Source: Bradyrhizobium sp. ISRA464
GTDB lineage: Bacteria; Pseudomonadota; Alphaproteobacteria; Rhizobiales; Xanthobacteraceae
DNA length: 64,000 nt
NCBI RefSeq assembly: GCF_029910095.1
Contig: NZ_CP094526.1
Location: 5,146,001 to 5,210,000, forward strand
Reading direction: 5' to 3'
A program made the position numbers and the translations under genes. Below are positions 1 to 64,000 of the stretch, in pieces. Numbering within the stretch: the first letter of the stretch is position 1; each line of letters begins with the position of its first letter. Below the pieces are notes generated by a model. It was given only the letters and a program-made list of their open reading frames with translations, was not told the origin of the DNA and made no database searches.

Positions 1-60
1 GATTTCCTCGCCCGCGCAGCTCTGCTGGGCTACGCCGGAGCTTCCATGAATGGCCTCCGC

Positions 61-1569
61 TCACAGATAGTCTTCAAAGGTGTCGCATTGCGCGCGCGTC
101 AGGTGCAGGCCGTGCTTGGTGCGTCTTTCGAGAAAGTCTGCGGGCCTTGCCGCCCATTCCGTCTCGCGGAGGTAGACGGCTTCGCGTTCATAGAAATTCC
201 CACCGAAGTGACGGCCGAGATCGGCAACACCGCGTGCCGATCCAAGGAGATCGCGTGCGCGCGTACCATACAGGCGCGCATAGTGATGGATTACCTGTTG
301 AGGCAGATCGGGATAGGCGCGCGCCAGGTCCGTCGCAAAGTCCTCGAAGGTGCTGCCGATGTCGCCGCCCGGCAGTGGCTTTCGCGCCGTCCACGCCGAT
401 GACATTCCGGGAAACCAGGGCGCCAATCGACCAAGTGCGTGCTCGGCGAGCCGGCGATAGGTCGTGATCTTACCACCGAAGATCGCCAGAAACGGCGGTT
501 GTTCCGTCGTTCCATGGACTTCGAAGACATAGTCTCGCGTAACCGCGGAGGGATCCTCGGAATTATCGTCATACAATGGTCGAACGCCTGAAAAGGCGTG
601 CACGATGTCGCCCTCACATGGCGAAGCACGAAAATAGCGGCGCAGTACCCCGAGCAGATAGGCAATCTCGCCGCCGTCAATCGCGACGTCCTCCGCGCGG
701 CCGTCATAGGGAATATCCGTCGTCCCGATCAGCGCGAGATCGTCCTCATAGGGGTTGACGAAGATGACGCGGCGGTCCTCGTTCTGAAGCAAATAGGCCT
801 GCGGACCGCTCCAGAATTTTGGCACGATAACGTGGCTTCCCTTGACCAGCCGCACATTGTGCGCCGGGTTCAACCCTGCGACGCCCTGCACGACATCTCG
901 GACCCACGGGCCTGCCGCATTGACAAGCGCACGCGCACGCACCACCTGCGGGCAGCCGTCCTCGCCCAGCATGTCGAGGCGCCAGTTCTCTCCCTCCCGC
1001 CGGGCGCCCACCGCGCGCGTCCGCGGCAATATCTTGGCGCCGTTACTGGCGGCATCGATCAGATTGAGGATCACGAGTCGCGCATCGTCGACCCAGCAAT
1101 CCGAATACTCGAAGCCGCGACGGAATTCCGGGCGTAGCGGAGCGCCTTCGGGCGCCTGAGTCAGATCGAGCCCGCGGCTCGGCGGCAGCTGCTTGCGGCC
1201 ACCGAGATGGTCGTAGAGAAACAGCCCGGTCCGCACCAGCCACGCCGGCCGCTGCTCGGGTGAATGCGGCAGCACGAAGCGCATCGGCCAGATGATGTGC
1301 GGCGCCGAGGCCAGCAGCACCTCCCGCTCGATCAGGGCCTCGCGGACCAGACGAAATTCGTAGTATTCGAGGTAGCGTAGCCCGCCATGCACGAGCTTGC
1401 CCGAGCGCGACGACGTGCCCTCGGCAAAGTCATCCTTTTCGCACAGCAGAACCTTGAGGCCCCGGCCAGCCGCATCCCGGGCAATGCCGGCCCCATTGAT
1501 GCCGCCACCGATGATTGCGACATCGACGAGCCCGTGGTCACGGCCCGTACCCGGTGCAGCCGCGGTCAT
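61..1569 (-). CDS. GlpD-like FAD-dependent (polyol/glycerol) phosphate dehydrogenase
   Basis: A 502-residue flavoprotein of the glycerol-3-phosphate dehydrogenase family, which oxidises a polyol phosphate to a ketose phosphate and passes electrons to the quinone pool at the inner membrane. The N-terminal Rossmann motif GGGINGAG (residues 21-28) and the following GTSSRSGKLVHGGLRYLE stretch are typical of GlpD and of the erythritol-phosphate dehydrogenase EryB. I chose the ATG at 1569 because it overlaps the stop of the aldolase gene (ATGA) and the FAD motif follows at normal distance; a longer open frame upstream has no family similarity. It is the last visible gene of the region A operon, next to an EryA-like kinase, so a polyol phosphate other than glycerol 3-phosphate is quite possible. 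Confidence 0.88.
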   Translation of the reverse strand: MTAAAPGTGRDHGLVDVAIIGGGINGAGIARDAAGRGLKVLLCEKDDFAEGTSSRSGKLVHGGLRYLEYYEFRLVREALIEREVLLASAPHIIWPMRFVLPHSPEQRPAWLVRTGLFLYDHLGGRKQLPPSRGLDLTQAPEGAPLRPEFRRGFEYSDCWVDDARLVILNLIDAASNGAKILPRTRAVGARREGENWRLDMLGEDGCPQVVRARALVNAAGPWVRDVVQGVAGLNPAHNVRLVKGSHVIVPKFWSGPQAYLLQNEDRRVIFVNPYEDDLALIGTTDIPYDGRAEDVAIDGGEIAYLLGVLRRYFRASPCEGDIVHAFSGVRPLYDDNSEDPSAVTRDYVFEVHGTTEQPPFLAIFGGKITTYRRLAEHALGRLAPWFPGMSSAWTARKPLPGGDIGSTFEDFATDLARAYPDLPQQVIHHYARLYGTRARDLLGSARGVADLGRHFGGNFYEREAVYLRETEWAARPADFLERRTKHGLHLTRAQCDTFEDYL

Positions 1570-2303
1570 CGCGTCCCGCTGCGCTTCTTCGCGACCTGTC
1601 GGCGGGCTGCGGCTTTCTCGGCAGGGCGCGCCTTCGCGGACTTTGGCTTCGGCGCCTGGAGACCATAGGTCGAAAATCCCTGTGCCGTCTCCGCGATCTG
1701 TTCCTGGCTGAGAATGTGCGGCGTCTCGAGCGCGAGCGAGAGATAATATTGACGCGCGATGGTTTCGAGCTCGACGGCCAGCCACATCGCCTTGTCCAGG
1801 TTGGGGCCGACGGCAATCATGCCGTGATTTGCCAGCAGGCAGCCGTTGCGGCCTTCGAGTGCGGCGAGTGCGAGCTCGGACAACTCCGGCGTGCCGTAGC
1901 GCGCATAACCTGCGCAGCGAATGTCATGGCCGCCGAACGCGGCCATCATGTAGTGACAGGCGGGAATCGACTTGCGCGCGATCGCAAGCACGGTGGCGTA
2001 GGTCGAATGGGTATGCACGACGCTGCCGACGTCGGGCCGGCCGCGCACGATATCGAGATGGAACCGCCATTCGGTGGACGGCTGCAGCGGCCCCTCCCAG
2101 GAACCATACTCGCCCTCGAGCGGCATCGATGCGATCATCTCGGGCTTCATCGCCTCATAGGGCGTGGCCGACGGCGTGATCAGCATCCTGTCCCTAAAGC
2201 GGGCGGAGATGTTTCCTGACGTTCCCTGGTTGAGACCCGACGCATTCATCCACCGGCACTTGGCGATGATCGCTTCGCGCAGCTGTCGTTCCTCGCGGGT
2301 CAT
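1566..2303 (-). CDS. Class II aldolase (fuculose-phosphate aldolase / adducin family), copy 1
   Basis: A 245-residue zinc-dependent class II aldolase. The expected metal and catalytic residues are visible: E78 (in STEW), H97 and H99 (in VVHTHS) and H160 (in LLANHGMIA), at nearly the spacing of L-fuculose-1-phosphate aldolase. Such enzymes cleave a ketose phosphate to dihydroxyacetone phosphate plus an aldehyde; relatives act as epimerases or decarboxylases, so the reaction is not certain. The ATG at 2303 gives an N-terminus colinear with the second copy at 26994-27671, with 124 of the first 160 residues identical by hand count and no gaps. Unlike that copy it has a C-terminal tail rich in Lys, Arg and Ala (about residues 218-245), possibly disordered. 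It overlaps the GlpD-like gene by 4 bp. Confidence 0.88.
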   Translation of the reverse strand: MTREERQLREAIIAKCRWMNASGLNQGTSGNISARFRDRMLITPSATPYEAMKPEMIASMPLEGEYGSWEGPLQPSTEWRFHLDIVRGRPDVGSVVHTHSTYATVLAIARKSIPACHYMMAAFGGHDIRCAGYARYGTPELSELALAALEGRNGCLLANHGMIAVGPNLDKAMWLAVELETIARQYYLSLALETPHILSQEQIAETAQGFSTYGLQAPKPKSAKARPAEKAAARRQVAKKRSGTR

Positions 2304-2322
2304 ATCAAGGCACCTTTCGTCT

Positions 2323-3363
2323 TCAGCACGGATTGAGCGGCGGTTCGCCGGCCAGAAAGCGGCGAACCTCCTCTGCCGCCTGGTCGGCAGCAAACGTCAC
2401 GGTGCGCACGGAAGCGCCGGCGATATGCGGCGTCAGCGTGACATTGGGCAATTGCAGCAGCGGCCAGTTGGCCGGCACCGGCTCGACCGCAAATGTGTCA
2501 AGCATCGCGCCGCCAAGCCGTCCTGCGGACAAGGCTTCGTAGAGCGCCTCATAGTCGACCAGTGGGCCGCGAGCAGTATTGATGAAGAACGCATCCGGCT
2601 TCATCCGTGCGAGCGCCGCATGGTCGATGAATCCGGTTGTCTCGGCCGTCACCCTTGCGTGCAGGCTGACCACGTCGGCACGCGCCAAAAGGTCTGCCAG
2701 GGCCACATGCTCGACGCCGTCGTTACGGTCCTGCGCAGTGAGCTGAACATAGGGATCGGCCACCAGGACCTTGCAGCCGAACGCCTTGAGCAACTTCACC
2801 ACTCGGCTGCCGATCGCGCCATAGCCGACAATACCGACAGTCATCTCGCCGAGCTCGCGCCCGGTACGGTCGGCGCGATAAAGGTCGCCGCGCCATTCAC
2901 CGGCGCGCAAGGATTCATGTCCGCCCCGGATCAGCCGCGTCTCGGCCAGAATGGCGCCGATCGTGAACTCGGCCACCGCGCTGGCGTTGCGGCCTGGGGT
3001 GTTGACGACAAGCACCCTGTGATCCCGCGCGGCCTGCATGTCGATATTGACGGGGCCACCCCGCGAGACCGCGATGAATTTGAGGTTCGGCAATCGCTCC
3101 AGCATCGATCGCGAAATCGGCGCCAGATGGGTCACAAGCATCGGCGCGTCAGCGATGAAGTCGGCAATCTCCTTTGGATCGCCCATGAATTCCTTCAATC
3201 CATCAAGCTTGGAGCCTGCATAGCCATGCTCCATCGGCTCGTCTGGCCATGGCTGCTCCAGGACGCGAATATCGATCGCGCCGCCGCAGGCCGCGGTGAT
3301 CCGCTCGGCAAAGACCGACGGCAGCATGAAGCGGTCACCGATGATGGCGATGGTGCTAGACAT
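2323..3363 (-). CDS. D-isomer-specific 2-hydroxyacid dehydrogenase
   Basis: A 346-residue NAD(P)-dependent 2-hydroxyacid dehydrogenase of the D-isomer-specific (SerA/glyoxylate reductase) family. The Rossmann motif GYGAIG is at residues 180-185, and the catalytic triad is visible as R265 (INTARGPLVD), E294 (FAVEP) and H313 (TPHIAGA). The ATG at 3363 overlaps the kinase stop by 8 bp, indicating translational coupling. In this operon it could process a two- or three-carbon acid, such as glycolate/glyoxylate derived from glycolaldehyde released by the aldolase, or a sugar acid; this is inference. No ACT domain is present, so a role in serine synthesis is unlikely. Confidence 0.87.
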   Translation of the reverse strand: MSSTIAIIGDRFMLPSVFAERITAACGGAIDIRVLEQPWPDEPMEHGYAGSKLDGLKEFMGDPKEIADFIADAPMLVTHLAPISRSMLERLPNLKFIAVSRGGPVNIDMQAARDHRVLVVNTPGRNASAVAEFTIGAILAETRLIRGGHESLRAGEWRGDLYRADRTGRELGEMTVGIVGYGAIGSRVVKLLKAFGCKVLVADPYVQLTAQDRNDGVEHVALADLLARADVVSLHARVTAETTGFIDHAALARMKPDAFFINTARGPLVDYEALYEALSAGRLGGAMLDTFAVEPVPANWPLLQLPNVTLTPHIAGASVRTVTFAADQAAEEVRRFLAGEPPLNPC

Positions 3364-4936
3364 GGCTACCTCCTGCACGCAGCGCCGCGAGTTGTTTCCA
3401 GACGGGCCGCGCGGCCAGCCTTGCGTCGAGATAGGCCGGGAACATCCGGGAATAGTGCGAAGCCAGATCCAGATCGTGTGTTTGCGCCGGGTTGAGACAA
3501 GGCTTCACCCAATCCTCGGCGCACGCCGCCATGTCCGGATATATGCCGGTGGCAACCGCAGCGATCATGGCAGCGCCCGCTGCGCCGGCTTCGCCGCGGC
3601 TGCAAACGCGGACATTGCACTCAAGTGCAGCGCCCAGGATGGCGCCGAGCGCGCGACTTCGCGCCGCACCGCCGGTGATCCGCAAGTCACGCGGCAACGA
3701 GCCCATGGCGGCATAGCAATCACGTGCGGCGAAGGCGAGCCCTTCCATCACTGCTCGCATCAGGTCCCAATAGCCGTGACGCGAGCGCAACCCCAGGAAT
3801 TGGGCACAGGCTTCATGCGAGACGAACGGACCACGTTCGCCCGCATCCGAAATGAATGGATGGAACAGCAGTTCACCGGGCCGCGCCTCCAGCACTCGCT
3901 CATCCAATCGCCGGATCAGATCGGCGCGCGATCGCGTCACTCCCTCCGCGGCCAGGAGGTCGCGTGCAAGATCGATTAGCCAATCGATGTTCAGCGTTGC
4001 AGCCATATTGGACTGCATCTGCGCATAGTGACCGGGGACAGGGAACGGCATGGTATAGCCGGTGGCCTCGGCATTCAGAACGACCGCATCAGCGGTTGGT
4101 GTCAGCCGCATGTGCATGCCGGTTGAACCGATGATGGTGCAGCCGACGTCCGGCGCCGGATCGTACAGTCCGGCCCCCAACGCATTGCAGATCACGTCGA
4201 CATAACCGAGCGAAACCGGCACGCCCTGCGGCAGTCCGGTCTCCCGCGCGGCCCCGATGCTTAGCGGATGCGTCGTCGAGACACCGTCGACGACCTCGGG
4301 AAAAAGGGCCGTACAATCGGTGATGCCAATGAGCCTCGCAGTTTCCACATCAAAGCCGCGCTTGCGGAAATTCCCGCACGTAAAGCTCGCTTCCGACGGA
4401 TCGGTCGCGCGCTGGCCGGTGAGCAGAAAATAGAGCCAGTCCTTGCAGTGAAAGGCCGTCCTTGCCCGCGACAGCGTCTCGGGCGCGTGGTCTTGCAGCC
4501 AGGCCAGCTGGGCGCCCTGCTGGCAGGCATTCAACCCCGAGCCGGTCCGCTGATAGAGCGCCGCGTTGCGATCGCTGGAGCGGATGTCCTCCACCAGGCC
4601 CGCCGCTCGGGAATCCAGCCAGAGCAGCGCGGGCGCGACCGGACGACCATCGTCATCGATGAGCCATGTGCCGTCGCCCTGCCCTGTGACTGCGATCGCC
4701 GCGATCCGCGACGCGAAATCCGGCACAGCCGCCGCCAGACCACGCAACGCCGCAACGGTGTCGTTCCAGGTCCGGGCCATATCCTGCTCGACCCGTCCGC
4801 CCGGCGACGTGCTGTACGTATTGGGCAGCGAGAAGTCGGCGAGCTGTCGCCCTTCTCGCGTGAAGGCGACGGTCTTGATCAGGGATGTTCCGGCATCGAT
4901 GCCGATGATCACGTCGCGGCTCTGCGGGATGGACAT
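3356..4936 (-). CDS. FGGY-family carbohydrate kinase, erythritol-kinase-like
   Basis: A 526-residue FGGY kinase that would use ATP to phosphorylate a polyol or ketose after uptake. The N-terminal phosphate-binding motif IGIDAGTS (residues 11-18) and the C-terminal adenosine motif ITGGAARSRALG are present, with the probable catalytic Asp in GYVDVICNALGAG. The opening residues and the company of a GlpD-like dehydrogenase and a SorC-family regulator resemble EryA of the Brucella/Rhizobium erythritol system. Against a plain erythritol pathway, no EryC, TpiB or RpiB is seen here. The gene begins 2 bp after the upstream ATPase ends and overlaps the next gene. Family confidence is high, substrate confidence low. 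Confidence 0.88.
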   Translation of the reverse strand: MSIPQSRDVIIGIDAGTSLIKTVAFTREGRQLADFSLPNTYSTSPGGRVEQDMARTWNDTVAALRGLAAAVPDFASRIAAIAVTGQGDGTWLIDDDGRPVAPALLWLDSRAAGLVEDIRSSDRNAALYQRTGSGLNACQQGAQLAWLQDHAPETLSRARTAFHCKDWLYFLLTGQRATDPSEASFTCGNFRKRGFDVETARLIGITDCTALFPEVVDGVSTTHPLSIGAARETGLPQGVPVSLGYVDVICNALGAGLYDPAPDVGCTIIGSTGMHMRLTPTADAVVLNAEATGYTMPFPVPGHYAQMQSNMAATLNIDWLIDLARDLLAAEGVTRSRADLIRRLDERVLEARPGELLFHPFISDAGERGPFVSHEACAQFLGLRSRHGYWDLMRAVMEGLAFAARDCYAAMGSLPRDLRITGGAARSRALGAILGAALECNVRVCSRGEAGAAGAAMIAAVATGIYPDMAACAEDWVKPCLNPAQTHDLDLASHYSRMFPAYLDARLAARPVWKQLAALRAGGSHV

Positions 4937-4938
4937 GG

Positions 4939-6054
4939 TCAGACTGCCTCCGCATGGCGAATGCAGGCTCCGTCGGCGCCGAAAATATGAAGATGCTGCG
5001 GCTCCAGCGCGAACGAAACGATGTCTCCAGGCCGCGCCGCGACTCGGCTCGGCGTTACCGCGATCAGGACGTTACCCGCGCATTCGCCGGCGACATGCGA
5101 TTGGTCGCCCAGCCATTGATTGGACATCACGCGTACCCGCGCCTCGCCCGCTCCAACCGCAATCTTCTGCGGCCGGATACCGACACGAACCCGCTTGTTC
5201 TGCTCAAGCACTCGCCGCGCGCTCTGGTCGAGCGTGCCGCCCGGAAGGTGGAATGTCATGTCCGAGCCGACCGACAGCCGGAACCCACCATCCGCGGCCG
5301 CCACATCCGTCTCGAGCAGGTTCATCGGCGGCTCGCCGATAAAGCTTGCCACGAACAGGTTCGCAGGTCGGCTCTTCAATTCCTTTTCACTCGCGAACTG
5401 CTGGAGCACGCCGTCCTCCATCACGGCGATGCGGTCGGCGAGCGCACTCGCTTCTGTCTGATCATGCGTGACGAAGATCGCGGTCATGCCGCGCTCGGCC
5501 AGCAGGCCCTTGATCCGCCCGCGCAGCACGGCGCGCAGCTGAGGCTCGAGTTGTCCCATCGGCTCGTCGAGCAGATAAAGATCCGCGTCGCGGACCAACG
5601 CCCGCGCCAGCGATACACGTTGCTGCTGGCCGCCCGAGATCGAGCGCGGATACATGTCGAGCGTATCCTCGATCTCGACCAGCCGCGCGATCGCATCGAC
5701 ACGGCGCGAGGCCTCGCTGTACGAAAGCTGCTGCGCCTTCAGCGCAAAGGCGATGTTCTCGCGAACCGTGAGCGGCGGGTAGAGCGAGTAGCCCTCGAAG
5801 GCCATCGCAACCTTGCGCCTGGCCGGCGGCAGTTCGTCGATGCGCCGCTGGCTCAGCGTAATCGCTCCCGAGGTCACGCTTTCAAAACCTGCAATCATGC
5901 GCAAGGTCGAGGTCTTGCCGCAGCCCGAGGACCCCAGGAGCGCTACGATCTCGCCCTTTCCCACTTCCATATCGAGTGCGCGCACGGCGTGGACGGGCGG
6001 TTTGCCGCGACTGCGGTAGACTTTGTCGACATTCCGGATTTCGAGCATGCCCAT
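4939..6054 (-). CDS. ABC transporter ATPase, first of an asymmetric pair
   Basis: A 371-residue sugar-type (UgpC/MalK-like) ABC ATPase with a C-terminal TOBE region. Walker A is GSSGCGKT (41-48), the signature is ISGGQ (139-143), Walker B ends in LLDE with E164, and the switch His is H197 (FVTHDQ). Two conserved positions differ from the norm: the Q-loop Gln is Glu (E87, in AFEGYSLYP instead of FQNYALYP), and the D-loop reads GQLE instead of SNLD. It is paired with a second, differently degenerate ATPase just upstream, as in the two-ATPase GlpS/GlpT glycerol importer of rhizobia. It should energise the importer formed with the two permeases and binding protein at 7180-10534. Confidence 0.9.
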   Translation of the reverse strand: MGMLEIRNVDKVYRSRGKPPVHAVRALDMEVGKGEIVALLGSSGCGKTSTLRMIAGFESVTSGAITLSQRRIDELPPARRKVAMAFEGYSLYPPLTVRENIAFALKAQQLSYSEASRRVDAIARLVEIEDTLDMYPRSISGGQQQRVSLARALVRDADLYLLDEPMGQLEPQLRAVLRGRIKGLLAERGMTAIFVTHDQTEASALADRIAVMEDGVLQQFASEKELKSRPANLFVASFIGEPPMNLLETDVAAADGGFRLSVGSDMTFHLPGGTLDQSARRVLEQNKRVRVGIRPQKIAVGAGEARVRVMSNQWLGDQSHVAGECAGNVLIAVTPSRVAARPGDIVSFALEPQHLHIFGADGACIRHAEAV

Positions 6055-6071
6055 TGTTCACTCCGCTCTCC

Positions 6072-7175
6072 TCAAGCCGCCTGTCGCCGATCGGGCTGAC
6101 CGACGCGGAGCCCGGTCGCGCGATCGAACAGGAGCGCGGCCTGCGGCGCGAACCGAACGAATACATCCTCATCGGCACTTCCCGGCGAGGCATCCGGCGG
6201 TAGCGCGGCCAACCATTCGGAGCCGTCGGCGAAGCGCAGCAGCAACACGGCCCGCTCGTGCATTGGTGTGATCGCAACGATCCGGGCGGGAATGGTGTCA
6301 TCGCCAGGATCGCGGCTGATCGCAAGATCATCAGGACGAACACCGAGCCAGCATGGACCATGATTGGCCGGCTGATCAGTCGAATCGAGCCGCACTCTCG
6401 TCCCCGCTATCTCGGCGCTCAGACCCCCCTGCCCGACCCGAGGCTCGACTTCGGCAAGATTGATGCTGGGATCGCCAAACAGCCGCGCGACCGCGACCGA
6501 TGCCGGCCTTGCATAGACCTCCTCCGGTCGCGCGAGCTGAACAAGCTGCCCGCGAACCAGGACGGCGATCCGATCCGCAATCGCCATCGCCTCGCGATAG
6601 TCCTGCGTGACATAGAGAACCGCAGCGGAGCTCCGGCGCAAGAGGCTCGGCAACTCCAGTCGCATCTCGTAGCGAAGCTTTGCATCGACGTTGCGAAGCG
6701 GGTCATCCAGCAAAAGCACATCCGGATTGCCAATCAGAGCGCGCGCGAGCGCAGTGCGCTGCTTCTGCCCGTTCGACAACTCGCGGGGCATGTGGTCAAG
6801 GACATGCTCGATCTTCAGAAGCTTGCTGATCGACTTGACCCGCGAGGTGACGTCTGCATCACCTGCCTTCTTGCGCAGGCCGCTTGCGATATTGTCGCGC
6901 GCCGTCATGTGCGGAAATAGCGCAAAGTTCTGAAAGGCCATGCCGACCCCGCGCCGCTCCGGCGGCGCGCCGACGATCGACCGACCGGCAACCAGGATAT
7001 CGCCTTCGTCGGGCTCGTACATGCCCGCGATCATGCGCAGCAACATGGTCTTGCCGCTGCCCGACGGTCCGAAAACCGCGACGATTTCGCCGGGTTCGAC
7101 GGTGAAGGACAATCCGTCGGCACAACGAACCGGACCGAACGACTTGCCAAGGGCGTTGATGTCAAGACGCGCCAT
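6072..7175 (-). CDS. ABC transporter ATPase, second of an asymmetric pair, catalytically degenerate
   Basis: A 367-residue MalK-like ATPase with a TOBE-type C-terminus. Walker A GPSGSGKT (36-43) and the Q-loop (Q82) are normal. The signature is LSNGQ (133-137) rather than LSGGQ, the catalytic Glu after Walker B is Asp (LLLDDP, D158), and the switch His is Gln (YVTQDY, Q191). These changes predict weak or absent hydrolysis at the site formed by this Walker A/B. It is preceded by two permease genes and followed 17 bp later by its partner, and probably forms a heterodimer with it. This fits an importer with one active and one degenerate nucleotide site. Confidence 0.9.
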   Translation of the reverse strand: MARLDINALGKSFGPVRCADGLSFTVEPGEIVAVFGPSGSGKTMLLRMIAGMYEPDEGDILVAGRSIVGAPPERRGVGMAFQNFALFPHMTARDNIASGLRKKAGDADVTSRVKSISKLLKIEHVLDHMPRELSNGQKQRTALARALIGNPDVLLLDDPLRNVDAKLRYEMRLELPSLLRRSSAAVLYVTQDYREAMAIADRIAVLVRGQLVQLARPEEVYARPASVAVARLFGDPSINLAEVEPRVGQGGLSAEIAGTRVRLDSTDQPANHGPCWLGVRPDDLAISRDPGDDTIPARIVAITPMHERAVLLLRFADGSEWLAALPPDASPGSADEDVFVRFAPQAALLFDRATGLRVGQPDRRQAA

Positions 7176-7179
7176 GCCT

Positions 7180-8037
7180 TCAGCCCTTCACCGCACCGAG
7201 CGACAAACCTTCGACTAGATAACGCTGCGCGTAAAGCGCGAGCAGAAGGGTCGGCGTGACTGACAGCACGATCGCTGCCGCGATCTGTCCATATTGGATG
7301 CCGGACGCCGTGACGAACGCCAGCGCACCTACCGTCACCGGTTGCTTGTCGGCGGATGCCAGGATCAGCGCGAAAACAAAATTGTTCCAACAGAAAATGA
7401 AGGACAGGAGGCCCGCCGCCGCGATGCCAGGACCTGCGAGCGGCACTGCGATCCGCGTAAACGTCTCGCGCCAGGAATGTCCGGCCAGGCGGTAGGCGTG
7501 CTCAATGTCAGGGCTGATATCCTCGAAATAGCCGCGCACGATCCACAGGATCAGAGGCAGCGCGATCAGCTGATACACCCAGACGATGCCGAAGTAAGTG
7601 TCGCTGAGCCCGAGCTCCTGGTAGTAGAGCGACAACGGCAGCAGCACGAGCAGCGGCGGCGCGAAACGAAACGACAGCAGCGTGAAGGCGATGGACTCAC
7701 CGAGGCGGAACTTGAAGCGAGCGAAGGCATAGGCCGCCGGCACGCCGAGCAGCAGGGCCAGGATCACCGCCGCGCTCGACAGCACGAAGCTGTTCATGAG
7801 GTTGCGCATGAAGGAGATCTCGAGGTTACCAGCCGTGGTACGAAGCTGCCCCGAGATCAGCGCCTGGTAATTGGCAAGCGTCGGCTCGAACAGGATGCGC
7901 GGCGGGATCCGCAGGATCTGTTCATTGGTCTGGAACGACATCAGGAAGATCCAGACGATCGGGAACATGAAGAACACCAGCACGAGTGCGAGCGCCACGC
8001 CGCGGAAGATGCGACCCGCCAGACTGGAATGATCCAT
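7180..8037 (-). CDS. ABC sugar/polyol transporter permease (MalG type)
   Basis: A 285-residue inner-membrane permease of the CUT1 family with about six membrane segments. The cytoplasmic EAA loop, which contacts an ATPase, is visible as AYRLAGHSWRETFTRIAVP. I chose the ATG at 8037 because GGGGAGG lies at good spacing before it; in-frame starts at 8067 and 8079 would overlap the previous permease. The ATPase gene begins 4 bp after its stop. With the permease at 8054-8986 it forms the membrane channel of the region A importer. Confidence 0.88.
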   Translation of the reverse strand: MDHSSLAGRIFRGVALALVLVFFMFPIVWIFLMSFQTNEQILRIPPRILFEPTLANYQALISGQLRTTAGNLEISFMRNLMNSFVLSSAAVILALLLGVPAAYAFARFKFRLGESIAFTLLSFRFAPPLLVLLPLSLYYQELGLSDTYFGIVWVYQLIALPLILWIVRGYFEDISPDIEHAYRLAGHSWRETFTRIAVPLAGPGIAAAGLLSFIFCWNNFVFALILASADKQPVTVGALAFVTASGIQYGQIAAAIVLSVTPTLLLALYAQRYLVEGLSLGAVKG

Positions 8038-8053
8038 CGCCGCCTCCCCGTCC

Positions 8054-8986
8054 TTATGCGTGACCATGGGCGCGCGCACGCAGCCGCAACCAGTTCTTGA
8101 TGAAGATATTCGAGAGGATGTTGGTGACCAGCCACAGGATCATCAGCAACGCCGCCGAACGTCCGACATTGGTGTACTGGAAGAACTCCAGATAGGCCTG
8201 GACCTGGAACACCATCAGCCGATCGCCGGGGCCGCCTTGAGTCATCGCATAGATGATGTCGAATTGCTGGATGGAATCGAGCAGGCGGAACAGCGACGCC
8301 GTGATGATGTAGGGCGCGAGCATCGGCAGCGTGATGCGGAAGAACACGAAGGTTGCTGGCACTCCATCCAGCGCAGCCGCCTCGAACGGCTGGCGCGGCA
8401 GCGAACGCAGCCCGGCCAGCAGCAGGATCATGATGAAGGGGGTGTAGACCCAGACGTCGACCAGCACCACCGTGAACAGTGCAGTCGACGGGTCGGACGC
8501 CCACTTGAAATCATGGACGCCGAACAGGCTCACCAGATAGGACAGGATTCCGAAACCCGGATTGGTCATCAGCTTCCACATCAGCGCAGCGATTGCCGGA
8601 GCCGTCATCAGCGGCAACAACAGCACGATCGACACCGCGTTGTGGAAACGGGTCGGACGCCGCAACAGCAAGGCGATCCCCAGGCCGAGCAGAAGCTCCA
8701 GCACAACGGTCAGCGCCGTGTAAACCAGCGATATCCGCAGCGTGTTCCAGAAGGCTGGGTCAGAGAGGAAGTCGATGTAGTTGTCGGCCCAGATGAAGCC
8801 GCGCAGATAAGGCAGGTTCAGCCGATAGCGCTGCAGCGAATAGACCGCCGCTGTCACGAACGGCACCAGGATGGCGATGCAGACGAGCAGAGCCGGCAGG
8901 CTCAGGACATAAGGCAGAATGCGTCCACGCGGCCTAGGGCTGCGGCGGGGGACCGCGTTCGTCTGAGAAAGCTGGACCATGCTCAT
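8054..8986 (-). CDS. ABC sugar/polyol transporter permease (MalF type)
   Basis: A 310-residue inner-membrane permease of the CUT1 family. A basic N-terminal tail is followed by about six hydrophobic segments, and the EAA loop is FEAAALDGVPATFVFFRITL. It is the first permease after the binding-protein gene, separated from it by about 108 bp that include a strong hairpin (9019-9053). A second in-frame ATG two codons downstream (8980) is an equally possible start. It should form a heterodimer with the permease at 7180-8037. Confidence 0.88.
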   Translation of the reverse strand: MSMVQLSQTNAVPRRSPRPRGRILPYVLSLPALLVCIAILVPFVTAAVYSLQRYRLNLPYLRGFIWADNYIDFLSDPAFWNTLRISLVYTALTVVLELLLGLGIALLLRRPTRFHNAVSIVLLLPLMTAPAIAALMWKLMTNPGFGILSYLVSLFGVHDFKWASDPSTALFTVVLVDVWVYTPFIMILLLAGLRSLPRQPFEAAALDGVPATFVFFRITLPMLAPYIITASLFRLLDSIQQFDIIYAMTQGGPGDRLMVFQVQAYLEFFQYTNVGRSAALLMILWLVTNILSNIFIKNWLRLRARAHGHA

Positions 8987-9018
8987 GATGATAAGAGATC
9001 GCTTCTTCGCTGCAACAT

Positions 9019-9053
9019 CGCCGGTCCGGATCGGCTTGCCGTCCGGACCGGCG
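9019..9053 (-). terminator. Intercistronic hairpin after binding-protein gene (region A)
   Basis: A perfect 12-bp GC-rich inverted repeat, CGCCGGTCCGGA at 9019-9030 and its complement at 9042-9053, with an 11-nt loop. It lies between the binding-protein stop and the first permease start. There is no T-run, so it is more likely an mRNA-stabilising or attenuating hairpin that raises binding protein over permease than a full terminator. Confidence 0.6.
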
Positions 9054-9094
9054 GGTTGTCGTGGTGCGGAGGAATCATGGCACCACGCAAGACG

Positions 9095-10534
9095 TCACCC
9101 GAGGCCGGCCTGCTTGAGCTGGCGATTGATGCTGTCGGCGAGCTTGTCGAGGCCCTCGTCGACACTGACCTCCTTGGCCACCATCTTCTGCAACGATGCG
9201 GCCCATTCCGTGGTCAGGTCGAAGAACAGCGGCTGCGCCGTGAAGTAGATCTTGGCACCCGGCGACGAGACATCGTGCTGCTCGAGATAGCCAGGATATG
9301 ACTTCGCGATACGATCGCGGAACTCGCTGTCCTTCCACACCGAGGCACGCACCGGGTTGACGAAGTCCATCTTGCGGGCACCAAACAGGTCGTGCTCGGT
9401 CGATGCGGCCCATTGCATGAACAGCCACGCCGCATCCTTCTGCTTGGAGAAGCTCGAGAGAGCGAGCGACCAGATCCAGACATTCGGCGTCGGCGCCTTG
9501 GCCGCCGGATTGGCGGCGAACGCAGCATAGCCGAGATGCCCCTTCTCCTTGTTATCGCCGCCGTTCATGAAGTAGCCGAGGATGTCGGCATCGAAGATCA
9601 TGCCGGAGGCGCCTGCGCCGAGATCGGTGCCGACCTGATACCAGGTGTAGGTCGACCAGTTCTTCGGGCCCGAGGTCTGGATCATCTTGACCCACTTCTC
9701 GTGAAACTCCTTCGAGGCCTTGGTGTTCATCGCGGCCTTCAGCTTGCCGCCTTCCATCACGAAGTCTTTCTGGCCGAAGTTCGAATAGGCGGACAGGAAG
9801 CCGGGATGGATGGTCGCCCAGGAGCGCGAGCCACGCACGCCGATGCCGTACGGTCCACCCGCGTCCTTCGTGATCTTTGCGGCAACCTCGAGCATCTCGT
9901 CGAGATTTTTCGGCGGCTTGACGCCGACCTTGTCGAAGATGTTGCGGTTGTAGGTGATGTTGTTGAGCTCGTAGCCCCAGGGAATGCACCATTGCTTGGC
10001 CTTGCCTGAGCCGAGCTCGGAACCGGCAACACCGTCCCACGCCGTTGAGGCGCGCAGGCCCGGCAACACGTCGTCCCAGGCAAACGCCGGATTGGTCTTG
10101 GCAGGATCCTTGATGTAAGTGTTGAGGTCCTCGATCCAGCCAGCCGGACCATACGTCCAGGTCATGTAGGCGCCAGTCATGAAGGCGTCGTACTGGTCCG
10201 ACTTCGACGACAGCGCCGCGGTCACCTTGTCGAAATAGACGTCTTCCGGAAAGATGTCGTACGTAACGTTCATCCCGGTGAGAGTCTTGAACGCTTCGAG
10301 ATCGCCGATCATCGCATCGACGTAAGGATGCTTGTTCAGAAGCAGCTTGACAGACTTGCCGCTATAGGCCTTCCAGTTGAAGTCCGCGGCCATGGCCCGC
10401 GATATCGAGGACGCAAAGGCGGCATTGGCGGCGACGCCGGCGATGCCAAGCTTGGCAGCGCCATCCAGCAGATCACGCCGGCTGATGCGCTTGGCGGCGT
10501 AGGAATCGAATAGATTCTTCTCTCGATCGTACAT
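9095..10534 (-). CDS. ABC transporter extracellular solute-binding protein, Tat-exported
   Basis: A 479-residue periplasmic solute-binding protein of the sugar family 1 type. The N-terminus carries a twin-arginine signal, ISRRDLLDGAAKLGIAG, followed by an AxA-type cleavage region near AMAADF. The ATG at 10534 has GGGAGG just upstream; the longer open frame before it overlaps the SorC gene and has no signal peptide. Its position between the regulator and the permeases fits the first structural gene of the importer operon. The ligand is unknown; a polyol is inferred from the enzymes downstream. Confidence 0.88.
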   Translation of the reverse strand: MYDREKNLFDSYAAKRISRRDLLDGAAKLGIAGVAANAAFASSISRAMAADFNWKAYSGKSVKLLLNKHPYVDAMIGDLEAFKTLTGMNVTYDIFPEDVYFDKVTAALSSKSDQYDAFMTGAYMTWTYGPAGWIEDLNTYIKDPAKTNPAFAWDDVLPGLRASTAWDGVAGSELGSGKAKQWCIPWGYELNNITYNRNIFDKVGVKPPKNLDEMLEVAAKITKDAGGPYGIGVRGSRSWATIHPGFLSAYSNFGQKDFVMEGGKLKAAMNTKASKEFHEKWVKMIQTSGPKNWSTYTWYQVGTDLGAGASGMIFDADILGYFMNGGDNKEKGHLGYAAFAANPAAKAPTPNVWIWSLALSSFSKQKDAAWLFMQWAASTEHDLFGARKMDFVNPVRASVWKDSEFRDRIAKSYPGYLEQHDVSSPGAKIYFTAQPLFFDLTTEWAASLQKMVAKEVSVDEGLDKLADSINRQLKQAGLG

Positions 10535-10556
10535 TGTATCCTCCCATTGTGCGCGT

Positions 10557-11546
10557 TTACTTTCCCTTACGACCCTTGTTTCTGGTCTTGCCGGATGTTG
10601 CCTCCGGTTTCTCGGTAGCAAGTGCCTGAGCAGTCGCCTCATCGATAATGAGGCCGTGCAGGAAGCCGCTGCGCAGCACCGCGCGCAACGCAGCGACCTT
10701 TGCCAGTCCGCCGCCAATCGCGACGATGCGGTGTGTCCTGAGGTCCGCCGCCTCCATCGACGTAGCGCGTGCGGACAGATCGATGTCGAGGACCTGGCCG
10801 TCGGCGTTGAAGAAACGCCCGAGCAAATCGGCGCAGGCGCCGACACGCTTCAACTCGACGACCTCGTCCGGCTTGATCATGCCGCTCGAGACCAGGAACC
10901 CGTCGCTGTGAATTTGTCCGATGCCGACGAACAGCAACGACGCCCGGCGCGCCAGCGCAAACACCTCCGCAATGCCATATTGCTGCATCAACACGGCGCG
11001 GTCCGCGACCGAATTGGCGAATACCGGCACCGGAAGGAGGTAAGCCTCAGCCCCTGTCCGCTCCGCCAGCCGATGAATGACATCGAACGGATTGGCGGCG
11101 AACTTGCGGGTGAGACCGCCAAGCAGCGACACGAACTGCACGTCGCGGGCCGGCGTCTGCGGCAATTGCTCGACCACGGCTGCGAGCGTGCGCCCGTGAC
11201 CGACGCCGATGATGTTGTGCTCGCCACGCTCAAGGGTCTGCCGCAGGAAACTCGCCCCCTCGAGCGCGAGCGCCTTCAGCGGCAGATCGCCCTCTCCGAG
11301 ATCGGGCGCTACACGGCAGAAGGCGAGCCCGTAGCGTTCGGCCAGGGCGTTTTCCAGCGCCACGCATTCCGCCACCGGTCCCTCGACGAAGACGCGGATC
11401 ATGCCTTCGCGGCTCGCGCGCGCGATCAGCCGGTGCGCCTTGGTGCTCTGGATGTTGAGCCGGTCCGCAACCTCGGACTGGGTGAGCCCAGCAGCGAAGT
11501 AAAGCCACGCCGCCCGTGTCGCGAGCGAGGCTTCGCCATCAATCAT
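10557..11546 (-). CDS. SorC/DeoR-family sugar-binding transcriptional regulator (EryD-like), region A
   Basis: A regulator of about 329 residues with an N-terminal helix-turn-helix (AAGLTQSEVADRLNIQSTKAHR, shown here only by its ends AAGLTQ and STKAHR) and a C-terminal sugar-phosphate-binding SorC domain, including GVGHGRTLAAVVEQL and the late glycine-rich IVAIGGGLAKVAALRAVL. This architecture matches EryD, the repressor of erythritol genes, and other SorC sensors of phosphorylated sugars. I prefer the ATG at 11546; a TTG at 11594 would add 16 residues. It has a basic C-terminal tail. It is transcribed ahead of, and probably with, the importer operon, and diverges from the kinase at 11739. 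Confidence 0.87.
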   Translation of the reverse strand: MIDGEASLATRAAWLYFAAGLTQSEVADRLNIQSTKAHRLIARASREGMIRVFVEGPVAECVALENALAERYGLAFCRVAPDLGEGDLPLKALALEGASFLRQTLERGEHNIIGVGHGRTLAAVVEQLPQTPARDVQFVSLLGGLTRKFAANPFDVIHRLAERTGAEAYLLPVPVFANSVADRAVLMQQYGIAEVFALARRASLLFVGIGQIHSDGFLVSSGMIKPDEVVELKRVGACADLLGRFFNADGQVLDIDLSARATSMEAADLRTHRIVAIGGGLAKVAALRAVLRSGFLHGLIIDEATAQALATEKPEATSGKTRNKGRKGK

Positions 11547-11607
11547 CGGCAGCCTGTCAGGAGAGGTAGCCACGCCACAAAAGCCCGCTTGCAAAAATAT
11601 TCAGATA

Positions 11608-11623
11608 CTGCAAAAAATTGCAG
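11608..11623. promoter_or_regulatory. Candidate operator palindrome for the region A SorC regulator
   Basis: CTGCAAAAAATTGCAG is an inverted repeat with perfect 6-bp arms around AAAA. It lies in the 192-bp divergent region between the SorC gene and the plus-strand kinase gene at 11739. A related half-site, TTGCAAAAAT, begins at 11590, and a GCAATTGC palindrome lies at 11674-11681. The location makes it the natural operator for both operons. Assignment to this regulator is inference. Confidence 0.5.
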
Positions 11624-11738
11624 AGGCGGCTCGGGACGTCAATCCCCCAAACGTGCTGCAGTGCAATCACACGGCAATTGCGCTTTGGATGGAACAGTCG
11701 AACCAGGGTCGGCAGGTCGCCAATCGCGGTGAACTCGA

Positions 11739-13019
11739 ATGACAGGTTTGTTCCTCGGAATTGACATCGGAACGGGCGGCGTCCGCGCCTGCACGATCGA
11801 CGCGCGCGGCGATATCCAGGGAATGGAATCCACTGCTCTGCCGCCGCCTCGGCAGGACGGGAACGCGATCGATCAGGATCCGGAACTGTGGTGGCATGCA
11901 ACCGTCGGCGCCATGCGCAAACTTGGCGGCAAAATCGATCTCGCACGTGTTGAGCGAATTTCGGTCGACGGCACCTCCGGTACCCTCCTCCTGATAGATG
12001 CCGCCGGCCAGCCGCGCACACCAGGGCTCATGTACAACGATGCGCGCGCCTCAGCGGAGGCGGCCCGCATCTTGGACGTTTCAGCTGCGGACAGCGGCGC
12101 TCACGGCGCGAGCAGCGCACTGGCTAAGCTGCTTCACCTGTTGAGTCACGCCGAACGTCGAGATGTCCGCTTTGCCGTTCATCAGGCCGACTGGATCGCC
12201 GGCCGCCTCGCCGGACGGCACGGCATCAGCGACGAGAACAACGCGTTGAAGCTTGGATATGATCCCATCACGCGGACATGGCCGGCCTGGCTCGATCGAC
12301 TCGATGTGCCACGCGAATTGCTGCCGAAGGTCCTGGTGCCGGGAACGCCGTTTGCGGATATTGATCCGAGCGCTGCGGCAATGCTCGGCCTGCCGCGATC
12401 AGCTCGTATCGCAGCCGGAACCACCGATGGCGTCGCCGCCTTCATCGCCACGCGCGCCGACGCTCCGGGCGATGCCGTCACCTCGCTCGGCACGACGCTG
12501 GTGGTGAAGCTGCTGGCGGCAAAGCCGATCTTTGCCGCCAATCAGGGCGTCTATTCGCACCGGCTTGGCGAGAGCTGGCTTGCGGGCGGCGCTTCGAACT
12601 CAGGCGGCGGAGCGCTGCTGGCACATTTCACCGCCGCGGAGATGGAGCGGCTGACGCCGCAGTTGAGCCCGGAGGAACCGACCGGCCTCGACTACTATCC
12701 CCTTGCCAAACCGGGCGAGCGATTTCCGATCGCCGATCCGGCACTGCCTGCACGGGTCACGCCGCGTCCGCCTGAGGACCACCGCTTCTTCCAGGCTCTG
12801 CTTGAGGGAATCGCCTCGGTCGAGGCCCTCGCCTACCTGCAACTCTCCCGCCTCGGAGCGCCGCCGCTTCGCCGCGTCATCAGCATCGGCGGCGGCGCAA
12901 GGAACAATGCGTGGACCGAAATCAGGCATCGCCGTCTGGGCGTACCTGTAACGGTCGCTGAGCAAACCGAGGCCAGCTATGGCGCGGCCCTGCTCGCCCT
13001 GCGGGGCGGTCCGACATGA
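11739..13019 (+). CDS. FGGY-family carbohydrate kinase (ribulokinase/xylulokinase-like)
   Basis: A 426-residue FGGY kinase, shorter than the other two in this window and closer in look to the D-ribulose kinase / short xylulokinase group. The phosphate motif LGIDIGTGGVR is at the N-terminus, the probable catalytic Asp is in AAGTTDGVAAF, and the adenosine motif is ISIGGGARNNAW. It starts a plus-strand operon diverging from the SorC gene. Its stop overlaps the ATG of the next gene in ATGA, so kinase and HAD phosphatase are translationally coupled. Substrate not determined. Confidence 0.85.
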   Translation: MTGLFLGIDIGTGGVRACTIDARGDIQGMESTALPPPRQDGNAIDQDPELWWHATVGAMRKLGGKIDLARVERISVDGTSGTLLLIDAAGQPRTPGLMYNDARASAEAARILDVSAADSGAHGASSALAKLLHLLSHAERRDVRFAVHQADWIAGRLAGRHGISDENNALKLGYDPITRTWPAWLDRLDVPRELLPKVLVPGTPFADIDPSAAAMLGLPRSARIAAGTTDGVAAFIATRADAPGDAVTSLGTTLVVKLLAAKPIFAANQGVYSHRLGESWLAGGASNSGGGALLAHFTAAEMERLTPQLSPEEPTGLDYYPLAKPGERFPIADPALPARVTPRPPEDHRFFQALLEGIASVEALAYLQLSRLGAPPLRRVISIGGGARNNAWTEIRHRRLGVPVTVAEQTEASYGAALLALRGGPT

Positions 13020-13876
13020 GAGACGGGCCGATCGAAATCGCAGGTCTTGGCACGATTATCGAGCATTTCGACCATGTGCTGCTCGATCAATGGGGCACAC
13101 TTCACGAAGGCCGCTCGATCATCCCCTCGGCCCGCGAATGCGTGGCTCGGCTGCGCGATGCCGGCAAACGCGTGCTGGTGCTGTCGAATTCCGGTAAGCG
13201 CGCGCACGACAACGCGCAGCGGCTTGCCTCCCTCGGACTGCCAACGGAAGCTTACGATGGAATCCTGACGTCGGGCGAAGTTGCCTGGATCGGCCTCAAG
13301 GCACGCAAGCAAGCGCCGTTCATCGAACTTGGTCACGCATGCTTTCTGGTCACCCGCGGCGGCGACCGCACGATCGTCGACGGACTCGATCTCGATGTCG
13401 TGGCCGATATGGAGAACGCCGATTTCATTCTACTCGCCGGGCTCGACGATGCCGCGGCCGAACCCGAACAGTGGCGCCAATGCCTAACCAGAGCCGCGGC
13501 ACGCGAACTACCGATGCTGTGCGCCAATCCCGACCTCACCATGTTCGGCGCCAAGGGATTGATTCCGGCACCGGGCGCATTGGCGCGCTTCTATGAGACA
13601 CTCGGCGGACAGGTGACGTTCGTCGGCAAGCCGCATAGGCCGATCTTCACGGCGGCGCTCGAACGGCTGGGCCATCCGGCGCCGGCGCGCGTCCTGATGA
13701 TTGGCGATTCTCTCGACCACGATATCGCCGGCGCACGCGCGGCCGGCATGTTGACGCTGTTTCTGCGCGCAGGGGTGCACAGGGACCGTCTTGTGGACGA
13801 CAGATCCACGATGATCCAGGGGCCAGGAGGAAACGCCCGCGCTCCGAACTGGACGATGAAATATCTAGCCTGGTGA
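13016..13876 (+). CDS. HAD-superfamily class IIA hydrolase (NagD-like), atypical motif I
   Basis: A 286-residue HAD-IIA protein. Motif I is LLDQWGTLHEG with nucleophile D24; the position two residues later, usually the acid/base Asp, is W26, as in a known HAD-IIA subgroup with a DxWG motif. Motif II (VLVLSNSGK), the lysine of motif III (VGKPHRPIF) and motif IV (MIGDSLDHDIAGARAAG) are intact. The family dephosphorylates small sugar or glycerol phosphates, but the Trp may alter activity. It overlaps the kinase by 4 bp and is followed by an aldolase, so it probably handles an intermediate or by-product of the same pathway. Confidence 0.85.
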   Translation: MRDGPIEIAGLGTIIEHFDHVLLDQWGTLHEGRSIIPSARECVARLRDAGKRVLVLSNSGKRAHDNAQRLASLGLPTEAYDGILTSGEVAWIGLKARKQAPFIELGHACFLVTRGGDRTIVDGLDLDVVADMENADFILLAGLDDAAAEPEQWRQCLTRAAARELPMLCANPDLTMFGAKGLIPAPGALARFYETLGGQVTFVGKPHRPIFTAALERLGHPAPARVLMIGDSLDHDIAGARAAGMLTLFLRAGVHRDRLVDDRSTMIQGPGGNARAPNWTMKYLAW

Positions 13877-13886
13877 GATCCAAACC

Positions 13887-14918
13887 ATGCAACAGCCCGC
13901 CCAACTCGATGACCTCCGTGACATGTCGGCGCGCGTCGGCAGGAACATCCTGCTCGTGCAAGGCGCCGGCGGCAACTCCTCAGTCAAGGACGGCGACGTG
14001 CTCTGGGTGAAAGCGTCCGGTACCTGGCTGGCGGACGCCAAGGACAAGGATATCTTCGTCCCGGTGTCGCTTTCCGCTGCACGCGCTGCGCTGGAGCGAG
14101 GCGACGAGCGCGTGCCGCTCGCTCCAGGCGTCAAAACGGCTTTGCGCGCCTCGATCGAAACCTCGCTCCATGCCCTCATGCCGCATCCAGTCGTACTGCA
14201 TGTCCATTCCGTCAACACCATCGCATGGGCGGTGCGGACCGACGCCTCCGCTGAGCTCGCGCGGCGGCTCCACGGCTTGGCCTGGCGTTTCCTTGACTAC
14301 TGTCATCCGGGATTGCCACTGGCACAGGCCGTGAGCGAAACCATTGCGCAGGACGCCGTCGACGTGCTGATCCTCGGCAACCACGGACTCGTCGTGGGTG
14401 CAGCAACCTGTGAAGCGGCGGAGGCGCTGGTAGCGGACGTTGAAGAGCGGCTGGCACTAGAGCCACGTGAGGCTCCGACGGCCGACCACAACGCGCTCGC
14501 GGCAATCTGCGCTGGAACGGAGTATCGCGCGCCCGAAGATCCGCGCTGCCATGGCGTTGCCATCGACCGTCATAGTCTATCGATCGCCACACGCGGCTCG
14601 CTCTATCCCGATCATGTCGTCTTCCTGGGGCCGGCAATGCCGACCTTGCAGGACGGCAAGAGTCTCCACGCTGCGGATTTGCCGCAGGGGGGTGGCGCGC
14701 CGCCCCCGGTAGCGGTTCTCGTTCCGGGCGTCGGCAGCATCATTCGCAAGGACGCGAGCCCCGGGGCGGAAGCGATGCTGACCTGTCTTGCACTGGTCAC
14801 CAGCCGTCTGCCCACAGATGCTGAGGTCACCTACCTCACTGCAGAGAACGAGCGTGCGTTGCTCAATTGGGACGCCGAGCGGTATCGCCAGCAACTGACC
14901 GCCAATCGCTCAACTTGA
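13887..14918 (+). CDS. Class II aldolase/adducin-family protein, long form
   Basis: A 343-residue protein with an N-terminal class II aldolase domain; the zinc-site histidines are in VLHVHSVNTIAW and ILGNHGLVVGAA, and the GGNSSVKDGDVLWVKASG segment is typical. The C-terminal part (from about residue 215) resembles the region after the aldolase domain in rhamnulose-phosphate-aldolase-type proteins but lacks a dehydrogenase domain. It is only distantly like the two shorter aldolases in the window. It follows the HAD gene by 10 bp and ends the kinase-phosphatase-aldolase operon. Cleavage of a ketose phosphate is the likely role. Confidence 0.82.
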   Translation: MQQPAQLDDLRDMSARVGRNILLVQGAGGNSSVKDGDVLWVKASGTWLADAKDKDIFVPVSLSAARAALERGDERVPLAPGVKTALRASIETSLHALMPHPVVLHVHSVNTIAWAVRTDASAELARRLHGLAWRFLDYCHPGLPLAQAVSETIAQDAVDVLILGNHGLVVGAATCEAAEALVADVEERLALEPREAPTADHNALAAICAGTEYRAPEDPRCHGVAIDRHSLSIATRGSLYPDHVVFLGPAMPTLQDGKSLHAADLPQGGGAPPPVAVLVPGVGSIIRKDASPGAEAMLTCLALVTSRLPTDAEVTYLTAENERALLNWDAERYRQQLTANRST

Positions 14919-14967
14919 CCGCGTCGGCCGACCTTCGCTCTCGATGCTGACGAAGGACGAGCCGGCG

Positions 14968-16608
14968 TTACAGACTCGCCTGCAGCCTTGCTTCCGCACC
15001 CACTCGCGCTGCCGCCGCAAGGGGCTGCCGTTCGAGGATGAAGTCGGCACCCTTCTCCGCAATCATGATCGTCGGCGCATTGGTGTTTCCCGAGACCAAT
15101 CGCGGCATGATGGACGCGTCGATCACTCGCAATCCCTCAATGCCGCGGACGCGGAGGCGCTCGTCGACAACGGCGAGCGGATCGGAACCCATCTTGCAGG
15201 TGCCGACCGGATGATAGATCGTCTCGCAGGTCTGCCGCACATAGCTGTCTATATCGGCATCCGACGTTGCGCGAGATCCCGGGGCATACTCGCCCCCACG
15301 ATAGGGATCAAAAGCCTTCTGGGCGATGATCTCCCGGCCGATTCTGATGCCGTCGCGCATGTTGCGCACATCCTCCGGCGCCTCCAGATAGTTCGGCCGG
15401 ATTGAGGGGTGTTGCAGTGGATCAGCCGACCTGATCATGATGCTGCCGCGGCTCTCGGGCCGCGCGATATTGAAGTAGGCCATGAAGCCGTGCTCGTTCA
15501 CGATCTTGCGGCCATGATCGCCATAGATCAACAGGACGAAAAAGAACTGGAGATCCGGCGCAACGAGGTCGGGTTGCGATTTGAGAAATGCCATAGCTTC
15601 CAGACCGTGTGACGTCGCAGGACCTGTCTTGGTCAGCACGTACTGGATGAAGGCCTTCGTGGCCCCCAGCGGCTTGGTATGCTTGAGGAACGAGATCGGT
15701 TGGGTGCACCGCTGCTTCACACCGCAGGCGAGATGGTCTTGCAGATTCTGTCCGACCCCCTTTAGCTCATGGATGACCTTGATGCCGAGCGACCGCAAGT
15801 GGTCTCCGTCGCCAATTCCCGACAATTGGAGCAACTGCGGCGAGTTGATCGCGCCACCCGACAGGATCACTTCGCGGTCCGCCCTCAGGGTATGGACCTG
15901 GCCCTTCCTGATATACTCCACGCCAACGGCGCGCCCGCCTTCGACCAGGACGCGGGAGACGAGCGCCTTCGTGATCACCTTGAGATTGGAACGGTTCATG
16001 ACCGGATGCAGATAGCACCGCGCGGCACTGGCGCGCTTGCTGTCCGCAATCGTGCTGTCGACAGGTCCGAAGCCTTCGAGTTCGGCACCGTTGAAATCGT
16101 CGTTGGCACGAAATCCTGCCTGTCTTCCGGCCTCAAACCAGGCCTTGGTCAGCGGATGGGTCAACTCCGGCAGACGGCTCGTCCGCAACGGACCATCGCC
16201 ACCATGATAATCGTCGGCGCCAGCCTCGCGCCCCTCCGAACGAATGAAGTATGGCAGACAGTCGGCATAGGACCAGCCGCGATTGCCGAGCTGCGCCCAC
16301 ATGTCATAGTCGGACGCATGACCGCGGATATAGACCATGCCATTGATGGAGCTCGATCCGCCCAACACCTTGCCGCGCGGCCAGAACAGGACACGATTAT
16401 CCAGATGCGGCTGCGGGTCGGTGTGATAGTGCCAGTCGACGCTTCCGGATTTCATCAGGGCGAGATATCCCGCCGGCATGTGGATAAACGGATTGGTGTC
16501 CTTGCCACCAGTCTCGAGCAGGACGACGTCATTCTCGGGAACAGCTGACAGACGGTTTGCCAAGACGCATCCGGCGGAGCCGGCGCCCACAATGACGTAA
16601 TCCACCAT
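14968..16608 (-). CDS. GMC-family FAD oxidoreductase (choline/alcohol dehydrogenase-like), copy 1
   Basis: A 546-residue GMC oxidoreductase that oxidises an alcohol to an aldehyde or ketone using FAD. The FAD motif GAGSAG is at residues 8-13, the GMC signature includes [20 protein letters not shown], and the catalytic pair is H466 ([12 protein letters not shown]) and N510 ([15 protein letters not shown]). The ATG at 16608 is preceded by GGAGGAG. It lies downstream of the region B ATPase on the same strand with a 118-bp gap, so it may be the last gene of that operon or separately expressed. It could oxidise the free polyol, a route parallel to phosphorylation. Confidence 0.9.
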
Positions 16609-16726
16609 GCTCTCCTCCGTCTTCTTATCCGCCGATGGCCGTCGGCTCGTGGGCAGCGGACCGCAATTGACCCGCCTATGGTTGCGCCTCATTTATTCGG
16701 CGAAGTCTGAGCTCCGGCCAGCGCAG

Positions 16727-17836
<1,110 letters not shown>

Positions 17837-17851
17837 GCCTTGACCTTCCTG

Positions 17852-18655
17852 CTATACGCCTGCCCTCGCCGACAATATTCGCTCGGCAATCTCGACGAAG
17901 CCCTCAGCGCCCCGCTTGCTTGCGACAAAGGCCGGAGCTGCCGCCATCATGCCTTCGAAATCCCTTACGTTCGCAACGCCGCAGGCATAAGGGAAGAAGC
18001 TGAACATCGGCGCATCGTTCGGACTGTCGCCGCAGAACACGATGCGGTCCCTCGCCTCGTCGAGATCGAGGCCCAGTCTCTCGCGCAGAAAGATTCGGGT
18101 CATGGCCAGCTTGTCATAACGGCCGAACCATCCATTGACGTGGATGGAGGAGACCTTGGCGATGCCGCCCGCGCTTTCGAACACGCGGACGATCCTATCG
18201 ACCGCAGTGCGCGGTAACGGCGGCACGTCCTCGCACACGTCGATCGCAAGATCAGCCTCTCGGTAGAGCTGATCGGCGGAGATCGCCGCGCCCGGCACTT
18301 CGGACAGAATTCGCTCGCCGAGCGCCAGCAATCTGCGGCGGTTGGCGGCGCGCTCGGCCTCGGTCGCAATGAACTTGCGAACCATTTTCCGCGCCACCGG
18401 GTCGTGCCGAAAATAGAACGCACCATTCTCTCCGATTACGCCATCGACGGGCCAGAATCGCGCGATCATGTCGCACCAGCCCGCAGGCCGGCCGGTCACC
18501 GGAACGACCGCGAGGCCGGCACCGTGCAGCCTCTCCAGCGCAGTATAGGAGGCCGCGGGGAGCTGGCCGTCGGTGGTCAGCGTATCGTCGATGTCAGTCA
18601 GAATGCAGACGACGCGGCGAGCGGCCTCGTCCGGAAAACTTGCAATGGGCTTCAT
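17852..18655 (-). CDS. HAD-superfamily class IIB phosphatase
   Basis: A 267-residue HAD-IIB (Cof/sugar-phosphatase type) protein. Motif I is LTDIDDTLTTDG with D21 and D23, motif II is VVPVTGRPAG, and motif IV is VFCGDSPNDAPMF. Family members such as sucrose-, mannosylglycerate- or trehalose-phosphate phosphatases remove phosphate from sugar phosphates. Its ATG overlaps the stop of the FGGY kinase upstream (ATGA). This is the second kinase/HAD coupling in the window, with a HAD of a different class. Substrate unknown. Confidence 0.87.
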   Translation of the reverse strand: MKPIASFPDEAARRVVCILTDIDDTLTTDGQLPAASYTALERLHGAGLAVVPVTGRPAGWCDMIARFWPVDGVIGENGAFYFRHDPVARKMVRKFIATEAERAANRRRLLALGERILSEVPGAAISADQLYREADLAIDVCEDVPPLPRTAVDRIVRVFESAGGIAKVSSIHVNGWFGRYDKLAMTRIFLRERLGLDLDEARDRIVFCGDSPNDAPMFSFFPYACGVANVRDFEGMMAAAPAFVASKRGAEGFVEIAERILSARAGV

Positions 18656-20181
18656 GACGGCACGCCCTCGGCAAACGACGCCAGGCGTGCATTCCAGTCG
18701 AGGAGCTTTGGCCAGAGGTCGGCGTGGATAGCGCGCAACTCGGCGTAGCGCGCGACATTCCCGGGTTCAGGTTGGAATGTCCTTGCTGGAGGTCTCGTCA
18801 TCGCCGCGGTGGCCTCGGCGATAGTCCCGTACCAGCCCGCTCCCTTGGCTGCAGCGATCGCCGCTCCGAGCGACGATGCTTCCCGCGCTGGCGAGCGGCA
18901 CACCGGACGGCCCGAAGCGTCGGCCAGGATCTGGAGCCAGAGATCGCTGTCCGAACCACCCCCGATGGCCGAGAGCTGCGCAATCTCGCCTCCTGTCACT
19001 GCCACGATCCTTTCGATCTGGCCGGCGACCTCCAGCGCTATTCCTTCCAGCAAGGCACGATAGATGGCGCCGCGCCTGGTCGAGCCCGACAATCCGGCAA
19101 TCACGCCGCGCGCGTAGGGATCCCAGTAGGGCGTCATGCAACCGAGCCAGTACGGCAGCACCACCACGCCGCCGGCTCCGATCGGACAGCTCGCCGCTTC
19201 TGCTTCCAGCGCCTTGAAGATGCTCCGCTGAGCCGCCGGATCGACCCCAAACATTTCGCGCGCCATCCAGTCGATCAAGAATGTTCCGGTGCGGATGCAC
19301 TGCTCGTAGATATAGCCATCGTCGCATACGGCCTTCTCCGTGCGAAATGCGCGGTCAAAGGCATAGTTGCGGCCGTAGCTTCCCGAAACTACTGCGGTCC
19401 CCAAATTGATGTAGGCGCTCCCCGGAGACGTGACGCCGGCGCCAGTGCTCGCGCACTGCCCGTCGCCACCGCCGGCGATGACCGGAGTTCCGGCAGACAG
19501 TCCGGTAAACGCGGCTGCAGCGTGCGTGACTTCACCCATCCGAGCGCCTGGCCGCGCCAGTGCTGGCAATTTCTCGATCGCAATGCCCGCAGCATCCAGG
19601 ATCGCATCAGACCAGGCGCCGCTTGTCATATCGAGCAGGCCGGTCGGGTCGGCCGATGCCGTCGACGTCCGCCATTGACCGGTGAGGCAATGCGTCAAAT
19701 AGCCGTGGACTTCGGCAAACCGCGCGGTGCGCGCAAAGATCTCGGGCTCCTGCTCCGCCATCCAGATCATGCGATAGAGACAGGGCAGAACATCGAGGGG
19801 CTTGCCGGAAATCGCGTGAACGCGCTCGGCTCCGAAAGATTTGCCGAAGCGCACGACCTGGGGTCGCGCCCGCTCATCGAGCCAGGTCATGCCCGGCCTG
19901 ATTGCGGCCCCCTCCTCCGTGAACGCACTGAAGGTCTCGCGCTGATTGGAGATCGCGACCGCAGCGATACGCCCGGCGCCGACCTGGTCGGTGACACCGC
20001 GCAAGGCGGCTGCTGCCGAATCCCACCATTCGTCCGGGTTCTGCTCAAAATATCCCGGCTGCGGATTGGCGAGGCCGATGCCCTTGCGCCCCTCCGCGAC
20101 GGCGCGGCCACTCCGGTCCCAGGCGATCGCCTTGGTCGCAGAGGTCGAACTGTCGATGCCGATCACCAGGTCCTTGGTCAT
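18652..20181 (-). CDS. FGGY-family carbohydrate kinase (xylulokinase-like), region B
   Basis: A 509-residue FGGY kinase most like xylulokinases in appearance. The N-terminal motif is IGIDSSTSATKA, the catalytic Asp region is VIAGGGDGQCASTGAG, and the C-terminal motif is LSAIGGGSDSDLWLQ. The ATG at 20181 is the family-consistent start; a TTG 15 bp upstream is possible. It lies between the binding-protein gene (with a hairpin at 20202-20227) and the HAD gene. It should phosphorylate the sugar or polyol imported by the region B transporter. Confidence 0.88.
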   Translation of the reverse strand: MTKDLVIGIDSSTSATKAIAWDRSGRAVAEGRKGIGLANPQPGYFEQNPDEWWDSAAAALRGVTDQVGAGRIAAVAISNQRETFSAFTEEGAAIRPGMTWLDERARPQVVRFGKSFGAERVHAISGKPLDVLPCLYRMIWMAEQEPEIFARTARFAEVHGYLTHCLTGQWRTSTASADPTGLLDMTSGAWSDAILDAAGIAIEKLPALARPGARMGEVTHAAAAFTGLSAGTPVIAGGGDGQCASTGAGVTSPGSAYINLGTAVVSGSYGRNYAFDRAFRTEKAVCDDGYIYEQCIRTGTFLIDWMAREMFGVDPAAQRSIFKALEAEAASCPIGAGGVVVLPYWLGCMTPYWDPYARGVIAGLSGSTRRGAIYRALLEGIALEVAGQIERIVAVTGGEIAQLSAIGGGSDSDLWLQILADASGRPVCRSPAREASSLGAAIAAAKGAGWYGTIAEATAAMTRPPARTFQPEPGNVARYAELRAIHADLWPKLLDWNARLASFAEGVPS

Positions 20182-20201
20182 ACTGTCTCGTCTCAAAAGG
20201 A

Positions 20202-20227
20202 GCGAAGGCGACTCGAGCCGCCTTCGC
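20202..20227 (-). terminator. Intercistronic hairpin after binding-protein gene (region B)
   Basis: GCGAAGGCG at 20202-20210 pairs with its complement at 20219-20227 across an 8-nt loop. It sits just after the binding-protein stop and before the kinase start. Without a T-run it may act as mRNA stabiliser or partial terminator, like the hairpins after the other binding-protein genes here. Confidence 0.55.
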
Positions 20228-20247
20228 GAACTCTTGCTCCGCGGCCC

Positions 20248-21774
20248 CTACAGCAGGCCGGCATCCTTCACTTTGGCGTCGATGTCCTTCGCCAGCGCAT
20301 CCATGCACTTCTGGGGATCGCCGCCATAGGCCTGGCCCGTAAGCAGCTTGCCGAGTTCGGTGGGAATCTCGTTGGTCGACAGACCGGCCCACAACGCCAT
20401 ATGCGGCTCCGTGGCCATTGCGTTGTCGATGACCCACTTCACCGTTTCGAGATGTCGTGTCGTGCCCGGGCCGACCTTGGCCTTGGCCTTGACACGCGGA
20501 TCAGCAAACGACGAGTTCCGCATCGGCGCGAAACCGCCAAGCAGCGTGCAGCGCGTCATGATCTCCTTGCAGCAACCCCACTGCATGAAGATCCACGCCG
20601 CTTCCTTGTTCTTGGAGTATTTCGACAACGAAATGCACGAGCCGCCCTGATGGCCAAGATTCGGCTGCTCGTTGAAGCCGGCGTCGGAAGGCGAACGCAG
20701 CTTCTTCGCGGTCAGCGGCTTGGCCGGCTCCCACAGGCCCTTGACCTTGGAGTCGTCGGCATCGAGACCGGGGAAGAATTCGTCCCAGCTCTGCACCAGC
20801 GCCACCTGGCCTGAATGCATCATCTCGAACTGGCCGTCCCAGGTCGATGCCGTCGAGTTCGGCGGCGAGACTTTCAAGAGCTCCTGGTACCATTTCAATC
20901 CGGCAATGCCTTGTTCGTCATTGCCCGAGAACTTCTTGTTCTTGTTGAAGATGGAGCCGCCATGGCCCCACACCGCTTGGCTCCAGTCGCATTCCAACGA
21001 ATAGTGCCCGGACTTAGCCTGCAGGCCGGTGCCAAAGACGCCGTTGCCCTTCTCGGCCTCTGAGATCTGCCTGGCCGCCGCGAGGAAGTCTTCGTAGGTC
21101 GTCGGCACCGCGATCTTGTGCTTCTCGAGGATGTCCTTGCGGTACATCAGCGTGAAGATCGGGATGTCGAAAGGAATGCCCATCCATTGTCCTTCGACCT
21201 GGGCGACATTCTTGACGAGCGGCTTCGAGAAATCGTCCCAATCGAAATCGGGCATCGCCAGTTCGGGCTTGTCCTTGTAGTAGGCCACCGGATCGACGCA
21301 ATCGGGCTGGAACATCGAGATCCAGGACTGATCGAGGTAGTATAGGTCGTAAGAGCCGAGTTGCCCCTGCACGTCCTGCGTCGCCTTGGCGAGCACCTGC
21401 TCGAGCGGCACGATCTCGACCTCGACCTCGATGCCGGTCGGATCGGTGAACTCCTTCTTGATCTGGTTGAGCACCACCGACGGCGGCGTAGATTCGGTCG
21501 AATAGCGGATCTTGGCGCCCTTGAACTTGCTGCCGACCTCTTTCAGCCATTTGGCCTGGTTGTCCGGCAGCCCGTCGGCAAACGCCTCGGTGCCGAGCAT
21601 ACTTCCTCTACGCAGCCCACGCGGATTGCCAAGCATTCCCAAGCTGAAGGCTGAAAAGCCCACGCCCGCCAATCCCATCTTGCGCAGGAATTCGCGCTTG
21701 GAGATTTGCCGGTTAGTATAGGCGTTTGCCGTGTCGACGATGAATGTCTGCTGGTCGAATTTCTTGAAACTCAT
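20248..21774 (-). CDS. ABC transporter extracellular solute-binding protein, region B
   Basis: A 508-residue family 1 solute-binding protein. The N-terminus contains SKREFLRKMGLAGVGFSAFS, a twin-arginine-like signal with Lys-Arg in place of Arg-Arg; such variants are sometimes exported by Tat. It is longer than usual periplasmic sugar-binding proteins (about 420) but fits the large polyol/glycerol-binding group. It lies downstream of two permeases and upstream of the kinase. Ligand unknown. Confidence 0.87.
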   Translation of the reverse strand: MSFKKFDQQTFIVDTANAYTNRQISKREFLRKMGLAGVGFSAFSLGMLGNPRGLRRGSMLGTEAFADGLPDNQAKWLKEVGSKFKGAKIRYSTESTPPSVVLNQIKKEFTDPTGIEVEVEIVPLEQVLAKATQDVQGQLGSYDLYYLDQSWISMFQPDCVDPVAYYKDKPELAMPDFDWDDFSKPLVKNVAQVEGQWMGIPFDIPIFTLMYRKDILEKHKIAVPTTYEDFLAAARQISEAEKGNGVFGTGLQAKSGHYSLECDWSQAVWGHGGSIFNKNKKFSGNDEQGIAGLKWYQELLKVSPPNSTASTWDGQFEMMHSGQVALVQSWDEFFPGLDADDSKVKGLWEPAKPLTAKKLRSPSDAGFNEQPNLGHQGGSCISLSKYSKNKEAAWIFMQWGCCKEIMTRCTLLGGFAPMRNSSFADPRVKAKAKVGPGTTRHLETVKWVIDNAMATEPHMALWAGLSTNEIPTELGKLLTGQAYGGDPQKCMDALAKDIDAKVKDAGLL

Positions 21775-21823
21775 TCGATACTCCTCCCGATGTTTTATTG
21801 ACTTGTAGTCCCGGTCCGTACGC

Positions 21824-22714
21824 CTACTCCTTGAGAGATCCGAGGGTTAGGCCACGCACAAGCTGCTTCTGGACGAGCAAGATGAAGATGAAGCTCGGGA
21901 TCACGGCCGTCGTGCCGAGGGCAGCGATGAAGCCCCATTCCGAGCCGGTCGACGTGACAAATGTCGTGATCTTGACCGGCAAGGTTCGTATCGAATTGGT
22001 CAGGAACAGCGACAGCAGGAATTCCGTCCACGAGAAGATGAAGCAAAGGACGGCGGTGGCCGCGACACCGCCCTTCACCATCGGCAAGACGACGCGCCAG
22101 AAAATCTGCAATCGCGAGGCGCCGTCGATCATGGCGGCCTCGTCGACGTCGACAGGAACGTCATCGTAGAACGATTTCATCAAGAGCACGGCGATCGGCA
22201 GATTAATCAACGTATCCACGAAGATCAGGCCGAGCCGCGTATCGAGCAGCGACATGTAGTGAAACATGAAGACGACCGGCACGATGATCGCGATCGGCGG
22301 CATGAAGCGCTGCGACAGGATCCAGTTCAGATAGGCCTGCCGCCAGCGGAACCGCATCCGCGACAACGCGTAGGACGCGATCACGGCCAGCAGCACCGTC
22401 AACGCGGTCGCTCCCACCGCTATGATCAGCGAGTCGATGATGGTTTGACGGCTGTCATAGGAACTTGCACCTCCGACCCCAAATGTATTTCCGGACTCGA
22501 TTGCAAGTTCCGCCCGTGACTTGCCGAGCATCGTCACGGCATAGTTCACCAGCGTCGGCTTGAAGTTAAACCAGACGATCTCATCCTTGTTGAAGATCGC
22601 CGAGGTCGGCTTGAACGATGTCAACGCCCACCAGAACAGCGGGAACATGAACACGCCGACCACGAGCACCGCAGCCACGTCACGTAACCGCTTCTGCCAA
22701 AACGTTTCCTGCAT
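21824..22714 (-). CDS. ABC sugar/polyol transporter permease (MalG type), region B
   Basis: A 296-residue inner-membrane permease of the CUT1 family with about six membrane segments and an EAA loop visible as EAAMIDGASRLQIFWRVVLP. Its ATG shares one base with the stop of the upstream permease (TGATG), showing translational coupling. It works with the permease at 22714-23655, the binding protein at 20248-21774 and the ATPase at 16727-17836. Confidence 0.9.
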   Translation of the reverse strand: MQETFWQKRLRDVAAVLVVGVFMFPLFWWALTSFKPTSAIFNKDEIVWFNFKPTLVNYAVTMLGKSRAELAIESGNTFGVGGASSYDSRQTIIDSLIIAVGATALTVLLAVIASYALSRMRFRWRQAYLNWILSQRFMPPIAIIVPVVFMFHYMSLLDTRLGLIFVDTLINLPIAVLLMKSFYDDVPVDVDEAAMIDGASRLQIFWRVVLPMVKGGVAATAVLCFIFSWTEFLLSLFLTNSIRTLPVKITTFVTSTGSEWGFIAALGTTAVIPSFIFILLVQKQLVRGLTLGSLKE

Positions 22715-23655
22715 CAGAACCGCACCTTGAACAGCTTGATGAAGATGCTTGAAGTGACGATCACGAGGAGCAGCGTGAATAGCGAGATCGTCGAGGCATA
22801 GGGAAAGTCCGCGTTCTTGAAGTAGATGGTGCCGGCGTAGGACGTCAGGGTCTCGGTGGCGGTGCCTGGTCCGCTGTCCGTCATCACCTTCACGTAATCA
22901 TAGATGCGGAACAGATCGACTCCACGGATCAGAACGGCGAGCGCAATGATCCTGGAGAGCATCGGCAGGGTCAGACGGAAGAAGGCCTGGCTCGGGGTCG
23001 CTCCGTCGATCGCGGCGGCCTCGAAAGGCTCCTTCGGCAAGGCGCGAAGCCCGGCGAGCATGATCAGCACCATGAAGGGCGTCCACTGCCAGATGTCAGC
23101 GAGCAGAATGCCGGCCAGTGCCGAACCGCTGGAGGCAAGTATGGGATACTGCGGTGGCCAGAGTCCGAGCGAAACCAGGCCCATGCTCAACACGCCGAAA
23201 GACCCGTCCAGCATCAGCAGGAACATCATGCCGGTGACCGCGGGCGGCACCACCAGCGGCAGCGTCATCAGCGCCCGGAGCGATCCGTACCCCTTCCGGT
23301 CGCTGTCGAGCAGCAGAGCGATGGCGAGGCCAAGGCAAAGTTCAATCAGCAGGGCTGTGATCGTGTAAAGATAGGTGTGCCCGATCGCGCCCCATACCCG
23401 TTCATCGGCGAGCAGCTTTCCCCAATTCCAGGTCGGATTGAAGACGTTCATACGCGTGATCGGATTGCGCTTGAAGAACGAGAGCCACAGCGCATACAGA
23501 AGCGGATAAACACCGAATGCCAGAAGCAGCGCGGTAATCGGCGCCAGCCACGGGAACGGGTGTTCCGAGGTCAGAAACCGTGGCCAGACGCTGCGCCGCG
23601 TCGTGCTCGATACCTGCACGTCGACAGCCAGACTCTGCGCATGGTGCGAAACCAT
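22714..23655 (-). CDS. ABC sugar/polyol transporter permease (MalF type), region B
   Basis: A CUT1 permease of about 313 residues with six predicted membrane segments and EAA loop FEAAAIDGATPSQAFFRLTL. I prefer the ATG at 23655 because GAGGAAA lies at good distance before it; the ATG at 23673 is also plausible. A still longer frame to 23766 would overlap the end of the SorC gene. It is probably co-transcribed with that regulator. Confidence 0.87.
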   Translation of the reverse strand: MVSHHAQSLAVDVQVSSTTRRSVWPRFLTSEHPFPWLAPITALLLAFGVYPLLYALWLSFFKRNPITRMNVFNPTWNWGKLLADERVWGAIGHTYLYTITALLIELCLGLAIALLLDSDRKGYGSLRALMTLPLVVPPAVTGMMFLLMLDGSFGVLSMGLVSLGLWPPQYPILASSGSALAGILLADIWQWTPFMVLIMLAGLRALPKEPFEAAAIDGATPSQAFFRLTLPMLSRIIALAVLIRGVDLFRIYDYVKVMTDSGPGTATETLTSYAGTIYFKNADFPYASTISLFTLLLVIVTSSIFIKLFKVRF

Positions 23656-23722
23656 TGACGTTTCCTCGCGCATTGCTTTTCTCTCGGCGCCGGGCTCTGT
23701 CGGCCCGGTTCGCTTTTTCGCT

Positions 23723-24760
23723 TCAGGGCCGGCGTAATACTCCGGATCGGTGAGACCGGCCCGCACGCGGCACCAGCGCCCTTGCTGTCGCTACGTCCGT
23801 GACCAGAATTGTTGCATAGTTATTGTTGAGCGCAGCATAGACTGCATCGATCTTGTCGCTGCCGCCAGCAATGCAGATACGTTCGGGCACCTTGGCGATC
23901 TCGTCGAGGGTCAGGCCGATCATCTGGTTGTCGAGCGCGCCCAGGATCGGCTTCCCTTCCCTGTCGATGAAGCGCCCGCTCACAACGCCGACGGCGCCGC
24001 GCGCCAGGTACGGCGCAATCTTCTCCGGCGTCATGTAGCCGCTGCGCATCGCGGTGCCGGCGTCGTCGACGCTGCCGACACCGAACAGCACCTTGTTGCT
24101 CGAGTGGATGATCTTGAAGGTCTCGACCAATGCCGGCTCCTGCATGAACAGGCGCTTGATCTGGGCGGTCGACACGATGCCGGGCGCATGCAGGTTGACG
24201 CAACGCGCCCCAAGGCGGTTAGCGATGTTGGACGTGCACAGCTCCGGCGAAAATTCCGTGGTCCCGATCGAGCAGCCGGTAATCTGGGCGACGGTCACGC
24301 CGGGAAGCTTCATTTCGGGCAGCGACGCCGACAGCGCCTGTACGGTGCGGCCCCAGGAGACCCCGAGCACATCGTCGGGCTGCAGCCGCTCGATCAGGAG
24401 ACGCGCGCCGGCCATGCCGATCCGCTCGTGCACCGGTAAGCGGCCTCCGTCGTCAGGCACAACGAGACAGCTCGTGAGCCCGTACGCATCGGCCAGCTCG
24501 CGCCCAAGGCCGATGGTCTGCAGGTGCCGCGACGAGACCGCGATCGTGACGATGTTGCGGTCGCGCGCTTCTTGCAGGAAGTTCACCACCGAAGCACGCG
24601 AGACGCCGAGCTGATCGGCAACCTCCTCCTGCGTCATGCCCTCTTCGTAATAGAGCCACGCCGCCCACACGACAGGATCGCTGTCAAACTCCGCCGGAAT
24701 CGACAGCGCCCTGCGCTTGATCCGCGGCGGCGTCACTTGGCGTTGCAGCGTTCTGGTCAT
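23723..24760 (-). CDS. SorC/DeoR-family sugar-binding transcriptional regulator, region B
   Basis: A 345-residue SorC-family regulator. The helix-turn-helix lies near residues 40-60 (GMTQEEVADQLGVSRASV), and the rest is the sugar-phosphate-sensing domain, with VLGVSWGRTVQAL, VGSVDDAGTAMRSGY and GGSDKIDAVYAAL near the end. The ATG at 24760 fits the family; an in-frame extension to 24907 would run across the divergent promoter region. It faces the G1PDH-like gene across a 140-bp region holding a perfect palindrome. It is the likely local controller of both arms of region B, with an effector that is probably a phosphorylated intermediate. Confidence 0.88.
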   Translation of the reverse strand: MTRTLQRQVTPPRIKRRALSIPAEFDSDPVVWAAWLYYEEGMTQEEVADQLGVSRASVVNFLQEARDRNIVTIAVSSRHLQTIGLGRELADAYGLTSCLVVPDDGGRLPVHERIGMAGARLLIERLQPDDVLGVSWGRTVQALSASLPEMKLPGVTVAQITGCSIGTTEFSPELCTSNIANRLGARCVNLHAPGIVSTAQIKRLFMQEPALVETFKIIHSSNKVLFGVGSVDDAGTAMRSGYMTPEKIAPYLARGAVGVVSGRFIDREGKPILGALDNQMIGLTLDEIAKVPERICIAGGSDKIDAVYAALNNNYATILVTDVATARALVPRAGRSHRSGVLRRP

Positions 24761-24805
24761 CAGCGATCCGGCCTCAGCATCGACATTCACAAAATGCACA
24801 CCGTG

Positions 24806-24819
24806 TTGACAATTGTCAA
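24806..24819. promoter_or_regulatory. Candidate SorC operator: perfect 14-bp palindrome
   Basis: TTGACAATTGTCAA is a perfect palindrome in the divergent region between the region B SorC gene and the G1PDH-like gene. It contains a TTGACA -35 box on each strand. Related half-sites follow: ATTGCCAAT at 24833-24841 and TTGTCAAATGTCA from 24846. A regulator bound here would cover both -35 elements. Confidence 0.6.
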
Positions 24820-24834
24820 TCATCCCGGTTAATT
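24806..24834 (+). promoter_or_regulatory. Candidate sigma-70 promoter for the G1PDH-SDR-aldolase operon
   Basis: TTGACA at 24806-24811 is followed after 17 bp by TTAATT at 24829-24834, a weak -10 box. The start of transcription would lie near 24841. The same palindrome also offers TTGACA on the minus strand, with CATTTT 17 bp away, for the SorC/transporter operon. Confidence 0.45.
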
Positions 24835-24900
24835 GCCAATACGTTTTGTCAAATGTCACGATCAGGGCGCGACGCCGATGGTGCGGCGCGGGATTTGCCG

Positions 24901-26220
24901 ATGCCAAAGCACAACTGGACCGCGCTGATCGACGATCTGGTGGCTGGCCGCTGGATCAATCCGCTCACCGGCGCGCCGGTAAAGGTGCCCTACGATTCCA
25001 TCGTGATCGAAGACAGCCTCGAGGGTCGTGAGGCTGAACTGGTCGCATCCCTGAAATTGGGGCATCGCCTTGCCGTGGTCGCCGACCAGGCAACCTACGC
25101 GGCGATGGGGGCGCGCATCGCCAGGGCGCTGCGCGAACTCGGTCCGATCGAGGCCATCGTGCTGGATCATCCCCACGCCGACATGGCCGAGGTTCGCAGC
25201 CTTACGGAGAAGCTGCGCGGATTCGATGCCGTCGTCGCCGTCGGATCCGGTACGGTCAACGATCTCTGCAAGTATGTTACGGGCTTGGACGGCCGGCGCT
25301 ATTGCGTCTTTGCCACCGCCGCCTCGATGAACGGCTATACCTCCTCCACGGCTTCGCTTACGCTTGACAGCGGCTTGAAGGTGTCGCTGCCCTCGCACAC
25401 GCCTGCCGGCTTCTTCGTGGACCTCAAGGTGTCCGCCGCGGCGCCGCCTCACCTCGCCGCCTCCGGTTTCGCGGATTGCCTGGCCCGTTCGGTCGCACAG
25501 ACCGATTGGTGGATGTCGCATCGGCTATTGGGAACGGCCTACTTCCAGGAGCCCTACACAATCCAGGCCGCCGATGAAGTCGAGCTCAACAAGCGCGCCG
25601 GGAATCTGCCCAAAGGCGACATCGAGGCGATGGGGTATCTCTATCGTGTGCTAACCTTGTGCGGCCTCGGCATCTCCTTCACCGGGGTTTCGCACCATGG
25701 CTCGATGGGCGAACATCAGATCTCCCACTACATCGATTGCTTTGCAGGCGAACGGCATCCGGGCAGCCTGCACGGCCAGCAGGTGGGCATCGCGTCATTG
25801 AGCATGGCGCGGCTGCAGCAGCAGATGCTCGCCGCCGACCGGCCGCTTTCGGTTCACGCGACGAACATCGACATAGCCGGCATGAAGCGCCGTTTTGGCG
25901 ACGAAGTCGCCTCCCAATGCGTGGCTGAGTTGAAGCAGAAGGCTTTCGACCGTGAAGGAGCCAGCGCATTCAACCGCAGGCTCGAGAATGTGTGGCCGGA
26001 GCTTCGCCGTGAGCTCGCCGCCTTCACGATTCCGGTCGGCGAGATGAAGCGGCTGTTATCGGCCGCCGGCGGCGCCACGACCGCTGCCGAACTCGGCGTG
26101 CCCGTGGATCTCTATCGCGAAGCGATCATGCATTGCCGGGAGATGCGTAACCGCTTTTCGTTCCTCGACATTGCGGCAGATGCCGGAACGCTGGAGGCAT
26201 TTGCGCAAGGCGAACTTTGA
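24901..26220 (+). CDS. sn-glycerol-1-phosphate dehydrogenase-like (AraM/EgsA family) NAD(P)-dependent alditol phosphate dehydrogenase
   Basis: A 439-residue member of the iron-containing/glycerol-1-phosphate dehydrogenase superfamily. The nucleotide-binding segment VAVGSGTVNDLCKY and FATAASMNGYTSSTAS are characteristic. Metal ligands are probably the Asp of GFADCLARS and the His residues of SHHGSMGEHQISHY and SLHGQQVG. Relatives interconvert sn-glycerol 1-phosphate and dihydroxyacetone phosphate; AraM sits in an arabinose operon in Bacillus, so sugar-catabolic roles are known. Here, with kinase, SDR and aldolase, it probably oxidises a polyol phosphate. The start is uncertain: ATG 24901 is used, but ATG 24853 is in frame and would add 16 residues. 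Confidence 0.87.
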   Translation: MPKHNWTALIDDLVAGRWINPLTGAPVKVPYDSIVIEDSLEGREAELVASLKLGHRLAVVADQATYAAMGARIARALRELGPIEAIVLDHPHADMAEVRSLTEKLRGFDAVVAVGSGTVNDLCKYVTGLDGRRYCVFATAASMNGYTSSTASLTLDSGLKVSLPSHTPAGFFVDLKVSAAAPPHLAASGFADCLARSVAQTDWWMSHRLLGTAYFQEPYTIQAADEVELNKRAGNLPKGDIEAMGYLYRVLTLCGLGISFTGVSHHGSMGEHQISHYIDCFAGERHPGSLHGQQVGIASLSMARLQQQMLAADRPLSVHATNIDIAGMKRRFGDEVASQCVAELKQKAFDREGASAFNRRLENVWPELRRELAAFTIPVGEMKRLLSAAGGATTAAELGVPVDLYREAIMHCREMRNRFSFLDIAADAGTLEAFAQGEL

Positions 26221-26235
26221 TGGGAGGGCTGTGAC

Positions 26236-26961
26236 ATGACTGCGAAACCGTTGATCGCCGTGACCGGTGCCAGTTCAGGTATTGGAGAAGCGACCGCCCG
26301 CGCCTTCTCGGCAGCGGGCCACCCTGTTCTGCTGATGGCCCGCCGGATCGAGCGGCTGGATGCCATGCGCCTGCCCGATTCAGTTTGCCGGCAGGTAGAC
26401 GTGCGTGATCGCGCGGCGCTGGCCGCCGCGGTGCGGGACGCCGAAGCAAAGTTCGGCCCGGTCGACATGATGTTCGCCAATGCCGGCGTTGCCCGGCTGG
26501 CGGATATCGGCAAACAGGACCCGGCCGACTGGGATGAAATGATCGCCATCAACGTCAATGGCGTCATGAACAGCGTCCACGCCGTCATGTCGGGCATGAT
26601 GGAGCGGCGCCACGGCACGCTCGTGATGATGAGCTCGATCGCGGGACGCAAGGTCTATCCCGATCATACGGTCTACTGCGGCACCAAGTACTTCGTGCAC
26701 GGCGTCTCGGAGAGCCTTCGCGAATACCTGTCCAGCTACGACGTCCGCGTCCTCGTCATTTCGCCCGGCATCATTGAGACCGAGGTGCTTGACGGCGTGA
26801 AGGATCCGGGGACGCTCGCCAACTACAAGGCAAACAAGGCGGCCATCGGCGGCGGCATCGGGGCCGAGCACGTCGCCAAGCTCATCCTTGATGCCTACAA
26901 CCTCCCGCAAAATGCGCTGGTGCAGGAGATCTGCATCACGCCGACCCGGCAAAAATATTGA
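26236..26961 (+). CDS. Short-chain dehydrogenase/reductase (SDR)
   Basis: A 241-residue classical SDR using NAD(P). The cofactor motif TGASSGIG is at residues 10-17, NAG at 82-84, and the catalytic residues are S134, Y147 and K151. It lies 15 bp after the G1PDH-like gene and is followed by a class II aldolase, so it is part of the same operon. Likely a polyol or sugar oxidoreductase acting before or after phosphorylation; the exact substrate cannot be told. Confidence 0.9.
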   Translation: MTAKPLIAVTGASSGIGEATARAFSAAGHPVLLMARRIERLDAMRLPDSVCRQVDVRDRAALAAAVRDAEAKFGPVDMMFANAGVARLADIGKQDPADWDEMIAINVNGVMNSVHAVMSGMMERRHGTLVMMSSIAGRKVYPDHTVYCGTKYFVHGVSESLREYLSSYDVRVLVISPGIIETEVLDGVKDPGTLANYKANKAAIGGGIGAEHVAKLILDAYNLPQNALVQEICITPTRQKY

Positions 26962-26993
26962 GCGCAGCCCGCGCCGATTTCCAGGAGCCTATC

Positions 26994-27671
26994 ATGACCA
27001 ACACCGAACTTCAGCTGCGCGAGGCAATCATCGCGAAATGCCGCTGGATGAATGCCACCGGGCTGAACCAGGGGACGTCCGGGAACATCTCGGCGCGCTA
27101 TGGCAACACCATGCTGATCTCGCCGTCCGCAACGCCTTACGAGTCGCTGACCCCCGACATGATTGCGGCGATGCCGATCGACGGCGAATACGGATCATGG
27201 AGGGGCCCGCTCAAGCCCTCCACCGAATGGCGCTTCCACCTCGACATCATGAAGGCGCGGCCCGATGTTGGAGGCATCGTCCACACCCATTCGACCTACG
27301 CCACCGTGCTGGCGATCGCGCGCAAGGAAATCCCGGCGTGCCACTACATGATGGCGGCATTCGGCGGCATGAACGTGCGTGTCGCCGGCTATGCGAGGTT
27401 TGGCACCAAGGAGTTGTCCGAGCATGCGCTCAAGGCCCTCGACAATCGAACCGCCTGCCTGCTTGCCAACCACGGGATGATCGCAACGGGGGCATCGCTG
27501 GACAAGGCGATGTGGCTGGCCGTTGAGCTCGAGACGATCGCCCGGCAGTATTATCTCACTCTGGCAATCGGTGGGCCGGTGCTGCTGAACGAGGCGGAGA
27601 TCAGCGAGACCGCCGCCGCATTCGGCAGCTACGGCGTGCAGGATCCGCCTGTCGAGAATTCACGAGCATAG
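26994..27671 (+). CDS. Class II aldolase (fuculose-phosphate aldolase / adducin family), copy 2
   Basis: A 225-residue class II aldolase with metal-site residues E78, H97, H99 and H160, numbered exactly as in copy 1 at 1566-2303. The first 160 residues align without gaps at 124 identities. The ATG at 26994 has AGGAG upstream. It closes the G1PDH-SDR-aldolase operon. The close similarity suggests regions A and B cleave the same or stereochemically related ketose phosphates to dihydroxyacetone phosphate plus a small aldehyde. Unlike copy 1 it lacks the basic C-terminal tail. Confidence 0.9.
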   Translation: MTNTELQLREAIIAKCRWMNATGLNQGTSGNISARYGNTMLISPSATPYESLTPDMIAAMPIDGEYGSWRGPLKPSTEWRFHLDIMKARPDVGGIVHTHSTYATVLAIARKEIPACHYMMAAFGGMNVRVAGYARFGTKELSEHALKALDNRTACLLANHGMIATGASLDKAMWLAVELETIARQYYLTLAIGGPVLLNEAEISETAAAFGSYGVQDPPVENSRA

Positions 27672-27682
27672 AGCCTTTTGCC

Positions 27683-27838
27683 CTAGCAACTGGCCTCGCT
27701 CGGCCGGCGAATGCAAGGACCGCGATGACAGTGGGCTGGTGTCTCAGCTCCTCCCTCGATGCGGTCGGCGCGGATCAAATAGCTGCCCTCGGGAAGAACC
27801 ACGGTAGGCGACAGCAGTTGCGGCAGGCCGACATCGCG
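27683..27838 (-). pseudogene. Possible remnant of a cupin-domain gene
   Basis: Between the aldolase and the beta-hydroxyacid dehydrogenase a minus-strand frame reads, near its end, VVLPEGSYLIRADRI and AETPAHCHRGPCIR. This looks like the metal-binding start of a cupin barrel (a RADR segment followed by H-x-H-x-GP). There is no complete gene: the frame stops at 27683 and the second half of the barrel is absent. I read it as a degraded cupin fragment; chance similarity is possible. Confidence 0.35.
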
Positions 27839-27878
27839 ACGCGGCGGCCCGCCGCCTTGCCGCTCCGCCCTTGTCGCG

Positions 27879-28766
27879 TCAGGACGGCTTGGCCCAATTC
27901 TGGTACATGGCCAGCAACGCGACGATATCCTGACCGCGAAAGCCCTCGGCCAGCGCGAGTGCATAGAGCTCGCGAGTAGCCGACGCCGATGGCGTCGGCA
28001 TCCGGGTCATTCGTCCGAGCTCGACGCCGAGCGCCAAGTCCTTCTCGCCAAGCTCCATCTTGAAGCCCGGTGAGAAATCACCCTTCAGCGCGTTCGGGAA
28101 GCGCTTGGTGAAATGGTGCGAGCGGCCGCCGCTCACCGACAGCACGTCGTAGAGCTTCTCCGGCTCGACACCGGCAGCCACTCCGAGGGCGAAGGCTTCC
28201 GCGGCAACCAGCACATTGCCCATCGACATCATGTTGTTGACGATCTTGACGACCTTCGCTGTGCCGACGGGACCTGTGTACTTCCAGTCGGTACCGAGCA
28301 GCTTGAGGATGGGTTCGGCCCGTTTCACGTCTGCCTCTTCACCACCCGCGATCAGGATCAGCTTGCCGGCGCGCGCCTCGTTGGGGCTGCCGCTGACGGG
28401 ACAATCGACGACGGCGATGCCACGCGCGGCAGCGGCGCCGGCAGCCTGGCGCATCGTCTGCGGATCGATGGTGCTGAGCTCGATGCACAACGTGCCCTTG
28501 GCGGCGTGTGCGACGATTCCCTCGGCGCCGAGCCAGGCCTCGGTCACGGCCTTGGGATCAGGCAGGCTCGTCAACACCAGCGTCCGGCCGTCCAGCGCCT
28601 CCGCAATGCTCGACGCCATCCGGAAGCCGTCCTTGGCGAGGCGAGCCCGCTGGTCGGCGCTGACGTCGTAACCAACAACGTCGACGCCGGATTCTTTCAG
28701 GCGCCCCGCCATCCCGGATCCCATCTGTCCCATTCCGATGACCGCGACCTTCTCCGACATGGGCAT
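27879..28766 (-). CDS. NAD(P)-dependent beta-hydroxyacid dehydrogenase (3-hydroxyisobutyrate dehydrogenase family)
   Basis: A 295-residue beta-hydroxyacid dehydrogenase. The Rossmann motif is AVIGMGQMGSGMAG (GMGQMG at 11-16), the substrate-binding segment is DCPVSGSP, and the catalytic Lys lies in KVVKIVNNMM. The family includes 3-hydroxyisobutyrate, tartronate-semialdehyde and L-threonate dehydrogenases, so a sugar-acid role fits the surroundings. It converges on the region B aldolase operon and has its own promoter region at 28767-29103. ATG 28760 is an alternative start two codons in. Confidence 0.88.
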   Translation of the reverse strand: MPMSEKVAVIGMGQMGSGMAGRLKESGVDVVGYDVSADQRARLAKDGFRMASSIAEALDGRTLVLTSLPDPKAVTEAWLGAEGIVAHAAKGTLCIELSTIDPQTMRQAAGAAAARGIAVVDCPVSGSPNEARAGKLILIAGGEEADVKRAEPILKLLGTDWKYTGPVGTAKVVKIVNNMMSMGNVLVAAEAFALGVAAGVEPEKLYDVLSVSGGRSHHFTKRFPNALKGDFSPGFKMELGEKDLALGVELGRMTRMPTPSASATRELYALALAEGFRGQDIVALLAMYQNWAKPS

Positions 28767-29103
28767 TTCCCGCTTTTCGTGGTTGTTTGCTGAGTTGGGT
28801 TACCATTGGCACGCCCGTTAGTCGCCATCGGACTCGCAGGCGGACCAGCAGCAATTTGCTGGCCATCTGGCACAATCTCGTCGTCCGCAGCCAGTCCTGG
28901 GACGCAAGGGCGACCGCTTCAACCGCATATCCCAATGGAACACCGATACGACGCCAATCGGGACTTTTGCGAGGCGCCTCACTCTTGTGCCATGAATCCT
29001 GTTGCAACCGGTACCGCATTGCGGCACGAAGCGCCGACACGCCGGACGGCTTGACCTGCAAGATTGGGTTTCACGTCGAGCGCTCCGGTGTCGAAGGCGC
29101 AGC
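28767..29103. other. Intergenic region between divergent dehydrogenase and CLC genes
   Basis: These 337 bp separate two divergent genes and must hold both promoters. The open frames that cross it have no recognisable protein character. I see no strong palindrome, RNA gene or mobile-element end. Confidence 0.5.
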
Positions 29104-30903
29104 ATGACGATCACGTCGCCGGTCAATACGCCCAAGAACCCAGCGGCAGCGGTTTATCTGCTGCCCGCCGCCTTGCGCAACTACGTCCGCAACCGGGAAA
29201 CCGGCCTGGTCGCGGTCGCCATCGTGATCGGGTTGCTGTCGGGGCTGCTCGTTGCAACGATCTCCTATCTGAGCCAGGCCACACATTCGTTCCTGTTCGA
29301 CATTCCGCTGGACGCACATCTCAGCGCGACCGGCGTCATATCCTGGCAGCGCACTCTGCTGATTCCGACCATCGGCGGCGTCGTGCTGGCCGCGATCGCG
29401 CTGTTCTTCGCCAAGCGCGTCAAGGGGCAGCAGCTCGCCGACGCGATCGAGGCCAACGCCCTGTATGGCGGACGCCTCTCGTTCAGAGGGAGCCTGCTGA
29501 TCTCCCTGCAAACGCTGCTGTCGAACGGGTTCGGCGGCTCGGTCGGCCTGGAGGCCGGCTATACCCAGATCTGTTCGATGTTCGGCTCGCATATCGGGCA
29601 ACGGTTGGCGGCCCGCCGCAACGATATGAGGCTGCTGGTGGCCTGCGGCGCGTCCGGCGCGATCAGCGCGGCGTTCTCGGCCCCGCTGGCCGGCGCGTTC
29701 TACGCGTTCGAGGTCGTGCTCGGCGCCTATACGTCTGCAGGGCTGGTACCGGTGATCGCCAGCGCGGTCACGTCCTGGCTCGTGGCGCGCCATTTGACCC
29801 ATCAATCCTTCCTGATGGTCCCCGGCTTCCCCTCGCCGGTGTCAGTCGAGATGGTTGGGCAAAGCGTCGTCATCGGTATCCTTTGCGCCTTCGCCAGCAT
29901 TCTGATGATGCTGGGGGTAGCCTTCTCCGAGCGTTGCTTTCAGCGCATCTCGATTTTCAGGGGCACATTGCGGCCGGTGCTCGGCGGCGCGCTGCTCGGA
30001 AGCCTCGCTTTGCTCACGCCGACCGTGCTTGGCGCAGGCCACGGCGCGATGCAGATTCTGCTCGTCAGCAATCCCACATGGCTGCTGTTGACGACGACCA
30101 TCCTGTTCAAGATGGCTGCCTCCGCAGTCTCGCTCGGATCCGGGTTCCGCGGCGGACTGTTTTTTGCATCGCTTCTGCTGGGTGCACTGCTCGGCCAGCT
30201 CTACGGCATCGTGGCGACCGGCTTTCTGCCGGGGATCGCCCTGCAGCCGGGAACCGCGGCCATCGCCGCACTCGCCGCATTCGGGACCGGCGTTCTCGGT
30301 GCGCCCTTCAGCATGGTCTGTCTCGCACTCGAGATCACCGGCGACTTCTCGGTCACGGTCGGCGCCGTGGTCGCCTCGTCGGTTTGCGCGCTGATCGTTC
30401 GTGAGCTGTTCGGCTACAGCTTCGCGACCTGGCGCTTCCATCTGCGCGGTGAAGTGATCCGCGGCCCGCAGGACGTCGGCTGGGTTCGGCAACTCAGCGC
30501 AGCGTCGCTGATGCGCACCGATTTCGAAAGCGCGCTCAGCACGATGCCGATCGCGGAGGCCCAAAAGACCTTCTCGCCGGCGCAGGTCCGGCAGATCGTG
30601 CTGCGCGATCCCAAGGGTTCGTACGCCGGCATCGTCACCTCGGCCGACCTCTACTCGGCCGCAGCCCAGGACGATCTCACCCTTACGGCCCTGGCGCGGC
30701 AGGCCGACGAATTCCTGCTGCCCGGCGCCTCGATCCGCGACATCATGAAGATGTTCGCACGCAGCGAGGCCGACGCGCTGGCGGTGATCGACCGCAGCGA
30801 TCACCGCGCCGCGATCGGGATCGTCAGCGAATCCCATGTGCTGCGGACATACGGCGAAGAACTCGAGCGCCGCAACGAGGAGCTGTTCTTCCGCACGGCG
30901 TAG
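29104..30903 (+). CDS. CLC-family chloride channel/transporter with C-terminal CBS domains
   Basis: A 599-residue integral membrane protein of the CLC family. The selectivity region reads NGFGGSVGLEAGYTQ, keeping the gating Glu (E150) but with AG where CLC-ec1 has GP. Other family segments are GAISAAFSAPLAGAFYAFE and LGSGFRGGLFFASLLLGALLG. After about residue 455 come two soluble CBS-type segments ending in IGIVSESHVLRTY. The ATG at 29104 has GAAGG upstream. It stands alone, not co-oriented with neighbours, and probably moves chloride or another small anion across the inner membrane. Confidence 0.9.
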   Translation: MTITSPVNTPKNPAAAVYLLPAALRNYVRNRETGLVAVAIVIGLLSGLLVATISYLSQATHSFLFDIPLDAHLSATGVISWQRTLLIPTIGGVVLAAIALFFAKRVKGQQLADAIEANALYGGRLSFRGSLLISLQTLLSNGFGGSVGLEAGYTQICSMFGSHIGQRLAARRNDMRLLVACGASGAISAAFSAPLAGAFYAFEVVLGAYTSAGLVPVIASAVTSWLVARHLTHQSFLMVPGFPSPVSVEMVGQSVVIGILCAFASILMMLGVAFSERCFQRISIFRGTLRPVLGGALLGSLALLTPTVLGAGHGAMQILLVSNPTWLLLTTTILFKMAASAVSLGSGFRGGLFFASLLLGALLGQLYGIVATGFLPGIALQPGTAAIAALAAFGTGVLGAPFSMVCLALEITGDFSVTVGAVVASSVCALIVRELFGYSFATWRFHLRGEVIRGPQDVGWVRQLSAASLMRTDFESALSTMPIAEAQKTFSPAQVRQIVLRDPKGSYAGIVTSADLYSAAAQDDLTLTALARQADEFLLPGASIRDIMKMFARSEADALAVIDRSDHRAAIGIVSESHVLRTYGEELERRNEELFFRTA

Positions 30904-30909
30904 CTGGCG

Positions 30910-31632
30910 CTACGGCCGCAAATCCATATCGATGCGAACGAAGTCACCGCGATAGGTCACCTCGCCCAGATAGATCACCGTGTGATCCGCGCTGGAGAAC
31001 ACCCGGCGGACCTCGGCGACGGGCGAATTCAGCGGCACTTTGAGAAGCCGTGCGACCTCGAGATCGGCCGTTCCGATCGTCAGGGTCTGCCGCGCGCGCG
31101 CGATCTCGGGATCGCGGAGGTCGCTCAGGATCGGGATCACCGTCTCGTTCCGGAAGCGCTTCGGATGGCGGCGAAAGATCTTCTCGTCCAAATAGATCGA
31201 GATGACGCAATACGGCTCCTTCTGGCGCGAATGAACGCGCCGCATGAAGACGTATCTCGAGGCGGGCTTGCCGTCTTCCGGCAGCAGCGGGGCGTCGGTG
31301 CGGCTCTCGGAAATATTGATGATCTCGGGCGACGTATCCCGGTACATCTCGGCAAGGTCCGACAGAGTCGTCTCGACCTTGAGCCAGCGGTCCTGCTTCA
31401 CCGTGCCCGTGACGAAGGTGCCGCGCCCCTGCTGGGCTTCGATGACGCCCTCGCGCGACAACAGATCGACGGCCTGCCGAATTGTCACCCGGGAGACGCC
31501 GAATTCAGCGGCCAGCTCCTCGTTGGCCGGCAACCGCAAGCCCTTGGCCCAGATGCCGCGCGCAATGCGCTGGCGGAAGATGTCCGCGATCTGCGCGTAT
31601 TTTGGAACGTGACTCTCGGAATTCAATTCCAT
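30910..31632 (-). CDS. GntR-family (HutC/UTRA) transcriptional regulator
   Basis: A 240-residue GntR regulator. The winged helix-turn-helix spans about residues 8-75 (LPANEELAAEFGVSRVTIRQ), and the rest is a UTRA ligand-binding domain. The ATG at 31632 is chosen because the DNA-binding domain begins directly after it; a longer frame upstream overlaps the GMC gene. It lies 26 bp after the GMC gene and is probably co-transcribed with it and the enolase-superfamily gene. It may also control the divergent Tau-type transporter. Confidence 0.9.
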   Translation of the reverse strand: MELNSESHVPKYAQIADIFRQRIARGIWAKGLRLPANEELAAEFGVSRVTIRQAVDLLSREGVIEAQQGRGTFVTGTVKQDRWLKVETTLSDLAEMYRDTSPEIINISESRTDAPLLPEDGKPASRYVFMRRVHSRQKEPYCVISIYLDEKIFRRHPKRFRNETVIPILSDLRDPEIARARQTLTIGTADLEVARLLKVPLNSPVAEVRRVFSSADHTVIYLGEVTYRGDFVRIDMDLRP

Positions 31633-31658
31633 CGCGCTCCCCGCATCAGGATATTCGA

Positions 31659-33254
31659 TCAGGACAAAACGAGGGCCGCGCCCCGTTCGCCGATCATCAG
31701 GCTGGTCGCATTGGTATTGGCGGAGGTGATCTGCGGCATGACAGACGCATCGATAACGCGCAGCCCGTCGACGCCGCGTACCCGCAATCGCGGATCGACC
31801 ACGGACTGATCGTCGCTCCCCATCCGGCACGTACCGACGCAATGAAAGACCGTGCCGCCGGTGTTGCGCGCGAACTCCCACAACCCGGCGTCATCGCGGG
31901 CGGCCTCGCCCGGTACCATCTCGACGTCCCATAGCGACCGAAACGCCTTCCGCTGGTAGATCTCGCGCAGGATCTTAAGTCCGGCAACGATGGTCTTGCG
32001 GTCGATCTCTTCCGAGAAGTAGTTCGGCGCGATACGCGGCTGATCGAACGGATCAGCCGAGTGGATCGCAAGCCGTCCCCGCGACCGGCCGTGGCACTGC
32101 CAGACCGAGGCCGTGAAGCCGGAGTAGCTGTGCAACGGATCGCCGGGCTTGTCGACCGACAGCGGCATGACGTTGAACTGCACGTCGGGTCGTCCGCGGA
32201 CGGCGTGTTCGGTGCAGGCCGCACCGCCGACTTGCCCGGCCCCGACCGTGAGCGGGCCGCGCCCCGCAAACAGCCACTGCAATCCCATTGTCGCGAGCGC
32301 AACGGGGTTGCGAACCTGGTCGTTCAGCGAGATCCGCTCTCTCAGCCGTACGATCAGGCGCGCCTGATAGTGATCCTGCAGGTTTTCGCCGACCCCGGTC
32401 AGGTCGGCCACGACCGGTATGCCGTGGCGACGAAGCAGATCGGCCGGACCGATACCGGACAGTTGCAGGAGCTGCGGCGACTGCAACGCACCTGCAGACA
32501 GGATCACTTCGCGATCGGCGGATGCAGAAGCAGCCAGCTTGTCCTTGATCCACTCCACACCAATCGCTTTCTGACCCCGGAAGACGACCTTGCTGACCAG
32601 CGCCCCCGCAATGATCGTGAGATTCGGACGCGCAGAGATCGGGTGCAGGAATGCCGATGCCGAGCTGCTGCGCCAGTGCCGGCCGATCCCGAGCTGGTAG
32701 CTGCCGACCCCGAACGTCGTCTCGCCGTTGAAGTCGGGATTGCGCGGCAGGCCGTATTCGACGCCCGCCTCCACCCACGCTGCCGACGCCGGATTGTCGT
32801 TGCGCAGCTCCGATACCTCGAATTCGCCGAAGCCGCCGTGATATTGGCTGTCGCCGCCGCGATAGCGCTCGTAGCGCCGGAAATAGGGCAGCAGCTCGCG
32901 GTAACTCCAGCCGGTCGCGCCAAGGCGCTCCCAATCGTCGAAATCCTCGTGCTGGCCACGGATGAAGATCAGGCCGTTGATCGAGGAGGACCCGCCAATC
33001 ACGCGGCCGCGTGGCCACACGATCGATCGACCACCGCTGCCTTCGCTCGGCTCCGTCTTGAACAACCTCGAAAAGCGTTCGTTGTAAATCGCGCGATAGT
33101 ACCCAACCGGAAGCTTCAGCCAGAAATTCCGGTCAGAGCCACCGGCTTCCAGGAGCAGCACACGACACGACGGGTCGACCGACAGGCGGTTCGCCACGAC
33201 GCAGCCCGCCGAACCGGCGCCGACGATGATGTAGTCGTAACCTCGCGCGGTCAT
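31659..33254 (-). CDS. GMC-family FAD oxidoreductase, copy 2
   Basis: A 531-residue GMC oxidoreductase with FAD motif [19 protein letters not shown] signature [21 protein letters not shown] and catalytic pair H471 (VFHCVGTCRMG) and N515 (SANTNATSLMIGERG). It starts 1 bp after the enolase-superfamily gene ends, so the two are coupled. It would oxidise an alcohol group of a compound also handled by that enzyme. It is related to, but clearly distinct from, copy 1 at 14968-16608. Confidence 0.9.
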   Translation of the reverse strand: MTARGYDYIIVGAGSAGCVVANRLSVDPSCRVLLLEAGGSDRNFWLKLPVGYYRAIYNERFSRLFKTEPSEGSGGRSIVWPRGRVIGGSSSINGLIFIRGQHEDFDDWERLGATGWSYRELLPYFRRYERYRGGDSQYHGGFGEFEVSELRNDNPASAAWVEAGVEYGLPRNPDFNGETTFGVGSYQLGIGRHWRSSSASAFLHPISARPNLTIIAGALVSKVVFRGQKAIGVEWIKDKLAASASADREVILSAGALQSPQLLQLSGIGPADLLRRHGIPVVADLTGVGENLQDHYQARLIVRLRERISLNDQVRNPVALATMGLQWLFAGRGPLTVGAGQVGGAACTEHAVRGRPDVQFNVMPLSVDKPGDPLHSYSGFTASVWQCHGRSRGRLAIHSADPFDQPRIAPNYFSEEIDRKTIVAGLKILREIYQRKAFRSLWDVEMVPGEAARDDAGLWEFARNTGGTVFHCVGTCRMGSDDQSVVDPRLRVRGVDGLRVIDASVMPQITSANTNATSLMIGERGAALVLS

Positions 33255-33255
33255 G

Positions 33256-34383
33256 TTAGGCGGTCCGATACTGTTCTATCTCGGCTAGATCCGGCTCGAA
33301 TCCGAGGCCTGGTTCATCGCCCAGCGTGATCATGCCGTCGCGCACATCGCGAACCGGACCGCAAAACCGCTCACGCAGCGGGTTATCGTTCGCATCGACT
33401 TCCAGAAGTCCGTCGCCGCCGACGCCCGCCAAAAGATGCGCCGACGCGAGCAGGCCGATGCCGCCGCCGAGATAATGCGGGCAAAACGTCTTGCCGGCCT
33501 TGATGATGTCATGCGCAACGTCCGCACAAGCCGACAGCCCGCCCCACTTTGCGATATCCGGCTGCACGACGGACAACGTACTTCCCGTGAGCGCCTGTGC
33601 GAAGCCGGAGCGGCTCGCGATGTTCTCTCCCGCCGCAAGCGGAATACCTGCTCCGGCGGCAAGCGTCACCCATTCCTGCCAAGGCCGATCCGCGCGGATC
33701 GGCTCCTCGAGCCAGGCGAGACTGAAATCTCTCCACAGCGGCGCTGTTTCCAGCGCCTGCTCGACCGACCATGCCTGGTTGGCGTCCGCCGCCAACAATC
33801 CCGCGCCAAGCAGATCGCGCAACGCGGACAAATTGGCGCGATCGGTTTCCGGCGCAAAACCCACCTTCAGCTTCAGCGCGCGATGTCCCCTTGCTAGCGC
33901 CGCTTCTGCCATCGCGCGCGAGCCGGCGGGATTGATCCCGCTTGCATAGACCTTGATCCTGCTTCGCCCCCCGCCGAGCACTTTCCACAGCGCCGTTTTC
34001 CGGCGTCGTGCGTAGAGATCCCAAATCGCAAGGTCGATGCCTGCAATCGATTGCGCGAACGGCCCGGCCTCGCAGGATTGCAGCGCAAGAACGGACGTGC
34101 CCGACGTCAATCTTTCGAACAGCTCCGTCGGCCGATCGATAGCGACGCCGACTGCGGCTGGCGCCAGCACCTCGTTGACGAGGCGCACGCGATGCTCGGC
34201 CCCTGGCGAGGGAAAATTGCACCAGACCTCGCCCCATCCGACAATACCGTCTGCGTCCTCGGCGCGAACAAACACCGCGGGCCTGCTCAACATCCTGCCG
34301 AATGACGTGACGACAGGCGTCGACAGCGGATAGCGGTAGCAAAACGCCTGGACGCTTTTGATCGTGATGGCCTGCGATGTCAT
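33256..34383 (-). CDS. Mandelate racemase/muconate lactonizing enzyme family protein (enolase superfamily)
   Basis: A 375-residue enolase-superfamily enzyme. The base motif KLKVG gives K171 and K173, the metal ligands are D200 (ADANQAW), E226 (WLEEP) and E253 (AAGENI), and a likely second base is H303 (CPHYLGGGIG). KxK on one side and His on the other is the mandelate-racemase-like arrangement, found in racemases and sugar-acid dehydratases. It is the first gene of a three-gene operon with a GMC oxidoreductase and GntR regulator, and diverges from the Tau-type transporter, which probably imports the substrate. Confidence 0.9.
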   Translation of the reverse strand: MTSQAITIKSVQAFCYRYPLSTPVVTSFGRMLSRPAVFVRAEDADGIVGWGEVWCNFPSPGAEHRVRLVNEVLAPAAVGVAIDRPTELFERLTSGTSVLALQSCEAGPFAQSIAGIDLAIWDLYARRRKTALWKVLGGGRSRIKVYASGINPAGSRAMAEAALARGHRALKLKVGFAPETDRANLSALRDLLGAGLLAADANQAWSVEQALETAPLWRDFSLAWLEEPIRADRPWQEWVTLAAGAGIPLAAGENIASRSGFAQALTGSTLSVVQPDIAKWGGLSACADVAHDIIKAGKTFCPHYLGGGIGLLASAHLLAGVGGDGLLEVDANDNPLRERFCGPVRDVRDGMITLGDEPGLGFEPDLAEIEQYRTA

Positions 34384-34490
34384 GCCTGAAACCCGCGCGT
34401 TCAGCGCGGCGAGAATGCCCTTGTATGGTCATCCTATTTATAATATGAGTGGGCCAACATCAACCAGAATTGCAAGGTGGGAAGCGCTGA

Positions 34491-35261
34491 ATGAACGGAC
34501 AGGTCGTGAGACGCCTGTTGCTCGGACTCGCGCCCTGGGTCGGCGCCATCCTGCTGTGGTACGGCGTCCGCTGGAGCGGATTCGTCAATGCATCGCTGAT
34601 CCCGGCGCCGCATCAGGTCGCAGCCAAGTTCTACGAACTTCTGACGCACGAGAATCTGCTGCTCGATATCTACGTGTCCTCGCGTCGTGTGTTTCTCGGG
34701 GTGATCCTCGGAATCCTGGCCGCCGTCCCGGTCGGCTTCCTGCTCGGCTGGTATCGTCCGGCACGCACCTTCGCCGACCCCATGATCAACTTCTTCCGCG
34801 CGCTGCCGCCCATCGCGTTGATCCCGCTCGTGATCGTCTATTTCGGGGTCGACGAGCTCGCCAAGCTCGTCATCCTGTTCTACGCCGCGTTCTTCTCCGG
34901 CGTGATCGTGATGTATGAGGGCGTCTCGCAGATCACCCCGCTCTACATCCGGGTCGCGAAGACGCTCGGCGCCAACGAATTCGAAATCTTCCGCAAGGTC
35001 ATCATTCCCCTCACCGTGCCGCACATCCTGACCGCGCTGCGCGTGGCGCTCGGTGTCGCTTGGGCGACCCTGGTGGCCTCGGAACTGATCGCGGCCCAGC
35101 GCGGACTTGGCGCCATGATCCAGAACGCATCGACCTACTTCCTGCTCGACGTCATTTATGTCGGCATCATCTGCATCGGCGTCATCGCCCTCATCATGGA
35201 CCTGATCCTGCGCAAGATCAGCGCCCGCCTTCTGGTCTGGCAGGAACGGGCGATCTCATGA
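34491..35261 (+). CDS. ABC transporter permease (Tau/Ssu/nitrate type)
   Basis: A 256-residue inner-membrane permease of the SsuC/TauC family with about six membrane segments and the EAA-type loop VAKTLGANEFEIFRKVIIP. Its stop overlaps the ATPase start (ATGA). With the ATPase and a Tat-exported binding protein it makes a complete importer of the sulfonate/nitrate/pyrimidine-precursor class. It diverges from the enolase-superfamily gene with about 107 bp between. Confidence 0.9.
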   Translation: MNGQVVRRLLLGLAPWVGAILLWYGVRWSGFVNASLIPAPHQVAAKFYELLTHENLLLDIYVSSRRVFLGVILGILAAVPVGFLLGWYRPARTFADPMINFFRALPPIALIPLVIVYFGVDELAKLVILFYAAFFSGVIVMYEGVSQITPLYIRVAKTLGANEFEIFRKVIIPLTVPHILTALRVALGVAWATLVASELIAAQRGLGAMIQNASTYFLLDVIYVGIICIGVIALIMDLILRKISARLLVWQERAIS

Positions 35262-36067
35262 AGAAGCGCGCGCAGTTCGACCACGTCTCGCTTGCCTTCG
35301 AGACGCCCAAAGGCCGGCTCAATGTCGTCGAGGACGTCTCCTACGACATCAACGATGGCGACTTCATTGCCGTGATCGGCCCGTCCGGATGCGGCAAGAC
35401 CACGATGATGAGCATGCTTGCGGGCTTCCAGAAGCCGACGACTGGAAAAGTGCTGTTTGACGGCGCCCCCGTGACCGGCCCCGGTCCCGAACGTGGCGTC
35501 ATCTTTCAGGAGTATGGCGTCTTCCCATGGTTGACGGTGAAGCAGAACATCGCATTCGGGCTGAAGCTCAAGGCCAACCGCGTTCCGGATGCGGAGCGCG
35601 ACGCGATCTGCGACCACTACCTCAGCCTGATGGGCCTGGCCGATTTCGCCAACTCCTATCCGAAGCATCTCTCGGGAGGCATGCGCCAGCGCCTCGCCAT
35701 CGCCCGCGCCTATGCGGTCAAGCCGCAGTTCCTGCTGATGGACGAGCCGTTCGGTGCGCTCGACGCCCAGACCCGGGCCAACATGCAGAACCTGCTGCTC
35801 AAAGTGCTCGCCGCCGAAGGCAAGACCGTCATGTTGATCACCCACTCCGTCGAAGAGGCGATCTACCTTGCCTCGCGCATCGTCGTCGTGACCGCGCGGC
35901 CGGCGAAGATCAAGGAGATCATCGAGGTGCCCTTCCCCTACCCGCGCGACGAGTCGATTCAGGAGCGTCCCGAGTTCGGCGAACTCCGTAGCCATATCAG
36001 GCAACTCGTGATGGACGAGTACCGTGCGCAGCAGGCACAGATGCGCCCAGTGTCATTTTCGGAATAG
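35258..36067 (+). CDS. ABC transporter ATPase (Tau/Ssu/nitrate type)
   Basis: A 269-residue ATPase with canonical motifs: Walker [11 protein letters not shown]-loop FQEYGVFPWLTV, signature HLSGGMRQR, Walker B LLMDEPFGALD and switch LITHSVEEA. The ATG at 35258 overlaps the permease stop by 4 bp. A longer frame starting at 35060 lies inside the permease gene and is not used. It energises the importer with the neighbouring permease and binding protein. Confidence 0.92.
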   Translation: MKKRAQFDHVSLAFETPKGRLNVVEDVSYDINDGDFIAVIGPSGCGKTTMMSMLAGFQKPTTGKVLFDGAPVTGPGPERGVIFQEYGVFPWLTVKQNIAFGLKLKANRVPDAERDAICDHYLSLMGLADFANSYPKHLSGGMRQRLAIARAYAVKPQFLLMDEPFGALDAQTRANMQNLLLKVLAAEGKTVMLITHSVEEAIYLASRIVVVTARPAKIKEIIEVPFPYPRDESIQERPEFGELRSHIRQLVMDEYRAQQAQMRPVSFSE

Positions 36068-36090
36068 CTAGAAGATTGAGGAGGAACGCC

Positions 36091-37086
36091 ATGGATCGCC
36101 GACAATTCTTGACCACGACCGCGGGTCTTGCCCTGGGAACGTTCACGGCGGCGGCGCCCGCGATCGCGCAGGCCCGCACCAAGCTTCGCGTCGGCTATCT
36201 GCACACGGTCGCAGTCGACGGCCAGATCTGGACCGGCATGGACCGGGGCAGCTTTGAGAAGCAAGGGCTCGATCTCGAATTGCGCCAGTTCAACACCGGC
36301 CTCGAAATCTTCCAGGCGCTGATTGGCGGCAGCCTCGACGTTCTCGCCACCGGCGCCGTGCTCTCGAACTTCCCGGCTCGGGGCCAGGGCAAGGTGTTCC
36401 TGATCAACGACATCGAGGTGGCAACCGCCCAATTGTGGGTGCGGTCGGATCAGGGCATCAAGTCCTTTGCGGACCTGAAGGGCAAGCGGATCGCCACCGC
36501 GACCGGCACCACCGCACATGTGTTCCTCGACAAGGCGCTGCGCGCCAACAAGATCGACCCGAAGGACGTTGAGCTCGTCAACCAGACCATGCCGGCGGCC
36601 GTGACGGCCTTCGTCTCCGGCGCCGTGCCGGCCGTCGCGCTCTGGGTCCCGTTCAACGTGACGGTTCGGGACAAGGTGCCCGGCGCGGTCAAGCTTGCCG
36701 ACGCATCGGCCTATTACCCCCAGGCCGCCATCATCGGCGGCTGGGCCGCGGCCAACGACTACTACGAGCCGAACAAGGAGACGCTCGCCAAGCTGATCCG
36801 CGGCTGGACCGACGCCAACGACTACATAGTCGCGAACAGCACCGAAGCCATGGAGAAGCTGCAGAAGGGCCACTACAGCCAGACCCCGCTCAGCGACATC
36901 AACGAGTCCTTCAAGGCCCAGAAGATGTTCACGTCGCGGGATTGGAAGCGCCTCTATTCGGACGGCACCGTCACGAACTGGCTGCAGCAATCGACCGACT
37001 TCTTCATGGCCAATGCCGGCGTCAAGGACTTTACGCCGGCGAGCAAATACTTCGACCCCAGCCTGTATCTGAAGACGATCGCGTAA
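36091..37086 (+). CDS. ABC transporter substrate-binding protein (NMT1/SsuA-like), Tat-exported
   Basis: A 331-residue periplasmic binding protein of the NMT1/SsuA type. The short N-terminus MDRRQFLTTTAGLALG is a twin-arginine signal, with cleavage likely after AIAQA. GAGGAGG precedes the ATG at 36091. Mature-domain features such as FADLKGKRIATATGTTAH fit the family, which binds sulfonates, nitrate, taurine or aromatic acids. It ends the three-gene transporter operon and is followed by a strong hairpin. Ligand unknown; a carboxylic acid is possible given the enzymes on both sides. Confidence 0.9.
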   Translation: MDRRQFLTTTAGLALGTFTAAAPAIAQARTKLRVGYLHTVAVDGQIWTGMDRGSFEKQGLDLELRQFNTGLEIFQALIGGSLDVLATGAVLSNFPARGQGKVFLINDIEVATAQLWVRSDQGIKSFADLKGKRIATATGTTAHVFLDKALRANKIDPKDVELVNQTMPAAVTAFVSGAVPAVALWVPFNVTVRDKVPGAVKLADASAYYPQAAIIGGWAAANDYYEPNKETLAKLIRGWTDANDYIVANSTEAMEKLQKGHYSQTPLSDINESFKAQKMFTSRDWKRLYSDGTVTNWLQQSTDFFMANAGVKDFTPASKYFDPSLYLKTIA

Positions 37087-37097
37087 CCGTCTCGATG

Positions 37098-37143
37098 CCC
37101 GCGCTTCGGACAACGAGCGATTCGCTCGCTGTCCGAGCGCGGG
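37098..37143 (+). terminator. Strong hairpin after the Tau-type binding-protein gene
   Basis: CCCGCGCTTCGGACA at 37098-37112, continuing as CGAGCGA, pairs with the complement ending GTCCGAGCGCGGG at 37143, with a stem of about 20 bp containing one or two mismatches and a very short loop. It begins 12 bp after the stop codon. There is no clear T-run, so termination may be factor-assisted. Confidence 0.6.
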
Positions 37144-37226
37144 AACGCCGCGGTTGACCCGATCAACAAACATCGCCAATAATCGACGGGATCACATCGC
37201 CAACGTGGAAGAGACGGCGGTTTCTA

Positions 37227-37910
37227 TTGGAGTCCAGCGGCCGCCAGCGCAACGCGTCAAAGGGCAACGCGCCTTCCAGGCCGCGTGCGCCAAAGCCCAA
37301 TGCGGCAAAGCAGGCCGCGAGTCTCCCCACCAAGTCTGAAAAATCCCGCAACCTGATTCTGCAGTCAGCGGCCAGGCTGTTTCACGAACAGGGATTCTCG
37401 GCGACGACCCTGCGCCAGATCGCGGCCGCCGCCCGGATAGAGGCCGGCAGCATCTATTACTATTTCGATTCCAAGGAAGCCATTCTGGACGAGGTGCTCG
37501 ATCGCGGCCTGCGTCACGTCTTCGAGTCGGTGAAAGCCGCCGTGAACGGAGCCGGTCAGGCGTCGCACCGCAGGCGTATCGAGCTGGCGATCGAAGCCCA
37601 TCTTGTTGCGCTTTTGGAATCCAGCGACTTCACGTCCGCCAATATCCGCATCTACGGCCAGTTGCCGGAGCATCTGAAGAAACCGCATCGGCCGTTGCGG
37701 CGTGCCTACGCGCGATACTGGGACAAGCTTTTTCTCGATGCACGCAAGGCCGGCGAGATCCGCGCCGATATCGAGATCGTCCCGCTCCGCATCTTCGTGA
37801 TCGGCGCGCTGAACTGGACCGTCGAGTGGTTCAGACTGGACAGCAAGGACGATGTCCTCAAGCTTGCGCGGCGAACCCAGCTGATGGTGTTCGACGGCAT
37901 CAAGAAGTAG
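37227..37910 (+). CDS. TetR-family transcriptional regulator
   Basis: A TetR-family repressor of up to 227 residues. The helix-turn-helix is in TTLRQIAAAARIEAGSIYYY (about residues 60-79), preceded by the usual ARLFHEQGFSA helix; the C-terminal domain is the ligand-sensing part. No ATG is available before the DNA-binding domain, so I use the TTG at 37227; the first 35 or so residues are low-complexity and the true start may be later. It lies beside the acyl-CoA gene cluster and is the best candidate to bind the three TTCTAACA-type palindromes there, with an acyl-CoA as likely ligand. Confidence 0.85.
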   Translation: MESSGRQRNASKGNAPSRPRAPKPNAAKQAASLPTKSEKSRNLILQSAARLFHEQGFSATTLRQIAAAARIEAGSIYYYFDSKEAILDEVLDRGLRHVFESVKAAVNGAGQASHRRRIELAIEAHLVALLESSDFTSANIRIYGQLPEHLKKPHRPLRRAYARYWDKLFLDARKAGEIRADIEIVPLRIFVIGALNWTVEWFRLDSKDDVLKLARRTQLMVFDGIKK

Positions 37911-37963
37911 CGGCCTGCGTCCGAAGCGACACCGCACAGCGCCGTCGCAGCTCGAGTCGTGCC

Positions 37964-38749
37964 CTAGAGCCCCTGCCAGTTCGGCTTCCTCTTCTCGGCG
38001 AAGGCCCGCGGCCCCTCGATCGCATCCTGGCTGGCGTAAACCTCGACATGCAGGCGATCGCCTTCGATCGCGCCGCGTTCGTAGCCGAGATCCATCGCCG
38101 CGAGCACGGTTGCCTTGGCAGCCTTCACCGACAGCGGCGCGCCCTCGGCGATGGCACGCGCCAATTGCAAGGCGCGGGCGCGCACGGCATCCGGCGTCGG
38201 TTCCAGGTAGTTGAGGAAGCCACATGCGGCCAGGCGCTCGATCGGCATAGTCTCGCCGGTCAGCACCAGTTCCATCATCAATGGTTGCGGCAGCATCCAG
38301 AGCATGGGCACGGACCACGGCGTCCCCCGCCCCATCTTGACCTCAGTGATCCCGGCCCGGCTGCCGCTCAAGCCGACCCGAAGGTCGGATTTGAGCGCAA
38401 GCATCATGCCGCCCGCCATCAATGACCCCGTCATGGCCGCGATGATCGGCTTCGTCACTTTTCGCATCGCGGTCTGCATGGGGTCCCGCATCAGCGTCAG
38501 GATATCGACGCCGTCTCGCGCCCTGATCTCAGCCGCCTGCTTCAGGTCGAGGCCGGCGCAGAACACGCCGCAATCTGCGGAGGTCAAGATGATGGCGCGC
38601 ACCGCGGCATCGGCCTCCGCCCTTGCCCAAGCCTCGGTCAGGCCGTTCATCGCTTCGACGGATAGCGCGTTCTTGCGCTCCGGCCGATCGATCGTCACGG
38701 TCGCGATGCCTTCGCTGATCTCGTAGCGCACGGGTTCCTGGTCGGACAT
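37964..38749 (-). CDS. Enoyl-CoA hydratase/isomerase family protein 1
   Basis: A 261-residue crotonase-family protein. The N-terminal IATVTIDRPERKNALS, the oxyanion-hole segment VFCAGLDLKQA and the SLMAGGMMLALKSDLRVG segment are typical. The second catalytic position, often Glu, falls around EVKMGRGTPWSVPM. It should hydrate or otherwise process an enoyl-CoA. It diverges from the acyl-CoA synthetase at 38824 across a region holding one copy of the conserved palindrome, so it is probably under the TetR regulator. Confidence 0.87.
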   Translation of the reverse strand: MSDQEPVRYEISEGIATVTIDRPERKNALSVEAMNGLTEAWARAEADAAVRAIILTSADCGVFCAGLDLKQAAEIRARDGVDILTLMRDPMQTAMRKVTKPIIAAMTGSLMAGGMMLALKSDLRVGLSGSRAGITEVKMGRGTPWSVPMLWMLPQPLMMELVLTGETMPIERLAACGFLNYLEPTPDAVRARALQLARAIAEGAPLSVKAAKATVLAAMDLGYERGAIEGDRLHVEVYASQDAIEGPRAFAEKRKPNWQGL

Positions 38750-38765
38750 TGTTCGCTTCCGTATT

Positions 38766-38783
38766 TTCTAACATCTGTTAGAA
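38766..38783. promoter_or_regulatory. TetR-type operator, copy 1
   Basis: TTCTAACATCTGTTAGAA has perfect 8-bp arms around a 2-bp centre. It lies between the divergent enoyl-CoA hydratase 1 and acyl-CoA synthetase 1 genes. The same arms occur at 41645-41662 and 44917-44934. Confidence 0.75.
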
Positions 38784-38823
38784 TACATCGACGCCGGCCA
38801 AACACAACAGACACGTTGTCGAC

Positions 38824-40776
38824 ATGCCATATCTCTGGACGCCACCGCCGGAACTGGTGGAACGAAGTAATCTCACCGCCTTCCTGCGCGCGACCGGCCA
38901 ACCGGACTACGACACATTGGCCGCCAAGGCGGATGCAGACCCCGCGTGGCTGATGGCGGAAGTGTTCCGGTTCTGCGACGTCCGCTTCTACAAACAATAC
39001 GACCAGATGCTTGACCTGTCGCGCAGCCAGCCCTGGGCGCGCTGGTGCGTCGGCGGCACCACCAACATCGTCCTCAACTGCCTCGACAAACATCGTGGCA
39101 CGCCGGTCTGGGATCAGACATTCCTGCTGTGGGAAGGCGAAGACAGCAACGAGCAGCGAAGCCTCACCTACGCAGCATTCGCGGCCGAGGTCGACCGGCT
39201 GGCCAGCTCACTGCGCAAGCTCGGCCTCGGCCGGGGCGACGTGGTGGCGATCTACATGCCGAACCTGCCCGAGACCTTCGTCGCGTTCTTCGCCATTCTC
39301 AAGATCGGCGCGATCGTCATGCCGCTGTTCTCGGGCTTCGGTCCAAGCCCGATCCAGGCGCGCCTGAACCATGGCGAAGCCAAGGCGGTGATCACCGCGA
39401 GCGGAACCCGGCGCAGGGGCATCGCCGCTCCGCTCAAATCGGTGCTTGATGATGCGCTGCAAAGCGTTCCCAGCGTCCGCCACGTGATTGTGGTTGAACG
39501 TCAGGGGCTGAGTATCGAAACACTGATGCACCCGGGCCGCGATCTCTGGTGGCACGACATTGTGCCTGCGGGCGATGGCGATATCGCAACCGTCGAGATG
39601 CAGGCCGAGGATCCCGCGATCCTGCTCTACACCTCGGGCACCACAGGCGAGCCGAAGGGCTGCGTGTGGACCCATATCGGCTTCATCGGCACGATGGTGA
39701 CGCGCGACATCATCATCTGCGGAGACTTCAAGGCATCCGACCGCTTCTTCTTCCTCAGCGACATGGGGTGGATGGTCGGCGCGATGTGCGCCTCTATTCC
39801 GAGCTTCGCCGGCGGCAGCCTGCTGATCGCGGAGGGGACGCCCGACTATCCCGACACCGGACGCTTCTGGCGCCTGATCGCCGATCACCGGGTGACCTAT
39901 CTCGGCGTATCGCCCACGATCGTGCGCAGCCTGATGCGCTACGGCGACGAGGTCGACAGATTCGACCTCTCCAGCCTGCGGATCACGGCCTCGGGCGGCG
40001 AGGCCTGGACGGAAACGCCCTGGACCTGGTTCTTCGAACACGTCTGCAAGAAGGCCATTCCCATCATCAATATCTCCGGCGGCACCGAAATCGGCGGCTG
40101 CATCTTCACCGGCACGACCAACCATCCGATGAATCCGTGTTCGTTCTCGCGGCCCGCGCTCGGCATGGGGGCCGACATCGTCGACATCTCCGGAAGGCGC
40201 GTGGCCGATGGCGAAGTCGGCGAGCTGGTGCTCCGTCACTCCTCGATCGGCCTGACCAAGGGTCTGTGGAAGGCCGACGCGCGTTACATCGAAAGCTATT
40301 GGAGCGCGCTTCCGGGCCTTTGGGTGCACGGCGATTTCGCCATGCGCGGGCATGACGGCCTCTACTACATCCTCGGCCGGTCCGACGACACCATCAAGAT
40401 TTCCGGCAAACGCACCGGCCCTGCGGAGCTCGAAGGCATCCTGATCGGGACCGGCAAGCTCGCGGAGGCCGCGGTGTTCGGCATTCCGCATCCGGTCAAG
40501 GGCTCGGCCATCGTCTGCGCCTGCGTGCCGATGCCTACAATTGGCAGCACAAATGGATTGGCCGAAGAGCTGTCGGCCGCGCTGGTGCGCGGCATGGGGG
40601 CATCCTACCGCCCCGAGAAGATCATCCTAGTCGACGATTTGCCGCGCACCCGCAACATGAAGATCATGCGCCGGGTGCTGCGCGCCATGTTCGAGAACAA
40701 GGACCCCGGCGACCTGTCGGCGCTCGCCAATCCCGAGGCGATCACGCATATCCGCGAGCGGCTGGCGGCCGGCTGA
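38824..40776 (+). CDS. AMP-forming acyl-CoA synthetase 1 (acetyl/acetoacetyl-CoA synthetase-like)
   Basis: A 650-residue AMP-binding enzyme, of the length and layout of acetyl-/acetoacetyl-CoA synthetases. The ATP motif LLYTSGTTGEPKG, the NISGGTEIGGCIF segment and the hinge/C-terminal YILGRSDDTIKISGKRTGPAE are clear, and the C-terminal lysine is in TRNMKIMRR. It activates a carboxylic acid to its CoA thioester in two steps through an acyl-adenylate. Divergent from hydratase 1 and probably TetR-controlled. The acid is unknown; a short or branched acid fits the class. Confidence 0.88.
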   Translation: MPYLWTPPPELVERSNLTAFLRATGQPDYDTLAAKADADPAWLMAEVFRFCDVRFYKQYDQMLDLSRSQPWARWCVGGTTNIVLNCLDKHRGTPVWDQTFLLWEGEDSNEQRSLTYAAFAAEVDRLASSLRKLGLGRGDVVAIYMPNLPETFVAFFAILKIGAIVMPLFSGFGPSPIQARLNHGEAKAVITASGTRRRGIAAPLKSVLDDALQSVPSVRHVIVVERQGLSIETLMHPGRDLWWHDIVPAGDGDIATVEMQAEDPAILLYTSGTTGEPKGCVWTHIGFIGTMVTRDIIICGDFKASDRFFFLSDMGWMVGAMCASIPSFAGGSLLIAEGTPDYPDTGRFWRLIADHRVTYLGVSPTIVRSLMRYGDEVDRFDLSSLRITASGGEAWTETPWTWFFEHVCKKAIPIINISGGTEIGGCIFTGTTNHPMNPCSFSRPALGMGADIVDISGRRVADGEVGELVLRHSSIGLTKGLWKADARYIESYWSALPGLWVHGDFAMRGHDGLYYILGRSDDTIKISGKRTGPAELEGILIGTGKLAEAAVFGIPHPVKGSAIVCACVPMPTIGSTNGLAEELSAALVRGMGASYRPEKIILVDDLPRTRNMKIMRRVLRAMFENKDPGDLSALANPEAITHIRERLAAG

Positions 40777-40779
40777 TCG

Positions 40780-41589
40780 TCAGATCGGGCAGTCCGGCGG
40801 GAACGACGGCTTGCGCTTCTCGAGATGCGAGGCCAGCCCCTCTCGCGCTTCGGCACCGCTGAAGCCGAGGATTTCGAGCGCGGTCGAGGTGTCGAACAGC
40901 GGACCGTTGACGCGCAGCCAGTTGTTGAGCGCGTATTTGGTCCAGCGGATCGCGCTCTGCGCGCCGCTCGCCAGATCCTGTGCGGTCTCGAGCGCAATCT
41001 TCTGCAGCTCGGCGTCCTCGACGCACAGCGATACCAGCCCGATGCGCTCGGCCTCCTCGCCCGACAGCGGCTTGCAGGTCAGCAGGTAATATTTGGCCTT
41101 GGCGAGGCCGCACAGCAGCGGCCAGATGATGCAGGCGACGTCGCCGGCCGCCACGCCTAGCCGGGTGTGACCATCGACGATCCGCGCCGATTTTCCGCAG
41201 ATCGACACATCGGCGAGAATGCCGACCACCAGGCCAGCGCCGACCGCGACACCGTTGATCGCCGAAATGATCGGCTTGTTGCAGTTGATGACGTTGTAGA
41301 CGAGATCCTTCGCCTCGCGCCAGGTCGCCATCCGCGCGACCGGATTGTCGAGCAGGCTCTTGATCAGCTCGAAGTCGCCGCCAGCCGAAAACGCCTTGCC
41401 CGCACCGGTGACGATGACAGCGTTGATCTCGGGATCGTCGTTGATGTCGCGCCAGATGTTGGTGAGCTGGGTGTGGGTCGCGGCGTCGACGGAATTGTAG
41501 GTCTCGGGCCGGTCGAAGGTCAGCCGCAGGATCCGTTCGGCGGGATAGTCGATCTTGAGGCGGGTGTAGGCTTTGTAACGGTTCGACAT
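40780..41589 (-). CDS. Enoyl-CoA hydratase/isomerase family protein 2
   Basis: A 269-residue crotonase-family protein with ILRLTFDRPETYNSVD, oxyanion segment AFSAGGDFELIKS and AINGVAVGAGLVVGILADVS. The ATG at 41589 has GAGGAAA at good spacing; another ATG six bases upstream is possible. It converges on acyl-CoA synthetase 1 with only 3 bp between stops and diverges from acyl-CoA synthetase 2 across the second palindrome copy. It could be the hydratase acting after the carboxylase, as 3-methylglutaconyl-CoA hydratase does in leucine-type pathways; this is inference. Confidence 0.87.
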   Translation of the reverse strand: MSNRYKAYTRLKIDYPAERILRLTFDRPETYNSVDAATHTQLTNIWRDINDDPEINAVIVTGAGKAFSAGGDFELIKSLLDNPVARMATWREAKDLVYNVINCNKPIISAINGVAVGAGLVVGILADVSICGKSARIVDGHTRLGVAAGDVACIIWPLLCGLAKAKYYLLTCKPLSGEEAERIGLVSLCVEDAELQKIALETAQDLASGAQSAIRWTKYALNNWLRVNGPLFDTSTALEILGFSGAEAREGLASHLEKRKPSFPPDCPI

Positions 41590-41644
41590 CGGCATTTCCT
41601 CGTGGTTCCCTCGCCGCGCGAGGCGCGTTCGACCTATCAATTCT

Positions 41645-41662
41645 TTCTAACAGATGTTAGAA
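41645..41662. promoter_or_regulatory. TetR-type operator, copy 2
   Basis: TTCTAACAGATGTTAGAA shares both 8-bp arms with the copies at 38766-38783 and 44917-44934 and differs only in the 2-bp centre. It lies between divergent enoyl-CoA hydratase 2 and acyl-CoA synthetase 2. Confidence 0.75.
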
Positions 41663-41743
41663 TTTAGGACCGATCGACGGGCGTCGCAAGCTCGGAGTTT
41701 GGACCAAGATTGTCGGCAAAGACAGCGCGTCCTTTGAGGAAAC

Positions 41744-43282
41744 ATGATGACCGGCCAGGATAGCCTTCCCGCGCACGCGGGCTCGATTGCAACCGTCGGC
41801 GCTCTTTTCAGTACCTGCGCCGCGCTGAACGCAGGATCGATCGCCCTCGAATACCGCGACCGTCGCATCAGCTACGGCGAACTTCTCGACCGCGTGAAGC
41901 GCGCCAGTGCCATGCTGACGGCGCAGGGGCTGCGGCGCGGCGACCGGGTCGCCCTGCTCTCCCGCAACCGCCCCGAATATTTCGAGATCGAGCTCGCCGC
42001 CGCCAATCTCGGCGTCATCACCGCATGCCTGAACTGGCGCCTGTCGCCGCGTGAGCTCGCCTACTGCGTCGAGCTGGTCTCGCCCAAATTGCTGATCGTC
42101 GAACCTGACCTGGCTGCTTCGCTGGGATCCGGCCCGGCCTGTCCACAAATCGAATTAGGCATGCAGTACGATCGCCTTCTCGCGCAGCAGGATGGCCGCG
42201 GCGTCCTCTTGACGGCGCAGCCCGAGGATGGGCTCGTCATCCTCTACACCAGCGGGACCACTGGCCTGCCCAAGGGGGCGGTGATCTCGCATCGTGCGAT
42301 GATCATGCGCGCCCTGGTATTCACGTCGGAACTCGGGATCACAACATCAGAGAGCTTCGTCGCCTGGGCTCCTCTGTTCCACATGGCCTCCACCGACCAT
42401 GGCCTCGCTACGCTGTTGCGCGGCGGAACGGTCGTGATCATCGACGGCTTCCAGATCGAGCCGCTGCTGAAGGCGATCAGCTCACATCACATCGGCTGGC
42501 TCGTGCTGATCCCGGGCATGGTGGAGGCGCTGGTCGAGGGCATGCGAGCAGAGCGGACAACCGCCAAGGGCGTGCGCGTCTGCGGCGCGATGGCTGACCT
42601 GGTGCCGCCGCATGCGATTGCGGCGGCGACCGAGCTGATCAGAGCGCCCTATCTCAACAGTTTCGGCTCGACCGAGACCGGTCTGCCCCCCGCCACGCGC
42701 GATCTGATCCCGATCGGCGTTGCGCCGACGCGGCTGTCGAAACGCCAGAACGCATTCTGCGAGGTCAAGCTGGTCGATCCCGCCGACAACGAGGTGCCGC
42801 TCGGCAGCCCCGGCGAACTTGCCATTCGCGGCGGCACGGTGTTCTCGGGCTACTGGCAGGCGGACGAGGTGAATGCACGCGACTTCCGCGGCGGCTGGTT
42901 CCACATGGGCGACGTGTTCCGGCGGAATGAGGACGGCACGCTTGATTTCGTCGACCGCGCCAAATACATGATCAAATCCGGCGGCGAGAACGTCTATCCC
43001 GCCGAGATCGAACGCGTTCTCTTGACCGACAAGCGGATCACCGAGGTTGCGGTGGTGCGGGCACGCGATCCCAAATGGGGCGAGGTGCCGGTTGCCTTCG
43101 TTGCGTGCCGGGACGACAGCCTGACGGAGGCTGAGCTCGTCGAGCTCTGCCGGCGCGACCTTGCCGGCTACAAGCGCCCCCGGCAGTTCCATTTCATTGA
43201 CTTCGCCGATTTCCCGCGTTCGACCAGCGGCAAGGTGCAACGCCACGAACTCGAGAACCGCCTCACCAAGGTCGCGCCATGA
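41744..43282 (+). CDS. AMP-forming acyl-CoA synthetase 2 (class I ligase)
   Basis: A 512-residue AMP-binding ligase, shorter than synthetase 1 and like medium/long-chain or aromatic acid CoA ligases. The ATP motif is VILYTSGTTGLPKG, the adenylate segment is YLNSFGSTETG, the hinge is DFVDRAKYMIKSGGENVYPAE, shown here by its ends DFVDRAK and YPAE, and the C-terminal Lys is in PRSTSGKVQRHE. Two ATGs stand side by side (41744, 41747); the second has better spacing from AGGA. It overlaps the thiolase-like gene by 4 bp. It may activate the entry substrate, with synthetase 1 used for a downstream acid. Confidence 0.88.
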   Translation: MMTGQDSLPAHAGSIATVGALFSTCAALNAGSIALEYRDRRISYGELLDRVKRASAMLTAQGLRRGDRVALLSRNRPEYFEIELAAANLGVITACLNWRLSPRELAYCVELVSPKLLIVEPDLAASLGSGPACPQIELGMQYDRLLAQQDGRGVLLTAQPEDGLVILYTSGTTGLPKGAVISHRAMIMRALVFTSELGITTSESFVAWAPLFHMASTDHGLATLLRGGTVVIIDGFQIEPLLKAISSHHIGWLVLIPGMVEALVEGMRAERTTAKGVRVCGAMADLVPPHAIAAATELIRAPYLNSFGSTETGLPPATRDLIPIGVAPTRLSKRQNAFCEVKLVDPADNEVPLGSPGELAIRGGTVFSGYWQADEVNARDFRGGWFHMGDVFRRNEDGTLDFVDRAKYMIKSGGENVYPAEIERVLLTDKRITEVAVVRARDPKWGEVPVAFVACRDDSLTEAELVELCRRDLAGYKRPRQFHFIDFADFPRSTSGKVQRHELENRLTKVAP

Positions 43283-44460
43283 GCCGTGACAATCTCCGCG
43301 GCAAGGTCGCCATCATCGGGATCGGGCTGTCGCCGGTCGGCAAGGTCCCGGGCCGCAGCCCGTTATGGCTCGCGGCCGATGCAGCAAGGAAGGCCGTCGC
43401 CGACGCTGGCATCGACAAGAGCCAGATCGACGGCGTGCTGTCGAGCCACGCCTTCGCCTCGCCGTTCCATCGCTTCAGCGTGGCATTCAGCGAGTATTTC
43501 GGCATCCAGCCGACCTTCTCCAATAATCTCCAGGTTTCGGGCGCGACGGCCGCCACGATGTTCAACATCGGCGCCGCCGCGATCTGCGGCGGGCTGGCGG
43601 AGGTCGTGCTCGTCGTGGCCGCGGACAGCCTGATGACCGGGCTTACGTCGGACCTTGCGCTGCGCTCGCTGACAGAAAGCCGCGACCAGCAATACGAGAT
43701 GCCGTTCGGCATTCCCGTCGCTAACACCTTCGCCATGACGGCGCACCGGCACATGAAGGAGTTCGGCACCACGCCAGAACAGCTCGCCGAGGTCGCGGTC
43801 ACGCAGCGCCGCCACGCTTCGCGCACCCCCGGCGCGCAGCAAACCGCGCCGATCACGGTCGACGACGTCCTCAACTCCGGCATGGTAACCACGCCGTATC
43901 ACAAGCTCGATTGCTCGCTGATCTCGGACGGCGGCGCCGCGTTCATCCTGACCTCGGCCGAACATGCCAAGACGCTTGGCATCAAGAGGCCTGTCTACAT
44001 CCTCGGCGGCGGCGAATGCTACACCCACGAGCACATCTTCCTGATGCCGTCGCTGACGGTGACGGGCGCCGTCGAGTCCAGCCGGCGCGCCTACGAGATG
44101 GCAGGCTACGGCCCGGACGACATGCACGTCGCCGGCGTCTACGATTGCTTCACCGGCACCGTCATCGTGATGCTGGAAGACCTCGGCTTCTGCCCGAAGG
44201 GCGAAGGTGGGCGTTTCGTTGCCGACGGCCAGATGACGTACGGCGGGAAGATCCCGTCCAACACCCATGGCGGCCTGCTCTCGTTCGCCCATTCCGGCAT
44301 CCCCGGATCGTTGTTTCACTTCCACGAGGTGGTTGCACAACTGCGCGGCGACTGCGGTCCGCGTCAGGTCACGGGCGCGAAGCTTGGCCTGGTGCACAGT
44401 CTTGGCGCCGGGTTTGCCACCAACGCCACGACCGTGCTCGGAACGGAGGATACGCTGTGA
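43279..44460 (+). CDS. Thiolase-fold protein (SCP-x/Ltp type) lacking the usual cysteines
   Basis: A 393-residue thiolase-superfamily protein of the SCP-x/Ltp group, identifiable from GVYDCFTGTVIVMLEDLGFC, YGGKIPSNTHGG and KVAIIGIG. At the place of the nucleophilic Cys it reads NLQVSGATAATMF, without Cys, and near the end VHSLGAGFATN stands where the second Cys is expected. The gene overlaps both neighbours (ATGA before, GTGA after) and the next gene encodes a DUF35 partner. This matches thiolase-like aldolases such as Ltp2 that need a DUF35 protein, so C-C cleavage of a hydroxyacyl-CoA is more likely than ordinary thiolysis. Confidence 0.85.
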   Translation: MSRDNLRGKVAIIGIGLSPVGKVPGRSPLWLAADAARKAVADAGIDKSQIDGVLSSHAFASPFHRFSVAFSEYFGIQPTFSNNLQVSGATAATMFNIGAAAICGGLAEVVLVVAADSLMTGLTSDLALRSLTESRDQQYEMPFGIPVANTFAMTAHRHMKEFGTTPEQLAEVAVTQRRHASRTPGAQQTAPITVDDVLNSGMVTTPYHKLDCSLISDGGAAFILTSAEHAKTLGIKRPVYILGGGECYTHEHIFLMPSLTVTGAVESSRRAYEMAGYGPDDMHVAGVYDCFTGTVIVMLEDLGFCPKGEGGRFVADGQMTYGGKIPSNTHGGLLSFAHSGIPGSLFHFHEVVAQLRGDCGPRQVTGAKLGLVHSLGAGFATNATTVLGTEDTL

Positions 44461-44876
44461 TCTCAGCCGAAGATGCCGCCCGCAAGCCGCTGCCGACGCC
44501 GGATGCAGATACGGTCGCCTTCTGGCGCGGCCTGCGCGACGGCAAACTGCTTCTGCAGCACTGCGTGGCCTGCGGACATGTGCAGTATTATCAGCAAGCG
44601 ACGTGCCGGGCCTGCGGGCGCGACGAGCTCGAGCACCGCCCCGCCAACGGGCGCGGCAAGGTGCACTCCTTCAGCGTTGTTCACCGCGCGCCGGGACCCG
44701 CGTTCAAGGCCGACGTCCCCTACGCCGTTCTGCTGGTCGAGCTGGAGGAAGGCCCGCGGATGATCAGCACCTATACCGGCGGACCGCCGAACGACGTCAC
44801 CTGGGACATGCCGGTCGTGCTGGCCTTCGAGAAGGTCACGGACGAGGTAACCTTGCCGCGGTTCCGCAAGGCCTGA
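44457..44876 (+). CDS. DUF35 / OB-fold zinc-ribbon protein, partner of the thiolase-like protein
   Basis: A 139-residue protein with an N-terminal rubredoxin-like zinc ribbon (C36, C39, C50, C53 in HCVACG and CRACG) and a C-terminal OB-fold of the acyl-CoA-associated DUF35 family. The start is a GTG at 44457 that overlaps the previous stop and has GGAGG eight bases before it; a longer frame in the same reading register lies inside the thiolase-like gene. Such proteins form complexes with thiolase-like partners and can supply part of the active site or acyl-CoA binding surface. Confidence 0.88.
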   Translation: MISAEDAARKPLPTPDADTVAFWRGLRDGKLLLQHCVACGHVQYYQQATCRACGRDELEHRPANGRGKVHSFSVVHRAPGPAFKADVPYAVLLVELEEGPRMISTYTGGPPNDVTWDMPVVLAFEKVTDEVTLPRFRKA

Positions 44877-44916
44877 TCGTCCGGCACTCAGCTCTCTGCT
44901 CGCCTAGTGCACCATT

Positions 44917-44934
44917 TTCTAACAAATGTTAGAA
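44917..44934. promoter_or_regulatory. TetR-type operator, copy 3
   Basis: TTCTAACAAATGTTAGAA, the third copy with identical 8-bp arms, lies in the 139-bp gap before the acyl-CoA dehydrogenase gene. It would control the dehydrogenase-carboxylase operon. Confidence 0.75.
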
Positions 44935-45015
44935 TTAGTCGTTGAACTCGGCGGCCCCGCCGCCTAAGAATGATCGTGCCGATCAGCATGTCGACGTGCC
45001 GTCTAGGGAGGACGC

Positions 45016-46179
45016 ATGGATTTCGATCTCACGCACGAGCAGCGGCAGATCCTCGAATACGGCGACACCATCGCCCAGCGATTCGATCGCAAATACTGGA
45101 TGGACTGCGCCGAGAAGCGCGTGTTTCCGGAGGCCCTGTATCGGCAGGTCGCGGCAGACGGCTTTGTCGGGACCATGGTGCCGGAAGAGTATGGCGGCGC
45201 CGGACAAGGTATGGTCGAGATGCACCTGTTCCTCGAGGGGCTCTCCAACAACGGCATCCCGCTGTTGAACCTCGTCGTCGGCGCTGCGATGAGCCTCGGC
45301 TTCATCGCCAAGTACGGCTCCGAGCCCCAAAAGAGGCGCTACCTGCCCGATGCGTGCCGGGGAAACATCCGCTTCTGCTTCGCCATCACCGAGACTGATG
45401 CGGGAACCAACACCATGCGCACTGCGACGGTCGCAAAGCGGCGCGGCAACCGCTTCGCGCTGAGCGGGCAGAAGACCTTCATCACCGACGCCGACGGTTC
45501 GGATTTCGCGCTGGTGGTGGCGCGCACCACGCCCCACACCGAGGTGCAGCGCAAGACGGAAGGCTTCACGCTCTTCATCGTCGACCTGAAGGCCAAGGGT
45601 GTCCAGAAGCAGTACATCCCCGTCAGCATCCCTGCCCCCGAGACCCAGTGGCAGCTGTTCTTCGACGAAGTCGAGCTCGGCCCGGAAGACGTCGTCGGCG
45701 AGATCGACAAGGGTTTCGGCATCCTGTTCAAGAGCCTCAATCCCGAACGTATCCTGGTCGGTTCGATCTGCTGCGGCCTCGGCCGCTATGCGCTCAACCG
45801 TGCCGTGGCTTACACACGCGAGCGCAAGGTCTTCAACAATGTGCCGATCGGCGCCTATCAGGGCCTGCAGCATCCGTTGGCGAGCGCGCGCACCGATATC
45901 GAGCTCGCCTCGCTGATGACGCTGAAGGCGGCGTGGATCTTCGATCAGGGACGCGAGGCCGGTGAGTTCGCCAACATGGCCAAGCTCGCCGCGGCCGATG
46001 CCGGCATCAAGGCCGTCGATACCGCAATCCAGTGCCACGGCGGCAACGGCTTCACCAAGGAATACGGCATCTTCGACCTCTATCCATTCGTGCGCCTGCT
46101 CAAGACCGCGCCGCTGAACCGGGAAATGATCCTCAACTATATCGGCGAGCACGTCATGGGCTTGCCGCGCAGCTACTAG
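45016..46179 (+). CDS. Acyl-CoA dehydrogenase
   Basis: A 387-residue acyl-CoA dehydrogenase using FAD to make a 2,3-enoyl-CoA. FAD and substrate segments CFAITETDAGTNT and QCHGGNGFTKEYG are clear. The C-terminal YEGT motif that carries the catalytic Glu of MCAD is replaced by LLKTAPLNREM. A Glu is present at the alternative position, E244 in SLNPERILVGS, where isovaleryl-CoA and long-chain dehydrogenases carry theirs. This favours a branched or bulky substrate. It is the first gene after operator copy 3 and is followed by both carboxylase subunits. Confidence 0.9.
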   Translation: MDFDLTHEQRQILEYGDTIAQRFDRKYWMDCAEKRVFPEALYRQVAADGFVGTMVPEEYGGAGQGMVEMHLFLEGLSNNGIPLLNLVVGAAMSLGFIAKYGSEPQKRRYLPDACRGNIRFCFAITETDAGTNTMRTATVAKRRGNRFALSGQKTFITDADGSDFALVVARTTPHTEVQRKTEGFTLFIVDLKAKGVQKQYIPVSIPAPETQWQLFFDEVELGPEDVVGEIDKGFGILFKSLNPERILVGSICCGLGRYALNRAVAYTRERKVFNNVPIGAYQGLQHPLASARTDIELASLMTLKAAWIFDQGREAGEFANMAKLAAADAGIKAVDTAIQCHGGNGFTKEYGIFDLYPFVRLLKTAPLNREMILNYIGEHVMGLPRSY

Positions 46180-46188
46180 GACTGCCCC

Positions 46189-47796
46189 ATGGCAGTGATG
46201 AAGTCAGACGTCGCGGTCGGCAGCGAGGAATATCGCCGCAACCGGCAAGCCTACGAGGCGCGGATCGAAGATCTGCACCGACGCCGCGCCGAAGCCGCGC
46301 TCGGCGGCCCGGAGCGCGCACGGCGCCTGCACAAGGAGCGCAATCAGCTGCTGCCGCGCGAGCGGATCGCCGCGCTCATCGATCCGGGATCGCCGTTTCT
46401 GGAATTCTGCCAGCTTGCAGGCGAAGGCATGTACGAGGGCGTGCCGCCCGGCGGCAGCATCATCACCGGCGTCGGTGTCATCAAGGGGCGCCCCTGCATG
46501 GTCATCGCCAACGAGCCGACCGTGAAGGGCGGCACCTATTACGGCATCACCTGCAAGAAGCACGTCCGGGCCCAGCGCTTTGCCTGGCAGCACCAGCTGC
46601 CCTGCATCACGATGGTGCAATCCGGCGGTGCCAACCTTCCCGACCAGCCCAACATCTTCCCCGACGAGGGCCAGTTCGGCTCGATCTTCTACAACCAGAT
46701 CCGGATGTCCGGCGAAGGCATCCCGCAGATCGCGATCGTCCACGGTCCCTCGACGGCAGGCGGCGCCTACATGCCCGCACTGTGCGACGAAACAGTGATC
46801 GTGCGCAATCAAGGCGCGATGTTCCTCGGCGGCCCGCAGCTGGTCTACGCCGCAACGCGCGAAGAGGTCGGCATCGAGGAACTCGGCGGCGGCGAGATGC
46901 ACAGCCGCATCAGCGGCGTCACCGATCACCTGGCCGAGAATGACGGCCACGCCATCGCGATCACCCGCGACATCGTCGCCAATCTGGGCGAGATCCCCGC
47001 GCAGCGCTGGACGGTCGCTCCGGTGCGCGAACCGGCGTTCGACCCGAACGAGATCTACGGCCTGATCAGCTCCGATCCACGCATCCCGACCAACAATCGC
47101 GACATCCTCGCGCGCCTGGTCGACGGCAGCGAATTCCACGAGTTCAAGCCGCTCTACGGCGACACCCTGATCACGGGCTTCGCCAAGATCATGGGCTTCG
47201 AGGTCGGCATCCTCTGCAACAACGGCGTGCTGTTCTCGGAGAGCGCACTGAAGGCGACACACTTCATCGATCTCTGCTGCAAGCGCAACATTCCGCTGCT
47301 GTTCATCGCCGATGTCACCGGCTTCATGGTCGGACGCGAAGCGGAAGAAGGCGGCATCTCCAAGGACGGCGCCAAGATGATCACGGCGATGGCGAGCGCC
47401 AACGTGCCGAAATACACGCTGATCATCGGCAATGCCTATGGTGCCGGATATCTCGCGATGTGCGGGAGGGCCTTCAAGCCCAATGCGATGATGATGTGGC
47501 CGAACGGCCGCTCGGCGATCATGGGGCCGGATCAGGCGGCCACCACGCTCGCGATGGTCCGCGACGAGGTCCACAAGCGCGAAGGCACCAGCTGGACCGA
47601 TGCCGAGCGCGAAGCCTACATGGTGCCGACCCGCAAGACCTTCGAGGAATTCGCCAATGCCTACAATTTCGCGCGGAACACCTGGTGCGACATGGTGATC
47701 GACCCGCTGGAAACGCGCCAGGTGATGGGCCTGCTGCTCGACCTCGCCGGCCGCTTGCCGGGCCAGCCCACGAATTTCGGCGTGCTCCGGATGTGA
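46189..47796 (+). CDS. Acyl-CoA carboxylase, carboxyltransferase (beta) subunit
   Basis: A 535-residue carboxyltransferase of the methylcrotonyl-/propionyl-CoA carboxylase beta family. Signature segments include GVIKGRPCMVIANEPTVKGG, the oxyanion-hole glycines of GPSTAGGAYMPALCDE and GNAYGAGYLAMCGRAF. Length and the opening (YRRNRQAYEARIEDLHRRRA) are like methylcrotonyl-CoA or geranyl-CoA carboxylase beta. It transfers the carboxyl group from biotin to the enoyl-CoA made by the dehydrogenase just upstream. The start at 46189 has no strong ribosome-binding site; ATG 46198 is possible. Confidence 0.92.
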   Translation: MAVMKSDVAVGSEEYRRNRQAYEARIEDLHRRRAEAALGGPERARRLHKERNQLLPRERIAALIDPGSPFLEFCQLAGEGMYEGVPPGGSIITGVGVIKGRPCMVIANEPTVKGGTYYGITCKKHVRAQRFAWQHQLPCITMVQSGGANLPDQPNIFPDEGQFGSIFYNQIRMSGEGIPQIAIVHGPSTAGGAYMPALCDETVIVRNQGAMFLGGPQLVYAATREEVGIEELGGGEMHSRISGVTDHLAENDGHAIAITRDIVANLGEIPAQRWTVAPVREPAFDPNEIYGLISSDPRIPTNNRDILARLVDGSEFHEFKPLYGDTLITGFAKIMGFEVGILCNNGVLFSESALKATHFIDLCCKRNIPLLFIADVTGFMVGREAEEGGISKDGAKMITAMASANVPKYTLIIGNAYGAGYLAMCGRAFKPNAMMMWPNGRSAIMGPDQAATTLAMVRDEVHKREGTSWTDAEREAYMVPTRKTFEEFANAYNFARNTWCDMVIDPLETRQVMGLLLDLAGRLPGQPTNFGVLRM

Positions 47797-47815
47797 CCGA
47801 TGGAGGACCGCTGTC

Positions 47816-49849
47816 GTGTTTAAGAAGATCCTGATCGCCAATCGCGGCGAGATCGCTTGCCGGATCGCCCGCACCTGCCGGCAGCTCGGCATCGCCGTCG
47901 CCGGTGTCCATTCCTCGGCGGATGCCGGCTCCCTCGCGGTCAAGCTGATCGGCGAATCCATCGAGATCGGGGGTGCCCCGGCGGCCGAAAGCTACCTCAA
48001 CATTGACGCCGTTATCGCGGCCGCCAAAGCCGCCGGCGCCGAGGCCATTCACCCCGGCTTTGGCTTCCTCGCGGAAAACGCCGCCTTTGCCCGCGCGGTG
48101 GAAGCTGCCGGCCGCGTCTTCATCGGCCCCACGCCGGAGACGATCGAACGGCTCGGTGACAAGGCCTGCGCCAAGGCAGAAGCCGCGGCCGCAGATGTGC
48201 CGACAGTCCCTGGCAACACGACGCCGAGCGACGATGCCGGCGAGATTGCGCGGACCGTCAGCGAGCTCGGCCTGCCCGTCATGCTCAAGGCCGCGGCCGG
48301 CGGCGGCGGCAAGGGCATGCGCGCGATCACGACGCTGGACCGCCTCGGCGACGAGATCGAATCCGCCATGCGCGAAGCCAGGAATGCGTTCGGCGGCGCC
48401 GGCCTTATCGTCGAGAAGCTGATCGAGCGCGGCCGCCACATCGAGGTGCAGATTGCCGGCGACGGCAAGGGTAATGTGATCCATCTGTTCGAGCGCGAGT
48501 GTTCGCTGCAGCGGCGGCACCAGAAGCTGATCGAGGAAGCTCCAGCCGCCAACCTGCCCGACCCGCTGCACAAGCGCATCCTTGCCGACGCGGTCCGGTT
48601 GGGCCAGCGCCTAAAGTATCGCGGCGTCGCTACGGTGGAATTCATCGTCAGCGGCGACAGCTACTACTTCCTCGAGGTCAATCCGCGCCTCCAGGTGGAG
48701 CATCCCGTCACCGAGATGGTGACTGGCCTCGATATCGTCGAGCTCATGCTCCGGATCGCGGCTGCTGAAGGACTGCCGTTTTCGCAAGACCAGGTCCACC
48801 TTCGCGGGCATGCCGTCGAAACCCGCCTCTGCGCCGAAAATCCAGACCGCGGCTTCATGCCGTCGACCGGCGAGCTTGCTCACGTGCAGTTCCCCAACGG
48901 CAACATTCGCGTCGAGACTGGAGTCGAGACAGGCTCCGTGGTCACGCCGCACTATGATTCCATGCTGGCCAAGCTGATTGCCCACGCAGACACGCGCGAT
49001 GCAGCGCTTGACCGGCTGGCAATCGCCCTGGACGAAACCTCGATCCTGGGCCTGACAACAAACCAGGATTTCCTCAAGCGCTTGATCGCGCTGCCCGAGA
49101 CGCGGAACGCCACGTTCCACACCCGCCTGATCGACGATGATATCGCCTCTCTCACTGCCGTGAACCGGATGCTGGACGTCGAGGCGTTGGCGATGGCGGC
49201 CTGTTTCTGGCTGCTGCAGGGCCGCCCCGCCGCGTCAACCAATCCCTGGCAGGCGCGGCAGCTCACCGGATGGCAGATGACCTCGGGCGGCGACGGACTG
49301 TCCCCCATCCCGATCCTGCACCTGGAGAGCGGAGATGCCAGCGCTGAGATCCGCCTTGCGCCTCTGGCCGCCGACGGCTCGATGCTGGTCGGCATCGATG
49401 ACGCGCGCATCCGCGTCAAATTGACCAGCCTCGGCGACCACATGTTCGCGGCGATGACCGGGTCGCAACATCGAACCGTTCGTATCCAGCAGCAGGGACA
49501 AACGATCTTCGTTCAGGAGCGACAGAAGCGTCACACGCTGACGGCGATGCCCTATCTCGGCTACATCAGCGCGGCGACCGAGGTCAGCGGCGAGTTGCGG
49601 GCGCCGATGACGGGCGTGGTGTTGGAGGCCAACGCCGCGGTCGGTGATCGCGTCAAGGCAGGCGATACCGTCGTCGTGATGGAATCCATGAAGATGGAAT
49701 TGCGCCTCACCAGCAAGATCGACGGCATCGTGACCGCGATCCATTTCCGTGCCGGCGACACCGTCGAGCGCAATGCGGCGGTTGCCATTGTGGATGCCGA
49801 ACAGGTTGCGCCAGCGCCAAGCCATCCCGCTGCGGACGGCGCGTCATAA
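47816..49849 (+). CDS. Acyl-CoA carboxylase, biotin carboxylase/biotin carrier (alpha) subunit
   Basis: A 677-residue alpha subunit. The biotin carboxylase domain (about 1-450) starts FKKILIANRGEIACRI and has the ATP-grasp loop AAAGGGGKGM and FLEVNPRLQVEHPVTE. A linker region follows, and the C-terminal biotinyl domain carries the biotin Lys at about residue 626 in MESMKMEL. The start is a GTG at 47816 with GGAGG upstream. With the beta subunit it forms a methylcrotonyl-/geranyl-type acyl-CoA carboxylase. No HMG-CoA-lyase gene follows, which is unusual for a leucine-type cluster. Confidence 0.93.
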   Translation: MFKKILIANRGEIACRIARTCRQLGIAVAGVHSSADAGSLAVKLIGESIEIGGAPAAESYLNIDAVIAAAKAAGAEAIHPGFGFLAENAAFARAVEAAGRVFIGPTPETIERLGDKACAKAEAAAADVPTVPGNTTPSDDAGEIARTVSELGLPVMLKAAAGGGGKGMRAITTLDRLGDEIESAMREARNAFGGAGLIVEKLIERGRHIEVQIAGDGKGNVIHLFERECSLQRRHQKLIEEAPAANLPDPLHKRILADAVRLGQRLKYRGVATVEFIVSGDSYYFLEVNPRLQVEHPVTEMVTGLDIVELMLRIAAAEGLPFSQDQVHLRGHAVETRLCAENPDRGFMPSTGELAHVQFPNGNIRVETGVETGSVVTPHYDSMLAKLIAHADTRDAALDRLAIALDETSILGLTTNQDFLKRLIALPETRNATFHTRLIDDDIASLTAVNRMLDVEALAMAACFWLLQGRPAASTNPWQARQLTGWQMTSGGDGLSPIPILHLESGDASAEIRLAPLAADGSMLVGIDDARIRVKLTSLGDHMFAAMTGSQHRTVRIQQQGQTIFVQERQKRHTLTAMPYLGYISAATEVSGELRAPMTGVVLEANAAVGDRVKAGDTVVVMESMKMELRLTSKIDGIVTAIHFRAGDTVERNAAVAIVDAEQVAPAPSHPAADGAS

Positions 49850-49875
49850 TACCTGGCTCGCCGCGCCATGACGCG
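49840..49875. terminator. Weak hairpin between convergent carboxylase and ABC operons
   Basis: CGCGTCAT at 49840-49847 pairs with ATGACGCG at 49868-49875 across 20 nt. It overlaps the carboxylase stop codon and stands between converging operons. The short stem and long loop make it a weak candidate for a bidirectional terminator. Confidence 0.3.
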
Positions 49876-49892
49876 AAGTCGGCCCAATTGAA

Positions 49893-50990
49893 TCAGGGCG
49901 CGGCGATCGTCTGCCCTGACGTGCGGTCGAACAGATGGGCGCGTTCGAGATCGAGGTTGACGTCGAACGGCCGGTCCGGCTCCGCGGCGACGCCGACCTG
50001 CATCTGCGCCGTGAAGGGAAAGTCGCCGACGCTACCGATCACCAGCGTATGCGGGCCGAGCGGCTCCACGTCCTTCACGATCATGCGGATGGACGTCTCG
50101 GCCGGCGCCCCCTGGTGCAGGACATGATCGGGCCGCACGCCCAGCACCACGTGCTTTCCGACGCTGCCGGCATAGGCCGCCTCGCGGGACTTCGGCAGCC
50201 TCAACGCCGTGCCGGATGGCTCGGTGAAAAACAGTCCGCCATCGCGGGCAGCTATCTCACCATGGATGAAGTTCATGCTGGGCGCGCCGATGAAGCCCGC
50301 GACAAACAGGTTGCTCGGCCTCTCATAGATCGTGATCGGATCGGCCGCCTGCTCGATCCGGCCTCGATTCATCACCACCACGCGGTCGGCCATCGTCATG
50401 GCCTCGACCTGATCGTGCGTCACGTAGACGATCGTCTTGGCGAGCCGGCGGTGCAGCGCCTTGATCTCGGTGCGCATCTCGATCCGCAGCTTGGCGTCGA
50501 GATTGGACAGCGGCTCGTCGAACAGGAAGACATCGGGGCTGCGCACGATGGCGCGGCCGATCGCCACGCGCTGACGCTGACCGCCCGACAGCTGCTTGGG
50601 GCGGCGATCGAGATATTGCTCGAGGTCTAGGATCCGCGCGACGTTCTTGACCGATTTCTCGATACTGGCGCGCGACTCGCCGCGCACCTTCATGCCATAG
50701 CCGATGTTCTCGCCGACCGTCATATGCGGATAGAGCGCGTAGTTCTGGAACACCATCGCGCAATTGCGCAGGCCCGGGCGCAGTTGCGTCACATCGCGAT
50801 TGCCGATCCGGATCGTGCCGCCGGTGACGGTCTCGAGCCCCGCGATCATCCGCAACGTCGTCGTCTTGCCGCAGCCGGACGGGCCGACAAGCACGACGAA
50901 CTCCTCGTCGGCGACGTTGAGATCGAGCCCTTCGATGATCTTATAGGGCCCGTATGACTTGCTGACGTTCTCGATCTCGACGTGCGCCAT
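49893..50990 (-). CDS. ABC transporter ATPase (MalK/UgpC type), deoxyribose-type operon
   Basis: A 365-residue sugar ABC ATPase with canonical Walker A (GPSGCGKTT), Q-loop ([11 protein letters not shown]), signature (QLSGGQRQR), Walker B ([11 protein letters not shown]), switch (YVTHDQ) and a TOBE C-terminus. It is the last gene of the long minus-strand operon that begins with deoC. It energises the importer made by the permeases at 52551-54460. Confidence 0.92.
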
Positions 50991-51016
50991 GGAGTCCTTT
51001 CTGTCTCTCGCAGGTA

Positions 51017-51053
51017 GAGGTCCCGGATGACGGCAGGCGTCACCCGGGACCTC
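51017..51053 (-). terminator. Intercistronic hairpin after binding-protein gene (region E)
   Basis: GAGGTCCCGG at 51017-51026 followed by ATGACG pairs with CGTCA and CCGGGACCTC ending at 51053, a stem of about 15 bp with one bulge and a 5-nt loop. It lies between the binding-protein stop (51063) and the ATPase start (50990), with no T-run. Confidence 0.6.
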
Positions 51054-51062
51054 ATGAGCATG

Positions 51063-52523
51063 CTAGTTCTTGGGCGGCAGGCCCATCGCCGCGCGGTAGG
51101 CGGCGAGCTGTTTGGCACGGCCGAACTCGTCGGTCAGACGATTCCATTCCTTCGCCATCGCGTCGAGCGCCGCCTGCGGCGTCGTCTGGCCGGCGAGCGC
51201 CTTGCCGAGCTCGATCTCCACGACCTCGGTGTAGGAGAAATAGCCGGGCAACCGCATGTCGAGCGCGACGTTCTTGGCGTTGATCGAGTCCGACTGCGCG
51301 CCGAGATATTCCTTGGCCTCTTCAGACGTGAAGATCTTGCTCCAGAGCTGCAGATTGGCGGTGTGCGACTTGCGATAGGGATTGACGCCGCTGCCGCCGG
51401 TGATCGCCGCCTGGCCGGACACTTCCGGGCTGGTCAGCGTCTTGACGAAGTCCCACGCCGCCTGCTGGTTCTTGCCGGCCTTCGGCACGGCAATCTGCCA
51501 GCCGCCGAACGCCATGAACGGGCCCGGCAGAACGGACGGGAACTTGTCCCACTTCTTGGTCTTGGCGTTCCAGATCTCGTCCGAACCGGGCAGCATCGCC
51601 GAACCGACCTTGCCAGAGATCTTCGACTGCTTCGGATCAGCGGCGATGACACCCGTGTCGCCCCACCCGATCGACTCCGCGACCTGACCGCCGGCCACGG
51701 CCGCGTTCACTTCACCAAACGAGAAGTTCAGCGCGTTGGGCGGTCCGAGCTTCGAGGCGCGGATATATTCCTCCAACCCCTTCACCCAGCCCGGATTGTT
51801 GATCTGGGCGTCCATCGTCTCCGGATCAAAGAACATCGCGCCCGGATAGTTCGGGTTGTTGGTGTAGGCCGCCGCGTGGCTGAAGAAGAACCAGAACTGC
51901 TGGCCGCCGCGACGGAACGCTTCGGCCGTTCCCCACAGCCCCTTGTCCGGACGCTGGAAGAACTCGGCGATGTCGAGATACTGCTTCCAGGTCTTCGGTG
52001 GCGCCAGGTCGTAGCCGTATTTGGCCTTGAAGGCGTCCTTTTCCTTGGGATCGTTGAACAGATCGGTGCGGTAGGTGTAGGTGTGCACGTCGCCGTCCAT
52101 CGACTGCGAATAGATCTTGCCTTCCCACACCATCAGGCGTTCGCGGTAGGCCGGCTCGATGTCGTCCCAATCCTTGCCGGACTGCATCTCCTTCGGCATC
52201 TCGCTGAGATAGGGAACGAAGTCCGGTAACCAGGCCGGCGCAAAGCTGACGAGATCGAAGGTCGCATCCGACGACGTGAGCGCGGTCGCGATCTTCGGAT
52301 ACAGCTCCGACCACGGAAACTCGACGACATTGACCTTGCCGCAGGTCTTCTTCGTCCATTCGTCGGCGCCGAGCTTGAGCGCGGACGCGATATACGGTCC
52401 GGTCTGCGACGCCACCGTCAGGGTGACGCCGGAATAATCCGGACTGCAGGCGGCGCTCGCCTGGGCCGTGATACAGGCCGTGGCGAGCGAGGTGGCAAGC
52501 ATCAGAAACGTTCGTCGCAACAT
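51063..52523 (-). CDS. ABC transporter extracellular solute-binding protein (region E)
   Basis: A 486-residue family 1 solute-binding protein. The N-terminus MLRRTFLMLATSLATACITA ends in AQASA before ACSPDYSG, a Sec-type signal peptide and cleavage site. It sits between the permeases and the ATPase. Because the same operon encodes DeoC and a ribokinase-like enzyme, the ligand is probably deoxyribose, ribose or a nucleoside-derived sugar; this is inference from context. Confidence 0.88.
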   Translation of the reverse strand: MLRRTFLMLATSLATACITAQASAACSPDYSGVTLTVASQTGPYIASALKLGADEWTKKTCGKVNVVEFPWSELYPKIATALTSSDATFDLVSFAPAWLPDFVPYLSEMPKEMQSGKDWDDIEPAYRERLMVWEGKIYSQSMDGDVHTYTYRTDLFNDPKEKDAFKAKYGYDLAPPKTWKQYLDIAEFFQRPDKGLWGTAEAFRRGGQQFWFFFSHAAAYTNNPNYPGAMFFDPETMDAQINNPGWVKGLEEYIRASKLGPPNALNFSFGEVNAAVAGGQVAESIGWGDTGVIAADPKQSKISGKVGSAMLPGSDEIWNAKTKKWDKFPSVLPGPFMAFGGWQIAVPKAGKNQQAAWDFVKTLTSPEVSGQAAITGGSGVNPYRKSHTANLQLWSKIFTSEEAKEYLGAQSDSINAKNVALDMRLPGYFSYTEVVEIELGKALAGQTTPQAALDAMAKEWNRLTDEFGRAKQLAAYRAAMGLPPKN

Positions 52524-52550
52524 GGTTTACTCCTCCCTACCTAAGTTTTC

Positions 52551-53588
52551 TTACTTGATGGCTCCGAGCAGCAGGCCCGACCGCATCATGCGGCTCAGCA
52601 GGCCCGCCATGATCATCATCGGAATGATGGCGACCAGCGCCGCGGCGGAAATCGCCCACCATTCATCACCGCGCTGGCTGTTCTGTCCCGCCACCAGGAT
52701 GGGAAGCGTCTGCCACCTGGAATTGGTGAGAAACAGCGCAAACAGGAACTCATTCCAGACAAAGGCCAGCGTGATCATGAAGGTCGCCAGCAGCCCGTTC
52801 ATCGACATCGGCACCACGATGCCGAAGAAGATGCGCCAGCTCGGCACGTTGTCGACCATCGCGGCCTCCTCGACCTCGATCGGCACGGCCTCGAAGAAGT
52901 CCCGCATCAGCCAGACGACGATCGGCAGTGAGAACGCGACGTAGCACAGCGTCAAGCCGACATAGCTGTCGATGAGCTGGAAGCCGAGCCGGCCGATCTC
53001 GCTGTAGAGCAGATACAGCGCAAATGCCGCGACGATCGGCGGGAACATGCGCTGACTGACGAACCAGAACAGGATGTCCTCATTGCCGAGGATCGGTCCT
53101 GGCAAGGGAAGCCGGTTGGCAACAATCGCAACGACCAGCGCGATCGGGAACGCCAGCAGCAGCGCCTGCGGCCGCGTAAAGCCAAGCGTGTTGTTGAAGA
53201 CGAGATAGCCGCCGAGCGCGAGCAGGAGGAAGGCAAGGCCCGCGCCGAGGCGGACCTTGAATTCGAACCGCACCAGCGCATAGGCTGCCATCGCACCGAT
53301 CGTGGTCGCGATCGCCGCGGCCGACAAGCCGACGATGGTCGAGTTCAGGAAGGTCCGGAAGAACTCGCCGCGGATCCCCTGATAGAGATCGATGAAAGCC
53401 TGCAAGGTCGGCGTGAAGTCGACGAACGGCAGATAGGTCGGGCCGCCGACCACGCCCGGCGGCGTCTTGAACGCCGTCACGACCACCCAATAGAGCGGAA
53501 ACACCGTGATCAGGCACCAGACAAGGACGCCGGCAGCCACCAGGCGGCGACTCCACGGCGAAAGTCCGGTCAGGTCACGCCCGCTCAT
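52551..53588 (-). CDS. ABC sugar transporter permease (MalG type), region E
   Basis: A 345-residue CUT1 permease, longer than usual for MalG type because of extra hydrophobic segments in its middle part (around LAFLLLALGGYLVFNNTLGF). The EAA loop is EEAAMVDNVPSWRIFFGIVV. The ATG at 53588 overlaps the stop of the other permease (ATGA); the longer frame to 53969 lies within that gene. Works with the permease at 53585-54460. Confidence 0.88.
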   Translation of the reverse strand: MSGRDLTGLSPWSRRLVAAGVLVWCLITVFPLYWVVVTAFKTPPGVVGGPTYLPFVDFTPTLQAFIDLYQGIRGEFFRTFLNSTIVGLSAAAIATTIGAMAAYALVRFEFKVRLGAGLAFLLLALGGYLVFNNTLGFTRPQALLLAFPIALVVAIVANRLPLPGPILGNEDILFWFVSQRMFPPIVAAFALYLLYSEIGRLGFQLIDSYVGLTLCYVAFSLPIVVWLMRDFFEAVPIEVEEAAMVDNVPSWRIFFGIVVPMSMNGLLATFMITLAFVWNEFLFALFLTNSRWQTLPILVAGQNSQRGDEWWAISAAALVAIIPMMIMAGLLSRMMRSGLLLGAIK

Positions 53589-54460
53589 CGGCGCTTCTCC
53601 AGATGCGGCCGCAGCAGCGTCAGATAGGTGACGCCGATGATCGTGATCGCGATCAGAAACAGGAAGCTCAGCGCCGACGTGTAGCCGAGATTGAACTTCT
53701 TGAAGCCCTCCTGGTAGGCGAACAGGGTCAGCGTCTCGGTCTCCACACCCGGCCCGCCGCCCGTCATCACGAAGACAGTGTCCATTATCTTGTAGCTCTC
53801 GATCAGCCGGATGAAGACGACCGCGGCCGAGATCGGCAGCATCATCGGAAAGGTGATGCCCCAGAACTGCTGCCAGGCGCTGGCGTTCTCGAGCTCGGCC
53901 GCCTCGTAGACGTCTTCCGGCAGCGTCTGCAGGCCGGCCAGCATCATCAGGATCACGAACGGCGTCCACTGCCAGACCTCGACCGCGATGATGCAGGCGA
54001 GCGCCCAGTGTCCATTGGTGAGAAACGGCAGGTTGGCCAGACCAAACTGGCCCAGGAATTGGTTAAGCGGTCCCATGGTCGGGTTGAAGATCATGCGCGC
54101 CACCAGCGCCACGGCCACCGGCGCGAGCAGCATGGGCAACAGCAGGGCGACACGAAACAGCCGCTCGCCCGGCACGCGCGCATTGAGTGCCAGCGCCACG
54201 CTGAAGCCGATCGCGTATTGCAGCCCGACGGCGATGAAAGCGATCAACGTCGTGGTGAAGATCGCGTTCCAGAACCGTGGCTCCTGCAGCAGCGACGCAT
54301 AATTGCCGAGCCAGACCACCCGGGGCGGGATCGGCGGAATCAGCCGATAGCTGAGGAAGCTCGTGGTGAGCGAATAGATCAGCGGAAAGATCGAAATCGC
54401 CAGCACGACGAGCACGGCCGGCCAGATGAAGACATGCTTGATCGGATCATTCCGCATCAT
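53585..54460 (-). CDS. ABC sugar transporter permease (MalF type), region E
   Basis: A 291-residue CUT1 permease with about six membrane segments and EAA loop YEAAELENASAWQQFWGITF. Two adjacent ATGs (54460 and 54457) overlap the ribokinase-family stop. It is translationally coupled on both sides, as expected inside one operon. Confidence 0.9.
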   Translation of the reverse strand: MMRNDPIKHVFIWPAVLVVLAISIFPLIYSLTTSFLSYRLIPPIPPRVVWLGNYASLLQEPRFWNAIFTTTLIAFIAVGLQYAIGFSVALALNARVPGERLFRVALLLPMLLAPVAVALVARMIFNPTMGPLNQFLGQFGLANLPFLTNGHWALACIIAVEVWQWTPFVILMMLAGLQTLPEDVYEAAELENASAWQQFWGITFPMMLPISAAVVFIRLIESYKIMDTVFVMTGGGPGVETETLTLFAYQEGFKKFNLGYTSALSFLFLIAITIIGVTYLTLLRPHLEKRR

Positions 54461-55392
54461 GGAGAGGATCGCTCTCTCAGCAATGCATCGATCTCAGCGC
54501 GCCGCGGCATGGAGGGCGCCGTCCCGGCTCGCGTCACGGAAATGCCGGCCGTCGCTGAGCCGAAGCGCGCAGCTTCGAGCGGATCAGCACCATCCGCGAG
54601 CGCCGCCGCGAAGCCGCCGACGAATGCGTCGCCCGCACCGGTGGTTTCGATCACCTTGCCGGCGGCAAAGGCCGGCACGTGCAGCGAGCGATCGCGCCCA
54701 TGGAACAACGCGCCGCGCTCGCCGAGCGTGATCAGCGCCGTCCCCGCCCCCTTGGCCAGCAACGCGTCGCCCGCGCGGCGGGCACCGGCAAGATCGCCGA
54801 CGGCGATCCCGGTCAACGCCTCGGCCTCGGTCTCATTAGGCACGACATAGTCGCAAAGCGCGAACAGTCCGGCGTCGAGCTTGATCGCCGGCGCGGGGTT
54901 GAACACCGTGATGCTGCCCGCGGCACGCGCGAGCTCCAGCCCGCGCCGCGCGGCATCCACCGGCTGTTCGAGCTGGGTCACGAACACCCGGCTGTCGCGA
55001 ATGGCATCGGCCGCCGCGTCGACATCGGCCGGGCTGAGACCGCCGGCCGCCCCCGGCACCACGATGATCGCGTTGTCGCCGCGTGTCTCGTGGACGTAGA
55101 TGAACGCCGCGCCGGTCGGCGCGTCCGCGGTCTTGGCGACACGCGGCCGGATGCCCTCGGCCTCCCAAGTCTTGATCGCGAGCTCGCCGAAGGCGTCGCT
55201 GCCGATCCGGGAGATGAAGGTCACGCCGGCCCCCGCGCGCGCGGCCGCCACGGCCTGGTTGGATCCCTTGCCGCCGGGCCCCATCGCGAATCCCGATCCG
55301 GCAATGGTCTCGCCAATCGCCGGCATGTTGCCGGCGCGGAAGGCGAGATCGACGACGAAGACGCCGAGGATGGCGACGCCGTTCCTGCTCAT
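54457..55392 (-). CDS. PfkB/ribokinase-family sugar kinase (probable deoxyribokinase or ribokinase)
   Basis: A 311-residue PfkB-family kinase. The N-terminal glycine-rich GFAMGPGGKGSNQAVAAARAG and the C-terminal signature with catalytic Asp, TTGAGDAFVGGFAAAL, match ribokinases. I prefer the ATG at 55392 with GGAG ten bases upstream; a GTG at 55401 overlapping the previous stop is possible. Next to deoC the most economical role is making deoxyribose 5-phosphate, the DeoC substrate. Confidence 0.88.
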   Translation of the reverse strand: MSRNGVAILGVFVVDLAFRAGNMPAIGETIAGSGFAMGPGGKGSNQAVAAARAGAGVTFISRIGSDAFGELAIKTWEAEGIRPRVAKTADAPTGAAFIYVHETRGDNAIIVVPGAAGGLSPADVDAAADAIRDSRVFVTQLEQPVDAARRGLELARAAGSITVFNPAPAIKLDAGLFALCDYVVPNETEAEALTGIAVGDLAGARRAGDALLAKGAGTALITLGERGALFHGRDRSLHVPAFAAGKVIETTGAGDAFVGGFAAALADGADPLEAARFGSATAGISVTRAGTAPSMPRRAEIDALLRERSSP

Positions 55393-55397
55393 GGCGA

Positions 55398-55853
55398 TCA
55401 CTCTCCGTCCGGCCCAATGACGCCCTTGCTGAACAGGAAGCAGCCGTAGAAGCGGCGCTCGCCCGTTGCGATCACGCAGTAAGCCGTCTTGGCCTTTTCA
55501 TAGAAGGCGTGACGCTCGACGCCGACGAGCGGCCAGGACCGCCCCTCTGCGGTGTCGATCGCCGCCTGCACCTCGCGCTGCACTGGCGGCACCTCCTGCG
55601 GCTGTCCTACGATCTCCATCCGGATCGCAGCATCGTCGACGAAAGTGTCGAGCGGCAGTACCGAGAGAATGGCCTCGACCGCCTTCGCGGCACTCACATT
55701 GTCGATGCGCAGCAGCCGGCCGAGAGCCGTCTGGCGCGCGATGGAGTCGGCGGGAAAATTGGTGTCGCAGACCACCACGCGATCCCCGTGACCCATGGCG
55801 CGCAGCGCATAGAGCACGTCGGCGTTCAGCAGTGGATTGATGCTCTTGAGCAT
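55398..55853 (-). CDS. RbsD/FucU-family sugar mutarotase
   Basis: A 151-residue RbsD/FucU protein. The start LKSINPLLNADVLYALRAMGHGD and the end ERRFYGCFLFSKGVIGPDGE, quoted by their ends INPLLN and FSKGVIG, are typical of FucU-like mutarotases, which interconvert anomers of free sugars so the kinase receives the right one. The ATG at 55853 is used; the frame extends 21 codons further upstream without family character. It lies 5 bp before the kinase gene. Confidence 0.88.
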   Translation of the reverse strand: MLKSINPLLNADVLYALRAMGHGDRVVVCDTNFPADSIARQTALGRLLRIDNVSAAKAVEAILSVLPLDTFVDDAAIRMEIVGQPQEVPPVQREVQAAIDTAEGRSWPLVGVERHAFYEKAKTAYCVIATGERRFYGCFLFSKGVIGPDGE

Positions 55854-55931
55854 ATTGCCTCCTCCCTTCCTTGAAATCGTCCGAACTCTGACGGTCCGGA
55901 TCTTGGTTCGCCTCACGGCAAGGCAGTGTCT

Positions 55932-58319
55932 CTAGTCTCCATAGGGAATCCAGATGTTCTTCACCTGCACGGCGTGACGAAGCAGGATCGGACCTTCGGA
56001 TGCGGCCTTGTCATACCAGTCGAGCATCAGGCCGTGGTCGACGAACGTGCGCTTGAGATTGCCGACCGACAGCCGTTCCGCCGCAGCCGAGGCTTCTAGC
56101 GAACCGAACACCCAGAGTGCATCGACATCGTCGTGCTCGGCCAGCACCTTCACGAGCTCGTCCCGGCTGCCGGTGACGATATTGACGACACCCGCCGGCA
56201 CATCCGATGTCTCCAGCACCTGGTAGAAATCGGTCGCGGCGAGCGGATGCCGCTCGCTCGGCACGGCGACGACACGGTTGCCCAGCGCAATCAACGGCGC
56301 CACCAGACTGATGAAGCCGAGCAGCGGCGCCTCGTCGGGACAGGCGACACCGACCACGCCGATCGGCTCGTGCATTGCGAGCGCAACGCCGCGGAGCGGC
56401 GGTGCATGGATCGTTCCCTCGAATTTGTCGGCCCAGGCCCCATAGCTGAACAGCCGCTCGATACTGGCATCGACCTCCGCGCGCGCCTTGGCGCCCGATA
56501 CACCGGTCATGTCGGCGATGCGCCGGGCCAACTCGTCGCCCCGCGCGGAGAGATTCTCGGCAAGGTAGTAGAGAATCTGGGCGCGATTATGCGCGGTCGC
56601 CCTCGCCCACGCTTCGGCCGCACGCGCTGCGGCCACCGCATTCCGGATGTCCTTGCGGTTGCCTTCGCCCACTTCACCCAGATGCCGCCCCTTCGGCGAC
56701 AGCACGGCGCGCGAGTAATTCCCGTCGGGCCGCACCTGCTTGCCGCCGACGAACAGCTTCGCGGTCCGATCGATCGGCGGCACGCCAAATCCGGGACTCG
56801 CTCCAGTCGGAGCCGGCTGCGGCGACGCCTTGGCACGCGCCTTTCGCCCGCTCCAGGCCCTGGGCTTGAGATATTCATACATGCCTTCGCGGCCGCCCTC
56901 GCGGCCGAAGCCGGACTCGCGATAGCCGCCAAAGCCCACGCTGGCGTCGAACAGATTGGTCGCGTTGACCCAGACCACGCCGGCGAGCAGTTTCGGCGCG
57001 ATATCCAGCGCCAGCCCGATCGTCTCGCTCCAGACGCTGGCGGCAAGTCCGTAGCGTGTGTTATTGGCGAGCATCACGGCCTCATCGGGCGTGCGGAACG
57101 TCATCGCCACCAGCACCGGCCCGAAGATCTCCTCGACCGCCACAGTCGAAGACGGCTGCACGTTCCAGAGCAGCGTCGGCGGATAGAAGTATCCCTCGGC
57201 GGGAATCGCGCCGGGCGCCTGATATTTCTCGGCGCCTTCCTTTACCCCGGTCTCGACCAGCGACTTGATCCGCTCGAGTTGCACGGGCGCAACCACTGCC
57301 CCCATGTCGATCGTCTTGTCGAGCGGCATGCCGACACGCAGCGTTTCCATGCGGCGAATGAGGCGCCTGCGGAAGGTCTCCGCAATCCCCTCCTGCAGCA
57401 GCAGGCGCGAACCGGCACAGCAGACCTGGCCCTGGTTGAACCAGATGGCATCGACCACGCCTTCCACGGCGCCGTCGATGTCGGCATCATCGAACACGAT
57501 GAAGGGCGATTTGCCGCCGAGCTCAAGTGTCAGCGACTTACCCGTCCCCGCGGTCGATTGCCGGATCAGCCGCCCGACCTCGGTCGATCCGGTGAAGGCG
57601 ATCTTGTCGACATCAGGGTTTTCGACGAGCAATGCGCCGGTCGCGCCATCGCCCGTCACCACATTCAGCACGCCCGGCGGCAGACCCGCTTCTGCCGCAA
57701 GCTCCGCAAACAGCAAGGCGGTCAGCGAGGTGAACTCCGCCGGCTTCAGCACCACCGTATTGCCTGCGGCCAGCGCGGGCGCAATCTTCCAGGCCAGCAT
57801 CAGCAGCGGGAAATTCCACGGGATGATCTGCCCGATGACGCCGACCGGCACCTGATCGGCGAACTCACGCTCCTGCAATTGCGCCCAGCCGGCGTGGTAC
57901 AGGAAATGGCGCGCGGCCAGCGGGACGTCGAGATCGCGGGTCTCGCGGATCGGCTTGCCGTTGTCGATCGCCTCCAGCACCGCAAACAGGCGGGCATGAC
58001 GCTGCAGCATGCGCGCCAGCGCATAAAGGTGGCGCGCGCGGCCGTGCCCCCCGAGTTTGGCCCAAAGCGGCTGCGCGGTGCGCGCGGCACCCACCGCGGC
58101 CTCAACGTCGGCGGCGGAGCCTTCCGCGATTTTGGCCAGTGTCTTGCCGGTGGCAGGCTCGATCGTCGTGAGGTGCTTGCCGGAATGCGGCGCGACGAAC
58201 TTGCCGTCGATGAAGTGCCCGAACACGGCGCCGTGCTGCTTCAGCCAGGCCCGCGCCTCGCCGTCTGCCTCGGGAGCGGGACCGTACTCCATGGTCTCGT
58301 AGTAATGTGCGACGCTCAT
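55932..58319 (-). CDS. Aldehyde dehydrogenase with a second, catalytically dead ALDH-like domain
   Basis: A 795-residue protein with two aldehyde-dehydrogenase-like halves. The N-terminal half (to about residue 530) is complete: IPWNFPLLMLAWKIAPALAA, FTGSTEVG, catalytic Glu in LELGGKSPF and catalytic Cys in FNQGQVCCAGSR. The C-terminal half (from about residue 545, DRTAKLFVGGKQV) keeps the fold segments, for example GVVNIVTGSRDELVKVLAEH, but has no catalytic Cys. It follows deoC by about 10 bp and would oxidise the acetaldehyde released by DeoC to acetate. Two-domain ALDHs of this size occur in rhizobia; the role of the second half is unknown. Confidence 0.9.
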   Translation of the reverse strand: MSVAHYYETMEYGPAPEADGEARAWLKQHGAVFGHFIDGKFVAPHSGKHLTTIEPATGKTLAKIAEGSAADVEAAVGAARTAQPLWAKLGGHGRARHLYALARMLQRHARLFAVLEAIDNGKPIRETRDLDVPLAARHFLYHAGWAQLQEREFADQVPVGVIGQIIPWNFPLLMLAWKIAPALAAGNTVVLKPAEFTSLTALLFAELAAEAGLPPGVLNVVTGDGATGALLVENPDVDKIAFTGSTEVGRLIRQSTAGTGKSLTLELGGKSPFIVFDDADIDGAVEGVVDAIWFNQGQVCCAGSRLLLQEGIAETFRRRLIRRMETLRVGMPLDKTIDMGAVVAPVQLERIKSLVETGVKEGAEKYQAPGAIPAEGYFYPPTLLWNVQPSSTVAVEEIFGPVLVAMTFRTPDEAVMLANNTRYGLAASVWSETIGLALDIAPKLLAGVVWVNATNLFDASVGFGGYRESGFGREGGREGMYEYLKPRAWSGRKARAKASPQPAPTGASPGFGVPPIDRTAKLFVGGKQVRPDGNYSRAVLSPKGRHLGEVGEGNRKDIRNAVAAARAAEAWARATAHNRAQILYYLAENLSARGDELARRIADMTGVSGAKARAEVDASIERLFSYGAWADKFEGTIHAPPLRGVALAMHEPIGVVGVACPDEAPLLGFISLVAPLIALGNRVVAVPSERHPLAATDFYQVLETSDVPAGVVNIVTGSRDELVKVLAEHDDVDALWVFGSLEASAAAERLSVGNLKRTFVDHGLMLDWYDKAASEGPILLRHAVQVKNIWIPYGD

Positions 58320-58329
58320 CGCCGGAGTC

Positions 58330-59358
58330 TCATCCCACAGGGTGGCGGTTGAAGGCCGAGTAGCGGCCGGTGACGTGATGCTCGAGCTGGCGTTCGATAT
58401 CGGCGAGCAGGCTCGACGCACCGATCCGGAACAGGTCCGGCTCGAGCCATTCGCGGCCGAGCTCCTCCTTCATCAGGAACTGATAGGTGAGTACGTCCTT
58501 TGCCGTCGAGATTCCGCCGGCGGGCTTGAAGCCGATCTTGTAGCGGGTGCGTTCCTGATACACGCGGATCATCCGCAGCATCGCGAGCGTGACGGGCAGC
58601 GTCGCATTGACGCCCTCCTTGCCGGTCGACGTCTTGATGAAGTCGGCGCCGGCCATCATGCAGACCATCGATGCCTTGGCGACATTGCGCAGCGTCTTGA
58701 GATCGCCGGTGGCCAGAATGGTCTTCAGATGCGCATCGCCGCAGGCCGCGCGAAAATCCTTCACCTCGGCGTAGAGCGCGCGCCAGTCGCCGGTCAGCAC
58801 ATGCTCGCGGGTGATCACGATGTCGATCTCCTGCGCGCCGTCCCGGACCGAGGCCTCGATCTCCTTGAGCTTCAGGTCGTGCGGCACGAGGCCCGCCGGA
58901 AATCCGGTCGAGACCGCGGCGACCGGAATGTCGGATCCGTCAAGCGCTTCGACTGCGGTCGCAACGAAACGGTGATAGACGCAGACCGCGCCGGTGTGCA
59001 GCTCACGCCCGGCAAAGCCGAGCGCCTCGAGAATGTCGCTTCGCACCGGGGCCTTGGCCTTGGCGCAGAGGCGCTTCACCCGTTCGGCGGTATCGTCGCC
59101 GTTGAGGGTCGTCAGGTCGATGCAGGTGATCGCCTTCAGAAGCCACGCGGCCTGCGCATCCTTCTTGACGGTGCGCCGCCCCGGCAGGCTCGCCACGCGT
59201 CGCTCGGCGGCGGACAGATTGATCCTGATTTCGTCGACCCAATCCATCTCGAGCGCGCGGCCGCTATTGCGCAAAAGCGAAACCGCGTGCGGCTCACTTC
59301 GAACGTGAGGCGGCATCGGCACCGCGGATGGATTCTGTATGAAGACGCTCTGCGTCAT
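58330..59358 (-). CDS. deoC: Deoxyribose-phosphate aldolase
   Basis: A 342-residue deoxyribose-phosphate aldolase, splitting 2-deoxy-D-ribose 5-phosphate to glyceraldehyde 3-phosphate and acetaldehyde. The Schiff-base Lys is K242 in DFIKTSTGKEG, the second active-site Lys is K278 in GFKPAGGI, and the acidic residue is in QEIDIVI (about 179). It has an N-terminal extension of about 65 residues compared with the E. coli enzyme and is closer in length to the eukaryotic-like type. The ATG at 59358 is used; a longer frame to 59490 covers promoter DNA. It is the first gene of the operon facing the DeoR-family regulator. Confidence 0.93.
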   Translation of the reverse strand: MTQSVFIQNPSAVPMPPHVRSEPHAVSLLRNSGRALEMDWVDEIRINLSAAERRVASLPGRRTVKKDAQAAWLLKAITCIDLTTLNGDDTAERVKRLCAKAKAPVRSDILEALGFAGRELHTGAVCVYHRFVATAVEALDGSDIPVAAVSTGFPAGLVPHDLKLKEIEASVRDGAQEIDIVITREHVLTGDWRALYAEVKDFRAACGDAHLKTILATGDLKTLRNVAKASMVCMMAGADFIKTSTGKEGVNATLPVTLAMLRMIRVYQERTRYKIGFKPAGGISTAKDVLTYQFLMKEELGREWLEPDLFRIGASSLLADIERQLEHHVTGRYSAFNRHPVG

Positions 59359-59511
59359 CGAAACACCGGCCGTCCTAGCGAATCGACTGAAACGCCAGAT
59401 AGATTGAATGTCCCGATTGCAACATGTGATCCTCCCAGATCCTGTCCGCTGGAGCTCATCGCCTGCCCGACGCACGACATCGCCAGACACTGGATGGCTC
59501 CTCTAGGTTCG

Positions 59512-59571
59512 ATGTTATTATTGTAACATACTGCCGTTGATAAATTCACAACATTGTAAGATCATTGTCAA
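59512..59571. promoter_or_regulatory. Candidate operator/promoter region between deoC operon and DeoR-family gene
   Basis: ATGTTA at 59512-59517 and TAACAT at 59524-59529 form an inverted repeat. The heptamer ATTGTAA occurs at 59520-59526 and again at 59553-59559, 33 bp apart (about three helical turns), and a related ATTGTCAA begins at 59564. The last includes a minus-strand TTGACA (59571-59566) with TGAATT 17 bp further, a plausible deoC promoter. Repeated half-sites are usual for DeoR-family operators. Confidence 0.5.
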
Positions 59572-59588
59572 CGGGATAAGCAAGCTCG

Positions 59589-60389
59589 GTGACCAAAATG
59601 GCTGAAACACCGACACGACCAAGCGAGACGCGCGTCCAGCGCCTGCAACGGCTGCGCCGCGCCGTCGAGAGCAGCGGCGCGCTGCACCTGAAGGACGCCG
59701 CCGAACTGCTCAAGGTGTCCGAAATGACGGTGCGACGTGACCTGGCCGGTCCGGAGGCAGCGCTTGCGCTGCTCGGCGGTTACGTCGTCAACGCGGCGTC
59801 ACCGACCGGGATCAAGTACACGTTCGAGCAGGAGATCGACCAGCACACCCAGGACAAGCGTCTCGCCTGCCGATCTGCCGCCGCCTCGATCAAGGAAGGC
59901 GACACGATCTTCATCGACTGTGGCACCACGATGCAGTCGCTGGCGGACTGCCTGCCGGAAGATCTGCCGCTCTCGGTGATCTGCTATTCGATGAACGTGG
60001 CGACCATCGTCACGCGGCGGCCCGCCACGCAGGTGATGCTGATGGGCGGGCTCTACCATCCCTCATCGCAGTCCTTCTCATCCGACGATGGCCTGTCGTA
60101 CCTGCGGCGGCTCGGCATCAACAAGGCCTTCATCTCCGCCGGCGGCGTGCACTGGACCCGCGGCGCCAGCTGCTCGAACTTTCACGAAGTCGCAATCAAG
60201 CAGGCCGCCATTGCCACCGCGATGGAAAGCATCCTGGTGGTCGATGCGAGCAAGCTCGGCAGCCTCAAGCCGGCGTTCTTCTCCGACGTCGAGGCGTTCT
60301 CGCGGATCATCGTCGGCGGCGCGGCATCATCAGAGATGCGCAAGCACTTTCGCAGCCTTCCCGTCGAGTATGTGACCAACGCAACCTGA
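59589..60389 (+). CDS. DeoR-family transcriptional regulator
   Basis: A 266-residue DeoR-family regulator with an N-terminal helix-turn-helix (LKDAAELLKVSEMTVRRDLA, about residues 36-55) and a C-terminal sugar-phosphate-sensing DeoRC domain (DTIFIDCGTTMQSLADCLP). It begins with GTG at 59589 or ATG at 59598; no strong ribosome-binding site decides. It diverges from deoC and probably represses that operon until a phosphorylated sugar such as deoxyribose 5-phosphate appears. Confidence 0.88.
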   Translation: MTKMAETPTRPSETRVQRLQRLRRAVESSGALHLKDAAELLKVSEMTVRRDLAGPEAALALLGGYVVNAASPTGIKYTFEQEIDQHTQDKRLACRSAAASIKEGDTIFIDCGTTMQSLADCLPEDLPLSVICYSMNVATIVTRRPATQVMLMGGLYHPSSQSFSSDDGLSYLRRLGINKAFISAGGVHWTRGASCSNFHEVAIKQAAIATAMESILVVDASKLGSLKPAFFSDVEAFSRIIVGGAASSEMRKHFRSLPVEYVTNAT

Positions 60390-60585
60390 CCCGGGCGCAG
60401 GTGCCGCTGTTCTGGAACGTCGACCAGACCGGCTGACGCCGGGTCGGCCCAGCCCGCGCGGCAGCCTGCGGGAATCATTTGAGATTCGCCGCGGAGCCTG
60501 ATTAGGTTCGAGCTATCCATGACTGCGGCCTGGATGCCTGCGGTCCGGACACGGCAACAGCTTGATCGACAGGACTCGACCACCG

Positions 60586-61619
60586 ATGACCAAAGCGCGA
60601 CGGACACGACCGACGATTCGTGACGTCGCGGCCGAGGCCGGCGTGTCCGTGAGCAGCGTCAGCCGGACGCTCAACGGCGGCATCTATACCAGCGCGGAAC
60701 TGCACGCCCGCATCATGCGCGCGGTCAAGCGGCTGGGGTTCGAGCCGGACTCGGCGGCGCAGGCGTTGCGCTCGCGGGCCTCGAACACCATCGGCTGCAT
60801 GGTGGCCGATTTCTCCAACCCCCACTACACCGGCATGGTCAGCGCGGCCGAGGAGGAATTCCAGCGCGCCGGCTTCCTGCTGATGCTGGCCGCGACCAAG
60901 CACGAGGAGGCGCGCGAGGCGGCGTTCCTGTCGGCGGTGCGCCGGCGCCAGATGGATGGATTGCTGCTGTTCGCCGGCGACAACGCGCACAAGGATTTCA
61001 TGAAGGGGCTGGCGATGCTCGACCTGTCGACCGCGAGGTCCCCAACAGCGGCTCGGTCCGGGTCGACCATCGCGGCGGCGCACTGGAGGTGACGCGCTAT
61101 CTGATCGGCCTCGGCCATCGCCGGATCGCGCGATTGACCGGCAGCGCCGCGGTGCTGCCCAGTTCGGAGCGGCTTGCCGGCTACCGGCAGGCGCATCTCG
61201 AGGCCAAGCTCGAGGTCGACCCAAGCCTGATCCGACCGCATATGCAGGGCGCCAACACGGCCTTCAGCTCGGTGTGCCAGCTGCTGCAATCGGCAAAGCC
61301 GCCGACGGCGATCATCTCGCTCGGCACCAGCATGCTGGCCGAGGTGCTGGAGGCGATCACCAGCAACGGCCTGCGCTACCCGCAGGACGTCTCGCTGGTG
61401 TGCAGCGGCGACACCGACCTCGCCCGCCACGCGACGCCCGCGATCTCGGCCCTGAGCTGGGACATGAACGAAGTCGGCCGCACCGCCGCGCGGCTGCTGC
61501 TGGAGCGGATCCGCGACGGTGACAAGGCCACGGCCGGTGAGCCCGTGTTCCTGCCGACGCGCTTTATCCTGCGTCATTCCTGCGCCGCGCCGCCGACGTC
61601 GCCGCGCGGCCGGAAATAG
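60586..61619 (+). pseudogene. LacI-family transcriptional regulator, disrupted by a frameshift near 61024
   Basis: The first frame (from ATG 60586) gives a LacI helix-turn-helix, RPTIRDVAAEAGVSVSSVSR, and the start of the sugar-binding domain up to FMKGLAMLDL. It then changes to a nonsense tail and ends at 61092. The other frame picks up at 61026 with VDREVPNSGSVRVDHRGGA and continues in good LacI sequence to 61619. Related proteins have a short hydrophobic stretch (such as PVVL) between the two parts, so about 13 bp appear to be missing at 61024-61026. Split proteins could be made but a working repressor is unlikely. A sequencing error of this size is less likely than a deletion. Confidence 0.8.
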
Positions 61620-61640
61620 CTTCGTCCACTTCCCGCTCTC

Positions 61641-61735
61641 CGTCATGGCCGGGCTTGTCCCGACAATCCACGTCTTTCCCACGACGAGAGACGAAAGACG
61701 TGGATGCCCGACACAAGCCAAGCCCGGGCATGACG
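61641..61735. repeat. Palindromic repeat element 1 (REP-like)
   Basis: CGTCATGGCCGGGCTTG at 61641-61657 is matched in inverted orientation by CAAGCCCGGGCATGACG at 61719-61735 with one mismatch. An inner inverted repeat, CCACGTCTTT at 61668-61677 with AAAGACGTGG at 61694-61703, is perfect. The whole 95 bp could fold into a long hairpin. Elements of this look are common between genes in Bradyrhizobium. Confidence 0.7.
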
Positions 61736-61739
61736 ACGC

Positions 61740-62340
61740 GGAAACGCCAGCCCTAGAAGTGCGCGGGGGTCATATGCGATTGCCCTGCCGCAAGGGGGAG
61801 GGAACACCCTTTCGCCGGTGGCTTCCTAACACGCCAATCACTGATTTGCCCGACGGTGCAAGGCCTCGCGTGAGAAATATTTCTGTTTATCAGAATTGCA
61901 AGTTGATGTATGAATCGCCCGTCTCACCCGCCTGAGGGGCGCTTCGCGATCGTCACGAGTGTTGGGTTGGGATGCGGTGGACGCCGAATGTGCAACTGAC
62001 GAGTGCGCATGAGGCGGACGGTGAAGTCGTGCAGGCCTGACGCCCTAGCGGCAGGTGTCTCATCAGTAAGAGGAGGAGCTCTCACTGATGACGGTGACAA
62101 CAAAGCCCAGTCTCGCCGGGGAGAGCACGTATAAGCCGTAAACCATCGCGCAGGGAAAGCCGGGATTGCTCCGGTTTCACCTGTGGTCCTACCTCCCGAG
62201 CTTTCCATTTGCACGGGACCCATGGGTGCGATCGGCACCCGGCTTTCCCTGCGCCCTCTGATCAAGGAGAGGGCGGAACGAAGTGCAAAGCTCGGACAGA
62301 TCGTGTCGCGAGAATGCAAGGGTGCGTCCCCATCCACTTC
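61740..62340. repeat. Non-coding stretch with a 17-bp inverted repeat; possible dispersed repeat or structured RNA
   Basis: GCGCAGGGAAAGCCGGG at 62148-62164 and its exact complement at 62238-62254 form a 17-bp stem around a 73-nt loop. The surrounding sequence has no convincing reading frame. From memory, the segment around 61966-62260 resembles a repeat found in many copies in Bradyrhizobium/Rhodopseudomonas genomes, but I cannot check that here. AT-rich DNA near 61875-61915 contrasts with its surroundings. Confidence 0.45.
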
Positions 62341-62442
62341 TGTCATCGCCCGGCTCGACCGGGCGATCCAGTACGCCGCGGCCTCTCGGTCAAGCTCAGC
62401 GTCTCTGGAATACTGGATCACCCGCATGCGCGGGTGATGACA
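62341..62442. repeat. Palindromic repeat element 2 (REP-like)
   Basis: TGTCATC at 62341-62347 pairs with GATGACA at 62436-62442, and ATCCAGTA at 62366-62373 pairs with TACTGGAT at 62411-62418. Small GC hairpins (GCCCGG/CCGGGC and CCCGCATGCGCGGG) lie within each side. The 102-bp element resembles other intergenic palindromes of Bradyrhizobium and differs in sequence from element 1. Confidence 0.65.
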
Positions 62443-62556
62443 CCGAGCAAGCTCCTTGACAGTTGAATCGGAAACGTTACCCACGTCATCCTGGCGACTA
62501 GCGCGTCGCGCCTGCGCCCCTTTGCCCGCCTGGCGCCTTGGTCTACAAGCATCGCC

Positions 62557-63471
62557 ATGACAGACTCCTCGACCCCAACCCTCCCGTTCGACGAGCTGAC
62601 GCGCGCCATCCAGGCCCGCCGCTCCATCTATGGCGCAATCAGCGGGCTGCGCCTTGATCGGGCCGCGCCCGGCGAAGCCTGGTCGAGCCTGGCCTATCGC
62701 CCGGAGTTCGTCGGCGACACCGAGACCGGCGTCCTGCATGGCGGCGTCGTCACCGCCATGCTCGACGAGAGCTGCGGCATGGCGGTGCAGCTCGCGCTCG
62801 ACGGCAGCCGCGCGATCGCAACGCTCGACCTGCGGATCGATTACCAGAAGCCTGCGACGCCGGGCCTCGATATCCGCGCGCACGCGGTCTGCTATCGCGT
62901 CACCCGCCTGATCGCCTTCGTGCGCGCGACCGCCTACCAGGAGTCCGAGGACGATCCGGTCGCCACCGCGACTGCCTGCTTCATGATCGATGCCAACCGG
63001 AGCAACATGCTGATGGATCGCGCATCGGCTATCGGCACGTCGTTGCCGACCCTCGCCGCGGCGGACGATCCGGACGGGCCGTTCGCCGGCAGCCCGTTCG
63101 CACGGTGTCTCGGAATCCGCGCCGGCCGCGACGACACGCTGGTCATGCCGTTCTCGCGACAGATCATCGGCAACCCGATCCTGCCCGCTATACATGGCGG
63201 CATCACCGGCGCCTTCCTTGAGACGACGGCGATCGTCGGTGTCACGCGCGAGCTCGGCGTCGAGGCGCGGCCGAAGCCGATCGGTCTCACCATCAACTAT
63301 CTGCGCTCCGGTCGTGCGCTCGACAGCCACGCCCGGGTGTCGATCGTCAAGCAGGGCCGGCGCGTCGTCGCGTTCGAGGCGCAGGCCTGGCAGGACGATC
63401 CGGCCAAGCCGATCGCGTCGGCCTTCGGTCACTTCATGCTGCGGCCGACGCCGGGCCTCGATGAGGGATAG
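62557..63471 (+). CDS. Tandem hotdog-fold thioesterase-like protein (PaaI type)
   Basis: A 304-residue protein with two PaaI-like hotdog domains. The first active-site helix is LHGGVVTAMLDESCGMA (about residues 69-85), the second IHGGITGAFLETTAIVG (about 215-231); both keep the HGG motif. Family members hydrolyse acyl-CoA thioesters, usually as multimers of single domains; the tandem fusion provides two different half-sites. The ATG at 62557 is used. No operon partner is visible on this strand. Confidence 0.83.
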   Translation: MTDSSTPTLPFDELTRAIQARRSIYGAISGLRLDRAAPGEAWSSLAYRPEFVGDTETGVLHGGVVTAMLDESCGMAVQLALDGSRAIATLDLRIDYQKPATPGLDIRAHAVCYRVTRLIAFVRATAYQESEDDPVATATACFMIDANRSNMLMDRASAIGTSLPTLAAADDPDGPFAGSPFARCLGIRAGRDDTLVMPFSRQIIGNPILPAIHGGITGAFLETTAIVGVTRELGVEARPKPIGLTINYLRSGRALDSHARVSIVKQGRRVVAFEAQAWQDDPAKPIASAFGHFMLRPTPGLDEG

Positions 63472-63494
63472 GCGTCTGGACGCGCCGCGAACGC

Positions 63495-64000
63495 TCATCC
63501 ACCTGGCGTCAAAATCGCTTGCTTCGCCGCGTGCCAGCTCGCCTCGTCGGGTGCGCACAGCAGCCCGCCCGCCAGATTGACGGGCTTGTAGGGTGATCCG
63601 TCGAAATGCGCGCTGTATCCGCCGGCCTCGCGATGCAGCAGCCAGCCGGCGGCGTGATCCCACGGCATCAGCTTGTTGTAGAACAGCAGATGGCAATGCC
63701 CCGACGCCGCCATGCGGTATTCATGCGCGGAGCATCTCAGCCATGCGCTCATGCCGAGTTTCGACAGGTTGCCGGTGACGGTGGTTCGCAGTGGCTCCGG
63801 AACGAAATTGACGCCGATCACCGCATCCATCTCTTTGACCGGCGCGGCTGCGGCGACCTTGAGGTCGTGGCGCTTGCCGTCCTGGGCCGCGAGCCAGGCG
63901 CCCTCGCCGCGCAGCGCGAAGGCGGTGTCGCTGCAGACCGGATCGTGAATCGCGCCGAACACGATCTCGCCGCGCATGGTAGCGGCAACCATGCTGCCGA
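63495..64000 (-). CDS. Inositol monophosphatase family protein (partial, runs off the right edge)
   Basis: The C-terminal 168 or so residues of an inositol-monophosphatase-family enzyme, entering from beyond the window. The metal-binding motif PWDHAAGWLLHREAGG is clear, and GEIVFGAIHDPVCSDTAFALRGEGAW matches the preceding core, given here by its parts GAIHDP and GEGAW. The family removes phosphate from inositol phosphates, histidinol phosphate or PAP. The gene ends 23 bp after the convergent thioesterase-like gene. The N-terminus and exact subfamily cannot be judged. Confidence 0.85.
   Translation of the reverse strand, partial: GSMVAATMRGEIVFGAIHDPVCSDTAFALRGEGAWLAAQDGKRHDLKVAAAAPVKEMDAVIGVNFVPEPLRTTVTGNLSKLGMSAWLRCSAHEYRMAASGHCHLLFYNKLMPWDHAAGWLLHREAGGYSAHFDGSPYKPVNLAGGLLCAPDEASWHAAKQAILTPGG

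Follow-up and report, generated by a model that had tools for sequence, protein, structure and literature searches.

The window, a stretch of 64,000 nucleotides from the soil bacterium Bradyrhizobium sp. ISRA464, was scanned for genes from position 61 to 33254, and gene content, homology, conservation and linkage were observed directly. Region A, a unit running from eryD to eryB, lies on the minus strand:

61..~1569, −, EryB-type polyol-phosphate dehydrogenase (GlpD/DAO family); NCBIfam PRK13369, 792 bits, cut-off 352; start placed at the first Met upstream of the family match
1566..2303, −, FucA-like class II aldolase A; metal-site motifs kept; 66% to S. meliloti FucA
2323..3378, −, 2-hydroxyacid dehydrogenase, named RbtA from its position; 71% to the gene that separates eryA from fucA in S. 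meliloti
3356..4936, −, FGGY kinase, EryA; 58% to S. meliloti EryA, 53% to R. leguminosarum EryA
4939..6054, −, ABC ATPase (Mpt); 57% to S. meliloti counterpart
6072..7175, −, ABC ATPase (Mpt); 49% to S. meliloti counterpart
7180..8079, −, ABC permease (Mpt); S. meliloti counterpart falls in a gap without annotation; not matched there
8054..8986, −, ABC permease (Mpt); 75% to S. meliloti counterpart
9095..10534, −, solute-binding protein MptA; 71% to S. meliloti MptA
10557..11594, −, SorC-family regulator EryD; 57% to S. meliloti EryD

An open reading frame at 10656-11732 (+), overlapping the EryD regulator, has no Pfam match. Beyond it lies a third cassette (C, 11739-14918, +) of FGGY kinase, HAD phosphatase and class II aldolase, which the first-pass annotation had missed:

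11739..13019, +, FGGY kinase, RbtB by order and identity; 51% to S. meliloti counterpart
13016..13876, +, HAD-IIA phosphatase, RbtC by order and identity; 45% over 138 aa to S. meliloti counterpart
13887..14918, +, class II aldolase/epimerase-family protein, LalA by order and identity; 47% to S. meliloti counterpart

Regions A and C together are a known Bradyrhizobium-type pentitol locus. In the available text of Geddes et al. (2013, PMC3599248), the Bradyrhizobium-type adonitol/L-arabitol locus carries the same EryD, MptABCDE, EryA, RbtA, FucA, EryB, LalA, RbtB and RbtC, and like A and C it is without EryC, EryR and TpiB. Measured against the identity cut-offs in that text, EryA (58.1% to EryA of S. 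meliloti Ak57; cut-off 46%), EryD (57.5%; 44%) and MptA (70.5%; 56%) lie above, as does RbtA (71.2%; 50%) if RbtA is the 2-hydroxyacid dehydrogenase, a name that we infer from gene order. EryB (64.4%; 65%), LalA (47.4%; 49%) and RbtB (50.6%; 51%) fall just below, the reference here being Ak57 and not Rm1021; RbtC reaches 44.9% (40%) over 138 aa only. The names LalA, RbtB and RbtC, whose genes are present together, likewise follow from gene order and these cut-offs. In the S. meliloti Ak57 erythritol/adonitol/L-arabitol locus, gene order from eryD to eryB is as in A. There, the cassette C genes follow eryB co-directionally as aldolase-kinase-HAD and are succeeded by EryC, EryR, TpiB and RpiB, whereas in the window the cassette is divergent and ordered kinase-HAD-aldolase. 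EryC, EryR and TpiB were not found at the locus (window genes to 33254, ~9 kb beyond GlpD), nor were EryC, TpiB and RpiB among the genes of 61-33254. Genome-wide, S. meliloti EryC had no match (a search without a positive control), no member of the RpiB family was detected although positive controls were, and the one TpiB match is a triose-phosphate isomerase outside the window (36%). The earlier statement that this is not the classical erythritol pathway therefore holds, EryC and RpiB being without a match in the genome.

The dehydrogenase of region A is 64% identical to S. meliloti EryB and 63% to R. leguminosarum pRL12 EryB, and groups with EryB (tree support 0.985) apart from a second GlpD of the host at 7.085 Mb, which is 53% identical to the A copy and adjoins two UgpC-type ATPases. 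We therefore rejected the identification of the region A enzyme as a glycerol GlpD. Since A is a known locus type with EryB rather than a glycerol GlpD, the first-pass view that its substrates are unknown was too pessimistic: ribitol and L-arabitol are expected by homology. The reactions in the host, predicted on the same basis, would begin with entry of polyols via MptABCDE and phosphorylation of one end by EryA. EryB would then oxidise the adjoining carbon in the sn-glycerol-3-phosphate sense, and the resulting ketose-1-phosphate would be passed on by RbtB, RbtC, LalA and possibly FucA.

Locus B follows. Its conservation was assessed among the best 80 of 126 AraM relatives, a sample that consequently leans toward close ones; 59 of these loci have full flanks, the 21 with less than 19 kb of DNA being left out, and gene presence rests on identity thresholds that we chose.

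14968..16692, −, GMC oxidoreductase of choline-dehydrogenase-like type; terminal gene of the Bradyrhizobium B unit
16727..17836, −, ABC ATPase (UgpC type)
17852..18655, −, HAD-IIB phosphatase; kept in 56/59 full-flank loci
18652..20196, −, FGGY kinase; kept in 58/59 full-flank loci; 26% to EryA, so not EryA-like
20248..21774, −, solute-binding protein; closest solved chain 5iai
21824..22714, −, ABC permease
22714..23766, −, ABC permease
23723..24907, −, SorC-family regulator; start probably 24760
24853..26220, +, AraM-family dehydrogenase (Fe-ADH_2); start probably 24901; Pfam PF13685 130 bits, cut-off 28
26236..26961, +, SDR oxidoreductase; kept in 55/59 full-flank loci
26994..27671, +, FucA-like class II aldolase B; 69% to S. 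meliloti FucA

The first-pass annotation had proposed two linked polyol loci, and kinase, dehydrogenase and aldolase sets are indeed present in both A and B, whose linkage is physical as well as evolutionary. Its contrast of a GlpD-type with an AraM-type dehydrogenase is confirmed by the PRK13369 and PF13685 matches. That both loci end in an aldolase does not apply to A, where the operon ends in GlpD and the aldolase is penultimate. Absent from that annotation were the two SorC regulators, the two ABC transporters, the 2-hydroxyacid dehydrogenase (2323-3378) and the HAD-IIB phosphatase (17852-18655).

Our main reading, to which we give a probability of about 0.45, is that A with C on the one hand and B on the other are polyol catabolic loci of opposite C2 handedness. 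For B we infer every reaction: it would do the same job for the C2 epimers of A's polyols, its own transporter and FGGY kinase yielding a polyol-1-phosphate of the sn-glycerol-1-phosphate sense, the AraM-subfamily NAD(P) enzyme oxidising C2, and the SDR taking the aldehyde. Going by textbook configurations, ribitol (EryB sense) and D-arabitol (AraM sense) would lead to the same D-ribulose-1-phosphate, and L-arabitol (EryB sense) and xylitol (AraM sense) to the same L-xylulose-1-phosphate. FucA-type aldolases cleave the D-ribulose-1-phosphate kind and RhaD-type aldolases the L-xylulose-1-phosphate kind. The presence of FucA in both A and B thus points to D-ribulose-1-phosphate. As a first guess, D-arabitol is a candidate substrate of B.

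The AraM enzyme matches Pfam Fe-ADH_2 and an AraM-like fold. A search of 150 genomes of the order found AraM in 13 (E below 1e-100, host genome counted), and several annotated records label it sn-glycerol-1-phosphate (G1P) dehydrogenase, an enzyme familiar chiefly from lipid synthesis in archaea. A housekeeping role was rejected, as 5 of 146 genus genomes carry AraM, one of them at 52% in a 67%-complete genome. Its closest fold and HMM are G1P dehydrogenases, and AraM and HAD co-occur in 56 of the 59 full-flank loci. These data would suit a rival model, which we consider unlikely, in which AraM is an ordinary G1P dehydrogenase that, with the HAD phosphatase, drains surplus DHAP and NADH to glycerol, the true route being oxidation of the polyol to a ketose by the SDR, phosphorylation of that ketose by the kinase, and then the aldolase. 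A ribitol 2-dehydrogenase is among the solved relatives of the SDR, as that model would have it, though in a lower place on a list of 569. Against it, AraM scores 135 bits with the G1P dehydrogenase model PRK00843, under the equivalog cut-off of 413, and its motifs have diverged. In an alignment of the best 80 of 126 AraMs with solved G1P dehydrogenases, the Asp-His-His metal site is kept in 80/80, but the motif ahead of the metal His is altered in 80/80 and the SxDG Asp in 74/80. The window AraM has SMNG and HHGSMGEH in place of the SxDG and P(A/C)SG(G/A/S)EH of the aligned solved chains; relative to B. subtilis AraM (9h4x, a Ni-dependent G1P dehydrogenase), the subfamily shows SxDG to SxNG and, at the metal His, SRPASGGEH to (N/H)HGSMGEH. 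Unlike B. subtilis AraM, that of the window sits in a polyol-type locus with an FGGY kinase. Counting against our main reading, six of the best 80 retain an Asp like that of G1P dehydrogenases at position 160, and three of these six come from loci that have all five of the core genes checked. Seven distant relatives were added to the alignment, of which only two (L022 and L023) were usable, five being dropped for wrong frame or poor alignment.

A second rival holds that AraM reduces the aldehyde released by the aldolase (glycolaldehyde to ethylene glycol). There is precedent in H. salinarum, where, in the available text of PMC9700705, a protein annotated as G1P dehydrogenase acts in a ribulose-1-phosphate aldolase pathway. 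That haloarchaeal non-carboxylating pentose bisphosphate pathway shares with locus B a ribulose-1-phosphate aldolase, a G1P-dehydrogenase-like enzyme and a phosphatase, but, in the same text, it starts from nucleosides, has no polyol kinase and uses its dehydrogenase as a glycolaldehyde reductase. Scored with the model for the haloarchaeal ribulose-1-phosphate aldolase, both aldolases of the window reach 158-164 bits, short of its cut-off of 300. AraM itself scores 29.3 bits with the haloarchaeal reductase model NF053832 (cut-off 550) versus 135 for G1P dehydrogenase, and FucO-type folds score lower (28.8 versus 42.9). Moreover, AraM persists in loci whose aldolase carries a fused SDR dehydrogenase of its own (25/59) and in those with no linked aldolase of either type sought, FucA or RhaD (16/59). 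Taken together, these data make an aldehyde reductase very improbable.

The claim that the aldolases bring both routes together at dihydroxyacetone phosphate is unsupported as stated, on two grounds that also count against our main reading of opposite handedness: those 16 loci have no such linked aldolase, and, in the available text of PMC3599248, S. meliloti fucA, in the same place as in A, is dispensable for erythritol, adonitol and L-arabitol. The two window aldolases share 124 of their first 160 residues, as first reported, and 163 of 225 over the full length. Both keep the Glu, three metal His and active-site Tyr motifs in alignment with E. coli FucA, residues that presumably serve the same roles, and they score 198 (A) and 194 (B) bits with TIGR01086 (L-fuculose-1-phosphate aldolase), not reaching the cut-off of 400. 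In Bradyrhizobium, the 6 A rows and the 7 B rows, L036 and L133 among the latter having identical sequences, fall into separate clades (0.974 and 0.992), so no recent exchange between the twins is seen; one Fulvimarina B copy stands beside the Bradyrhizobium B clade. FucA is kept in locus A of two genomes in which AraM gave no match (G195 and G156), indicating that FucA of A is independent of B, a further point against our main reading. Across the 59 loci, the FucA type occurs in 22, the RhaD type in 25 and both in 4 (Fisher p 0.006 for avoidance, a value that is too small because the pattern tracks the AraM tree, with 7 and 6 changes).

Association with GlpD was not significant across the 59 loci for FucA (p 0.16) or RhaD (p 0.11). 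A GlpD tree of 29 chosen loci, one of which (L069) gave no usable row, included 17 rows from AraM loci. Twelve form a clade joining the host's second, glycerol-type GlpD (0.952) and not EryB, which argues against our main reading and is as the G1P dehydrogenase model would expect; only L108 and L111 group with EryB, L081 and L089 lie near the 12-row clade without support, and L105 stands outside. A glycerol-type GlpD would also suit glycerol formed from glyceraldehyde, if B handled longer polyols or derivatives (hexitols, deoxyhexitols) with glyceraldehyde or lactaldehyde as the aldehyde and C2-C4 handedness as in the main model. The FucA and RhaD families act on 6-deoxyhexulose-1-phosphates; given that B is linked to cassette C and to A, a tetritol/pentitol locus, we regard this extension as quite unlikely.

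The binding proteins did not yield a substrate call, which we rejected, their nearest solved chains being remote: 4rya, named sorbitol-binding, for MptA, and 5iai, a ribitol complex (PMC8468352), for locus B. Ribitol rather than D-arabitol in 5iai counts against the D-arabitol guess, but the L064 binding protein, from another B locus, matches 5iai with a similar score, so this chain is no proof of ribitol for B.

No AraM-centred polyol locus was found in titles and abstract openings of the open-licence literature. Term searches found no occurrence of AraM, glycerol-1-phosphate, alcohol dehydrogenase, threitol or xylitol in the main text of PMC3599248, and none of arabitol, xylitol, ribitol or erythritol in PMC9007349.

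Fungi, lichens, plants and algae commonly contain sugar alcohols, and the pair of loci in Bradyrhizobium suggests use of sugar alcohols that differ at one carbon. A broader proposal, which we consider less likely than not, is that the AraM subfamily of locus B has a new activity, an NAD(P)-dependent sn-1-sense polyol-1-phosphate 2-dehydrogenase that would be to AraM as EryB is to GlpD. Together with EryB loci, it would let alphaproteobacteria take both C2 epimers to the same ketose-1-phosphate, the linked aldolase type (FucA or RhaD) marking the series, ribitol/D-arabitol or L-arabitol/xylitol. If AraM is truly a polyol-phosphate dehydrogenase, many genomes carry a misleading annotation as sn-glycerol-1-phosphate dehydrogenase, and what AraM does in the B. 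subtilis sugar operon, for which we know of no explanation, becomes testable. The handedness rule would then allow growth substrates to be predicted sharply from the genes present.

Protein family searches resolved three units between positions 61 and 27671, all on a single 8.46-Mb contig that carries the window (G+C content 64%) at 5146001-5210000:

61-11594, minus strand: unit A, with a SorC regulator, solute-binding protein, two permeases, two ATPases, FGGY kinase, 2-hydroxyacid dehydrogenase, FucA-like aldolase and GlpD-family dehydrogenase
11739-14918, plus strand, divergent from A: unit C, with an FGGY kinase, HAD-IIA phosphatase and class II aldolase-family protein
14968-27671, minus-strand part: unit B, with a SorC regulator, two permeases, binding protein, FGGY kinase, HAD-IIB phosphatase, ATPase and lastly a GMC oxidoreductase
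14968-27671, plus-strand part: unit B, with the AraM-family dehydrogenase (AraM), an SDR and a second FucA-like aldolase

The first-pass annotation had described A and B as two polyol-type loci, an observation that is upheld, and had overlooked unit C. Its figure of 124 of 160 residues shared by the two aldolases proved exact on recount. The chromosome past the GlpD end of unit A carries unrelated genes. At the near end of unit B, the choline-dehydrogenase-like GMC gene (14968-16692) also ends the unit in all five further Bradyrhizobium loci with that end visible (L034, L035, L036, which is genome G255, L038 and G217); among the other B loci compared, only L071 had a match (36%), in a different place. 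Directly past the other end lies an NAD_binding_2/3-hydroxyisobutyrate-dehydrogenase-like gene (27879-28766) with a top NCBIfam score, below cut-off, for sulfolactaldehyde 3-reductase; no match to it was found next to B in L034-L036 or L038. A CLC chloride channel with a CBS domain, a GntR/UTRA regulator and a second GMC oxidoreductase follow (29002-33254).

Units A and C are an already published locus type. With the A kinase as query, a search of annotated plasmids pointed to the Sinorhizobium meliloti Ak57 locus, ordered regulator, transporter, kinase, 2-hydroxyacid dehydrogenase, FucA, GlpD, class II aldolase, kinase, then EryC, EryR, TpiB and RpiB. Of 13 window proteins encoded by A and C, 12 have a match there at 45-75% identity; the counterpart of the remaining A permease falls in an unannotated gap. 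The window GlpD groups with EryB (tree support 0.985), apart from the genome's other GlpD, which neighbours two UgpC-type ATPases and two other genes (L142:2182-7856) in what we take to resemble a rhizobial glycerol uptake locus. Searches of the own genome found no EryC (without a positive control), no RpiB (genome-wide) and, for TpiB, one triose-phosphate isomerase only, 36% identical to TpiB. The paper of Geddes et al. 2013 (PMC3599248) covers this locus type and places Bradyrhizobium BTAi1 and ORS278 in a class without EryC, EryR and TpiB. In S. meliloti, it reports, EryA and MptABCDE have a further role in the use of adonitol (ribitol) and L-arabitol, lalA and rbtABC serve these two polyols, and fucA is dispensable for both and for erythritol. 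From gene order and the cut-offs of that paper, we infer the names RbtA, LalA, RbtB and RbtC for individual window genes.

Unit B is a widespread locus of its own, and no description of it was found in the open-licence literature searched. A named-genome scan with AraM gave 126 relatives, the best 80 of which were kept; they come from Rhizobium, Mesorhizobium, Sinorhizobium, Aureimonas, Rhodobacteraceae and others, and four of the five closest loci among the matches listed are from Bradyrhizobium. Among the 59 of these 80 loci with at least 19 kb of DNA, the B kinase is present in 58, the HAD phosphatase and the ATPase each in 56, the SDR and the binding protein each in 55, and the regulator and each permease in 54. 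Asp at position 160 is kept in six of the 80 AraMs (L101, L106, L107, L108, L111 and L113), four of which (L107, L108, L111 and L113) have A genes beside B.

Linkage between A and B was examined in 146 genus genomes, among them that of the window. Of these, 28 carry the A kinase and four a close AraM (at least 88%); a fifth AraM, at 52%, was scored absent in the co-occurrence test. A is held by all four close-AraM genomes vs 24 of the 142 others (p 0.0011, a guide only, since the genomes are related). The distance from A to AraM is 20 kb in our own genome (G000), 37 kb in G217, 50 kb in G255 and 1.8 Mb in G166. Order and orientation in G255 are those of the window, with about 31 kb separating the GMC gene from unit C, and G217 has unit B on the opposite side of A. 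Unit A includes FucA in each of the five other genus genomes examined, including G195 and G156, from which the genus search obtained no AraM. Outside the genus, A genes lie less than 10 kb from AraM in six of the best 80 loci (L069, L102, L107, L108, L111 and L113). The EryA-RbtA-EryB genes that adjoin B in L108 and L111 have no FucA among them; there, the FucA gene lies inside B. The C kinase is likewise within 10 kb of AraM in seven of the 80 and undergoes five state changes on the AraM tree (59 loci, six with C kinase).

The variable component of B loci is the carbon-carbon enzyme: among the 59, 22 have a FucA-like aldolase, 25 a RhaD-type aldolase fused to an SDR (NCBIfam PRK08324 in L114), four both and 16 neither. 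Rhizobial operons such as L041, L058, L064 and L114 combine AraM, a glycerol-type GlpD and the fusion. Mesorhizobium loci L039, L040, L042, L044-L047, L049, L053 and L090 have the B core genes and a second SorC regulator about 30% identical to that of A, but neither an aldolase nor a GlpD of the types sought is linked to them. GlpD is present in 21 of the 59 loci. Twelve of 17 GlpD sequences from AraM loci cluster as one clade (0.999), to which the genome's second GlpD is joined (0.952), and those of L108 and L111, which belong to the adjoining A unit, fall with EryB. In view of the placement of the 12, we caution that glycerol phosphates may be handled by part of B. In a rival reading, AraM may be a plain sn-glycerol-1-phosphate dehydrogenase acting as an overflow valve.

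A probable polyol route can be drawn from textbook stereochemistry. With the phosphate on top, GlpD acts on a C2 hydroxyl that points right (sn-3 sense) and AraM on one that points left (sn-1 sense); from its family, EryB would take the right. The three polyols handled by the EryA/EryB locus of S. meliloti serve as reference: erythritol is right-right, ribitol right-right-right and L-arabitol right-right-left. AraM's sense is that of the respective C2 epimers (D-threitol, D-arabitol and xylitol), and both members of an epimer pair yield one ketose-1-phosphate. In this polyol-phosphate dehydrogenase reading, the AraM of B would act on the phosphates of such epimers. FucA-type aldolases take 3R,4R ketose-1-phosphates, such as D-ribulose-1-phosphate, and RhaD-type aldolases 3R,4S ones, such as L-xylulose-1-phosphate; the FucA type in unit B of the window favours D-arabitol as the predicted substrate of that unit. 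The SDR, whose solved relatives are headed by "blue fluorescent protein" and clavaldehyde dehydrogenase, with sulfoacetaldehyde reductase fifth and ribitol 2-dehydrogenase further down, might be an aldehyde reductase, which would suit glycolaldehyde.

AraM itself could be an aldehyde reductase, as described for Halobacterium salinarum (PMC9700705). This is less likely, since the model of that reductase family gives AraM 29 bits, vs 135 with G1P dehydrogenase, and since AraM persists where the aldolase has its own dehydrogenase. For the polyol-phosphate dehydrogenase reading, the 16 of 59 B loci without an aldolase of the types sought count against a cleavage step, as does the dispensable S. 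meliloti fucA described in PMC3599248. Alternatively, the HAD phosphatase may strip the phosphate and a kinase then rephosphorylate the other end. The B route may end in either way, by aldolase cleavage or by dephosphorylation and rephosphorylation, and we retain both.
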